A DNA stretch of 64,000 nt, taken from assembly GCF_964204645.1 (NCBI RefSeq), contig NC_134030.1, forward strand, positions 20,899,110 to 20,963,109, in the 5' to 3' direction. This document shows, in pieces, positions 1 to 64,000 of this stretch (within the stretch, counting starts at the first letter, position 1; each line of letters opens with the position of its first letter). A model generated the notes under the pieces. It ran no database searches and was not told the DNA's origin. It saw only the letters and a program-made list of their open reading frames with translations. Position numbers and translations under genes: made by a program. The DNA is from Tubulanus polymorphus. Lineage: Eukaryota > Nemertea > Palaeonemertea > Tubulaniformes > Tubulanidae.

Positions 1-3000
1 AATTGATTTAACATCGATAGTGAGGATGGTGTAAAGAAGTGGATTCAGTGACGAGTTGATCGGTAGGAAAAGTACCGCCAACCAAGCCGCCACTTGGTTC
101 GGTATTTCTACTCGCAATACAGCGCAAAACTGAACGATAATTATCGGTAACCAGCAAAATAGATTACACAGATTTATCACTAAACTCCTACGCGCCAGAA
201 TCAGTTCGGTAGGATCAGCTCTACCCGAGCCGGACCTGCTTCCAGATACGAGTCTATACATCTGTGCATACGTCATCATTATTGTAGCAAGTACGACCGA
301 GTTAAACACGGCAAAAATAGCGAATGAGTATTGCCAGGCGTGGACATTGATGGTTAGTAAATTCATAGGTAAACAAACACCGGTTGTGCCGTAAAAGTTA
401 TTTCCGAAATAAGAAGATGACGACAGCGGTAGCATTGAAATGATGCTTAAAATGATCCAACATATACAGCAAATACTGGACACAGAAATCGAAGATATAA
501 TTGGGCTTCCAGAAAATGGGTCCACGATATTCGAGTATCTTTGACGGGTAAGCATGAGCAGAAAGGTCAACGATCCCTCACAAGATAGAGTCACTATAAT
601 CCCAGCGAGTCGACACGATGAACTATCTGTCCAACTTTCAGAATTTAAGAAATAAACACCTTTATAGACGTAATCGGCTCCTGCGATCAAAAACAGATAA
701 ATCGACATCAGAAAATCGCAAGTGGCAATATTAATAATGAGGATATCAGAGGATGTATTACGTGATTCAGAGGATGAAATTCGTAACGCTTGAACGCGAA
801 GTAAAATTACGGTGATGTTTGCGAAAAAGCTGAATGAAGCGATCGCCCAAATGATTGCTCTAAGAACAGTGTTACCCATCAGGTCGGAACAAGATGAAAA
901 TTGGTCGGCTTCCGGGAGACACTGGTCAACATTCGGAACCATGCAACAAAATTTGTACGCGTCAGAAGCCAAAGTACTTAATGATGAAAGACTGTCAAAA
1001 ACGTTTTTTTCTACGGATATGACTTTTGAATTTTTGGTCAGATCTAGACTTTTAAGTTTTGTTAACCCGGAAAATGCGTTTGGTGAAATATAACTGATTC
1101 TGTTATTGCTGACATCTAACGACTCTAAAGCTGATAAACCACTGAACACATTTCCAACGAGTAACGACAAGGAAAGTCCGTGAAGATCGAGATCGCTTAA
1201 TGACTTTAAACCTAGAAAACTGCCTTCTTCTAAATTTCTCAATGGATTTCCAAGAATCAAGAGTATTTTCAACCTATACAAACCACTAAATGTATTCGCG
1301 GACAATGACATTAAGCGGTTATATGTAAGATCTAATGTATGTAGATTACGCAGGTTTGAGAACGAGTTTGGAACAATATAAGATAAATTGTTACGTGAAA
1401 TATTAAGGAGATGTAGATAGAGGTAGGAAGAAAACGTGGACTCATCGAATACAACTCGGTTTTCTGATAAAATCAGAACTCGAGTTGATGCCGAGAACAT
1501 ATCTGTAATTTCTACTAAACCAGCATCATCGCAATAAATGAAATGACCTTGACATTTACAATTATCTGGACACGTGATGTCACAGTAAGACTCGTCATCA
1601 GTGGCATGTTTACAATTAACAACACCATCACAAACTTCAGATTGAGGTATACATCGGTTTTCCTGGCCACATTTGAACATGCCGGGACACGACAAAGTCT
1701 CGCAGTTTCGCTCGTCTTCTGAATTAGGACAATCTGATCGACCATCGCACACCTGTCCCATCGGTATACAGTAAGATGCTGGACATTTCACAGTACCAGC
1801 AGGACATATGAAATCAGTACAACCTTGTATATGTTCGAGCCTTCTACATACCGGGTAACCAATCGGCATCCTTTCTAAAATACATCTATGACGTCTAGAA
1901 TAACAATGAGGAGAATCGAAAGAACATCTTTGTTCATCAGATTCTGTACAAAGGTTTGTGAAATTAATCGTGCAGTAGTTATCATTATTACAGTGAACTG
2001 TAGGATTCACTGTAACATTCGATGTTAAAAGTTCATCTTCTTCGAGGCTTCCGCTACAATCTACAACACCATCCCGATACAATAGAGAACTGATACATTC
2101 ACCGTTGTTACAGAGAAACCCGTTGCAAAGTTGCGGACCGCACGTCCGTTCGTCGGAGCCGTCTTTACAGTTAGCGATTCCATCACATCGGTACGATCTA
2201 TCCACACATTGACCACTAGTACAGCGGAATTGTTGGGGCAAACACAGTGGATGAAAACACGAGTTTTCATCCGAGCCATCCACACAATCCGATTGAAAGT
2301 CGCAGAAACCACTTATAGATGTAACCCGTCCATCCGAACAGTGGAACTGACTTCGTAAGTTTAAACCCGAACAATCGAATTCATCTTCACCGTGTTGACA
2401 GTCGTTTCTGTTATCACATACGCGATGGTCGCTGATACATCTTTGATCGTTACATTTAAACTGCCACGATTTACAACCGCTTATAGAAGCCAACTCTTCA
2501 CCAGTTACATTATGGGAACATAGCACGGAATGAACGTTGTTTGTCTGATTATTCCACGGTTTTATCGACCATTTCAACGACTCGATTAAAGTGATTTCAT
2601 CCCTTGTCAAAACTGGTTCGATCACTCGAAACATTTTCTTAGCATCCATAGTCAGTACAGCACCATATTGGTGTTTAAAACTAAACTCGTCAATTAATGC
2701 TTTTATTTCATTTTCCCTGTGCCTAGTTACAATAGCTATTTCAGCGTGAAGATCACGACACAATTTCGTAGCGCTTAGAATATCCAAACCTCGATTGTTG
2801 ATCCAATCTGTGAACATCTGACAACATTTACCTTCGACATTTTGCCAACCTTTTTCACAGGTCGAGTTGTTGGTTGTATCGGGATTTTGAATACTTTTAT
2901 TTCCAGTGAGAAATACGATATTGTTATGAGTATCAGTTGTTTCTGTGATGCTCGTTGTATTTGTCGAATTATCCATGCGTTCTGAATCGACGACAATTCT

Positions 3001-6000
3001 ATCCGATTCACAAATGAAAGTTGTTCGAGTCTCCTCGATTTGACACGGGAATCGAACCCAGTTCGCTGATCCTCGTGGATTATTCAGTATCATCGCGGTA
3101 CACGGCATATTGACGTCATTTATCGGTTGTTTTCGTAGAGGAGATATCAATCCTTGAATAACTTCTGGTATGGTTTCGTTTATCATAGCAGGTTTAAACC
3201 ACTCTGTGTAGCTCAATGGTTTTCCATCAGTCCACGTGTAGAAACCATCATTGTCATTCAATGGCTGCAAAAACGGGTTTTAAGCATTTTTCTACTTTAA
3301 TTATTGACATTGTGTTTAGACTCGAATATTTTCAGTGCATATTTGACATCTTTTTTCGAAATTCAGCTTAAAGAATGAATATGCTTACAAAAATTGTCAA
3401 TTTTCGACCATCATTATATTTATTGTACTTTTTATGAATGAAGTTTTATTTATAATTTATATCTAGAATAAAGAATATTTGCCTTCATCAAATTTTACGA
3501 TTTACATGAATTGGGAGTCTAGTGATTCGAGGATAATCTAACTTTCTTATCTCATTTTGTCGATTGGAAATTACCTTGAATCTAAGCCCGAGCATCATTA
3601 TAAGCGCCTCCTGGGTATATCCCTTTCTAAGCAGTTTCGTGGCGAATAATCTTTTGACAGAAATCATTTCATCTTGTGAGTTGATACTGAGAAGATGTCC
3701 TCCGTATTTCTGTTGACAATACATTTCAGCGTTCTCCCAATTCAGACGTTCATCTCTGATGTATTTGACGCAGGAAATTCCCGAATCTAGAAATCCTGAT
3801 TTACAGCTGATTTTATCAAACTGTTTTATTGGTAACGCCTTTTCTAAATTGTATTGTATTTGAAATGTGGGAACGCGACCATTTATCTCAATATACAAAT
3901 CATTGTCCCATAAACTATAAAATACATTTCCACGTTTAGCAATAGTTCCACATATATCAGTTTGATGTTCGGTTCCGCTTCCTGAAATAGCTAATCCATT
4001 ATCGTAAAAGTCAAGTATTTGTTGTTTGAATAGAATTAGGTCTTTGTCAAATCTTGATAATTTATTGCACGTTAAAGACTGTATAAACTTGATTATAAAT
4101 CTGTAATATTGAATTCGATTATTTTCTATCGGGTTTTCAAAGCGATAATAAGAAGATTTCGAAAAATATCCCGCCGATCCCGGATAGTTCGGTGATTGTA
4201 CGATTCCACATTCATCCCTATCCGGGAAATATGAATGCCCGAATTGGGATTGTGTAGGTTTTTTTACTCCTTGACATTTACGACGTAGTTTAACTATTAA
4301 TTCATCATTCCAGAATTGATATTTGTGGAACAATTTCAAAGCGTTAAATACGAAACTGATATTGAGAAACTGATTTGATAAACTCATTTGCCTGTCACAC
4401 TTTCTTCTCGTGTATCTCGCAGGAAAACACGCATCAATTTGATATTCATATTCTGATAATATATAAATGTTTTCTAAAGGAAGGCGCCGGTTTTCAGGTG
4501 TAATCACGAGACAGTGTGACGTCATGTTGATCTGATTTTCTCCTTCCCGTAAAACATACCCGTAACAATCAGCAGGACTGAATCTGAGATACCCAGAGTT
4601 AGGCACATCACTATAAGCGTATCCTACTACAGTAACCAGTCCTCCTGATGTAATCAGACTAACGACGTTACGACCATATTTATAACCAGGACAATACGGA
4701 CCATAGCGTCTAGCTGTAAAATTACCACCATCATATATATAAAATCCAGCTCTCTCGCACGTCTCTGATAAAACTGTTAGTTTTAATCCATCCTCATAGA
4801 TATCAACTTTCCGTTTAAATTCTAATGTATTTATACGATACGATAATATTTTCTTCTTTGACGCCGGGAAGAATTCGCTTGGAATCAAACTTGCACTGGA
4901 GCCAAATATCTACAAAATATGAATATTGATCATTAATCGAATAATTTACATTGTTTTGTTAGATAAATTGTTTTACATTTTTCCTTAAATCATACACTTT
5001 ATGTATTTATCCGACAAAATAATTGACGAATTTTCCTTGTTCTTAATTACACTTTTGAATACATTAAAGGGATGTTCCGTATCTTATATTTTCGCACAAG
5101 AAATTTAAAGGTTGTACAAAAAAGTTATATTTTAAAGAATTATTTAAACATCAGTACTTGCACCAATATTCATGTTTAACAAAAATTCATATTTCTCATT
5201 TTAACAATATCAATTTAATTTTGTAAAACAATAGCTGAGAAATAATTTTACTACATCTGTGGACTTGCACGCCTTCTATTGAAAGAGAAATCTTTAAACT
5301 CATTTTTATTTCTATGGTTCATTCTTACGTATTATTTAGCTGAGGCTGAGTAGTTATTTTACTCACCCTTCGTTTGTGAACTTGTACGTCTCCTGTGGAT
5401 AAAGATTTCACTTCAAATTCTATCCTTACATTCGATTGTGAAACACCTGGTCTTATTAAAACGCACAGTATGACGAGAAAGCCGTCAGATTTAACACTCA
5501 GTGATTCCAGGTAGTTGTAACCGAGTAAAATATCAGTTCCTACAACGCGTAACCCTTCTAGTTTATATACACCGATGACGTCACCGGATGTGCTGAGATC
5601 ACGTGTCCAGTTGAAGACGACGTACTGTAACACCTGCACTGTGATAGACCAGCAGTGTAAGTGTTTTGATCGAGTTATTACGTGTAAACTGTTGTCATCG
5701 GGAATGAGCACTCCAGACTCGTTATTAGAGATTTGAATTAACGGATTAGAGACGTTCCAATCAGATATTCTATACACCTGAACTGATAGTTGTGATTTAA
5801 AGGACAGTAGATGTGTATCGATAATGGCTTTGTAAGTTTTTGTGTAAAATGATGATGGTGGATGTCCGGTTTGTTCTGGTATAACAGCTATAGGTTCACT
5901 GGTGATGTTCCATCCGTCGTAAATTTGAACAGTTGTCGTTGAATGAGCGCCAGGAGATAATCTGAAATCTATTTGTGTAAACGTCAAATTCATAGCGAAA

Positions 6001-6557
6001 CCATCCGGGATCTCGATCCATTCCAAATATAATATACATCGTTTTAAATATATTGCGAATTTGTATCCTGTCGAAGTTGGTAATATGTTTATTCTTTGTT
6101 TGTATATTATGCAGTTATGAATAAACTTCAAATTGTTTCGTTCATAACGATATATGATATAAACCCGACTACCCCGCGCACCATCGACGTTACTTCTAAA
6201 CATCAACGAGATCGAATCGTTACGGCGGATTTCATGTTTTCCTTCACCGCAGAATCTGTTATCGGACTCACCGACGAGAAGGTAGTTATCACTACAGAAT
6301 ATCGACGGCTCGATGTCGTAGTATAGTTTGATGTTGAAAGTTCCCGGTAAAGAGCTGTTGACGAACCAACGACATTCAACACCGCGCGTAAACGACGGGT
6401 AATTCAGTGAAACGATGTAACCGGACGTAGAATCGACGGGGTACCAAGTGTTGTTACAAGGCGAACTGACCGTCACAGAGTCAGACAGATCAGCGTGTGC
6501 GATGTTAACTCGCCAGACGATCAGCGACGATATAAACAGCGCTCTCAGTCGATCCAT
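1..6557 (-). CDS. GRL101-like CUB/lectin/LDLa/LRR seven-helix receptor, copy A (3' end cut by window)
   Basis: Three exons on the minus strand: 6557-5367 (397 codons), 4909-3575 (445 codons) and 3264 to the window edge (1,088 codons). Borders are AGG|GTGAGT, TTTTGTAG|ATA, AAG|GTAATT and TTTTTGCAG|CCA, all phase 0. I read exon 3 codon by codon and found no stop. Compared with copy B it lacks only the last 12 codons, so the truncation is the window edge. Exon 1 has a signal peptide (MDRLRALFI...IAHA) and a CUB domain. Exon 2 has CUB-like regions and the first half of a C-type lectin domain. Exon 3 completes that lectin domain, then carries a second lectin-like domain, LDLa repeats, LRRs, hinge and seven helices. 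The family resembles Lymnaea GRL101 and relaxin-receptor-type LGRs and is inferred to be a plasma-membrane receptor; ligand unknown. Exon 3 begins CCA TTG where B and C have CCA ATG. Confidence 0.9.
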
Positions 6558-6904
6558 ACCGAACAACAATCTCTACTGAATAATCAAAACTTGCATAGCT
6601 TTACGAAATCGAAACAAATTACAGTTCGTCCAATTAGAAAATTCGCTGAGAATTCTTTGAAATTGATATTTTTCGTCGTTGCTGCAATTATTTTGAAACC
6701 GATTCTAATGAAGCGTTCTGATTTTTTCCAATTAATAACAAATATTCATATATCATATATTTCTAACTACTACAAGTTCACGTGTTTATAGAAGTGAAAG
6801 ATCATTTTAAACATATGCGTGATGAAGTGCGGAAGATCTGTTTTGAAAGTGCACTGAAAAGATGTCTGATACCACATGTTTATGTACATTTTTTAATAAA
6901 AAAA
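6558..6904. other. 5' flank of copy A
   Basis: About 350 bases directly upstream of the copy A start. Nearly the same sequence precedes copy B (16697-17050), so the flank was duplicated with the gene. Copy C shares only the first bases and part of the distal portion, and copy D has an unrelated flank. It probably holds the promoter and 5' UTR, but I see no clear TATA box or other element that I would name. Confidence 0.4.
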
Positions 6905-7400
6905 AAATGTCTCAGTTGAAGACCTGAACACATGTGAAGTGTGGACGATCAGTTTTTGAAAGTGTGCTGATAAAATGTCTAATATCTGGTGTTTGTAGTT
7001 CATTTTCAATTAAAAATGTCTCAGGTGAAGCACTGAACACATGTGAAGTGTGGACGATCAGTTTTTGAAAGTGTGCTGATAAAATGTCTAATGTCTGGTG
7101 TTTGTAGTTCATTTTCAATTAAAAATGTCTCAGGTGAAGCACTGGACACATGTGAAGTGTGGACGATCAGTTTTTGAAAGTGTGCTGATAAAATGTCTAA
7201 TATCTGGTGTTTGTAGTTCATTTTCAATTAAAAATGTCTCAGGTGAAGCACTGGACACATGTGAAGTGTGGACGATCAGTTTTTGAAAGTGTGCTGATAA
7301 AATGTCTAATATCTGGTGTTTGTAGTTCATTTTCAATTAAAAATGTTTCAGGTGAAGCACTGAACACATGTTAAGTGTGGATGATCAGTTTTTGAAATTG
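6905..7400. repeat. 109-bp satellite array upstream of copy A
   Basis: About 4.4 tandem units of 109 bp. Each contains gaacacatgtgaagtgtgga, a stretch of the type tttttgaaagtgtgctgata, and tgtttgtagttcatttt. The unit gives short overlapping open frames on both strands, which are by-products of the repeat. The same satellite lies upstream of copies B and C and at 39.6 kb. Confidence 0.9.
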
Positions 7401-7961
7401 CAAATAAAATCTCATGCATTTCCACAGTATTCGATAATAGTGAAATCACTTATAGAAGAACATCTGAACACACCTTATACACCAAGGCTCTTACATACTC
7501 ATGACGTCACGAGTTTTGGCAATTACAGATTTCTAGTACAAAATATGTATAGATGGCAATAAATGAAAATAGACCGCCCCAGCCGGAACGGAAGCATCGA
7601 TATCATTTACTTGGTCGTTACGTTGAATCTTTTCAAATAACTTCTTAAAACCTAGTCGGATTGATTCCCAATCGTTTTAGCAATAACATGCAAACATTCG
7701 GAGACCTTTTCTGCGAAGTCGAGGTTGACTGCTGGTAACCGGTCGAGGTCACCCTTCGCGCGGATAACAGCTGACGTTCACGAAATAATAACGTGACTTT
7801 GAGATAATGGATGCATTAGGAACATACACTAATGCACGGTGGAATTAATCGAGAAATTATCTGTTCCCTGTTAGTAACTCAGTAATATCATTCATTGATA
7901 CACGATATTCTAATGCAGTAGAACATTATGTCGAATAATATTCTAACATATTTTGACGAAC
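7401..7961. other. intergenic, no gene seen
   Basis: Spacer between the satellite and the TA hairpin. Its first part is matched near 17350-17640 upstream of copy B. I see no coding exon, RNA gene or element with clear ends here. Confidence 0.4.
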
Positions 7962-8200
<239 letters not shown>

Positions 8201-10049
8201 CGCAGAGTAACGTTATAGCAAGCACCCTGCGAATTTCTGCTTGAACACGATGTGCGTAACTAGATCGAAAATCCTATAACCAGAAACCAATGACAGGAAC
8301 GTGTTCTTTAGGTTTTAAACTTATACATTTCACTGAATTCTTGGTTCTGGACATGCAACACGCTTAGCGGCTAATGTATATACAATCCGAATCGCCTACT
8401 TTTTGCTCTCAACAGTTTGTTTTAAACGATTACTAAGTGAGGCATTATTCAGACAGAGAACATGTATAGAATTAGTATGGCATTGAATTAGGTTTTTTTA
8501 GTTATCATTTCGATTAGCTCGCAGTATCTGGATATATCATATTGCTGGTACGAATATCTATGGTCAAAAATGTTACAAGTATAATGCATCATATAAGATG
8601 AGGTTATTCATAATCAAAAACGAGCTGATAGCAAATTCGAAATATTCAACGATCATACTTGAAAACTTTCATTTTTATCTTATAAAATTGAATATAGCGA
8701 GTTTTATTATCTTTTGCTAATTTTTTCTTATCTTATGAAGGATAGAAAGAATATCGTGCGGCTCGAATCGTAAATTACCGCGGTGAACTTTTTGGTGCGA
8801 AAACGGTAGGTAACGAATGTAACCATATGATATGGCGGCTGATTCGGGCCAAGTTAAGAAAAAAGAATTCCGCGCAATGTATATATCGCTTCGTTTTTTC
8901 GCCGCGCAGGAAAACGAACCTGTGTTTCTCGTTTCTGCGCCCGCCGAAATAAACTTCGTTTAGCTGCGTCCGGTTGACATCCACGCGTTGACATTCGATG
9001 ATAGAAGATCTATAAACACGAGTACGGGTATAAACGGGCTGTTGGTGTTCGGTTTTTGAGAATCGCTAGCCAGGGCGAAACTCGGTTTTCGTAGCTAGTC
9101 GACTAGTGGTCGAAACTAATAACCGAATGCGCTTAATTTCCGAACTATTTCCGGAATATAGTTCCGACTAACTGAAATTCGGTTTCATTTAGTTCGACTA
9201 TAGTCGACTAACTCAGATATCAAACCGAAGTTGGCCCAGGCTGGGGATTTTGTATGTACTAAATTACTGAATGTCTCCGTGAGCTAAGTAATGTCTTTAT
9301 GTGTGGCCTGGACGATTCTACTGTTTTGATCTTAAAATAGGAATTGACCCTGTTATTGATTTGATTGGTAAATTCCTCGTCCCTTACAGACCCACCACAC
9401 CTGCCGGGAGCGAAACAGGGGGTTTAATATTGAAATTGGAAGTACAGATATAGTTGTGTGATCGGCGGTCGAGTTTACAACAGTTTGTTTAAATCGAAGT
9501 ACATTATTGGGAAATTCGGTTCCGGTTCATTCAAACAATCTTCCATTGGGTAGCCTACTAGTTAAAGCAGTAAACACGTGCATGTTTTTAATCGATTCTT
9601 GTGTATGCAGCCGGGAGGTCGTTCAGATATTCGAGTTCAGAGGAGTTTGAACGTATGATTGTGGTAAAAAATATAGTTCGTGTTGAACGAATATTCGAAG
9701 TCAAGTAAGCATGTGTATAAGATCGATAACGGAATCTGTGACTCAGGAAAGTAGCTGAATTTTAAAAAAAAACTTCAATCGGAAAAAACAGAAAGACCAA
9801 CCACGCAGTGCGGTAGATTTGAAACCTGATTTCCTAAGCCACGAGAGAATGATAAATCTCCGACCTAGGCACAAAACTAAATATTAGTTTGATTCGTCGA
9901 AAAAACTATCGTAAGTTCATACTTGAAACTGAGATAAGGTATGATGATTTTAACAGTGTCCAACTGTTTCCAAAAATAGTTTTCCATGAATATAGCGGCT
10001 GAAGGCGCTCCTAGCGTGTATCCAAAGTTTCTATCGACTGATAAATGTT
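8201..10049. other. duplicated intergenic spacer between copies A and B
   Basis: Matched almost base for base by 17750-19584 between copies B and C. It includes the 3' flank of copy B. At about 9040-9235 there is a palindromic segment with repeated cgactagt/actatagtcg motifs and aaccgaa-type ends, possibly an old foldback element. A 69-codon minus-strand ORF at 8775-8984 is repeated in the other spacer, but I do not regard it as a gene. Confidence 0.6.
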
Positions 10050-13000
10050 TCAGCGAGTTTTTAAAATCCGTTTATTTTTAGCCCGAATTGATTTAACATC
10101 GATAGTGAGGATGGTGTAAAGAAGTGGATTCAGTGACGAGTTGATCGGTAGGAAAAGTACCGCCAACCAAGCCGCCACTTGGTTCGGCATTTCTACTCGG
10201 AATACAGCGCAAAACTGAACGATAATTATCGGTAACCAGCAACATAAATTACACAGATTTATCACTAAACTCCTACGTGCAAGAATCAATTCGGTAGGAT
10301 CAGCTCTACCCGAGCCGGACCTGCTTCCAGATACGAGTCTATACATCTGTGCATACGTCATCACTATTGTAGCAAGTACGACCGAGTTAAACACGGCAAA
10401 AATAGCGAATGAGTATTGCCAGGCGTGGACATTGATGGTCAGTAAATTCATAGGTAAACAAACACCGGTTGTGCCGTAAAAGTTATTACCGAAATAAGAA
10501 GATGACGATAGCGGTAGCATTGAAATGATGCTTAAAATGATCCAACATATGCAACAAATACTGGACACAGAAATCGAAGATATAATTGGGCTTCCAGAAA
10601 ATGGGTCCACGATATTCGAGTATCTTTGACGGGTAAGCATTAGCAGAAAGGTCAACGATCCCTCGCAAGAAAGAGTCACTATAATCCCAGCGAGTCGACA
10701 CGATGAACTATCCGTCCAACTTTCAGAATTTAAGAAGTAAACTCCTTTATAGACGTAATCGGCTCCTGCGATCAAAAACAGATAAATCGACATCAGAAAA
10801 TCGCAAGTGGCAATATTAATAATGAGGATATCAGAGGATATGTTACGTGATTCAGAGGATGAAATGCGTAACGCTTGAACGCGAAGTAAAATGACAATAA
10901 TGTTCGCGAAAAAGCTGAATGAAGCGATCGCCCAAATGATTGCTCTAAGAACAGTGTTACCCATCAGGTCGGAACAAGATGAAAATTGGTCGGCTTTCGG
11001 GAGACACTGGTCAACATTCGGAACCATGCAACAAAATTTGTACGCGTCAGAAGCCAAAGTTCTTAATAATGTAAGACTGTAAAAAACGTTTTTTTCTACG
11101 GATATGACTTTTGAATTTTTGGTTAAATCCAGACTTTTAAGTTTTGTTAATCCGGCAAATGCGTTTGGTGAAATATAACTGATTCTGTTATTGCTGATAT
11201 TTAACGACTCTAAAGCGGATAAACCACTGAACACATTTCCACCGAGTATTGACAAGGAAAGTCCGTGGAGATCGAGATCGCTTAATGACTTTAAACCTTG
11301 AAAACTGCCTTCTTCTAAATATCTAACTGGATTCCCAAAAATAAAGAGAATTTCCAAACTGTTCAAACCGGCGAATGTATTCGCGGACAATGATACTAAG
11401 CGGTTATATGTAAGATCTAATGTATGTAGATTATGCAGGTTTGAGAACGAGTTTGGAACAATATAAGACAAATTGTTACGTGAAATATTAAGAAGGTGTA
11501 GATAGAGGTAAGAAGAAAACGTGGACTCATTGAATACAACTCGGTTTTCTGATAAAATCAGAACTCGAGTTGATGCCGAGAAAAGATCAGTCATTTCTAC
11601 TAAACCAGCATCAACGCAATCAATTAAATGACCTCGACATTTACAATATTTTGGACACGTGACGTCACAGTAGGACTCGTCATCAGTGGTGTGTTTACAA
11701 TTTACAACACCATCGCAAACCTCAGATTGAGGTATACATCGGTTTTCCTGGCCACATTTGAACATGCCGGGACACGTCAAAGTCTCGCAGTTTCGCTCAT
11801 CTTCTGAATTAGGACAATCTGATCGACCATCGCACACCCGTCCCATCGGTATACAGTAAGATGCTGGACATTTTACAGTACCAGCTGGACATATGAAATA
11901 GGAGCAACCTTGTATATGTTCGAGCCTTCTACATACCGGGTAACCAATCGGCATCCTTTCTAAAATGCATCTATGACGTCTAGAATAACAATGAGGAGAA
12001 TCGAAAGAACATCTTTGTTCATCAGATTCTGTGCAGAAATTTGTAAAGTTAGTCGTACAGTAGTTATCATTATTACAGTGAACTGTAGGATTCACCGTAA
12101 CATTCGATGTTAAAAGTTCATCTTCTTCGAGGCTTCCGCTACAATCTACAACACCATCCCGATACAATAGAGAACTAATACATTCACCGCTGTTACATAG
12201 AAACCCGTTGCAAAGTTGCGGAGCACATCCCCACTCATCGGAGCCGTCCTTACAGCTAACGATTCCATCACATCGGTACGATCTATCCACACATTGTCCA
12301 CTAGTACAACGGTATTGTTGGTGCGAACATAGTGGATGAAAACACGAGTTTTCATCCGAGCCATCGACACAATCCAGTTCAAAGTCACACAAACCACTTA
12401 TTGATATAACCTTACCATCTAAACAGTGGAACTGACTCTGTAATTTTGAACCCGAACAATCGAGTTCATCTTCACCGCGTTGACAATCGTTTCTCGTATC
12501 ACATACGCGATGGTCGCTGATACATCTTTGATCGTCACATTCAAATTGCCACGATTTACAACCGCTTACAGAAGCAAAATCTTCACCAGTTACATTATAG
12601 GAACATAGCACGGAATGAACGTTGTTTGTCTGATTATTCCACGGTTTTATTGACCATCTCAACGACTCGATAAAAGTGATTTCATCCCGTGTCAAAACTG
12701 GTTCGATCACTCGAAACATTTTCTTAGCATCCATTGTCAGTACAGCACCATATTGGTGTTTAAAACTGAACTCGTCAATTAATGCTTTTATTTCATTTTC
12801 CCTGTGCCTAGTTACAATACCTATTTCAGCGTGAAGGTCACGACACAATTTCGTAGCGCTAAGAATATCTAAATCTCGATTGTTGTTCCAATCTGTGAAC
12901 AATTGACAACATTTGCCTTCGACATTTTGCCAACCTTTTTCACAGGTCGAGTTGTTGGTTGTATTGGGATTTCGAATACTTTCATTACCAGTGAGAAATA

Positions 13001-16000
13001 CGATATTGTTAAGAGTATCGGTTAGTTCTGTGATGCTCGTTGTATTTGTCGAATTATCCGCGCGTTCTGAATCGATGTCAATTCTATCCGATTCACAAAT
13101 AAAAGTTGTTCGAGTCTCCTCGATTTGACACGGGAATCGAACCCAGTTCGCTGATCCTCGTGGATTATTCAGTATCATCGCCGTACACGGCATATTGACG
13201 TCATTTATCGGTTGTTTTCGTAGAGGAGATATCAATCCTTGAATAACTTCTGGTATCGTTTCGTTTAAGATAGCAGGTTTAAACCACTCTGTGTAGCTCA
13301 ATGGTTTCCCATCAGTCCACGTGTAGAGACCATCATTGTCATTCATTGGCTGCAAAAACGGTTTTTAAGCATTTTCTACTTTAACCATTGTTTAGACTCG
13401 AATATTTTCAGTGCATATTTCACATCTTTTTCAAAATTCTAAACACTATACTTTTTATGAATTAAGTTTTATCTTTAATTGACATCTAGAATAAAGAATA
13501 TTAACCCTTTTAGTGCTGACTAATTAATACCCTATGGTGCTGGAGAAAATTTGCAAATTTTTAAAAATTCCACCTAAGTGCTTTGCATAACGAGAATACC
13601 ACTATAGTGCGTCTACACCGCAGCGCGGTATATCGTTAGTTACTAGTATTTCACTATGTTTAACAGGTGCTGCCATTTTTCAAGAGATAATTACTAATTA
13701 CGTTAATACACTGCACTGCGGTGTAGACGTTATTTTGTCGAGTGAAGGTTACCTTGTATTTTAGCCCGATCATCATTATAAGCGCCTCCTGGGTATATCC
13801 CTTTCTTAGCAGTTTCGTGGCGAATAATCTTTTGACAGAAATCATTTCATCTTGTGAGTTGATACTGAGAAGATGTCCTCCGTATTTCTGTTGACAGTAC
13901 ATTTCAGCGTTCTCCCAATTCAGACGTTCATCTCTGATGTATTTGACGCAGGAAATTCCCGAATCTAGAAATCCTGATTTACAGCCGATTTCATCAAACT
14001 GTTTTATTGGTAACGACTTTTCTAAATTGTATTGTATTTCAAATGTGGGAATGCGTTCCTTTATCTCAAAATACAAATCATTGTCCCATAAACTATAAAA
14101 TACACTTCCACGTTTAGCCATAGTTCCACATATTTTAGTTAAATGTTCAGTGTCGCTTCCTGAAATAACTACTCCATTATCGTAAAGGTCATGTATCTGT
14201 TGCTTGAATAGAATTGGGTCTTTGTCTGATCTAGATAATTTACTGCACGGTAAAGTCTGAATAAATTTGATTATAAATCTGTAATATTGAATTCGATCAT
14301 TTTCAATCGGATTTTCGAAGTTATAATAAGATGATTTCGAAGTATATCCCGCAAAGCCCGGATAGTTCGGTGATTGTACGATTCCACATTCATCCCTATC
14401 CGGCAAATATGAAGAACCGGGAAATTGTGTAGGGTTTTTTACTCCTTGACATTTACGACGTAGTTTAACTATTAATTCATCATTCCAGAATTGATATTTG
14501 TAGAACAATTTCAAAGTGTTTAATACAAAACTGTTATTGAGAAACTGATTTGATAAACTCATTTGCCTGTCACACTTTCTTCTCGAGTATCGCGCTGGAA
14601 AACATGCGTCAATTTGATACTCATGTTCTGATAATATATAAATGTTTTCTAAAGGAAGGCGCCGGTTTTCAGGTGTAATCACCAGACAGTGTGACGTCAT
14701 GTTGATCTGATTTTCTCCTTCCCGTAAAACATACCCGTAACAATCAGCAGGACTGAATCTAAGATACCCAGAGTTAGGTACATCACTATAAGCGTACCCT
14801 ACTACAGTAACCGGTCCTCCTGATGTAATCAGACTGACGACGTTACGACCGTACCACAGACCATCAGGACAATACGGACCATAGCTTCTAGCTGTAAAAT
14901 TACCACCATCATATATATAAAATCCAGCTCTCTCGCACGTCTCTGATAAAACGGTTAGTTTTAATCCATCCTCATAGATATCAACTTTCCGCTTGAATTC
15001 TAATGTATTTATACGATACGATAATATTGTCTTCTTTGACGCCGGGAATAGTTTGCTCGGAATCAAACTTGCACCGGAGCCAAATATCTACAAAATATGA
15101 ATATTGATCATTAATCGAATAATTTACATTGTTTTGTTAGATACATTGTTTTACATTATTCTTAAATCATACACTTTATGTATTTATCCGACAAAATAAT
15201 TGACGAATTTTCCTTGTTCTTAACTACACTTTTAAATGCATTAAAGGGATGTTCCGTATCTTATACTTTCGCACAAGAAATTTAAAGGTTTTACAAAAAA
15301 GTTATTTTTTCAAAGCTTTATTTAAACATCAGTACTTTCACTAGAATTCATGTCTAATGAAAATTAATATTTCTCAATTAAACAATTCTACATAATTTTG
15401 TAAAGCAATAGCTGAGAAATGATTTTACTACATCTGTGGAGCTGCACGTCTTCTATTGAAAGAAAAATTCAAATTTAGCTGAACCTGAGTAGTTATTTTA
15501 CTCACCCTTAGTTTGTGAACTTGTACGTCTCCTGTGGATAAAGATTTCACTTCAAATTCTATCCTTACATTCGATTGTAAAACACCTGGTCTTATTAAAA
15601 CGCACAGTATGACGAGAAAGCCGTCAGATTTAACACTCAGTGATTCCAGGTAGTTGTAACCGAGTAAAATATCAGTTCCTACAACGCGTAACCCTTCTAG
15701 TTTATATACACCAATGACGTCACCGGATGTGGTGAGGTCACGTGTCCAGTTGAAGACGACGTACTGTAACACCTGCACTGTGATAGACCAGCAGTGTAAG
15801 TGTTTTGATCGAGTTGTTACGTGTAAACTGTTGTCATCAGGAATGAGCACTCCAGACTCGTTATTAGAGATTTGAATTGACGGATTAGAGACGTTCCAAT
15901 CAGATATTCTATACACCTGAACTGATAGTTGTGATTTAAAGGACAATTGATGTGTATCAATAATGGCTTTGTTAGTTTTAGTATAAAATGATGAAGGGGG

Positions 16001-16696
16001 ATGTCCGGTTTGTTCTGGTATAACAGCTATAGGTTCACTGGTGTTCCATCCGTCGTAAATTTGAACAGTTATCACTGAATCAGCACCAGGAGATGATCTG
16101 AAATCGATCTGTGTAAAAGTCAAATTCATCGCAAAACCGTCCGGGATCCCGATCCATTCCAAACATAATTGACAATGTTTTAAAAATATTGCGAATTTGT
16201 ATCCTGACAATGTTTGTAAGTTGTTAAATATGAAATTGTATTTTCCGCAGTTGTGAATGAATTTCAAATCGTTTCGTTCAAAACGATATATGATATAAAC
16301 CCGACTACCCCGCGCACCATCGACGTTACTTCTAAGCATCAACGAGATCGAATTTTTACGGCGGATTTCATGTTTTCCTTCACCGCAGAATCTGTTATCG
16401 GACTCACCGACGGAAAGGTAGTTATCACTACAGAATATCGACGGCTCGATGTCGTAGTAAAGTTTGATGTTGAAAGTTCCTGACGGTAAAGAGCTGTTGA
16501 CGAACCAACGACATTCAACACCGCGCGTTAACGACGGGAATTTCGGTGAAACGATGTAACCGGACGTAGAATCGAGTGGGTACCAAGTGTTGTTACAAGA
16601 GGAACTGACCGTCACAGAGTCAGACAGATCAGCGTGTGCGATGTTAACTCGCCAGACGATCAGCGACGCTATAAACAGCGCTCTCAGTCGATCCAT
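10050..16696 (-). CDS. GRL101-like CUB/lectin/LDLa/LRR seven-helix receptor, copy B (complete)
   Basis: Exons 16696-15506, 15087-13753 and 13349-10050; all junctions phase 0; 397+445+1,099 = 1,941 residues. The chosen ATG (MDRLRAL) begins a clear signal peptide; the in-frame codon four triplets upstream is TTG. Protein: signal peptide 1-24, CUB about 36-145, a variable beta-rich region to 397, CUB-like then CUB about 630-753, C-type lectin domain about 765-930 (intron 2 inside it). Exon 3 residues: second lectin-like domain about 136-250, LDLa about 264-403 (the fourth degenerate, Tyr for a Cys) and 485-561, LRRs about 565-760, hinge with CC and CSDLMGN, helices about 802-1080. Helix 3 ends RQRY instead of DRY; helix 6 has CCWLP; helix 7 has NPLLY. 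Short basic tail. Inferred to sit in the plasma membrane and couple to G proteins; ligand unknown. Confidence 0.93.
13505..13730. mobile_element. TTAA-type MITE in intron 2 of copy B, right end missing
   Basis: Starts TTAA|CCCTTTTAGTGC at 13501 and matches the element in copy C, but ends after the ctgcggtgtagacg motif. The right terminal repeat and adjacent intron sequence kept in A and C are missing, so a deletion followed the insertion. The TTAA site and CCC start resemble piggyBac-type MITEs. Confidence 0.7.
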
Positions 16697-17054
16697 ACCG
16701 AACAACAATCTCTACTGAATAATCAAAACTTGCATAGCTTTACGAAATCGACACAAATTACAGTTCGTCCAATTAGAAAATTCGCTGAGAATTCTTTGAA
16801 ATTGATATATTTCGTCGTTGCTGCAATTATTTTGAAACCGATTCTAATGAAGCGTTCTGATTTTTTTAATGCTCAACTTCCAATTTATAACAGATATTCA
16901 TATATCATATATTTCGTGTAGCTAACTACTACAAGTTCACGTGTTTATAGAAGTGAAAGATCATTTTAAACATATGCGTGGTGAAGTGCGGAAGATCTGT
17001 TTTGAAAGTTCACTGAAAAGATTTCTGATATCACATGTTTATGTACATTTTTTA
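16697..17054. other. 5' flank of copy B
   Basis: Near-identical to the flank of copy A, with a small insertion near 16867-16920. Probably promoter and 5' UTR; no specific element recognised. Confidence 0.4.
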
Positions 17055-17345
17055 ATAAAAAAAATGTCTCAGTTGAAGCACTGAACACATGTGAAGTGTG
17101 GACGATCAATTTTTGAAAGTGTGTGCTGATAATATGTCTAATGTCTGGTGCTTGTAGTTCATTTTAAATTAAAATTGTCTCAGGTGAAGCACTGAACACA
17201 TGTGAAGTGTGGACGATCAGTTTTTGAAAGTGTGCTGATGAAATGTCTAATATCTAATGTTTGTAGTTCATTTTGAATTAAAAATGTCTCAGTTGAAGCA
17301 CTGAACACATTTGAAGTGTGGACGATCAGTTTCTGAAACTGCAAA
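17055..17345. repeat. 109-bp satellite, about 2.6 units, upstream of copy B
   Basis: Same 109-bp unit as at 6905-7400 with fewer copies and more divergence between units (for example an extra gt in tgtgtgctgat). Confidence 0.85.
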
Positions 17346-19584
17346 TAAAATCTCGTGCATTTCCACAGTATTTAATAATAGTGATTAACTTATAGAAGAA
17401 CATCTGAACACACCTTATACACCAAGGCTCTTCGTTGAAAAATACAGCAACAGGTGCCACCATACTCATGACGTCATGAGTTGTGACAATTACATATTCT
17501 TAGTACAAAATATGTATAGATGGCAATAACTAAAAATAGACCGCCCCAGCCGGAACGGAAGCATCGATATCATTTTCTTGGTCGTTACGTTGAATCTTTT
17601 CAAATAACTTCTTAAAACCTAGTAATAATACAAAATAATACAGAATAATACAAAGAATTCTTTTTATATATATAGTACCAGGCATACTGGATGATCTAAG
17701 CTACAGTTCACCCCCAAACTTCAAATACGAGGCCCTGTGGTATTCACACGCAGAGAAACGTTATAGCAAGTACCCTGCGAATTTCTGCTTGAACACGATG
17801 TGCGTAACTAGATCGAAAATCCTATAACCAGCAACCAATGTCGGGAACGTGTTCTTTAGGTTTTAAACTTATACATTTCACTGAATTCTTGGTTCTGGAC
17901 ATGTAACACGCCCAACGGCTACATACAATCCGAATCGCCTACTTTTTGCTCTCAACAGTTGTTTTAAACGATTACTAAGTGATGCATTATTCAGACAGAG
18001 AACATGTATGGAATGAGTATGAATTATGTTTTTTTAGTTATCATTTCTATTAGCTCGCAGTATCCGGATATATCATATTGCTGGTACGAATATCTATGGT
18101 CAAAAATGTTACAAGTATAATGCATCATATAAGATGAGGTTATTCATAATTAAAAACGAGCTGATAGCAAATTAGAAATATTCAACGATCACAATTGAAA
18201 ACTTTCATTTTTATCTTATAAAGTTGAATATAGCGAGTTTTATTATCTTTTGCTAATTTTTTCTTATCTTATGAAGGATAGAAAGAATATCGTGCGGCTC
18301 GAATCGTAAATTACCGCGGTGAACTTTTTGGTGCGAAGACAGTAGGTAACGAATGTAATGATATAATATGGTGGCTGATTCGGGCCAAGTTAAGAAAAAA
18401 GAATTCCGCGCAATGTATATATCGCTTCGTTTTTTCGCCGCGCAGGAAAACGAACCTGTGTTTCTCGTTTCTGCGCCCGCCGAAATAAACTTCGTTTAGC
18501 TGCGTCCGGTTGACATCCACGCGTTGACATTCGATGATAGAAGATCTATAAACACGTGTACGGGTATAAACGGGCTGTTGGTGTTCGGTTTTTGAGAATC
18601 GCTAGCCAGGGCGAAATTCGGTTTTCGTAGCTAGTCGACTAGTGGTCGAAACTAATAACCGAATGCGCTTAATTTCCGAACTATTTCCGGAATATAGTTC
18701 CGACTAACTGAAATTCGGTTTCATTTAGTTCGACTATAGTCGACTAACTCAGATATCAAACCGAAGTTGGCCCAGGCTGGGGATTTTGTATGTACTAAAT
18801 TACTGAATGTCTCCGTGAGCTAAGTATTGTCTTTATGTGTGGCCTGGACGATTCTACTGTTTTGATCTTAAAATAGGAATTGACCCTATTATTGATTTGA
18901 TTGGTAAATTCCTCGTCCCTTACAGACCCACCACACCTGCCGGGAGCGAAACAGGGGGTTTAATATTGAAATTGGAAGTACAGATATAGTTGTGTGATCG
19001 GCGGTCGAGTTTACAACAGTTTGTTTAAATCGAAGTACATTATTGGGAAATTTGGTTCCGGGTTATCCAAACAATATTCCATTGGTTAGCCTACCAGTTA
19101 AAGCAGTAAACACGTGCATGTTTTTAATCGATTCTTGTGTATGCAGCCGGGAGGTCGTTCAGATATTCGATTTCGGAGGAGTTTGAACGTATGATTGTGG
19201 TAAAAAATATAGTTCGTGTTGAACGAATATTCGCGGTCAAGTAAGCATGTGTATAAGATCGATAACGGAATCTGTGACTCAGGAAAGTAGCTGAATTTAA
19301 AAAAAAACTTCAATCGGAAAAAACAGAAAGACCAACCACGCAGTGCGGTAGATTTGAAACCTGATTTCCTAAGCCACGAGAGAATGATAAATCTCCGACC
19401 TAGGCACAAAACTAAATATTAGTTTGATTCGTCGAAAAAACTATCGTAAGTTCATACTTGAAACTGAGATAAGGTATGATGATTTTAACAGTGTCCAACT
19501 GTTTCCAAAAATAGTTTTCCATGAATATAGCGGCTGAAGGCGCTCCTAGCGTGTATCCAAAGTTTCTATCGACTGATAAATGTT
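17346..19584. other. duplicated intergenic spacer between copies B and C
   Basis: Copy of the 7401-10049 spacer but lacking the long TA tract and the left arm of the hairpin. Over about 800 bp next to the gene (18780-19584 against 9240-10049) I count roughly a dozen base differences. No separate gene is supported here. Confidence 0.6.
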
Positions 19585-22500
19585 TCAGCGAGTTTTTAAA
19601 ATCCGTTTATTTTTAGCCCGAATTGATTTAACATCGATAGTGAGGATGGTGTAAAGAAGTGGATTCAGTGACGAGTTGATCGGTAGGAAAAGTACCGCCA
19701 ACCAAGCCGCCACTTGGTTCGGTATATCTACTCGGAATACAGCGCAAAACTGAACGATAATTATCGGTAACCAGCAACATAAATTACACAGATTTATCAC
19801 TAAACTCCTACGTGCCAGAATCAATTCGGTTGGATCAGCTCTACCCGAGCCGGACCTGCTTCCAGATACGAATCTATACATCTGTGCATACGTCATCACT
19901 ATTGTAGCAAGTACGACCGAGTTAAACACGGCAAATATAGCGAATGAATATTGCCAGGCGTGGACATTGATTGTTAGTAAATTCATAGGTAGACAAACAC
20001 CAGTTGTGCCGTAAAAGTTATTACCGAAATAAGAAGATGACGATAGTGGTAGCATTGAAATGATGCTTAAAATGATCCAACATATGCAACAAATACTGGA
20101 CACAGAAATCGAAGATATAATTGGGCTTCCAGAAAATGGGTCCACGATATTCGAGTATCTTTGACGGGTAAGCATTAGCAGAAAGGTCAAAGATCCCTCG
20201 CACGAAAGAGTTACTATAATCCCAGCGAGTCGACACGATGAACTATCCGTCCAAACTTCAGAATTTAAGAAGTAAACTCCTTTATAGACGTAATCGGCTC
20301 CAGCGATCAAAAACAAATAAATCGACATCAGAAAATCGCAAGTGGCAATATTAATAATGAGGATATCAGAGGATGTATTACGTGATACAGAGGATGAAAT
20401 TCGAAGTGCTTGAACGCGAATTAAAATGACAATTATGTTCGCAACAAAGCTGAATGAAGCGATCGCCCAAATGATTGCTCTAAGAACAGTGTTACCCATC
20501 AGGTCGGAACAAGAAGAAAATTGGTCGGTTTTCGGGAGACACTGGTCAACATTCGGAATCATGCAACAAAATTTGTACGCGTCAGAAGCTAAAGTACTTA
20601 ATAATGTAAGACTGTAAAAAACGTTTTTTTCTACGGATATGACTTTTGAATTTGTGGTTAGATCCAGACTTTTAAGTTTTGTTAATCCGGCAAATGCGTT
20701 TGGTGAAATATAACTGATTCTGTTATTGCTGACATCTAACGACTCTAAAGCGGATAAACCACTGAACACATTTCCACCAAGTAACGACAAGAAAAGTCCG
20801 TGAAGATCGAGATCGCTTAATGACTTTAAACCTAGAAAACTGCCTTCTTCTAAATATCTAACTGGATTCCCAAAAATAAAGAGAATTTCCAAACTGTTCA
20901 AACCGGCGAATGTATTCGCGGACAATGACATTAAGCGGTTATATGTAAGATCTAATGTGTGTAGATTAACCAGGTTTGAGAACGAGTTTGGAACAATATA
21001 AGACAAATTGTTACGTGAAATATTAAGGAAATGTAAATAGAGGTAAGAAGAAAATGTGGACTCATTGAATACAACTCGGTTTCCTGATAATATCAGAACA
21101 CGAGTTGATGCCGAGAAAAGATCAGTAATTTCTATTAAACCAGCATCATCGCAATCAATTAAATGACCTCGACATTTACAATATTTTGGACACGTGACGT
21201 CACAGTAGGACTCGTCATCAGTGGTGTGTTTACAATTTACAACACCATCGCAAACCTCAGATTGAGGTATACATCGGTTTTCCTGGCCACATTTGAACAT
21301 GCCGGGACACGTCAAAGTCTCGCAGTTTCGCTCATCTTCTGAATTAGGACAATCTGATCGACCATCGCACACTTGTCCCATCGGTATACAGTAAGATGCT
21401 GGACATTTTACAGTGCCAGCTGGACATATGAAATAAGAGCAACCTTGTATATGTTCGAGCCTTCTACATACCGGGTAACCAATCGGCATCCTTTCTAAAA
21501 TGCATCTATGACGTCTAGAATAACAATGAGGAGAATCGAAAGAACATCTTTGTTCATCAGATTCTGTGCAGAGATTTGTAAAGTTAGTCGTACAGTAGTT
21601 ATCATTATTACAGTGAACTGTAGGATTCACCGTAACATTCGATATTAAAAGTTCATCTTCTTCGAGGCTTCCGCTACAATCTACAACACCATCCCGATAC
21701 AATAGAGAACTGATACATTCACCATTGTTACACAGAAACCCGTTGCATATTTGCGGACCGCACTCCCGCTCGTCGGAGCCGTCCTTACAGTTAACGATTC
21801 CATCACATCGGTACGATCTATCCACACATTGACCACTAGTACAACGGTATTGTTGCGGCGAACACAGTGGGTGAAAACACGATTTCTCATCCGAGCCATC
21901 GACACAATCCTCTTCAAAGTCACACAAACCACTTATTGATATAACCTTACCATCTAAACAGTGGAACTGACTCTGTAATTTTGAACCCGAACAATCGAGT
22001 TCATCTTCACCGCGTTGACAGTCGTTTCTCGTGTCACATACGCGATGGTCGCTGATACATCTTTGATCGTTACATTTAAATTGCCATGATTTACAACCGC
22101 TTATAGAAGCCAACTCTTCACCAGTTACATTATAGGAACATAGCACGGAATGAACGTTGTTTGTCTGATTATTCCACGGTTTTATTGACCATCTCAACGA
22201 CTCGATAAAAGTGATTTCATCCCGTGTCAAAACTGGTTCGATCACTCGAAACATTTTCTTAGCATCCATTGTCAGTATAGCGCCATATTGGTGTTTAAAA
22301 CTGAACTCGTCAATTAATGCTTTTATTTCATTTTCCCTGTGCCTAGTTACAATACCTATTTCAGCGTGAAGGTCACGACACAATTTCGTAGCGCTAAGAA
22401 TATCTAAATCTCGATTGTTGTTCCAATCTGTGAACAATTGACAACATTTACCTTCGACATTTTGCCAACCTTTTTCACAGGTCGAGTTGTTGGTTGTATT

Positions 22501-25500
22501 GGGATTTTGAATACTTTCATTACCAGTGAGAAATACGATATCGTTATGAGTATCGGTTATTTCTATGATGCTCGTTGTATTTGTCGAATTATCCGCGCGT
22601 TCTGAATCGATATCAATCCTATCCGATTCACAAATAAAAGTTGTTCGAGTCTCCTCGATTTGACACGGGAATCGAACCCAGTTCGCTGATCCTCGTGGAT
22701 TATTCAGTATCATCGCCGTACACGGCATATTGACGTCATTTATCGGTTGTTTTCGTAGAGGAGATATCAATCCTTGAATAACTTCTGGTATCGTTTCGTT
22801 TATCATAGCAGGTTTAAACCACTCTGTGTAGCTCAATGGTTTCCCATCAGTCCACGTGTAGAGACCATCATTGTCATTCATTGGCTGCAAAAACGGTTTT
22901 TAAGCATTTTCTACTTTAACCATTGTTTAGACTCGAATATTTTCAGTGCATATTTCACATGTTTTTCAAAATTCAGCTTAAAGAATGAGTATGCTTATAA
23001 AAATCGTCAATTTTCGACCATCATTATATTCACTATACTTTTTATGAATTAAGTTTTATCTTTAATTGACATCTAGAATAAAGAATATTAACCCTTTTAG
23101 TGCTGACTAATTAATACCCTATAGTGCTGGAGAAAATTTGAAAATTTTTAAAAATTCCACCTAAGTGCTTTGCATAACGAGAATACCACTATAGTGCGTC
23201 TACACCGCAGCGCGGTATATCGTTAGTTATTAGTATTTCACTATGTTTAACAGGTGCTGCTATTTTTCAAGAGATAATTACTAATTACGTTAATACACTG
23301 CACTGCGGTGTAGACGCACTAAAAGGGTAAACATTCATCAAATTTTACGATTTACATGAATTGGGAGTCTAGTGATTCGAGGAAAATCTAACTTTCTTAT
23401 CTCATTTAGTCGAGTGTAAGTTACCTTGAATTTTAGCCCGATCATCATTATAAGCGCCTCCTGGGTATATCCCTTTCTAAGCAGTTTCGTGGCGAATAAT
23501 CTTTTGACAGAAATCATTTCATCTTGTGAGTTGATACTGAGAAGATGTCCTCCGTATTTCTGTTGACAGTACATTTCAGCGTTCTCCCAATTCAGACGAT
23601 CATCTCTGATGTATTTGACGCAGGAAATTCCCGAATCTAGAAATCCTGATTTACAGCCGATTTTATCAAACTGTTTTATTGGTAACGACTTTTCTAAATT
23701 GTATTGTATTTGAAATGTGGGAACGCGATGCTTTATCTCGAAATACAATTCATTGTCCCATAAACTATAAAATACACTTCCACGTTTAGCAATAGTTCCG
23801 CATATTTTAGTTTGATGTTCAGTGTCGCTTCCTGAAATAACTACTCCATTATCGTAAAGGTCACGTATCTGTTGTTTGAATAGAATTGGGTCTCTGTCTG
23901 ATACAGATAATTTACTGCACGGTAAAGTCTGAATAAATTTGATTATAAATCTGTAATATTGAATTCGATCATTTTCAATCGGATTTTCAAAACTATAATA
24001 AGATGATTTCGAAGTATATCCCGCCGATCCGGGATAGTTCGGTGATTGTACGATTCCACATTCATCCCTATCCGGGAAATATGAAATACCGCGAAATTGT
24101 GTAGGTTTTTTCGCTCCTTGACATTTACGACGTAGTTTAACTATCAATCTATCATTCCAGAATTGATATTTGTTGAACAATTTCAAAGTGTTTAATACAA
24201 GACTGTTATTGAGCAACTGATTTGATAAACTCATTTGCCTGTCACAAGTTCTCGAGTATCGCGCAGGAAAACATGCGTCAATTTTATATTCATATTCTGA
24301 TAATATATAAATATTTTGTAAAGGAAGGCGCCGGTTTTCAGGTGTAATCACCAGACAGTGTGACGTCATGTTGATCTGATTTTCTCCTTCCCGTAAAACA
24401 TACCCGTAACAATCAGCAGGACTGAATCTAAGATACCCAGAGTTTGGTACATCACTATAAGCGTATCCTACTACAGTAACCGGTCCTCCTGATGTAATCA
24501 GACTGACGACGTGACGACCGTATTCATAACCAGGACAATACGGACCATAGCGTCTAGCTGTAAAATTACCACCACCATATATATAAAATCCAGCTCTCTC
24601 GCACGTCTCTGATAAAACTGTTAGTTTCAATCCATCCTCATAGATATCAACTTTCCGTTTAAATTCTAATGTATTTATGCCATACGTTAATGCTGTCATC
24701 TTTGATGTCGGGAATAGTTTGCTCGGAATCAAACTTGCACTGGAGCCAAATATCTACAAAATATGAATATTGATCATTAATCGAATAATTTACATTGTTT
24801 TGTTAGATAAATTGTTTTACATTTTTCCTTAAATCATACACTTTATGTATTTATCCGACAAAATAATTGACGAATTTTCCTTGTTCTTAATTACACTTTT
24901 GAATACATTAAAGGGATGTTCCGTATCTTATATTTTCGCACAAGAAATTTAAAGGTTGTACAAAAAAGTTATATTTTAAAGAATTATTTAAACATCAGTT
25001 CTTGCACCAATATTCATGTTTAACAAAAATTCATATTTCTCATTTTAACAATATCAATTTAATTTTGTAAAACAAAAGCTGAGAAATAATTTTACTACAT
25101 CTGTGGACTTGCACGCCTTCTATTGAAAGAGAAATCTTTAAACTCATTTTTATTTCTATGGTCCATTTTTACGTATAATTTAGCTGAAGCTGAGTAGTTA
25201 TTTTACTTACCCTTCGTTTGTGAACTTGTACGTCTCCTGTGGATAAAGATTTCACTTCAAATTCTATCCTTACATTCGATTGTAAAACACCTGGTCTTAT
25301 TAAAACGCACAGTATGACGAGAAAACCGTCAGATTTAACACTCAGTGATTCCAGGTAGTTGTAACCGAGTAAAATATCAGTTCCTACAACGCGTAACCCT
25401 TCTAGTTTGTATACACCGATGACGTCACCGGATGTGCTGAGATCACGTGTCCAGTTGAAGACGATGTTCTGTAACACCTGCACTGTGATAGACCAGCAGT

Positions 25501-26398
25501 GTAAGTGTTTTGATCGAGTTATTATGTGTAAACTGTTGTCATCGGGGATGAGCACTCCAGACTCGTTATTAGAGATTTTATTTAACGGATAAGAGACGTT
25601 CCAATCAGATATTCTATACACCTGAACTGATAGTTGTGATTTAAAGGACAATTGATGTGTATCAATAATGGCTTTGCTAGTTTTAGTATAAAATGATGAA
25701 GGTGGATGTCCGGTTTGTTCTGGTATAACAGCTGTAGGTTCACTGGTGTTCCATCCGTCGTAAATTTGAACAGTTGTCACTGAATGAGCGCCAGGAGATA
25801 ATCTGAAATCTATTTGTGTAAACGTCAAATTCATAGCAAAACCATCCGGGATCCCGATCCATTCCAAATACAATTTACATCGCTTTAAAGATATTACGAA
25901 TTTGTATCCTATCGATGTTTGTAATTTGTTTATACTGTACAAAGCTTTCATGCAGTTATGAATCAATTTCACATCGTTTCGTTCTAAACGATATATGATA
26001 TAAACCCGACTACCCCGTCCACCATCGACGTTACTTCTAAACATCAACGAGATCGAATCGTTACGGCGGATTTCATGTTTTCCTTCACCGCAAAATCTGT
26101 TATCGGACTCACCGACGAGAAGGTAGTTAACACTACAGAATATCGACGGCTCGATGTCGTAGTATAGTTCGATGTTGAAAGTTCCCGGTAAAGAGCTGTT
26201 GACGAACCAACGACATTCAACACCGCGCGTTAACGACGGGTAATTCGGTGAAACGATGTAACCGGACGTAGAATCGACGGGGTACCAAGTGTTGTTACAA
26301 GACGAACTGACCGTCACAGAGTCAGACAGATCAGCGTGTGCGATGTTAACTCGCCAGACGATCAGCGACGCTATAAACAGCGCTCTCAGTCGATCCAT
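19585..26398 (-). CDS. GRL101-like CUB/lectin/LDLa/LRR seven-helix receptor, copy C (complete)
   Basis: Exons 26398-25211 (396 codons), 24753-23425 (443) and 22884-19585 (1,099 plus stop), total 1,938 residues; junctions phase 0 as in A and B, donor 1 being AGG|GTAAGT. An extra in-frame ATG 12 bases upstream (26410, MLFGMDRL) is a TTG in A and B, so I keep the conserved start. Domain order as in copy B: signal peptide, CUB, CUB-like/CUB, split C-type lectin, second lectin-like domain, six LDLa, LRRs, hinge, seven helices with RQRY, CCWLP and NPLLY. I count about 49 amino-acid differences from copy B across the 1,099 residues of exon 3, frequent around the first to fourth LDLa repeats and sparser in the helices. 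Intron 2 contains a MITE. Inferred cell-surface receptor. Confidence 0.93.
23092..23327. mobile_element. TTAA-type MITE in intron 2 of copy C
   Basis: 236 bp with terminal inverted repeats CCCTTTTAGTGC and GCACTAAAAGGG. Left flank TTAA, right flank TAAA (one base off). Internal palindromes of the tacaccgc/gcggtgta type. Copy A has no insertion at the equivalent site near 3475. Confidence 0.8.
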
Positions 26399-26836
<438 letters not shown>

Positions 26837-26844
26837 TCACTAAT

Positions 26845-28091
26845 ATACGTGAAGTGTGGATGATCAGTTTTTGAAAGTGTTCTGATAAAATGTCTAATAT
26901 CTGGTGTTTGTAGTTCATTTTCAATTAGAAATGTCTCAGGTGAAGCACTGAACACATGTGAAGTGTGGATGATCAGTTTTTGAAAGTGTTCTGATAAAAT
27001 GTCTAATATCTGGTGTTTGTAGTTCATTTTCAATTAGAAATGTCTCAGGTGAAGCACTGAACACATGTGAAGTGTGGATGATCAGTTTTTGAAAGTGTTC
27101 TGATAAAATGTCTAATATCTGGTGTTTGTAGTTCATTTTCAATTAAATAATGTCTCAGGTGAAACAATGAACCCATGTGAAGTGTGGATGATCAGTTTTT
27201 GAAAGTGTTCTGATAAAATGTCTAATATCTGGTGTTTGTAGTTCATTTTCAATTAGAAATATATCAGGTGAAGCACTGAACACATGTGAAGTGTGGATGA
27301 TCAGTTTTTGAAAGTGTTCTGATAAAATGTCTAATATCTGGTGTTTGTAGTTCATTCTTAATTAAATAATGTCTCAGGTGAAACAATGAACACATGTGAA
27401 GTGTGGATGATCAGTTTTTGAAAGTGTTCTGATAAAATGTCTAATATCTGGTGTTTGTAGTTCATTCTTAATTAAATAATGTCTCAGGTGAAACAATGAA
27501 CACATGTGAAGTGTGGATGATCAGTTTTTGAAAGTGTTCTGATAAAATGTCTAATATCTGGTGTTTGTAGTTCATTTTCAATTAGAAATGTCTCAGGTGA
27601 AGCACTGAACACATGTGAAGTGTGGATGATCAGTTTTTGAAAGTGTTCTGATAAAATGTCTAATATCTGGTGTTTGTAGTTCATTTTCAATTAGAAATGT
27701 CTCAGGTGAAGCACTGAACACATGTGAAGTGTGGATGATCAGTTTATGAAAGTGTTCTGATAAAATGTCTAATATCTGGTGTTTGTAGTTCATTTTCAAT
27801 TAAATAATGTCTCAGGTGAAACAATGAACCCATGTGAAGTGTGGATGATCAGTTTTTGAAAGTGTTCTGATAAAATGTCTAATATCTGGTGTTTGTAGTT
27901 CATTTTCAATTAGAAATATCTCAGGTGAAGCACTGAACACATGTGAAGTGTGGATGGTCAGTTTTTGAAAGTGTTCTGATAAAATGTCTAATATCTGGTG
28001 TTTGTAGTTCATTTTCAATTAGAAATGTCTCAGGTGAAGCACTGAACACATGTGAAGTGTGGATGATCGTTTTTGAAAGTTTTCTGATAAA

Positions 28092-28097
<6 letters not shown>
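26845..28097. repeat. 109-bp satellite array, about 11 units, upstream of copy C
   Basis: Largest array of the 109-bp satellite, with at least two unit variants (aattagaaatgtctcagg and aattaaataatgtctcagg) alternating in blocks. This suggests growth by unequal exchange of multi-unit segments. Open frames here are repeat by-products. Confidence 0.95.
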
Positions 28098-28155
<58 letters not shown>

Positions 28156-28394
28156 TTTATCAGAAAACTTTCAAAAACGATCATCCACACTTCACATGTG
28201 TTCAGTGCTTCACCTGAGACATTTCTAATTGAAAATGAACTACAAACACCAGATATTAGACATTTTATCAGAACACTTTCAAAAACTGACCATCCACACT
28301 TCACATGTGTTCAGTGCTTCACCTGAGATATTTCTAATTGAAAATGAACTACAAACACCAGATATTAGACATTTTATCAGAACACTTTCAAAAA

Positions 28395-28395
<1 letters not shown>
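27852..28395. repeat. palindrome 1: satellite arms around a (TA)n centre
   Basis: The sequence is its own reverse complement about 28123.5. Arms of about 245 bp of 109-bp satellite flank a TA tract at about 28098-28150. I found no mismatch in the arms except a base beside the TA tract. Symmetry breaks exactly at 27851/28396. Confidence 0.93.
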
Positions 28396-28762
<367 letters not shown>

Positions 28763-28974
28763 GCCAGTATTGAAGTATCAGACAACCTGCGTGGATATGT
28801 ACATACATGAACATAAATAGAAATTATATAAATGAACAAGTGTGGAACTGACGTATGTATCTACGTAGGCAAACCTAATATGGTGCGGCCATGGACTCCG
28901 TTGAAGGCAAAAGTATATTTTTAGAAAATTGTGACGTGTGTAGACACGTCATTGCCCATACATGGATGGGAGGA

Positions 28975-29350
28975 ATGTTGTGACGTATGAATACGCCACA
29001 ATCCTTGAATTCCAAGCCATGTGTGGAAGAGGGTCTGCACACGGTACTAAAGATAAAATAATATAAAAGGGTTTAAGAAAGCTTTAGAGGGAGGCTGGAG
29101 AGGGAGAGAGGGATAGCAGATAATGATCTGTATACATCTAGTAAAAAGAAATAAACGAAAGATAACTTTAGCCATTGTTAAGTTATTTCTGTAGCAGTGT
29201 AGAAGTCAAGACCAAGGACGGAGATCTGATCTGAGAGAGTGTCCTCGCAACATCATCTAGAGGGATTATTACCACGACGCTAGTTGGACAACTCAATCCG
29301 GATTCACAGCACTGGAAGATACGGACCACAACATAGGTGAAAAAACCATC
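28975..29350 (+). mobile_element. possible solo LTR
   Basis: The stretch begins tgttgtgacg, has a TATA-like ataatataaaagg at about 29058 and an AATAAA at about 29150. It is followed by a non-coding segment of the kind seen in R-U5 regions. I cannot fix the ends or a target duplication, so this is a suggestion only. Flanking 28763-28974 holds nothing I recognise. Confidence 0.3.
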
Positions 29351-29352
29351 AC

Positions 29353-29480
29353 CACAACATTTGCAGTTCATTTTCAATTAAAAAAGTCTCAGGTGAAGTT
29401 CTAAACACATGTGAACAGTGGACGATCAGTTTTTGAAAGTGTGCTGAAAGTTGTCTAATGTGTTGCGTTTGAAGTTCCTT
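29353..29480. repeat. single diverged 109-bp satellite unit
   Basis: Contains gcagttcattttcaatta, gtctcaggtgaag and gatcagtttttgaaagtgtg in the order of the 109-bp unit, with substitutions. An isolated relic next to the LTR-like sequence. Confidence 0.7.
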
Positions 29481-29560
29481 TTAGATATATTTCTTCACTG
29501 CTTTGTAGCGAAATATTTCGGTGTTAAATATCTGAACAGACCCTAAGTATCCCATAAAGG

Positions 29561-29836
29561 TCATTTATGTACGTAAACTCTGGGTCGTTGGACATCACTC
29601 GTAGCGAAAGCCCGTGCGTCAAATAAATAGTTCTTCTCATTATGTCTAGTTGTCTCTTCATCTTCTTTTCTCCTTTCTCTACAATTTTTTCGCAATTCAC
29701 GCGTACATCTTTTACATATTAAACCTTCAATTGTTCCTTTTCTTCTATAAAATTCTGAATAAATTTCTAATTCACCACAACCTACACATCTTTTCATATA
29801 AAAAATTTTATCTGTACGATAGTTTACACTTAACAT
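29561..29836 (-). CDS. small ORF with four-cysteine zinc-ribbon pattern, unknown
   Basis: 91-codon ORF in an AT-rich patch. It has C17-x2-C20-x20-C41-x2-C44 with EFYRR between the pairs and a following basic, charged stretch. The CxxC...SEFY...CxxC arrangement is reminiscent of zinc ribbons found in phage, large DNA virus and homing-endonuclease-associated proteins, but nothing else of such a protein is visible. No introns, promoter or neighbours support it. It could be a fragment of a transferred or mobile gene, or chance. Confidence 0.35.
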   Translation of the reverse strand: MLSVNYRTDKIFYMKRCVGCGELEIYSEFYRRKGTIEGLICKRCTRELRKNCRERRKEDEETTRHNEKNYLFDARAFATSDVQRPRVYVHK

Positions 29837-30426
29837 TTTTATCTCTTTCCTTGTTGTTATAAAAGTAATTAATTATCTTTAATCTTCTACAAAAATGGCA
29901 GAATCAATCACGATTTTCAAGTGCATTATCATTCATTATTTATATAGAAAAAAAGTACCCAATATATTTTACCTTCACCAAGAACCTTAGTGTCTGATGT
30001 AACACAAAAGTCACGCGAATTTGAATGAACGTGTCCGGGTGGGTGGTTACACTAGGATCATTAGACCAACGTAGATACACTGTGGAGACAGCCACTGCCA
30101 CGGCTGGGTAATATTTTACGCAACATTTTTTACCCAAAAACCTATCTACCTCATGCCTCGTGCCCCTGGTTTAAACCCCCCAATTTTCCCTTACTCACTA
30201 GCCATATTCATGGCGTTTGTTGAGCATCAGTAAGATTCCGAATCAGTATCCGTAATCATTGGGTTCGAGCACGGGACAGCTCATCTAAATAACATCAGGA
30301 CCACTCTGAATCAGTAATTACGCGATCTTGTATTTCCTTTTTAAATATATTATCGTACATTGCTTTATAAAATAAACAGCGTTTTTGACATAAGTAATTT
30401 TTACAATGAGCGAAAAGTAACGTCTC
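29837..30426. other. intergenic, no gene seen
   Basis: AT-rich at first, then mixed sequence up to the last exon of the secreted-protein gene. No repeat, RNA or exon that I can support. Confidence 0.4.
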
Positions 30427-33400
30427 CTACTTAATGAAGATGGCGTACGTGTCGGCAAGAGATAGGCCGTTGGGACCTGAAAAAAGAATGAATATATATT
30501 TGTTACGTGTAGTGATATACAAAAAATTGCTGATAGCGGGCACTAGTCCAATAAATTGAGCGGGCACCAGTCTAATAAATATGAAAACTACATACGTGAC
30601 AATGAGTTAAGTGCATCCTCGCTTGCCAGGGGTCCAGTATCACTCCCGAACTCGCTTCCACCAGCCCCCTGGCCTCACGAAGCGTGATTTCATTACTGGC
30701 GCTGTTGCGCATGACGTCATATATCGATTTGCGAAATACTTCCTTGTTCGGTAAAACGTTCGCTGATTGGTCCATTTAACGGGAAAACAAACAGAAGTCT
30801 ACTGTCGGTTTGTTACATGCGCTGATTGGTACGACCGGATTCTGGTCGGCTAGTAACGACTCCAACGACTCGTGAGGTCAAGGGGTTCGGGGAACAGCTT
30901 TAGCGTAGTGGGTTCGAATCCCTTGACGGGTGAAGATGAGTTAAGTGGTGAATAGAGGAAGTAAGGCAGAATACAGACAATTGGCTTATAGGGGGTACTA
31001 GTCCAATGCATTGAGCGGGCACTAGTCTAATAAGTATGAAAACTACATACGTGACAAGGAGTTACTTGGTGAATAGAGGAAGTAAGGCAGAATACAGACA
31101 ATTGGCTGATAGCAGGCACTAGTCCAATGAATTGAGCGGGCACCAGTCTAATAAATATGAAAACTACATACGTGACATTGAGTTACTTGGTGAATAGAGG
31201 AAGTAAGGCAGAGCGCCATAGTCTTGATCATATGCGCACGTATTTCCAGGAGGTCGTGTATCGGGACCATTTATCAACACCATCCAAATCCTGTCATTTG
31301 TGCAACCACCATATTGTTTCAGCGCAAAGAAATTTCGTCTGTGCGGACTAAATATAAGGAAACAAGGAATAATTTGATGGCGCCTTATTTGATAAAGCAA
31401 TATATACCTATCGGTCCATCATAGATAAGTTGGTAACAGTTATATCAGAAACAACGTCATCAGTTATTCCTGCGAGTTTGAAATGGTAATTCGATATTTA
31501 TACCTACACACATACTGATGACGTTTTACGGCCACGACCAGGAATCTCCCAGAGGCGGACCCAGGGGTTTGTAATCATTGGGGGGGGGGGGGGTACATGT
31601 GGCATGATTGTGATTTCCAATTAGTAAAGGCCTTATAACGTTTAGCATGGTTGCAATACGTGTTAACGTACGGAAGCCCAATGGTGACATAGGCCTATGA
31701 GATGATTTTCTCAACGAGCTCCCATAAAAGCCTTATGCGACCAGTGAAAAATATAGCTGCAAAGCAGCGATAACGGGTTTTCTGCCTAGCTGGTTTAGAT
31801 GTCGTACTTGGAAGCGTACAGAGATTTCGTCGAAATCAGTCTCATCAGTTTACGAAATTGAATTTGAAAAAGATGCGCCACCTAGGGGTCAACACATTTC
31901 CCGGATATGACGGCTACTATACGTACAAAGTACTCAGATGTACTAAATCAAAGCTTTGAGGGTAACGAATACGGTGCTTTCACAACCCCCTGGTGGCAGT
32001 TGTATGAACTAATCATGCCGGTTGGCATATTGCACAATGTATAATATGTACTCATACCAGGTTTTGCGATTTCCTAAATAAAAGTCTGAATTATACGCGA
32101 AAAACCTATGCTGGAAGTTTTTTTTAAAATTTACACCGGGCCACTAGCGAACCAAGCGGAATCCTCACTTGCCACAGTAGCGTTGCCGGTACCCCATCAA
32201 TAATAAAAGATACCGCGATAGCAATGAAGTTTAGAGAGAGTCTGTAATGTTTCCTTGAGCTAGTAGTTTATGACATTGTTTCGACTATATCCAAATAGTT
32301 AGTCACCAAGGATGAACAGCAGATGATAGCAACGGGATGTTGTCGAAATGTCGAAGAGATTAGCCCAAGGAAACGTGTTGGACTCATTTCGAATTTTTTA
32401 GAATTTCGATTCATCTTCAGGAGTGTTTTCGTCGATTGTTAGAATTCTTTAAAGTAATAATTTCACGTTACTTACTTTCCATCGATGCTAAACACGGTTT
32501 TTATAGAAGAACTTAGTGAAGTTGTTGCTGTTAAATCCGCCCATGAACTGTTTATGATTTTCGTCACGTCGAACCAAGTGATTTTATCAGTTCCTTGTGC
32601 ATTAAATCGTATAAAAGCTACTTCCTTACACTTGCTATACATCACTACTTTTACCTATAACAGAACGTTACAACACTGTTGGGTAATATTCGATATGTTA
32701 GCCGCGATCACACGGAGGCGATTTGGCCCGGATCAGAACCGTCGAGTCAAACTTAGACCGTGCCGATTTAGGAAACTCGTCCATCGCTCACCCGATAACA
32801 AACAATACCGTGACAAACTAATCAACATTCGATCATCTCACCCTTGCTAAAGTGTTATGGCTCAGGCCTGGTCCCACTTTTGTTCCAGCACGTGCATCCC
32901 CCTAAAGTCCTTGCTAATATTCTATGAACTGACCTTTCCGTGAGAACGAAGACAAGCACGTGAAAATGCGTAAACTGATGTCGTCGTTTACCATTACCAG
33001 CGCTTTTTACGGCAGTCCTAGATCGTTCATGAAAGTTGTGAAAATCACTATTCAAATTGCGAGTTAAATCGTACTCTGATCGTACCCAGAACGCGTCTCC
33101 GTGCCGGTCTAATTTTCAAAAAGTTTCTGGGAGAGGACCCCATATTTGGATTTGTGCACCCCCTACATAGAATCCTGGATCCGCCGCTGACGGCTTACAA
33201 CTAACATGTTCATCTACGTCATATTATACGCCAAATGGCCGTGCATTGTGACTCTTAATCACACCAGTCAGAAGCTGTAGCGCTTGACGTCCAATATGAC
33301 GCGCTGGGATGCGTACACACCTCGTTCACGTTTTTCCAAGCATCAACTCGGGGACTTTTCCGCGTGCAGTTTACACACGGCACGTTACTTTCCTGTCTCC

Positions 33401-33529
33401 AGGCGCATGCGCAAGAAGTGTCTTCCGATGTAGTTTGCGATGCTTGCGTTTCTGTCCAGTATTTGTAGACGTCATCATTGGTTCCGGTGTCTGCTACAAA
33501 CACCAGCTCGTCTGCGCCTCCGCCTGGGC
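30427..33529 (-). CDS. probable secreted protein of an uncharacterised family, 5' exon not found
   Basis: Four exons on the minus strand join in frame. 33529-33321 starts after AACAG and ends GAG|GTGTGT (phase 0). 32654-32476 lies between TTATAG| and |GTAAGT (phase 2). 31347-31172 lies between ATTTAG| and |GTATGT (phase 1). 30476-30427 starts after TTTTTTCAG and ends in TAG. The peptide has GADELVFVAD, TDKITWFDVTKI, RRNFF, YGGC and a C-terminal ADTYAIFIK. From memory this pattern (W-F motif, R-x-F-F, GGC-x-x-D, end ADxxAIF) belongs to short secreted proteins of unknown function in lophotrochozoans; no function should be inferred. The first exon with the signal peptide lies above 33.53 kb and I could not identify it. 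Most of the reading frame is hidden by introns. Confidence 0.6.
30536..31215. repeat. 121-bp tandem repeat that includes an exon end and splice donor
   Basis: Units at about 30950-31070 and 31071-31191 with a 121-bp period, plus a related piece at about 30536-30612. The conserved gaatagaggaagtaaggcag is the reverse complement of the 3' end of the 31172-31347 exon, and each copy keeps the CAC|GTATGT donor. The intervening 30613-30949 has a 67-codon minus ORF with CCAAT motifs upstream and a degenerate tRNA B-box-like sequence, neither convincing. Confidence 0.75.
31348..32475. other. intron of the secreted-protein gene, with repeats
   Basis: Contains a poly-G run at about 31580-31593 beside a ggcggacccaggggtttg segment like the ends of the 42.6-kb MITE. 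At about 32140-32200 there is a dispersed motif (ggaatcctcacttgccaca). No exon seen. Confidence 0.4.
32700..32895. repeat. dispersed repeat with gcgatcacacggag end
   Basis: Shares gcgatcacacggaggcgatttggcccg with 37438-37480. Probably an old MITE; it lies in the intron between 32655 and 33320. Other borders are unclear. Confidence 0.45.
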
Positions 33530-34144
33530 CTGTTCGTTTGAAAATAAAAATCAATCGTGAGCTAAACAAAAACAGATATCAAACCATACCCTGTGCCACA
33601 ATCAGGCAGGGCACCCAGCATCCCCTCAGGCGGAACCCGAACTCCCTCAGGCCTGCCTCAGGCGCCTTATCGACTCATCACCACGATATCTTTTTGGTTG
33701 AAAAATCGCCCTAGGATTTTTCATACCGACAGAAGCGTTCGGAAGGTTTTCTCTGTCATGAAGATTTTATTTACCTATTCATATATTTCCTGAATAATTT
33801 ACATCGATGAATACCAGATTTATAAAATGACAAAAGATAATTGATTTGTATTGCACAATAAACTGATGCAAAATAATAGCAAGGCAACCAGAGGAAAGCA
33901 GAGCTTGTAATATCAGGCCCCCTATGTTACAGGCTATAGAGTGGGCTGCGGGATGTAGGCTGTAGATCGTTTGATGCAACGATGGTTTAGCTATTCTACG
34001 CACCTGAAACCTCTGAGTGAATACATTGTATCCTCAATACAGCGATCAGTAAAACAATTGACAACTTCATCGTAACAACTGTAAATAGATAACCCGCATT
34101 CATTCAAAACACTGATATAGAAGCTCATCGAGTTTATCGCATAT
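33530..34144. other. no gene seen
   Basis: Upstream of the known exons of the secreted-protein gene. The missing first exon may lie here or beyond, but I cannot identify it. Confidence 0.35.
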
Positions 34145-34575
34145 AGTTTCAATTATTCATCTCGCGTAGTTTCAGTTATTTACCTGTTTATCTCGCGTAG
34201 TTTCTGTTATTTACCTGTTTATCTCGTGTAGTTTCAGTTATTTACCTGTTTATTTCGTGTAGTTTCTGTTATTTACCTGTTTATCTCGTGTAGTTTCTGT
34301 TATTTACCTGTTTATCTCGTGTAGTTTCTGTTATTTACCTGTTTATCTCGCGTAGTTTCAGTTATTTACCTGTTTATCTCGTGTAGTTTCTGTTATTTAC
34401 CTGTTTATCTCGCGTAGTTTCAGTTATTTACCTGTTTATCTCGTGTAGTTTCTGTTATTTACCTGTTTATCTCGTGTAGTTTCTGTTATTTACCTGTTTA
34501 TCTCGTGTAGTTTCTGTTATTTACCTGTTTATCTCGTGTAGTTTCAGTTATTTACCTGTTTATCTCGCGTAGTTT
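34145..34575. repeat. 31-bp minisatellite, about 13-14 units
   Basis: Unit ttacctgtttatctcgtgta followed by gtttctgttat. Two alternating variants (cgtgtagtttctg and cgcgtagtttcag). Confidence 0.95.
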
Positions 34576-35469
34576 CAGTTGTTGATTTGACGTCGTGGTA
34601 TGTGATGAGCGACAACATGTCTAGCCCGCTTTTGAATGTTTATATGTAACACTCCTTGAACCTGGAAAAACGGGGCCAAGAGTTTGTTGTCGTTTCTAGT
34701 GACACATTCCAATGATACCGCGTAAATGGAAATCACGCCTGGAATAGATTGATAATCATCCACAGCGTGGGAAATATTCCTTCAAAACCTCTTCAACTCA
34801 GTTAATGTGCTTATGCTTAATTCGGTCATGGGCTCTGAGAACAGAGTCCTCCGATTCGGTCAAGTACGGGCATGTTCTGACTCGACAATCTCACACTTTT
34901 ATTGAACGTAAAGTTCGTTGATAATTGTTGGTTTTTGTAACCTACAGAGTTTACTTAAGTTTTACATTACTCTCCGTGAACTTGAACTTGGCCTGAAACA
35001 CGAACAACAATTCATAAGGATTTGTGGATGATATTATAAAAACAGCTGAAATCACCAGTGGTTCACAAGCGGCTGGAACAAACCAGTCGCTGATGCTCAG
35101 TTTTGGAAACCAAATCTCGTCCCAAAATTTAAAAGAAAAAAGTTGAAATCACTCTCAGAAAGTCGGGGCAAATTACTTCCAATTGCGGTTTGATTTCTTC
35201 CCTGTACCTTGTATTACCTGGCTGGAAACAGTTGTTATTTTAGTTGTGTATTAGAATAGAAAGACAAACCCGAAATAGTGCATTCATATCATTTTTTTTT
35301 GTAGATTTTGATTTAATTTTTCTCGCTTACAAAAGTTAATTCTCAAATCTCCTCCTCAGATTGCTGTTAAAGTATGCATGCGAGTTTATGATATTGCACG
35401 GCTGTGCTTTGTTGGGTGAATAAAACATTGCGACAATATCTCTACCGAGTCGCGAACTGCCCGCTGTAT
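34576..35469. other. no gene assigned
   Basis: A 62-codon minus ORF at 34575-34763 has an AG| and |GT-like border and a fairly protein-like composition (ISIYAVSLECVTR). It could be an exon but joins to nothing I can identify. The rest shows no clear feature. Confidence 0.3.
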
Positions 35470-35665
35470 CTCATTTCTGCACTGAGCTTAAAAAGTTGAC
35501 TCGGCCGGCCGCCTATCTACCCTGTACATAACTTCAAAAAAAAAATCATGATCAACCTAACACTTATAGACTCGGCAGTTATAGAAATGAACTGATTTTA
35601 TTGGAATTTACAAAAAACGACCGACCCGGCCGCTGTGGAGAAACAAGGTATCATCGTAGTCTACT
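35470..35665. mobile_element. decayed copy of the TAA/ggctaaa MITE
   Basis: Shares gagctta...ggccggccgcctatctacc and ggagaaacaaggtatcat with the complete elements at 40.9, 56.7 and 59.9 kb, with many substitutions and no intact ends. Confidence 0.7.
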
Positions 35666-35848
35666 ATTCGCGTGCCTGTGCCGCTTTCTTACTTGCGGTC
35701 TATCGATGCGCACAGTAGTTCGTTTGATGGCGACGCATCCAACGGATCTAACTATGTACTGTATATCAGAAACACAAAACTGCTCCCGTGTACAATTGCC
35801 CGCTAAAATAGAACTTTGGGCTGTCAATTTTTGAGAAAAAAAAACACA

Positions 35849-35940
35849 CACACACACACACACACTCACTCACTCACTCACTCACTCACTCACTCACTCA
35901 CTCACTCACTCACTCACTCACTCACTCACTCACTCACGCA

Positions 35941-35994
<54 letters not shown>

Positions 35995-36006
35995 AACACA
36001 CACACA
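35849..36006. repeat. compound CA / CTCA / CACG microsatellite
   Basis: (CA)n, then a long (CTCA)n, a (CACG)n block, then (CA)n with AAACA interruptions. Confidence 0.97.
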
Positions 36007-36762
36007 GAGATCGATGTGTCATACCATACAGTAAGGCCAGGATGTCACACACAGACCAATTCATACAGAATAAAATAAACAAGTTATTTCAAATGACTCC
36101 ACTTCAACCCAGACTCGAGGATCTTTGTCGAGTGGTAGTCAAACCGACCGGGCTAGGCCACACGATATGGGCTCCAAAGTCATGATGAAGCAGATATCAG
36201 AAGAGCTCTTTCCTCAGCCATGGAGGCAATGAAGTTGCAGACCAGCTTAGAGGCAAAAGTGAAATTAACATGCAATTTTTGATAGAAAAATTAAACCACT
36301 ATTTACAGTCGAAGGCCTGTATCACCTACCCAATCACCAACTCTCATAATTCCCCAAATTTCTTAGAACTTCGATTTCAAATTTGCAATTCCACATTAGC
36401 TTATCCCAAAAAGTCTACGTTTTTTTCGCAGGCGTCAAATAATTTACTAAAATTAATATTCTTGTTTCTCATTGTATTGTGTCCGTTGCTGGGATAGTTG
36501 CACGTTTGCAATATCTCTCCTTACCTTTCCACTAGAGATGGCCAGCGCGCAGATTGGTATTCCCGATTTAGGGGGGTTGCGACCCGATCCCCCCACAGAA
36601 AAAGAGGATTGGGTACAATTCCCCGTGCACAAAAAGGGAATCATGAAATGAAATAGAATAATAAATTGTCGAGGAAAAAAGAATATTTTTGATGTAATCA
36701 TGTAGATTTTGTGATTAAGTGATTTTGTTCTTAGACTGGCAATACGCCTTATAAAAAAAGGG
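36007..36762. other. no gene seen
   Basis: Mixed sequence between the microsatellite and the receptor pseudogene fragment. No exon or repeat with clear borders. Confidence 0.35.
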
Positions 36763-37060
36763 ATTTGAATTAACGGATTCTGTAAGAGACGTTCCAATCA
36801 GACATCCTATAGACCTGAACTGATAGTTGTGAGAATACAATATGCGTATCAATAATTGCTTTGCTCGTAGTTTTAGTATAGAATGATGAAGGTGGATGTC
36901 CGGTTTGTTCTGGTATAACAGCATTAGGTTCTCTGATTAGGTTCCATCCGTCGTAAATTTGAACAACAGGTATCGCTGAATCAATCTGTGTAAACGCCCG
37001 AATTCATAGCAAAACCACCCGGGATCGCGATCCATTCCAAATACAGCTGACACAACGATC
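36763..37060 (-). pseudogene. decayed fragment of receptor exon 1
   Basis: Matches the middle of exon 1 of copies A-C (for example 25575-25875). It keeps gagacgttccaatcaga, gatgatgaaggtggatgtcc, ggtttgttctggtataacag, ttccatccgtcgtaaatttg and gatccattccaaatac. Small insertions and deletions break the frame. No other receptor exon is adjacent, so this is a relic of a lost or partial copy. Confidence 0.85.
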
Positions 37061-37908
37061 GGGCCGCAGAACTCATTGAAATTCAATCTAAACTTCGCAT
37101 AAAATAAGAGTTATTTCAAATGCCTTATACCATTATTTGCAAATAAATGCCATTTATTCTGTGGAATATCGCAGGAGTCAAAGCTGGAGTTAAAATAGAT
37201 AGATGGGAGAGACCCGAACAGAAGAAGTTGACTCATTGAATTCTGTACTACAACTGAAGATGTTTATTACCGACTTTCACAAGGGTGTGTTGTTCGCATT
37301 AATTTGTTGTAGGTATGAACTCAAGGGCAGGCGAGAGAATTCTCACAATTCTCTATTCATTTTGTTCAAATATTTTATCAAATAATCTTATTTTCTATCA
37401 ATAGTATCTGTGTTATCATCAAGTTTGGAGAATTGTCGCGATCACACGGAGACGATTTGGCCCGGGCCAAATTGGCACGGATCAGGCTCGGGCCAAATTT
37501 GGTCCGTGCCTTATTAGAGAGCGCGTTCTCACGCAAACCACTCACTCGATACTTAACAATGCTTTAACAAACATTGAGTCGCTCGGGCCTGGTCCGGCGT
37601 TTTTGGTCGGGCCAAACAGAAACGGAACCATTTTGCACCCATGTGAACAGTTGTCCCGGGCCAAAAACGCTTCAATGATCGTGGCTATTATATCGTTTTT
37701 TTTTTAATTGGAGAGTTGCCAAAATGTTGAGGTTAGTACATACTGTTATCGTTTGGACACATAAGCGACACCTGGTGGATGCGTAATTGCCACAGGCGGA
37801 ATCCTCTATTGCCGCAGTAAGTAATATTTTACTGCACACTAGCGACACCTGGTGGATCCTCACTTGCCACACCAGCACTAGGTGAATGATAACGTTTGTG
37901 ACGTGGTT
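37061..37908. other. intergenic with dispersed repeats
   Basis: At 37438-37670 there is a segment rich in cgggccaaat motifs starting gcgatcacacggag (as at 32.7 kb). At 37757-37875 there are two copies of a cacctggtgga...cttgccac motif that also forms the 46.7-kb minisatellite. No gene. Confidence 0.45.
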
Positions 37909-39226
37909 CTAGTCGTAATTCTCGCCAGCTGGGAATTTCTCATATTCTCCAGTGTCTTTTGCTGCTGCAGGCATCTTACGATAGATTAAAGCGCTGAAAG
38001 ACGCCAAAAATACGATAATAGCCTCGGCTCGGTACAGCCAGGCGAATGTCATTATGTCGACCAAAAATCCACCAAAAAGCGACCCTAATATGAACCCAAG
38101 GTCGACAGTAGCCGCGAACAGTCCGAAAGTCACTCCATAGGTGGCGCTACCGAATCGTAGATCGGTTACACGGGCTAGAAGCGAATTGATTGGCTAGTCC
38201 TTCCGTCCCGATCACGTGCCATATCGAAGTGCATGCCGGGTAGATCGCCATACCAGATGCGTATAACCACAAGGCTATAATAAGCCACACCCACTGGTGC
38301 TTTAAACTGTACCAACCGGCGAGTAGGTCACCTAATATCATAAACAACAAACTAATAAATAAAACTAGTCCGATTTTCCACATGTCGGCTCGCAGTTGGT
38401 AAATCATCCAATCAGCGCCCGTAGCTAGGTAAATACCGAGTCCGAAAAACAACGAAAGATTACAAATCAAACCGGCCAGGATGTATGGTTCAAATAAAAT
38501 GACGCAATATTTTGAAATTTTCACATTTTTGGCATCTTGACGCGTATTAGTGTCATCGGCTGGTTTTAGTATTCTCAGAAGTCCGTCGACGGAAGCGAGC
38601 ACGCCTAGTAATAAAAACGGCACCATCAAATTAGTGAATCTGAACAGTATAGGCCCGACTGCGTAACCTAGTAGTAGCCCGACAGTATATCCGAGAAAAA
38701 CTTGGCTTAGCGCCTTATTTCGTTCGGAATCGTCTTGAAAAGTTTCGCTTATCAGCGCTAAACTGGACACGTAAGTCAAACTGGCGCCGATTCCCTGCAA
38801 AACGCGGCATACGATCAGACTCGCGATATTCGGCACAAACGCGTATCCGAAAATAGAGGCCATGTTGAACAGTACCCCGACTAGCATGGGCCACCGGTTA
38901 CCGAATCTATCCACTAGAAACCCGGTCACTATCGTGAATAGAAAATCGGCGATCCACCGCGCCGAAACGATGTAGCCCAACGCGCCCGAAAAGTTACTAA
39001 TTACCGTAAGGTTGCGCGCGTAGATGTCGCTAGCGCCGAACGAATCGAAAGATGAAGCGTTGCCGCCGGTCGGAGTTCTCCCGATTTTAACCAGCATGGG
39101 CGGTAGAAGAGGCACGATCGTCGACGTCGTCAAAGTGTGCAGCAATAAGGCGACGAACGTGATGATTTTGACGAGAAGTTTCGACCTGCGAAACGAATTG
39201 AACCAACTTTCAGCAGAAACAGTCAT
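37909..39226 (-). CDS. SLC18-like vesicular amine transporter family protein, intronless, frameshifted
   Basis: Starts at ATG 39226 and reads 359 codons before a stop near 38147. A second frame from about 38192 to the stop at 37909 continues the same protein (SLLARVTDLRFGSATYGVTF to KFPAGENYD). The frames meet at ATTGATTG (38185-38192), a tandem 4-bp duplication; without it the protein would be about 437 residues with twelve helices, the usual core size of the family. Visible motifs: VPLLPPML after helix 1, the MFS loop GFLVDRFGNR, RVLQGIGAS, and DLRFGSATYG, which matches the DLR..VYG region of vesicular amine/acetylcholine transporters. The family exchanges protons for amines across vesicle membranes; the substrate here is unknown. 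Absence of introns suggests a retrocopy, and the frameshift suggests a pseudogene or a sequence error. Confidence 0.75.
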
Positions 39227-39607
39227 AGCGAATTCTTAATGCAAGTTTACAGAAACATCCACGCTCATATGGTAGTGACCTGTATGCGCGTCACGCGTGG
39301 AGAGCACGCTTTCCGCGACGCGCGTGTTTCATTCGAAACCGTCACGCTGTTACATTATTATGCTCTCAAAACCGCCCGGCTGTGCCGTCATACATCATCT
39401 TGTCGGCCCGTTAGAAAAGTCCGTGGTATCTAATATGCATATGTGCATGGTGTTTGCATTTCGCCATTACCCGGACATGTCCTCAAGTTCAACGTTGGCA
39501 TTTGGGATAAAAGAATTGGAGCGAGCGGGTCAATTTGAATACGCATGGAGATAATTTTGTGCTTTCGTAACATCTGGGCTTTTTCCGTACTAAACGGTCG
39601 GTGAATT
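39227..39607. other. 5' flank of the SLC18-like gene
   Basis: No gene seen. This would hold any promoter of the minus-strand transporter; no specific element recognised. Confidence 0.35.
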
Positions 39608-39825
39608 TCTGAACACATGTGAAGTGAGGACGATCTGTTTTTGAAAGTGTGCTGATAAAATATCTAATATCTGGTGTTTGTAGTTCATTTTCAATTAAAG
39701 ATGTCTCAGGTGAAGCACTGAACACATGTGAAGTGAGGACGATCTGTTTTTGAAAGTGTGCTGATAAAATATCTGTCTGGTGTTTGTAGTTCATTTTGTC
39801 TCCTGAACACATGTAGACGATCGTT
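39608..39825. repeat. 109-bp satellite, about two units
   Basis: Units share gaacacatgtgaagtgagga and tttttgaaagtgtgctgata with the arrays beside the receptors. A third unit is truncated. This is the most distant copy from the receptor genes. Confidence 0.85.
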
Positions 39826-39938
39826 AAATGCAAGAATGATTCGACCATTCAGGACGAATATAAAATAGACCGGAAGCAAGTTACGAAAAATACCGTTTGA
39901 AAAATGTACTTTTATTTCAGATAACAATTAAAAAACAA

Positions 39939-40039
<101 letters not shown>

Positions 40040-40144
40040 TGTATACAATTAACTTATTCTATTGTCTAGTTCCGAAGTACACGTCATCAATCATAGCTCC
40101 CTGATTACGTTTAAAAGTCCGTTTCGCTATACACCGGCCGTCTG

Positions 40145-43100
40145 CTATCGGCCTTTTCGCTGCCAGCGATTTATCTTATCCAAAATGTCTCGAAATTCGT
40201 TCGAAATTTTCCCGACGTTCGATACCTGATCGTTGCGTCCTGAGTCGCGCAGTTTCCGCGTATCTCGCATCAACTGTCGCAGGGTTTCTTCGCCTGGAAA
40301 ATAAACACAGTTTTCTTTTCACAGAAATCGCCGAACCACTGAATTAATAAATCGATAAACATGTTAAAATCCGACACTTGCAGATAGATAAAAAAATATT
40401 TTTTTCTGGCTAAAAATGATACATGTTCCTTAAATCGGCCAAGTCCGATAATTTGCAAAAACATTCTGCACAGTCAAAGCTTGTAATAACGCCAGCCAGC
40501 AAAATATTGGCGGAATAACGAAATGACAAGTTGACAAAGTAAACAGGACATGACCATTGACCAAATCCAGAATCGGCATCAATTAAATCTTGATTTAGGA
40601 AGCATAAATGTATTAATGTAGCTTATTTCATTTAGATAAGAACTAAAACTCAACTAAGGGGTCGTCCATAAATTTTATGATAAAAGACATCCATGCTGTA
40701 GGGGGAAGGAGTCCAGATTTTTTGGACTTTTGTGGACAAGGGGGGAGGGGGTACTTCTCATATGGATGTCCATCTTGAAAGGGGGGTCACTAGTTTACGG
40801 ACATTTTTAGTGGATATAAGTTTTAAGTAAATCACTCAATCCTCCAATGACTAGATACCAGAACTTTACAAGTTATAATTATAAGGCTAAAAAAAATTCA
40901 TACCTTGTTTCTCCGCTCTGCTGAGCTTAAATGTTGACCCGGCCGGCCGCCTATCTACCCTATACATTACTATTTTTAAAATCGTGATCAATTTCACCAT
41001 AACAGACCCGGCCGCTATAGAAATGAACTATTTATAAATTTTATCATATTTTACAAAAATGACCCGGCCGCTGCGGAGAAACAAGGTATCATTTTTGTTT
41101 AGCCTAATACCAGGTGAAAGGAATAAATGTAAATACGTTGATAAAAGTTAAGTCTTTTAATGCTGCATCAAAACTTTATCTGGTGTCAAACTTAAGGCCC
41201 GCTGTCCATCGGACAAAGGGGGAGAGAGTCAAACTGATATGGATTTTATGTGGATATAGGCGGAGAGGGGGTCAGATTTTCCATATTTTGTGCGGACGCG
41301 TTTTTTATGGACATCCCCTAATAGAAAAATAAATGCAGGGGATCATTCATTTATTACGTACGCATTAGGGAAGGGGGGAGGGGTCGGTACAATTATGTAC
41401 TGTAGGCCTAATGCTTAATGTATATGATAAAATGGCCGATTTTGCGTACAGAGGGGGAGGGGGGTTGAAAAATTCAAATATTATGCGTACGTAATAAATG
41501 AATGATCCACAGTAGATTCACCGACCACATGATGTATTCTTAATCAAAAGACTGGAAAGATCCGTAGGCGATAATACAAATGTTTTTTCTACGAGTTTGA
41601 ATAGGACTGTTCTAGGATTTCGTCGGGGTTATGGCGGAGAGTGAGAGGTGATACAACAAGAGCTATTTACATACATGCAGATACCAAATGAACCGTGCAC
41701 AAAGGAATTCTTGGCGATAGGTGAATTTGGCGGTATAACGAGCTTTGACTGTAATCGGTTGATTTCTATAACTTAAGTCAAAAAGTGGTCTTAGACTGGT
41801 CTTAAGTCTAAGCCATGACTATGCAACCGGCCCCAGGAGAATTACGATAGGAGCAAGCGTGCTCCGGTCTGGATCTGGCGGTGAGGGACTTAGAGGGTAA
41901 ATTCACCGTAATTCGAGGGGGATTTTAAGATCAGCTACTGGTGGATCCTCACTTATTAACCGATTTTAGATCGCAGAGAATATAAAAAAGATATAATTAC
42001 CGACAGCTCGACCTCGGAAATAGAAATAAGCAGTCAATTGTGCGGCCCTGCGTATTGGGTACGACTCTGATAGCTGAAAAAGTAAACAAACAAAAAATTT
42101 TTTCCACAATTCTAGACAAATTTTCACATCAACTTTTGTCAGATCAATTAAATGGTAGATAGGCTGTTGAACCTTATACCGTCAGGCTTTTATTCAACGC
42201 ATTTTCCAGAAAAAAGTCACCAGTTCAGATCGCAAGACTTACTTTTTGTATCAACTGAGGCTGATTTGCTAAGTATCTGGAAAAGAAGCAGCAAATAATT
42301 GATGATCAGTGGAATGTTCGTTCACTACTAAGAAGCTGCCCCCCCCTCCCCCACCCACGCCGTTGCCCTTAATGTCATATTCAAATGTCATAACTGAGTG
42401 ACCTGCACTTTAGGTGTCTGTGCTAATGGTTATGTACTTTAACCAGCTTAACCATAACGCTATTCTTTAATGACACTAGCGCCACTCAGTGACCGAAACT
42501 GCAGTTAGACCGTGGTGACGTATCTTTAAGTCTAAGAGGCCTCGCCACAAGTACGACAGCAGGCGTGGATCCAGAGGGGGGTTTCCGGGGTCGTGACCCC
42601 CCACCCAGCTACAAAAAAAAAATTTTCAATCTTTTTCTTGAAGGATTGTAGGCCTACTCAAGACAAAGAGGAAGAACAGTAGCAAATAATCGGTACTATC
42701 TCATCTTATGTTTGGACAAACAATATGTCGTATATGCCCCCTATCAGAGATTTTAACATTAACATTCTTTATGAACCCCCTCCTGGATCCACGCCTGGAC
42801 AGACAGATTCACTTCAGTCCAGGACCCAGTTCCACAGTTGTGAGTTACAGTTAACTCAGAGTTAAAGTTAGTTCATTTTCGATGTTTTAACCCAGGGTCA
42901 AATCTTAACTCACCACTGTGGAACTGGACCCAGATATTTAAGGAAAGCTGCTAACCCTCTGATGACACTGACTACAATACTGCCGCGGTCCTCCTTATTA
43001 CCGAGATGACGTAATTTACCGAGATGATGCTCCGAATATCCGGAAAAATATGTAAAATATGACTCCAGCAGGCATTTATTACTGATATATTATGATCTCA

Positions 43101-43335
43101 ATGGTTAAAATCGATAAGGAATAAATAAATATGTTCTATTTCATTTTCATGTCATCTCGGTTGATCTCCTCGCTCGGTAAATTACGTAATATCTCCTCCT
43201 CGGTAGAGGACCGTACTGCCGCATTAATCACGGGACGACAAAATACACAGCTGCCTAACTTGTGTCCTGGGACGAAGCCACAATTATTCAATAAATCGCA
43301 TGTGAACTTTACCTCGCTAGGAATCGTAGAGGCAT
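40145..43335 (-). CDS. NCBP2AS2: NCBP2AS2 homologue, 92-residue small protein
   Basis: Four tiny exons on the minus strand, too short for an ORF scan. 43335-43313 is ATG CCT CTA.. ending AG|GTAAAG. 42276-42243 lies between TTTTCCAG| and |GTAAGT. 42073-42001 lies between TTTTTCAG| and |GTAATT. 40293-40145 starts after TTTTCCAG and ends in TAG. Lengths 23+34+73+149 = 279 nt and phases agree throughout. The protein starts MPLRFLARYLANQPQLIQK and continues LSESYPIRRAAQLTAY, matching the conserved LSES.PIRRAAQLTA block of vertebrate NCBP2AS2 (about 99 residues), followed by a charged C-terminal helix region. The molecular function of the family is poorly defined. It is divergently arranged with NOG1, 668 bp away. 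Introns 1 and 3 carry several MITEs. Confidence 0.85.
40885..41104. mobile_element. 220-bp MITE, TAA target site (PIF/Harbinger-like), copy 1
   Basis: Inverted ends ggctaaa...tttagcc flanked by TAA (40882-40884 and 41105-41107). Internal ggccggccgcc. Lies in intron 3 of the NCBP2AS2 homologue. The TAA duplication fits PIF/Harbinger insertion preference. Confidence 0.85.
41340..41508. mobile_element. 169-bp palindromic MITE
   Basis: Ends ggatcattcatttattacgt and its complement acgtaataaatgaatgatcc; G-rich strand inside. It sits next to a larger repeat (about 40656-41322) whose ends resemble ggggtcgtccataaa. Confidence 0.75.
42560..42797. mobile_element. 238-bp MITE with GACAG target duplication
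   Basis: Inverted ends CAGGCGTGGATCCAG and CTGGATCCACGCCTG-type, flanked by GACAG at 42555-42559 and 42798-42802. Lies in intron 1 of the NCBP2AS2 homologue. A related end occurs near 31546 and 33170. Confidence 0.75.
42832..42931. mobile_element. foldback MITE, cagttccacag family, copy 1
   Basis: About 100 bp: ccagttccacagt at one end and its complement at the other, with gagttaa/ttaactc inside. Other copies are at 53.1 kb and, diverged, 48.7 kb. Confidence 0.75.
42977..43223. mobile_element. inverted-repeat element, about 247 bp
   Basis: actgccgcggtcctcc at the left and ggaccgtactgccgc at the right, with inner tacgtaatttaccgag inverted symmetry. Target duplication not identified. Confidence 0.55.
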
Positions 43336-44003
43336 GTTGCGTCGGGAGAGAGAGAGGGGTAGACTTGCGTTATTTCGTTTCGCTATGCGATTTCGTCGAC
43401 TGTGTCGGGGTTCGAAACTTGTGAAACGAAAATTATTCGTACTCAATTCCTAGACTGGTTGCCTGTCGCATACGATATTTCATATACAGACCGGCAACCA
43501 GTCTAACTCAGTGCCGTCAGTGTTTCGCGCGTTAAGCGCTTCAGGTCTATAAATTCAATTTATATTTATTGATCACAAGGCAAGCGATGCAAATTAATGT
43601 GACGCTAATGGATAGAGTAGAAATTAAGGGATAAGCTTTTATTAATGAAGATTTATTAATGAAGATTTATAATTAGTCGTTAATAATTAATAATGTCTTA
43701 ATAATTATTTCAAAAAGATACCATAAAAACATAAATTAATTTTTCGGACTTTTTGCCTTACTGAAATTGGACTGACCGTGACAAATCATCCTTCAGAAAT
43801 CAAACTAAAAATGGTAAGAAAGATCATTTAAGGATCGATCGGAAGAGAGCTTTTGTAATATAGGTGTTCAATATAATCTGCGTTTAATTGAATTCAATGC
43901 GGATCCGTTCGGACTGATGGAGCGGACTGTTTATTGTCCGCATCCGTAATTCGGTTCTTTCCGGTAAACGTGGTGTCAGAACGTGAGATGTAAAAACGGC
44001 GAA
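43336..44003. promoter_or_regulatory. shared intergenic region of NCBP2AS2-like and NOG1 genes
   Basis: 668 bp between the two start codons, which point away from each other. It probably holds promoters and 5' UTRs of both genes. At 43450-43506 a hairpin (gactggttgcc...ggcaaccagtc) is present. No TATA box is placed convincingly for either gene. Confidence 0.5.
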
Positions 44004-47000
44004 ATGTCTCATTACAACTTCAAAAAGATCACAGTCGTCCCGACTTCGAAGGTAGGAAAAGTTTAGTTTGATTCCTAACAAATGCGTTAAATGTTGATGA
44101 TTTTTTATTCCCGGTTTTGCTGTCAAAATTCATAGATTCCCAAGATAAATATTGTCAAACTACTACAAAGTCGAATTCAAATGAAAAATTGTTGCATTTG
44201 CATTTCTGTGTACATGAGAAAAACGCCGTGGATATTTTACCGTATACGGCTGAGTGTTTATTTCCGCCATTTTTACCATACATCGTCGCTGACACAGGGA
44301 CTTGTCACGACTGATAATGGATGAGACCAATGATGGGGGTACCAGTATCCCTGCAACTGTATAATAAAATAACAAGGGTGGCAACAAATTTTCAATCTGA
44401 CAATGACTTCTCCACTTCAATCGACTGTAATTCCAAAAATTCTCAACCGATTCACATGAAATAAGCTTTAATACAACCTAGAAGACTTTCTGCTTCGAAC
44501 GAGCCTACAACCACCACTCTCCGACAATTATCTCACAACGAAATCACCTTTTTTTGACGAGAGATAGCTCAAAATGGAGGTGTACCGATTCTATGGTGGA
44601 CAGCAAAATGGTCGTTTTTTTCAATTCAAACGATGATTTCTATGTGAGATCTTAGAGAAAACCCCAACAAACCATACATTTTTTAAAACTACGCGGTCAT
44701 ACCTGTACGCTTATCTCATTTATTTGTATAATTCACGCGATGGGTGAGCTCACAAGCTCAAAATCGAAAATGAGGACGAACACGGCGTTCAACTTGTCAT
44801 CAACTGGGCGGCCATTAATCACGTGATATCGTAGTAACGGGCTAAATATTTCACGCGCATTGATTGGCTTAGAGATTTCGAAAAACATTACAAAATTTAT
44901 CAAAAGTTCTGTTAATTAATAAAATATCCGTATTATGAAAATATAGTGCAACATTCGTCTGAGGGGTGGTATTATTAGCAAATATTTCCTTTTTTCAAGT
45001 CTACAGACGTAGACTTGTCGCGGTTCTATTAACATAGCCCGAACCTGCACGTCACGTGATTAATGGCCGCCAGCGCGATAGTGCGAGGTGACTTTTTCGT
45101 ATATTTGTTCGATTTTGAGCTTGCGAGCTCACCCATCGCGTGGATTATACAAATAAATGAGATAAGCGTACAGGTATGACCGCGTAGTTTTAAAAAAAGT
45201 ATGGTTTGTTGGGGTTATCTCTAAGATTTCACATAGAAATCATCGTTTGAAGTGAAAAATACGACCATTTTGCTGTCCACCATAGAATCGGTACACCTCC
45301 AATTTGAGCTATCTCTCGTCAAAAAACGGTGATTTCGTTGTGAGATAATTGTCCTAGAGTGGTGGTTAAAGGCTCGTTGGAAGCAGAAAGTCTTCTAGGT
45401 TGTATTAAAGCTTATTTCATGTGAATCGGTTGAGAATTTTTGGAATTACAGTCGATTGAAGTGGAGAAGTCATTGTCAGATTGAAAATTTGTTGCCACCC
45501 TTGTTTTTTATATTATACAGGGATAGTGGACCTGGTCATTGATATTGGTTTTATTCATTCACTATCAATTGTGACAAGTCCCTGTGGTCGCTGATTGGCT
45601 GATTTACGCCGCGCATGCGCACAGAAGAGGTGCGCGACTTCAGATAAGAAAATTCAAGCCCAAGGATTAGGAAAGTGTGGAGAACAGCTGAGAGTTGGAG
45701 AAAAAAGAGAGGGATAGAGCGAGACTCGAACCCGGGCCAGTAAATTACTAGCGCAGCATCTTCCCACTAGACCACCGAGCTCGCTGAAAACCAACAGAAT
45801 GTTTTAACTAATGTCTATTTATTAATTGATGAGACCTGTTTTTCTGGGATATTTTGCTTACTTTTTGGGATACATACCTCATTTATGTCTTAACAGAATG
45901 CCAAAAATCGCGGACAACAACTGAATATCCGATATTATTCCAGTTCTGTACCGATTAGATGGATTGGCAAAAAGACTCCTTAAGTCCAGTTGAATGAGAG
46001 AGAAAATCCTCCATTTTGTGAAATTTCTTGGATTTGAACATTGTTACCATGCCTACGCCACCCTGATTTAGTTGTTGAGACCCCACAAGAAAAATAACTT
46101 CATTTTGTAGGCATGGTGACAATGTAAAAATTCAAGAAATTACCAAAAAGTAAGCGAAATATCCCAGAAAAACAGGTCTCATCCATTAATAAATAGACAT
46201 TAGATATAGGCCTAGTACCTCACCTTACCCTAATCTTATTCTTCGGGGTATAAAACAGACCCTAAACCCATTGGAACCCTAACCCTAAACCGAATAAAAT
46301 GATTTTATAGTTACTTTTTATATTTAATACTATAATATATAGTAATGATGTACGGTAAAATAGCGGAAGAAAATACTTTGCCGTATAAGGTTAAGTATCC
46401 ACTTCGTACAAGAAATGTATTTCTCGCGACCCCCATCCAGCTCGAAAAAAGTTTTGGATCATTTCGTCAAAATACCTCCTGAGAATGAGATTATAACGTC
46501 GTTTTGACTTTCAGGACTTCATAGACATCGTCTTGTCGAAGACTCAACGAAAGACTCCGACAGTCGTTCACAAACACTATCAGATCGGTCGCATCCGACA
46601 GTTCTATATACGCAAGATCAAATACACGCAACAGAATTTCCACGATAAACTGTCACAAATCCTCGAAGACTTTCCGAAACTTGCAGTAAGTATGAATTTA
46701 AACTACTGCGACAATAAGGGTTCCACTTGTGGCAACTGAGGATCCGCCAGGTGTCGCTAGCGCGCAATAGGACATGAACTACTTGGCAATAGAGGATTCC
46801 ACTTGTGGCAAGTGAGGATCAGCCAGGTGTTGCTAGCGCGTAATAGGACATGAACTACTTGGCAATAGAGGATTCCACTTGTGGCAAGTGAGGATCAGCC
46901 AGGTGTCGCTAGCGCGCAATAGGACATGAACTACTTGGCAATAGAGGATTCCACTTGTGGCAAGTGAGGATCAGCCAGGTGTCGCTAGCGCGCAATAGGA

Positions 47001-50000
47001 CATCAACTACTTGGCAATAGAGGATTCCACTTGTGGCAAGTGAGGATCCACCAGGTGTGGCTAGTGAAAGTTTTTTGAGGCACGTTTTTGATGATGTTCA
47101 TATTTGGATTCGTGCTTCGTACATTCTTCATTCATCCAGACTTTTCAAATCCGAACAAAGTGAAACTAACTTATATTCAGAAATGAGTCTGGAATTAAAA
47201 ATTTTCTGTGCGTCATTATTTTGTAGGATGTCCATCCGTTTTATGCCGATTTGATGAATGTGCTGTACGATAAAGACCATTATAAACTGGCGCTCGGTCA
47301 AATGAACACTGCGATGCATCTTATTGATAAGTAAGTCTTTAAGTACTGCCCGTTATGCAAAGCTGTGTGTACCCTGCAGTGCGGTGTATAACCCCTCCCA
47401 CCCTGCAGTGCAGTGTATAACCCCTCCCACCCTGCAGTGCGGTGTACAACCCACCAACCCTGCAGTGCCGTGTACAACCCACCAACCCTGCAGTGCGGTG
47501 TATAACCCCTCCCACCCTGCAGTGCGGTGTACAACCCACCAACCCCGTAGTGCGGTGTATAACCCCACCAACCCCGTAGTGCGGTGTATAACCCCTCCCA
47601 CCCTGCAGTGCGGTGTACAACTCACCAACCCTGCAGTGCGGTGTATAACCCCTCCCACCCCGCATTGTGGTGTATAACCACTCCCACCCGGCAGTGCGGT
47701 GTACAACCCACCAACCCTGCAGTGCCGTGTACAACCCACCAACCCTGCAGTGTGGTGTATAACCCCTCCCACCCTGCAGTGCGGTGTACAACCCACCAAC
47801 CCCGTAGTGCGGTGTATAACCCCACCAACCCCGTAGTGCGGTGTATAACCCCTCCCACCCTGCAGTGCGGTGTACAACTCACCAACCCTGCAGTGCGGTG
47901 TACAACCCACCAACCCTGCAGTGCAGTGTATAACCCCTCCCACCCTGCAGTGCGGTGTATGACCCACCAACCCCGTAGTGCGGTGTATAACCCCACCAAC
48001 CCTGCAGTGCCGTCTGTCACTGTAATCATTATTTAAAATCTCTTCAAAGATGGCAGGACCTGTCACTATTTTAAACATAGTAACTAGCAGTATGCATGTT
48101 ATACACCGCACTGCAGGGTATGCGAATACATAACCATTATACACCGTACCCTTAGGTAGACACTGGCCTGTTACACACTGCACTTGGGATTTTTCTAAAC
48201 TTATCTCCAGTACTTCAGGGTATGCAATTGCGTCTGTCTTCTGCGCTGGAAGGGGACAGTTGATCGGGATTATTCTAAGCGGGATTGTTCGTACATTGTC
48301 CCTTTGTTTAATCGTTGAATCATTTCGATTGTTGCAGTGTTGCTAAGGACTACGCTCGCTTGATGAAGTACGCGGATACATTGTACAGATGTAAGCAGCT
48401 GAAGAGGGCGGCTTTAGGACGGTGAGTTGATTCGCGGTTCTTACAGATACTCGGATTAAAATAGTGTCATAATTTGGTTCTTTCCTATAAATCTACGGAC
48501 TGGACTATGTGTACGGCACAAACATTAACAATACTTTTAGTCGAAATTCTTCAATTTTTTATCACAAGAAGAAAATTGATTTGAGTAAAAGTTACAAATA
48601 TAATTTCAACACAGACTCAGCTGGTGAATTAAGTTTTTGGACTCATTGAGATAAAACTGATTTTTTAACTTGGGGCCCAGTTTCACAAAAAGGATTGGGG
48701 CCTAAATCGATTTATGATAAACTGAATTAATGAAGAAATTAAATCTAGTTAAATGTTTTTGTGAAACTGGGTCTCTGACTCGCGAATGTGGAACCAGATC
48801 CAATGAGTTATGGATTAACTCCTCGTAAATTAACTGACTTAAGCTCATTGAGAATGAACAGACTTTAAGTTCAACTTGGAATTTACTCTTAATTGTACCC
48901 AGATTCGATTATCAGATTGAGATGATTTTTTTTTCGTTCTCGATTTTTCCAGAATGGCTACAATAATGAAGCGTCAAGGTCAGAGTTTGTCATATTTAGA
49001 ACAAGTTCGTCAACATTTATCGCGTCTGCCATCGATCGACCCGAATACGAGAACGTTGCTGATCTGCGGCTTCCCGAACGTCGGCAAATCCAGTTTCATC
49101 AACAAGGTACGATCTGAACACTTGTCTGTCAGTCATCAGACCTCTCAAATTCTGAACGTTAGCCCATGGTCCCTAAAATTCAGAAAATTTGCCCTAGAAA
49201 AAGTGTTTTTAGCACGTCTAGGCCACTCAAATTCTGGGGCCAGTTGCCAAAAAGTTGTTTAAAGATAACTTACTGATAAATACCATAGTAAGAATGAACT
49301 TTTAATTGTCACTACGTCAACTATTCACTGGTCAACTTAAACTAACTCATGAGCAATTGGCCCCTGAGTGTTAGCACTTGGCCCCCCTCAAATTCTGAGT
49401 GTTAGCAGTTGATCCCTCCAATGTGGCTTGAAAATATTCCTTCTGTAGGTGAACAACTGTTTAACTGTATGTTGTTACAGATAACACGAGCGGATGTGGA
49501 GGTTCAGCCGTACGCGTTCACTACCAAATCACTATACGTCGGACACACGGACTATAAATACCTGCGATGGCAGGTGGTCGACACGCCCGGAATACTCGAC
49601 CACTCGTTAGAGGAACGCAACACGATCGAGATGCAAGCGATCACCGCTCTCGCTCATCTCAGAGCGGCCGTGCTGTATGTGATGGACGTGTCAGAACAGT
49701 GCGGTCACACGCTGGAACAACAGGTCAGCGGGGATAGCTTACTGCGTCGGGGGAGGGTTTTTAGTCAGAACAGTGCGGTCACATGCTGGAACAACAGGTC
49801 AGCGGGGATAGCTTACTGCGGCGGGGGAGGGTTTCAGTCGGAACAGTGCTGGAACAACAGGTCAGCGGGGATAGCTTACTGCGGCGGGGGAGGGTTTCAG
49901 TCGGAACAGTGCGGTCACACGCTGGAACAACAGGTCAGCGGGGATAGCTTACTGCGGCGGGGGAGGGTTTCAGTCGGAACAGTGCGGTCACACGCTGGAA

Positions 50001-53000
50001 CAACAGGTCAGCGGGGATAGCTTACTGCGGCGGGGGAGGGTTTCAGTCGGAACAGTGCGGTCACACGCTGGAACAACAGGTCAGCGGGGATAGCTTACTG
50101 CGGCGGGGGAGGGTTTCAGTCGGAACAGTGCGGTCACACGCTGGAACAACAGGTCAGCGGGGATAGCTTACTGCGGCGGGGGAGGGTTTCAGTCATTCTC
50201 GAGCTATTCTTGATAGCCAGGAATTCCTTCTCTGGTGGGTGAAGGTTCTTGTCCTGTCACTTGAGTCGCTAGCATTCCTCCTCTATCTATTTGAGAGTGC
50301 TTCTCTGGCAGTTGAGGATTCATTGCTTCTCTGGCAGTTGAGGATTCATTGCTTCTCTGGCAGTCAGGGATTCGTCCTTTTATACAGTCCACCAGGATGT
50401 GCTGTGTGGGCACCTCACACTGAAGTCTAGTGATAAAAGTTTGGAATACTAATAATGCAGCATTTTCAGTCCACCAGGGTGCGCTGTGTGTGGCTGGTCA
50501 GTCCGGCTGCGATGTATTGTTTTGATATCAGTCCACCAGGGTGGCCTGTTTGGCTCATTAATCCACCAGGGTGCGCTGTTTGGCTCATTAGTCCACCAGG
50601 GTGCGCTGTGTGTGTGGCTCGTCAGTCCACCAGGGTGTACTGTTTGGCTCATTAGACCACCAGGGTGGCCTGTTTGGCTCATTAGTCCACCAGGGTGCGC
50701 TGTTTGGCTCATTAATCCACCAGGGTGCGCTGTTTGGCTCATTAATCCACCAGGGTGCTCTGTTTGGCTCATTAGTCCACCAGGGTGCGCTGTGTGTGTG
50801 GCTCGGCAGTCCACCAGGGTGCGCTGTTTGGCTCATTAGTCCACCAGGGTGCGCTGTTTGACTCATTAATCCACCAGGGTGCGCTGTTTGGCTCATTAAT
50901 CCACCAGGGTGCTCTGTTTGGCTCATTAGTCCACCAGGGTGCGCTGTGTGTGTGGCTCGTCAGTCCACCAGGGTGGCCTGTTTGGCTCATTAGTCCACCA
51001 GGGTGCGCTGTGTGTGTGGCTCGTCAGTCCACCAGGGTGTACTGTTTGGCTCATTAGACCACCAGGGTGGCCTGTTTGGCTCATTAGTCCACCAGGGTGC
51101 GCTGTTTGGCTCATTAATCCACCAGGGTGCGCTGTTTGGCTCATTAATCCACCAGGGTGCTCTGTTTGGCTCATTAGTCCACCAGGGTGCGCTGTGTGTG
51201 TGGCTCGGCAGTCCACCAGGGTGCGCTGTTTGGCTCATTAGTCCACCAGGGTGCGCTGTTTGACTCATTAGTCCCCCAGGGTGCGCTGTTTGGCTCGTCA
51301 GTCCACCAAGGTACGCTGTTTGGCTCATTAGTCCACCAGGGTGCGCTGTTTGGCTCATTAGTCCACCAGGGTGCGCTGTTTGACTCATTAGTCCCCCAGG
51401 GTGCGCTGTTTGGCTCGTCAGTCCACCAAGGTACGCTGTTTGACTCATTAGTCCCCCAGGGTGCGCTGTTTGGCTCGTCAGTCCACCAAGGTACGCTGTT
51501 TGGCTCATTAGTCCACCAGGGTGCTCTGTTTGGCTCATCCAGCCGACCGCTGCAGGTTTTGAATGTGAATGTCGTGTATTTTTCAGGTGGAGTTGTTCGA
51601 GAATATAAAACCGCTGTTCGCTAATAAACCGTTGATGATTTGCGTGAATAAAATCGACGTCAAAAGCATAGATGAGTTGGAAGACGAGCGAAAGGTAAAT
51701 GATTTTCACGATTCTGTTAAACTGTTCGGATTTAGGAGTTTGTCCACATAAATAATACTGAATATGAGGAAACTGAAAGAAAGAGATGCAGACATTTTCT
51801 CAAAATTTGAAATTTTCTTGAAAAACTCCTTAATCCAGGTTTGACTAATCTTTAGGGACCCTGTGTAATCAACACTTAACTAGCCCTAGAATATTTTCTG
51901 TAGGGTCCCTGTGTACTGGGAACTAGCCCTAAAATATTTTCTGTAGGGACCCTGTGTGCTCAGAACTAACCTAAGAGTATCTTCAGTTCGACATTCTTTG
52001 ATATATTTTGTCAATGTCCTTTTTTCCAGCAAATATTCGAGAATTTCAAGTCAGACGGTCTGCCGGTGTTGGAGATGAGCACGCTGAACGAACAGGGCGT
52101 GAACGAGGTGAAAACCGAGGCGTGCGATCGTCTGCTCGCGCACCGCGTCGAGGTCAAAATGAAGGGCAAGAAAGTGACGAACGTTCTGAATCGGCTGCAC
52201 GTCGCGATGCCGGCCGCTCGCGACGCTAAACACCGGCCGGTCTGCATTCCGGATGCGGTCGCCGCCAAACGACAAGCGATGCAAGTCACCGACGCCAAGG
52301 AAAGAAAACAGAGACTCGTAAGTGAAACGCTGATTAACGTTTGACGGTATCAGGACAATTGCCCCCCCCCCCCCCAAAAAAAAAAATTAAATCTTTTTAA
52401 TCTTAAAGTAACACAAATATTTATTTCAAATTAATTAGACAAAGTGAACTAATTCTAGCTAATTACTCTAGGACTGCTTTAAAGTTTTTAATTGGCTAAA
52501 GTAACGCTAAAACTGATTCCAATAAATTAGTCAACGTTAACTAATACACTAATAAGTGGACTTATTAAGTTTCCTTTAATTTGGTAAGTGAATTATAATA
52601 ACACAAGGACTGATTTAAAGTTTTTGATCTGCACACAACATCAGTTATTCGATATCTTATAAATCTATATTCAATGATATACAAATGAATTTCTAAGTAA
52701 AGTATTTTGTTAATCAAAATCAAAAAGGATTTTGTTCGGGGGGGGGGGCAAATTGTCCTAGAACCTGTATTCGAACAGGATGATGGGTTTAATTTAGCGC
52801 TGGATTCCTCTAAAATATATTGTGTCATAATTTGGTTCTTTCCTATAAATCTACGGACTGGACTATGTGTACGGCACAAACATTATCAATACTTTTATTC
52901 GAAATTCTTCAATTTTTTATCACAAAAAGAAAATTGATTTGAGTAAAAGTTACATCTAGATTTGAAGAGTCGTATGTCGTATATTGAAACACGAAGATGA

Positions 53001-56000
53001 ATTTTATTATTTAGTGCTGGATTCCTGTTAAATTTTATTGTGTCATAATTTGGTTCTTTCCTTTAAATCTACGGATTGGACTATGTGTACGGCAACCTGG
53101 ACCCAGTTCCACAGTCGTGAGTTAGAGTTAACTCTGAGTTAAAGTTAATTCTTTTTCAATGTTTTAACCCAGGGTCAAATCTTAACTCAGAACTGTGGAA
53201 CTGGTCCCTGGTGGCTAACTCTATGGATAATGAATTAAGTTAATACCAGTCTATAAAACCGGACCCTGTGGTTCACTTAAATTCTCGAAGCAATTTTACA
53301 AACTCGATCTTCAAATAGGTTTCTAATGCCTGAGCTATTTTAATCACGGCGAACTGTTTAACTGGTACTGTAACGATGGTGTTTGTGTGTTTAATTCAGG
53401 AGCGCGACGTCGAAGCCGAGATGGGCGACGACTACGTTCTCGACTTGCGTAAGAAATGGCTGCTTCACAACGACGACGAGAAATACGACGTCATTCCGGA
53501 AATCTGGCACGGACACAACATCGCCGACTATATCGATCCGGAGATATTCACCGTAAGTATCGATCGATCGCGTCGCCAGGTGGCGCTTCGAGGTTAGGAC
53601 ATAATGTGCCTGCCGGACTGCATTCAAGATGGCTGCCAAGCAGTCTCTAAGATCTATCGTTCGTAAATTCATTGACTCACAGATAAATTGGCACTTATGA
53701 ATTCAAGATGGCTGCCAAGCAGTCTCTAAGATCCACCGTTTGTAAATTCATTGACTCACAGATAAATTTCCCTCATGAATTCAATATGGCTGTCAGGCAG
53801 TCTCTAAGATCCACCGTTTGTAAATTCATTGACTCACAGATAAATTTCCCTCATGAATTCAATATGGCTGCCAGGCAGTCTCTAAGATCCACCGTTTGTA
53901 AATTCATTGACTCACAGATAAATTTCCCTCATGAATTCAATATGGCTGTCAGGCAGTCTCTAAGATCCGCCGTTTGTTAATTCATTGACTCACAGATAAA
54001 TTGTCCCTCATGAATTCAATATGGCTGCCAGGCAGTCTCTGAGATCCACCGTTTGTAAGTTCATTGTCTCACTGATAAATTGTCCCTCATGAATTCAATA
54101 TGGCTGCCAGGCAGTCTCTGAGATCCACCGTTTGTAAGTTCATTGTCTCACCGATAAATTGTCCCTCATGAATTCAATATGGCTGCCAGGCAGTCTCTAA
54201 GATCCACTGTTGTAAATTCATTGACTCACAGATAAATTTCCCTCATGAATTCAATATGGCTGTCAGGCAGTCTCTAAGATCCACCGTTTGTAAATTCATT
54301 GACTCACAGATAAATTGTCCCTCATGAATTCAATATGGCTGCCAGGCAGTCTCTGAGATCCACCGTTTGTAAGTTCATTGTCTCACCGATAAATTGTCCC
54401 TCATGAATTCAATATGGCTGCCAGGCAGTCTCTGAGATCCACGGTTCGTAAATTCATTTACTCACCAATGAATTGACACTTACCTTATGAATTCAAGATG
54501 ACTGCCAGGCAGCCCAGGTATTCATATCCGACTGTCAACTCTGCACGCAATTAAAGTGTTTTTGTTTTTATCTCGTAGAAATTGGAAGAGCTCGAGACCG
54601 AAGAGGGTCTACGCGAGAAAGCCGGAGTTTACGACTCGGATGAAAGCGAAGACGACGAAGAGATGGTCGAAATACGGAAAACGGCGAAAAAGTAAGAATC
54701 GACCCGTCCCGAAAAAACGTGTCCCAGGGACTTCGTGAAATTGATCTAAAACGAGTAGACTCCTCTAGAAAAGATGCCTGCCTCCATAAATCGCTCAATG
54801 ACATCATTATATTTAAATATAAAGACCCTTTTATGAATAGATGTCTGCCTCCATAAATCCACCTATGACATCATAAAATTTAATCATAGAGAATACCCTT
54901 TTATGAATAGGTGTCTGCCTCCATGAATCCACCTATTATATTATCATTATGATCTGACTCATTTGGAAAAGATGCGTGCCTGCCTCTCCCTATAAGATTG
55001 TCAAATTCAGTTATAGAGTACCCAGTTAGTAAACACATGATGGAATTGAACTTTCAGAAACATCGCCGGGTCCATGAATCCCCCTATGACATCATTGATT
55101 TGAATTACAAAAAAAAAACAATGCTGCCTCCATAAATCCCCCTATGATAGCATCAAATTTCTGATGTATTCGTTAAAAAATGTTTTCTTTCAATTTAACC
55201 CTTTCAGTGCTGACTAATCAATACCCTATAGTGCTAGAGATAATTTGAAATTTAAAAAAAATTCCACCCTAGTGTGTTGAACAATGGGAATACCACTATA
55301 GTGCGTCTACACCACAGCGCGGTGTATCATTAGTTACTAATATTTCACTAAGTTTGACAGGTGCTGCCATTTTTCAAGAGAGATAATTACTAATTACATC
55401 GATACACATCAATACACCACAGTGCGGTGTACTAGCAAAATCCATCACTGATTCATACACCGCACTGTGGTGTAGATGCACTGAAAGGGTTAAGTGTGTC
55501 TACACCATGGTGCGGCGTATCATTAGTTACTTATATTTCACTATGTTTGACAGGAGCTGCCATCTTTCAATAGAGATAAAAACTTATTACTAATAACATC
55601 AATACACCGCAGTGCGGCGTACTAGCAAAATCTATCACTGATTTATACACCACACTGCGGTGTAGACGCACTGAAAGGGTTAAATCGTTAATCAGTGATT
55701 AATCTGTTTCTCTTGTGTCTGTGTGTGTAGGATTCGTGATAAGATCACGTTGATCGGAAAGGAGTCGAAGGAGAAACGTTCGATACAGAAACCGCATCTA
55801 CCGCGAACGGCTAAACGATTCACGCGTTCGCGACTCGAATCAGAAATGGGCGAATTGGGAATCGAATTCGACGAAGATGCCTCGGTAATTAATATACTGT
55901 CGTTTTTAGCCTCGTTCGCACGCGAAAATACGTTCGCCTCCATGAATCCCCTATGACATCATCGTATTGTCTGCTAGTAATTTGATCTATAGACACTTCT

Positions 56001-57629
56001 AGAAAAGATGTCTGCCTCTTTCAATCCCCCTATGACATATATTGTCTGCTAGTGATTTGATCTATAGACACTTCTAGAAAAGATGTCTGCCTCTTTTAAT
56101 CCCCTTATGACATCATCATATTGTCTGCTAGTAATTTGATCGATAAACACTTCTAGAAAAGATATCTGCCTCCGTAAATCCCCCTATGACATCATCAAAT
56201 TGTTGACTTTTGATTCGATTTTTAGACACTGCCTCCTTAAATCGCCTTATGACATCATCAAATTGCCTATAAGTGATTTGTCAAATGGATATTTCCAGAA
56301 AGGATGTCTGCCTACATGAAGCACGTTATGTCATTATCGAATTGTCCGCTAGATATTTGAACTATAGATACGTCTAGAAATGATGGCCAACTCTTTCGAT
56401 CCCCCTATGACATCATCGAGTGAATCAGTTCGTATGTTGTTTAATTGTAGCCGAACTACATGGCGAGAACCCGTAGTCAAAGTCGTAAACCGCTGAAGCG
56501 TAAAGCCGACCGCTCGGAATCGCGGTCGCGTCCTCCGAGAGATAAATCGGGCGTCCGCGACGAATCGGTAAGTAGTGGAACCCCTCCCCTAAAGTCGAAG
56601 GAGTATTCCGTCGAATGTGACCCACGTTTGCTTGATTTCGTGATAAGGCTAAATAAAAATGATACCTTGTTTCTCCGCAGCGGCCGGGTCATATTTGTAA
56701 AATATGATAAAATTTATAAACAGTTCATTTCTATAGCGGCCGGGTCTGTTATGGTGAAATTGATCACGATTTTAAAAAAAGTAATGTATAGGGTAGATAG
56801 GCGGCCGGCCGGGTCAACATTTAAGCTCAGGAGAGCGAAGAAACAAGGTATCCATTTTTTTTAGCCTAAGTGAATACTTCAGGCTATGTATATGGAGCTC
56901 AGACCATAGGATTAAAATCTACTACAGCAGTAGTTCTGAGCGGATTAAAAAGGATTTTTAGAATTTCTTAAAATAGTTTTAAGAAATCTTAATTAATCTG
57001 GCCAGATAGTAAGTAGTTCAGTAAATGCTTACGCCGTAAGTTGTACATTGACGTGAAAAAAAAAATTTCTGAAACATCCTTTTATTTTGTGATGGAATAA
57101 GATAATAAGATAATAAAAAAAGGAAAAGAATGATGAAAATTCCACGGCCTAGTTGAATAACTATGCCTAAATGGGTACAGTTAGGACCAGGATTTATGTT
57201 AATCCTATTCAGCGGTTATTAAATAAGAATTATGAGTCGGATAGTCATAAGCATCAAAATGTGCTTAAAAATTTGCCCTGCAGTTTTTCTCATATGAAAG
57301 TGATGCAGAAATTTGAAATTTTCTCATTTAAAACTCGTCGAAACTCTGTACGGGGACCCTGTATTGTATATATGAATCCGATCCTCTGAATAAATGTGAC
57401 CCCCCCCGTCTCCGCCGCTCTGCGGAGATGAACGAGGACGGACGATCGAAATAATTGTCTCTTTCGCGAATTTCAGATGGCGAAGAAAGCGCGGAAGATC
57501 AGCAAAAACGCCGAGCGTCCGCGTAACCGGTTCGGTAAGATCGGAGAAGCCGATCGCCACATCGGAACGAAAATGCCGAAACATCTGTTCTCGGGAAAAC
57601 GGAAGAACGGGAAAACCGATCGCAGATAG
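44004..57629 (+). CDS. GTPBP4: NOG1 / GTPBP4 nucleolar GTP-binding protein (complete, 13 exons)
   Basis: Exons 44004-44051, 46515-46685, 47227-47330, 48338-48421, 48953-49106, 49481-49723, 51587-51694, 52030-52317, 53400-53552, 54579-54691, 55731-55884, 56451-56567 and 57477-57629. The sum is 1,890 nt, 629 residues plus stop, close to the human protein (634). All borders are GT..AG and phases agree. The 16-codon first exon reads [16 protein letters not shown]. GTPase motifs: G1 GFPNVGKS (175-182), G3 DTPG (221-224), G4 NKID (289-292). The C-terminal tail is basic and ends KTDRR. NOG1 is an essential GTPase of the Obg/OBG-like class that binds pre-60S ribosomal particles in the nucleolus and helps their maturation. 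A polyadenylation signal AATAAA lies at 57742. The introns are loaded with minisatellites and MITEs. Confidence 0.96.
44293..45586. mobile_element. 1.29-kb foldback DNA transposon, 8-bp target duplication
   Basis: Ends CACAGGGACTTGTCAC and GTGACAAGTCCCTGTG, flanked by perfect direct repeats GTCGCTGA (44285-44292 and 45587-45594). The arms are similar inverted copies over about 550 bp and leave a short centre near 44940. No transposase is encoded. An 8-bp duplication fits hAT- or P-type elements; the exact superfamily is unclear. It lies in intron 1 of NOG1. Confidence 0.88.
45715..45785 (-). other. degenerate tRNA-like sequence
   Basis: On the minus strand TGGTCTAGTGG fits an A box and GGTTCGAGTC a B box at tRNA-like spacing, but the T stem and acceptor pair poorly. 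Likely a tRNA-derived relic or SINE head rather than a working tRNA. Confidence 0.4.
45811..46200. mobile_element. 390-bp MITE with about 60-bp inverted ends, TA target
   Basis: Left atgtctatttattaat and right attaataaatagacat, extending through ctgggatatttt/aaatatcccag. TA on both sides (45809-45810 and 46201-46202), as for Tc1/mariner-type elements. Intron 1 of NOG1. Confidence 0.8.
46716..47070. repeat. 76-bp minisatellite in NOG1 intron 2, about 4.5 units
   Basis: Unit contains ggattccacttgtggcaagt and ccaggtgtcgctagcgcgca. The same motif occurs singly at 37.8, 41.9 and 32.1 kb, so the unit was likely seeded by a dispersed repeat. Confidence 0.93.
47370..48012. repeat. 29-bp minisatellite in NOG1 intron 3, about 22 units
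   Basis: Unit ccctgcagtgcggtgta plus taacccctccca or caacccaccaa variants, with blocks of variants repeated in higher order. It makes long spurious frames on both strands. The gcagtgcggtgta core resembles the inside of the TTAA MITE. Confidence 0.95.
48466..48600. repeat. dispersed repeat (ggttctttcctataaatcta), copy 1
   Basis: In NOG1 intron 4. Near-identical to 52822-52960 and partly to 53035-53092 in intron 8, all same orientation. Element type unknown. Confidence 0.7.
48668..48778. mobile_element. foldback MITE, cagtttcacaaaaa family
   Basis: Left gcccagtttcacaaaaa and right tttttgtgaaactgggt, about 110 bp, in NOG1 intron 4. Diverged relative of the cagttccacag foldbacks at 42.8 and 53.1 kb. 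Confidence 0.7.
49690..50192. repeat. 73-bp minisatellite carrying the NOG1 exon 6 end and donor
   Basis: About seven units; starts of gcggtcaca at 49701, 49775, 49911, 49984, 50057 and 50130 (one unit has lost 10 bases). Each unit holds the last 33 bases of exon 6 (encoding [11 protein letters not shown]), the donor CAG|GTCAGC, about 30 G-rich bases and, from the third unit on, a ttcag just before the next exon-like block. Confidence 0.95.
50390..51545. repeat. 30-bp minisatellite in NOG1 intron 6, about 38 units
   Basis: Unit ccaccagggtgcgctgtttg followed by gctcattagt. A higher-order duplication of about 402 bp is visible (50601-50861 repeats at 51003-51263). All open frames here are repeat artefacts. 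Confidence 0.95.
52352..52761. mobile_element. element with aggacaatttgccccccc ends
   Basis: Left aggacaatt-gcccccccc and right ggggggggcaaattgtcct, about 410 bp, AT-rich inside, in NOG1 intron 8. Terminal homopolymer C/G tracts make the edges unsure. Confidence 0.6.
52822..52960. repeat. dispersed repeat (ggttctttcctataaatcta), copy 2
   Basis: Same sequence as 48466-48600. A third partial copy lies at 53035-53092 beside the next foldback. Confidence 0.7.
53097..53215. mobile_element. foldback MITE, cagttccacag family, copy 2
   Basis: About 119 bp, ends gacccagttccacag and ctgtggaactggtcc. Very similar to 42832-42931. Confidence 0.75.
53620..54515. repeat. 78-bp minisatellite in NOG1 intron 9, about 11 units
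   Basis: Unit contains attcaatatggctgccaggc, agtctctaagatccaccgt and gactcacagataaat. Fills most of the intron. Confidence 0.95.
54735..55150. repeat. diverged tandem repeat (ctgcctccataaatccaccta), NOG1 intron 10
   Basis: About five imperfect units of roughly 80 bp with tgcctccataaatc and atgacatcat. The same unit continues in intron 11 (55930-56420), so the array flanks exon 11. Confidence 0.8.
55199..55489. mobile_element. TTAA-type MITE, complete, NOG1 intron 10
   Basis: Ends CCCTTTCAGTGC and GCACTGAAAGGG flanked by TTAA at 55195-55198 and 55490-55493; 291 bp. Same family as the receptor-intron elements. Confidence 0.88.
55494..55683. mobile_element. TTAA-type MITE, right part only
   Basis: Directly follows the complete copy and shares its TTAA. 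Keeps the right terminal repeat and a second TTAA at 55680-55683 but no left end. Probably formed by partial tandem duplication. Confidence 0.8.
55930..56420. repeat. diverged tandem repeat (gtctgcctctttcaatccccc), NOG1 intron 11
   Basis: Six or so imperfect units of about 80 bp containing cttctagaaaagatgtctgc and cccctatgacatcat. Related to 54735-55150. Confidence 0.85.
56647..56866. mobile_element. 220-bp MITE, TAA target site, copy 2 (NOG1 intron 12)
   Basis: ggctaaa...tttagcc ends flanked by TAA (56644-56646 and 56867-56869). Inverted relative to copy 1; same length. Confidence 0.88.
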
Positions 57630-57741
57630 AAATATGTTCGAGTCGATTTTTTAAAATGCGGGTTGTTCGTTTTGTTTTGTTTTTCGGGGGTCGTCGTTCT
57701 GACATGGTTCACCACGTCACTGTAATAACAACTATAGTGAG

Positions 57742-57747
57742 AATAAA
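57742..57747 (+). terminator. polyadenylation signal of NOG1
   Basis: AATAAA 113 bases after the stop codon at 57627-57629. Confidence 0.8.
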
Positions 57748-57749
57748 TT

Positions 57750-59906
57750 AAATTGAAATTGTGATGAATTTTCTGGTTTCGTGATGTTTGTTATCGCTCG
57801 TCCTCCCACGGTACGGATTGGAACCTGATGATGGCGGTATCGTTGCACTCGGCCACGGCACGAACCCCGGTCACACTAGACCGGGTGCGCAGGTACAACA
57901 TGCGCAGCTTTACCGCTCGAAAACTTGCGGCACCAATCAGATCGCTCGTATAATCACTGAGGCAAATTTCACGGAAGTACTATGGGAAAACCCGGGCTAA
58001 AATAGAAAGGGATATCTGATTGGCTAATAATGACATCATCTAAGCTGCGCGTGTGATGCGCACTCGAAGGACAATTTGATAAATTCCACACTCGATAAAG
58101 CGAACTATCGGATATAACGAACGGATTGTCTGACAAAAATTATACGGCATGTCATTCAAAATATTTGAGACCTCTTCGTATAAATAAGGCAAGCTTTCGG
58201 AGTTTTACAACTGATGACCTAAATGAATCTACAAATTTATGTAATTGCGGGTTATCTACAACGTACAAGCTAATAAAAAGGTCTCGACGAAAATTGGCAG
58301 AATTGTTGGCAGATTGTTGTCCGCGCCAGACAAGACGTCTTTCAATATCGGTTATCATCAAAAACGTGGTTTGATTAGAACAGGAAAATTGCTGCAAAAT
58401 TTCATCAAAGGCGGTGAAAATAGATGGATGTGAAAAATAAATTGACACGAAAACTGGTGCTAGTTTTACGTGACCCTGGATCCACTTTAGGCCCGATTTT
58501 GAGCTGTTGTACAAATTCCCTCTTCACCACTAATGAGCATGCATTGTAAACTTGTTGAATCCAGGTCTAATATCAATCCTGGAATATTTCGAAATATCAG
58601 GGGCCGGGTTTATGGATATTCTTTAACCCCGAAAGCCAATTTTTCAATTTTAAGCCTTTTTAAAAAATTCCTATAATTGTCAAATCATGCCTACGTAGCA
58701 AATTATTTCAAATTTCCGTATTGCGGTTTCTAATCCTCTGGGTCCTTGATGTCATTTTATCTTGTTTCATCATTTTTGTCCTTCTTCAACGCTTGAAGAT
58801 GAATAAACCGTTAGAAAATAAATCTAGTAGTCCGAGTTTTATAATAAATGTCGGTTGTCGACACTACGTAATTGCGAACGCGGAAAAAACAAAATTCCAA
58901 CAAATAAGAAACAAATAATAATCAAACAACATTTTCAATTTGCAGTCGATTTAATTAATTTGACAGACAAGTGCGTCTCTCTAAACTAGCCGCTAGGAGC
59001 GCTAGCGCATATACATGCCCGGTTATAAGAAAAACGGTGGTAAGAAGACTCATAGCTTTATATTCATTAAGTATGGTATCAAACAGGGAACTGATTGCAG
59101 CCATTGCTTAGATTTAGGACCATCTTAAGTTTTATAGCGAATCTAACTCATTGAAACCAGTCTAAGCACATTTTGGTTCTATAACCAATCTAACAACTTG
59201 AGACCAGTCTAATCTCCATTTGATTCTATAACCAGCTTGTCGACAGAAATTGTGCAATATATCAAGGATCAATACAGTTATTTTGAATTTGAATATATCA
59301 ATGATTTTGAATTGAATTGACCGGCAACCAGTCACACCCTATATATTTATGACGTACTGCATATATCCTCTTAATAATTCATTAATACAATATATGAAAT
59401 TTCAAATGAAAGAATTATGAAATGTATCTAAATAAAAAAACCGTCAAAATTTAAATTTTCGTTACTTTGAAACCCCAATTTTGATGACGTAGTGCACACC
59501 GACTCTCACGAGTACTCTTTGAATAACAATGTTTCAATGTATTTTTTTTTTACCAATGACCATCTGGATTAATCAGGAAGGCCATGTTTACTAATGTAGA
59601 GTTTCAAATATGTGCTCAAATTTACGGAGCATATGTTTCACTTTAAGCTATTTAGCTCATCTTCTAGATATCGATACTACTAACTACACTGTGATCATTA
59701 GAATTTTAACCCGAGTTGGCGTCAAACGCTGAGCAGAGCGCCATTAGATAACTGATAACTATACAAGAAGACGGCGGCAATTTGTAAATTATTTTATCGC
59801 GCTCTCTGTCAATCCGTCACTATTCATATTTTACTTGCTGCCGAAGTAAAAGAATTTGAGAATTATACGGATGAATGACCAGACGAGCAGGTATGTTTAA
59901 ACGTAA
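57750..59906. other. intergenic, no gene assigned
   Basis: Short frames at 58126-58514 on both strands precede an AATAAA near 58437, but no recognisable protein, intron border or homologue is seen. At 59100-59230 there are repeated ccagtctaa motifs. Otherwise nothing supported. Confidence 0.35.
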
Positions 59907-60127
59907 GGCTAAACAAAAATGATACCTTGTTTCTCCGCAGCGGCCGGGTCATTTTTGTAAAATATGATAAAATTTATAAACAGTTCATTTCTACAGCGGC
60001 CGGGTCTGTTATGGTAAAATTGATCACGATTTTAAAAAAAAAGTAATGTATAGGGTAGATAGGCGGCCGGCCGGGTCAACATTTAAGCTCAGCAGAGCGG
60101 AAAAACAAGGTATCAATTTTTTTGGCC
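59907..60127. mobile_element. 221-bp MITE, TAA target site, copy 3
   Basis: ggctaaa...tttggcc ends flanked by TAA (59904-59906 and 60128-60130). Same orientation as copy 2 and highly similar to it. Confidence 0.88.
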
Positions 60128-60130
60128 TAA

Positions 60131-60919
60131 TTTGCGTAGTCTAAATAGGTTTTCGATGTCTAACCTGTCTTTAGATCTTACAACTTTAAATAATTTCAGT
60201 GGTGCATATACTTTATATTCAATAATTTTGAAATAACTGCTGTATAATATATATAAAAAAGCCCGAAACCCAATCGAGTAAAACAAATTAAGAATCGTAT
60301 TCATTTTAAAGATGGCTTTCCCGGGGCGCGCAAATATGTTCATTCTGAGCTTTAAATGATTAAAGGGCCGGACGCGGGTTTTACATAAACACCATATTTC
60401 TGTAGCATCGAGTGGATATGCTAAACTAAGTAAATCCTGAATACTATTACTAAGAAATCTCCTTAATTACCTAGAAATTACAAACCAAAACACCAGGTAT
60501 ATCACCGTTTTGAAACACCCTGTATACACGCGCTGTACATGTGCGTTACGAATTAATATTCAGAAACCACCTGAACGCAGAGAAAATAATTCGAGTATTT
60601 CTAAAATATGATTGGACAGAGAAATAACCACGCGTTATGAAACTGAGAATTGCTGCACAGATCGATGGTAATTACTGGGATGTTGATCGTTTGAGTCAGA
60701 GCCAACACTAATGACAGAACGAGTAAAAATATCATAGGCGATTTCGACAAAATATCAGCGGTTGAAAATAATTGCTGGATTTTAAAATTGCTGAGTGAAG
60801 CAAATCATGGATTTCACGAGTAAGAAATGTAAAATTCTACCTCATTTATGAATGGAACTTGAAGCTCTGTGGACAACCGATCAGAATTTGAATAGTGAAG
60901 GAATTTCATTCATGGGCTG
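60131..60919. other. 5' flank of receptor copy D
   Basis: Unlike the flanks of copies A-C. A two-codon upstream frame (ATG GGC TGA, 60912-60920) overlaps the receptor start ATG by one base. No other regulatory element recognised. Confidence 0.4.
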
Positions 60920-63900
60920 ATGGATCGACTGAGAGCGCTGTTTATAGCGTCGCTGATCGTCTGGCGAGTTAACATCGCACACGCTGATCTGTCTGACTCT
61001 GTGAAGATCAGTTCATCTTGTAACAACACTTGGTACCCACTCGATTCTACGTCCGGTTACATCGTTTCACCGAATTACCCGTCGTTAACGCGCGGTGTTG
61101 AATGTCGTTGGTTCGTCAACAGCTCTTTACCGGGAACTTTCAACATCAAACTATACTACGACATCGAGCCGTCGATATTCTGTAGTGATAACTACCTTCT
61201 CGACGGTGAGTCCGATAACAGATTCTGCGGTGAAGGAAAACATGAAATCCGCCGTAACGATTCGATCTCGTTGATGTTTAGTAGTAACGTCGATGGTGCG
61301 CGGGGTAGTCGGGTTTATGTCACATATCGCTATGAACGGAACCGATTGAGAATCAGTCACCGCTGCCGCAAAAATTATTTTCGATTGAACGAACTGGAAA
61401 CATCGACTGGATACAAATTCGCGATGTTACTACGTGGCGGATGTCAGATATTCCTGGAATGGGACGCCCTCTCGAATGATTCAGCGATGTATTTGACACT
61501 TTTAGATTTCAACCTAAAACGCACGTCACTTTATACTAATGTCGATGCAGCGTCATGTTTTCGAATCTATGACGGTTGGAACACCAGCAGTGAACCGATA
61601 GCGATTATGGGTGTACAACGTGGACAGCAACCGTCATCATTTTATACTAAAATTAACAGAGCCATTATCACTTCGCTACGTGGCCATCGAGTTGCAACAC
61701 AACTATCAGTTCAGGTGTATAGAATATCTGATTGGAACGTCTCTAATCCGTTAATTCAAATCTCTAATAACGAGTCTGGAGTGCTCATTCCTGATGACAA
61801 CAGTTTACACGTAATAACTCGATCAAAACACTTACACTGCTGGTCTATCACAGTGCAGGTGTTACAGTACGTCGTCTTCAACTGGACACGTGATCTCAGC
61901 ACATCCGGTGACGTCATTGGTGTATATAAACTAGAAGGGTTACGCGTTGTAGGAACTGATATTTTACTCGGTTACAACTACCTGGAATCACTGAGTGTTA
62001 AATCTGACGGCTTTCTCGTCATACTGTGCGTTTTAATAAGACCAGGTGTTTTACAATCGAATGTAAAAATTGAATTCAAAGTGAAATCTTTATCCACAGG
62101 AGACGTAAAAGTCCGCAAAAAAAGGGTGAGTAAAAATATTTAGTAAAATTGAATGTAAAATATCAAGCTAATCAAAACCTAATCGAAATAACAAATATCA
62201 ATTTTGAATTAATTTTCATGTAAATTTCAAATGATTGACGAAATTCCAAAACTCAAATTGCATCAAATAATGGAAACGAAATTCCGTGCAGCCACTTCTT
62301 TCTATTATTTAGGTGTCTTTCATCCGATTATGTTTGACAGATAACCATATGATATATGGGACATAACAAACTTCAAACTGATCACTGAAAATAGATTGTT
62401 ATTTCTTACAAAGGCATAAATAGATCCTTTTCTTATTCATATTCTAGGTAGACCGTGATAAGTTGCCATCGTTAAACCCAGTAGCTATTTCTAAGAGGAG
62501 ATTTAAGTATAGCGTATTCAAGTATGAATTCAAATGGAAAGTTGAAATCTATGACATCGATCTAGAATTAGCGGTTCTGTCTGTGAATTGTGAAAATGCT
62601 GGATTCTATATATTTGATGGTGGTAATTTCAAGGCTAGACGATACGGTCCGTATTGTCCCGGTTTATCGGGCCATCGACGAAGTGTCGTCAGTCTGATCA
62701 CATCAGGCGGGCCGGTGATCATACTAAGCTATTCAATCAACAGTCAAAGCTGGAACAAGGGTAAATTGAGGTCACGTCTGACTGACTGTGACGGCTACGC
62801 GTTACGGGAAGGAGAATACAGCGTTACAATGCCGCTGACGTCACGTTGTTTCATGGTAACACCGGACAATCGGGGCAATCCATTAAATCATGATATTAAA
62901 ATAATATCACCCCATGAATATGAATTAAACACGTGTTTTCCTGATTTTATACGTCCATTACCGGCGTGTAATTATCATTTTCCTATCAACAGACAGCACC
63001 TCAATAACAGTCTCGTACTGCACACTGTTACATTAAAGAATCCGCAGTTGTTCATAAGACGCCCTTACATCATTGAATTAAGGCGTGTTTGTCAAACAAC
63101 GGATAGACGTAACAGACAATTTGACGAGTGGGAGCGAGATAAAGGCGACTGTGGAATCTTACAGTCACCGAACTACCCGGCTTCAGCTGGAACTTCACGT
63201 GAAACGATTAAATACAAACTCCAGTTCCTTTGGATTACAGCCCCCGTACAGTTTTACAGATTCATTATAAAAGATATGGAACCAACGCCGTGTGTCAAAC
63301 AATCCAGAGGTGCCAAGGACTCCGTGGTATTCATCCAGACTATAGCCGGCGCTACCAGACGTGAGACAATACACGCAATTAAACTTTGTGAAACTTACGG
63401 CACAGTAGGATTACAATTCTATAGTCTCAATAGAGATTTAATCTCATTCGAAATGAAAAACAAAATACCGAAATTCCGCATTCAATACATTTTAGAGAAA
63501 CAGTTTCTGATGAAAAAGCGCAATATTGCCTGCAAATCAGAATTTCTGGATTCGGGAATTTTCTGCATCAAATACATCAGAGATGAACGTCTGAATTGGG
63601 AAAACGCTGAATTGTACTGTCAACAGAAATACGGAGGACATCTACTCAGTATCAACTCACAAGATGAAATGATTTCGGTCAAAAAATTATTTGCTAGGAC
63701 ACTATTTCTAGATGGATATACCCAGAAAACACTTGTTATAATGATCGGTTTAAAATTACAGGTAAACTCAAAATTGTTCCTTCAACGGGGAAAACATTCA
63801 GGTTTCTATCAGATGTCTATATTTCCAGCCTAAACCCGATTACTTCATTTGGTTAAACCATTCTTGTCAATAAATGAAAATGAATTCTATCTTAACAGAA

Positions 63901-64000
63901 TGATGGTTATTACACGTGGACTGATGGGAAACCATTGAGCTACACAGAGTGGTTTAAACCTGCTATGAACGAAACGATACCAGAAGTTATTCAAGGATTG
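60920..64000 (+). CDS. GRL101-like CUB/lectin/LDLa/LRR seven-helix receptor, copy D (3' part beyond window)
   Basis: Plus-strand, inverted relative to A-C. Exons 60920-62125 (402 codons, AGG|GTGAGT), 62448-63761 (438 codons, after TTCTAG, ending CAG|GTAAAC) and from 63899 (after CTTAACAG) to the window edge; all phase 0. The signal peptide and CUB domain (about residues 1-145) and the last 130 residues of exon 1 are almost identical to copies A-C. The middle of exon 1 and most of exon 2 are strongly diverged. Exon 2 ends with the conserved lectin segment YIRDERLNWENAELYCQQ. Exon 3 begins NDGYYTWTDGKPLSYTEWF. LDLa, LRR and helices are expected beyond the window but not visible. Inferred cell-surface receptor. 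Confidence 0.92.

Follow-up and report, generated by a model that had tools for sequence, protein, structure and literature searches.

A very large tandem family of LGR-type receptor genes with predicted CUB and C-type-lectin-like modules in the nemertean Tubulanus polymorphus

LGRs are reported to be found in animals only (PMC4079206). Among them, GRL101 combines LDLa modules with LRRs, occurs as a single gene in each of the ambulacrarian species studied and has been put forward as a second IGF receptor (PMC8286064). Signalling by relaxin receptors depends on the LDLa module, which is not believed to take part in hormone binding and may serve as a tethered ligand; RXFP1 has one such module (PMC4561518). 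Lineage-specific expansion of related receptors is described for Ciona, with 14 LDLRR-GPCRs carrying LDLa modules and placed near the LGRs (PMC2396169), and in snails, hyperdiverse genes include some for LRR- or LDLa-bearing GPCRs (PMC10875847). In the snail Biomphalaria sudanica, the SudRes2 region, which has been linked to Schistosoma mansoni resistance, contains a cluster of GRL101-like genes within 440 kb, ten of them complete with LRR, LDL and CTL domains and two of them incomplete, and six more are annotated outside of it. The validated variant of this region, however, sits in a neighbouring zinc-RING gene and not in a GRL101 gene (PMC12297450), so that SudRes2 serves as a precedent by location only.

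The window analysed here, a stretch of 64,000 bases of Tubulanus polymorphus DNA (C6:20899110-20963109), contains a section of a very large tandem receptor family that has expanded in this lineage. With SudRes2, this family shares clustered paralogous rhodopsin-class LGRs, the combination of LRRs and LDLa modules with an N-terminal C-type-lectin domain and a suspected recognition role; compared by description, however, one CTL is reported for the SudRes2 genes and the main text of the source does not use the term 'cub domain' (PMC12297450), whereas the present family has at least 236-238 sites, and its receptors carry CUB modules and a second CTLD. Multiple LDLa modules, LRRs and an LGR-like 7TM domain are likewise shared with Lymnaea GRL101 and the type C2 LGRs, which, with twelve LDLa modules in the snail, are described without a CUB or lectin domain in the sections concerned ('c-type' is absent from PMC8286064; PMC8286064, PMC4079206). 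The same holds for the Ciona receptors, whose description mentions neither CUB nor CTLD in the part of the source used and which comprise far fewer copies (PMC2396169). RXFP1 (PDB 7tmw), the best match among solved GPCRs, has LRRs, hinge and 7TM in common with the receptors described here and differs at the DRY position, which reads EKY in RXFP1 and QRY in the present family. To our knowledge, RXFP1 has neither a CUB module nor a CTLD, and lectin-like and CUB ectodomains are rare on GPCRs in general. Since GPCR genes combining LRR, LDLa and CTL are described from Biomphalaria (PMC12297450), the idea of a categorically new kind of receptor was rejected. An LDLa- and LRR-bearing GPCR with one C-type lectin domain is already known, and the present family is best seen as a variant of that kind with unusual scale and a variable arm; among the open-licence papers listed, no CUB modules on such receptors, no second CTLD and no comparable expansion were found.

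An earlier note on this DNA, made from its letters alone, had described three tandem copies, a fourth inverted one 34 kb away and a relic at 36.8 kb, all of which tblastn searches recovered (Table 1). Copies A-C and the inverted copy D are three-exon genes, and spliced copy C encodes 1,938 aa, with a CUB module followed by further CUB-like modules, two CTLDs, LDLa repeats, LRRs, an LGR hinge and a rhodopsin-class 7TM domain. Beyond the window, 25 loci taken from 7TM matches of a TM1-2 probe, one of them being copy D, all had their three exons arranged alike, in the order 1-2-3 on one strand. Together with copies A-C these make up 28 genes, and in-frame junctions fit every one of them. As the splice script sought in-frame GT and AG only near the expected ends, phase 0 is partly built into this result; independent of the frame restriction, the second donor lies at the expected base in 28/28 genes and the first in 25/28, with acceptors at most 15 bases from their expected place. 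First donors mostly read GTRAGT, second donors mostly GTAAYT, and acceptors end in AG. All exons are open in 25 of the 28 genes (copy A being judged within the window, and L020 and L021 being identical), the broken ones being L017, in exon 1, and L023 and L024, in exon 3. Exon 3 of copy A stays open past the window edge in the genome (G000:C6:20899077-20902385). An 81-bp intron 2 without an in-frame stop leaves L031 open from exon 2 into exon 3; its retention would insert 27 residues inside CTLD1. Five of the best 150 TM matches lie within open frames of at least 1,400 aa. Pairing of exon-1 sites with a downstream TM site (71/98) is ambiguous, since a TM site at the same distance upstream is also present in 46/98 because the genes stand in tandem; hence, directly read loci were used for the gene model instead. 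The junction between exons 2 and 3 is supported from within a domain, as the Lectin_C score rises from 17.7 bits for exon 2 alone to 31.3 bits for the joined exons (copy C only; cut-off 22.6). As far as models read from DNA can tell, the recognition-type modules, the LGR hinge and the 7TM domain belong to one gene, as the earlier note had proposed, and its view that two lectin-like domains plus CUB regions go beyond the LDLa and LRR plan of GRL101 holds as well.

Table 1 Features of the receptor genes in the window (positions within the 64,000 bases)
Feature	Position	Strand	Evidence
Copy A exon 3, truncated at window start (CTLD1 second half, CTLD2, LDLa, LRR, hinge, 7TM)	1..3264	-	tblastn, 92% to copy C
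Copy A exon 2 (CUB-like modules, CTLD1 first half)	3575..4909	-	tblastn and splice-site script
Copy A exon 1 (signal-peptide-like start, CUB1, two further modules)	5367..6557	-	
Copy B exon 3	10050..13349	-	95.5% to copy C
Copy B exon 2	13753..15087	-	
Copy B exon 1	15506..16696	-	
Copy C exon 3, including stop codon	19585..22884	-	Pfam; PDB match relaxin receptor 1, E 1.8e-77
Copy C 7TM, rhodopsin class	19630..20487	-	Pfam 7tm_1, 2e-19
Copy C LRR region	20587..21198	-	Pfam LRR_8, 9e-25
Copy C LDLa region	21199..22095	-	Pfam Ldl_recept_a, 2.4e-37, 6 stretches
Copy C CTLD2-like domain	22099..22503	-	Profile vs PDB
Copy C CTLD1 second half, opens exon 3	22624..22884	-	Lectin_C match crosses junction
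Copy C exon 2	23425..24753	-	Gene model; AlphaFold model
Copy C CTLD1 first half	23425..23655	-	Lectin_C in 26/26 members at E up to 0.5, best 7.2e-4
Copy C last CUB of exon 2, residues 213-358	23680..24117	-	Predicted fold
Copy C exon 1, ATG at 26398	25211..26398	-	Gene model; Pfam CUB
Copy C CUB1, exon 1 residues 34-140	25979..26299	-	Pfam CUB, 24.1 bits (cut-off 21.4)
Exon 1 relic, residues about 174-300	36692..37052	-	Two tblastn pieces, 59% and 82%
Copy D exon 1, inverted	60920..62125	+	75.7% to copy C; locus L029
Copy D exon 2	62448..63761	+	49.8% to copy C; locus L029
Copy D exon 3, first 102 bases, truncated at window end	63899..64000	+	Remainder in L029

Other features of the window include a partial major-facilitator transporter gene between the receptor arrays (38147-39235, minus strand; MFS_1 8.8e-29) and exons of the nucleolar GTPase NOG1 (48921-50020, plus strand, perhaps to 52344; NOG1 1.7e-19), with repeat-rich stretches nearby at about 47.3-48.3 and 50.4-51.8 kb; the NOG1 gene and the introns are in keeping with a eukaryotic origin. 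Upstream, the A-C array ends in long runs of the dinucleotide TA at 26.7-28.8 kb.

We regard the domain architecture of the family as well established, with three of its modules being candidate CUB domains. Domain assignment made use of five alignments, comprising 25 of 27 rows (A1), 26 of 28 (A2, with L010 and L021 omitted), 18 of 26 (A3), 18 of 24 (A4) and 16 of 24 (A5). The 1,180-residue spliced query proved insensitive, missing even the CUB and Lectin_C matches given by single exons, and domain-sized pieces were searched for this reason. Pfam CUB matches exon 1 in 20/25 members at E up to 0.5, the score of 19.3 for copy D being below the cut-off, and the CUB1 profile matches cubilin (1.6e-9). 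For the last module of exon 2, a CUB fold is supported by the AlphaFold model (pLDDT 64.4 for the best of five models, the others reaching 49.3, 49.0, 42.6 and 37.4), in which the fold was interpreted only for residues about 213-358; the exon 1 model (alignment A1, pLDDT 33.6) was set aside. The model of the first module of exon 2 aligns only with multi-CUB rows, at high rmsd. Ldl_recept_a (5-6 stretches in copy C), LRR_8 and 7tm_1 are each present in 18/18 members (A3), and the alignment with relaxin receptor 1, the closest solved GPCR, spans LRRs, hinge and 7TM. Several N-terminal LDLa modules, as in type C2, LRRs with an LGR hinge and a rhodopsin-class 7TM domain, the three features of type C LGRs, are all present, and by domain content and the relaxin receptor 1 match the family is assigned to the type C LGRs (GRL101 / relaxin-receptor-like). 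The combination of CTL, LDLa, LRR and 7TM in one clustered protein, as in SudRes2-type GRL101 receptors, is found as well in a comparison of architecture.

The second lectin-like domain is supported as a CTLD by its profile (A4), for which 36 of 42 PDB rows are CTLD proteins, the best at 2.3e-7; these matches cover the first half of the domain, include NKG2-D, CD69 and mannose receptors, and reach about 0.03 for single-domain chains. The Pfam family UL45 (C-type-lectin-like) matches CTLD2 in 8/18 members (best 1.8e-4), copy C not being among them, and no Lectin_C match was found in the CTLD2 of these 18 members. Classical C-type lectins carry EPN or QPD and WND motifs. At the corresponding places, CTLD1 reads QPI and WVR, invariant in the 18 aligned rows as judged by eye, which therefore lack the classical calcium-dependent sugar-binding motifs. 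In the domain search that the earlier note had called for on the spliced proteins, CUB1 and CTLD1 were found by Pfam, CTLD2 by profile and the last CUB of exon 2 by predicted fold, while Pfam and profile sequence searches returned no CUB match for the three other CUB-like modules. Its suggestion that the lectin modules bind glycans is not supported as regards the classical calcium-dependent mode, given the motifs of CTLD1 and the matches of CTLD2 to NKG2-D and CD69 besides mannose receptors; CTLD1 may use a different binding mode.

Family size was estimated in a genome of 267.8 Mb in 77 contigs. Three 74-residue TM1-2 probes, for each of which the best 150 of 339, 337 and 334 first-look candidates were considered, gave in union at least 185 distinct sites on 11 contigs, with the main clusters at C6 17.8-22.1 Mb, C9 2.3-5.1 Mb and C12 3.7-8.5 Mb. 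Among the best 150 of 329 candidates of an 80-residue CTLD1 probe (weakest 6.4e-46), 97 are followed by a listed TM site at 2.3-2.7 kb, the other 53 lacking such a neighbour. With CTLD1 sites counted as extra if no TM site is listed 1.8-3.0 kb on, the family comprises at least 236-238 sites (at least 185 TM plus 53 CTLD1), the lower figure treating each of two possible split genes as a single site, as judged by comparing the 53 CTLD1 sites with those 66/185 TM sites that were near enough. Not all of these sites are intact genes, and some may be assembly duplicates. L020 (G000:C6:19823955-19833954) and L021 (G000:C6:20056254-20066253) are identical over 10,000 bases at a distance of 232,299 bp, which, together with a similar offset in other copy pairs, points to recent segmental duplication or assembly redundancy.

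Variation was quantified in 24 of the 28 genes, omitting the three broken ones and L021. Mean pairwise identity is highest for the hinge (92.3%), the second half of CTLD1 (91.8%), 7TM (88.5%) and CUB1 (87.6%), the latter indicating that variability is not arm-wide. Intermediate values are seen for module 3 (84.6%), LDLa (82.4%), the first half of CTLD1 (77.2%) and LRRs (75.6%), followed by module 4 (71.3%), module 2 (67.0%), CTLD2 (58.9%) and the last CUB (51.5%), while the linkers before the last CUB of exon 2 and between the CTLDs reach 46.8% and 39.0%, respectively. For exons 1-3, dN/dS is 0.59, 0.70 and 0.30 in the subgroup of the window (11 genes, 55 pairs) and 0.52, 0.72 and 0.42 in a second one (5 genes, 10 pairs). 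Exon 3 remains at 0.23-0.42 across five comparisons, which argues that the genes are maintained by selection. Whole-exon dN/dS above 1 was not found in any comparison made; higher values occur in single 40-codon windows and stem from few changes. By this pattern, the core is under purifying selection and the arm is less constrained or diversifying; relaxed constraint would equally yield the exon 2 value of 0.7.

In all of 12 hand-picked pairs, silent sites have diverged unevenly over the length of the gene (simulated p from 0 of 5,000 to 0.029, uncorrected for several tests). For copies C and D, this divergence is 0.03-0.04 over the first 120 codons and rises to about 0.5-0.7 across much of exon 2, whereas copy C and the C9 copy L031 differ by 0.38 and 0.24 in those first 120 codons; L031-L032 has the flattest profile among distant pairs. 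The nearest neighbour also shifts by exon, L027 being closest to L015 in exon 1 and to L018 and L019 in the other two exons. Such pair-specific silent patches suggest gene conversion or unequal exchange, mainly inside C6. The start of exon 3 (window 22624-22884 and equivalents) encodes near-invariant protein with few silent changes even between contigs (C-L030 0.14, C-L031 0.20, L018-L031 0.17, L031-L032 0.30), which might be due to a splicing signal or to conversion between chromosomes.

In terms of function, we infer an immune or a chemosensory role. The reading we favour, and to which we give about an even chance, is that of a very large type C LGR family in which a CUB/CTLD arm on an LDLa-LRR-hinge-7TM core meets diverse outside ligands and most likely recognises non-self, such as microbes and parasites, or other individuals; a recognition role as such, immune or allorecognition, is given the same even weight. 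Here, the arm would bind its ligands via its variable parts, namely the exon-2 linker with the last CUB, CTLD2 and module 2, the most variable parts being the likeliest contact surfaces. Binding would then shift the LDLa-LRR part. Since the core is that of the relaxin receptors, it is conceivable that the arm places or releases the LDLa module upon ligand contact, which in turn would activate the 7TM domain as proposed for those receptors. All members would signal via a similar G-protein output, and tandem duplication, gene conversion and loss would both sustain the repertoire and keep it varied. More tentatively, the family could be a germline recognition system on a hormone-receptor chassis, with several hundred LGR-type GPCRs whose hypervariable CUB/CTLD cassettes are shuffled by gene conversion and serve pathogen sensing or allorecognition through one conserved G-protein output.

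Next in rank after recognition, though rather unlikely, is an expansion of the odorant- or taste-receptor kind, with each member sensing a cue from outside that guides feeding, settlement or mating. It is typical of chemosensation that large GPCR families stand in tandem and vary in their binding parts. Moreover, a GRL101-like receptor of the crown-of-thorns starfish is over-expressed, though not exclusively, in sensory tentacles compared with tube feet (PMC6267866). Against such a role, the variation sits in CUB and CTLD modules fit for large ligands, with 7TM among the conserved parts. Odorant receptors, in contrast, vary in the 7TM domain itself. Less probable still is that the LRRs continue to bind insulin/relaxin-like peptides, with the outer modules tuning or localising the receptor and the expansion reflecting dosage or drift. 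The LRR-hinge-7TM match to relaxin receptor 1 fits this reading, and the core could still be that of a hormone receptor, as relaxin receptors bind, and GRL101 as putative second IGF receptor is proposed to bind, insulin-like peptides (PMC8286064, PMC4561518). Hundreds of copies with a fast arm, however, misfit one hormone, given the single GRL101 per ambulacrarian species (PMC8286064), and the LRRs vary more than 7TM. It is improbable, too, that copy number is inflated, a modest family being multiplied by uncollapsed haplotypes, pseudogenes or assembly redundancy: the identity of L020 and L021, matches at low coordinates on C22 and C32, perhaps small unplaced pieces, frames below 1,000 aa at 26 of the best 150 TM matches and the 3/28 broken genes speak for it, but the other 124 of these 150 lie in open frames of at least 1,000 aa, all compared genes except L020/L021 differ and exon 3 dN/dS indicates genes kept by selection. 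That there are two genes, one for a secreted CUB/CTLD protein (exons 1-2) and one for an LGR (exon 3), is hardly credible despite the signal-peptide-like start of exon 1 (by eye), as CTLD1 is split mid-domain between exon 2 and exon 3, the start of exon 3 has no signal-peptide-like stretch (by eye) and exon order is constant in 28/28 genes.

Returning to the recognition role favoured here, a family of such size would rank with the large invertebrate recognition repertoires and, together with the Biomphalaria resistance region, suggests that more than one animal has put relaxin-receptor-like GPCRs to use in recognition.
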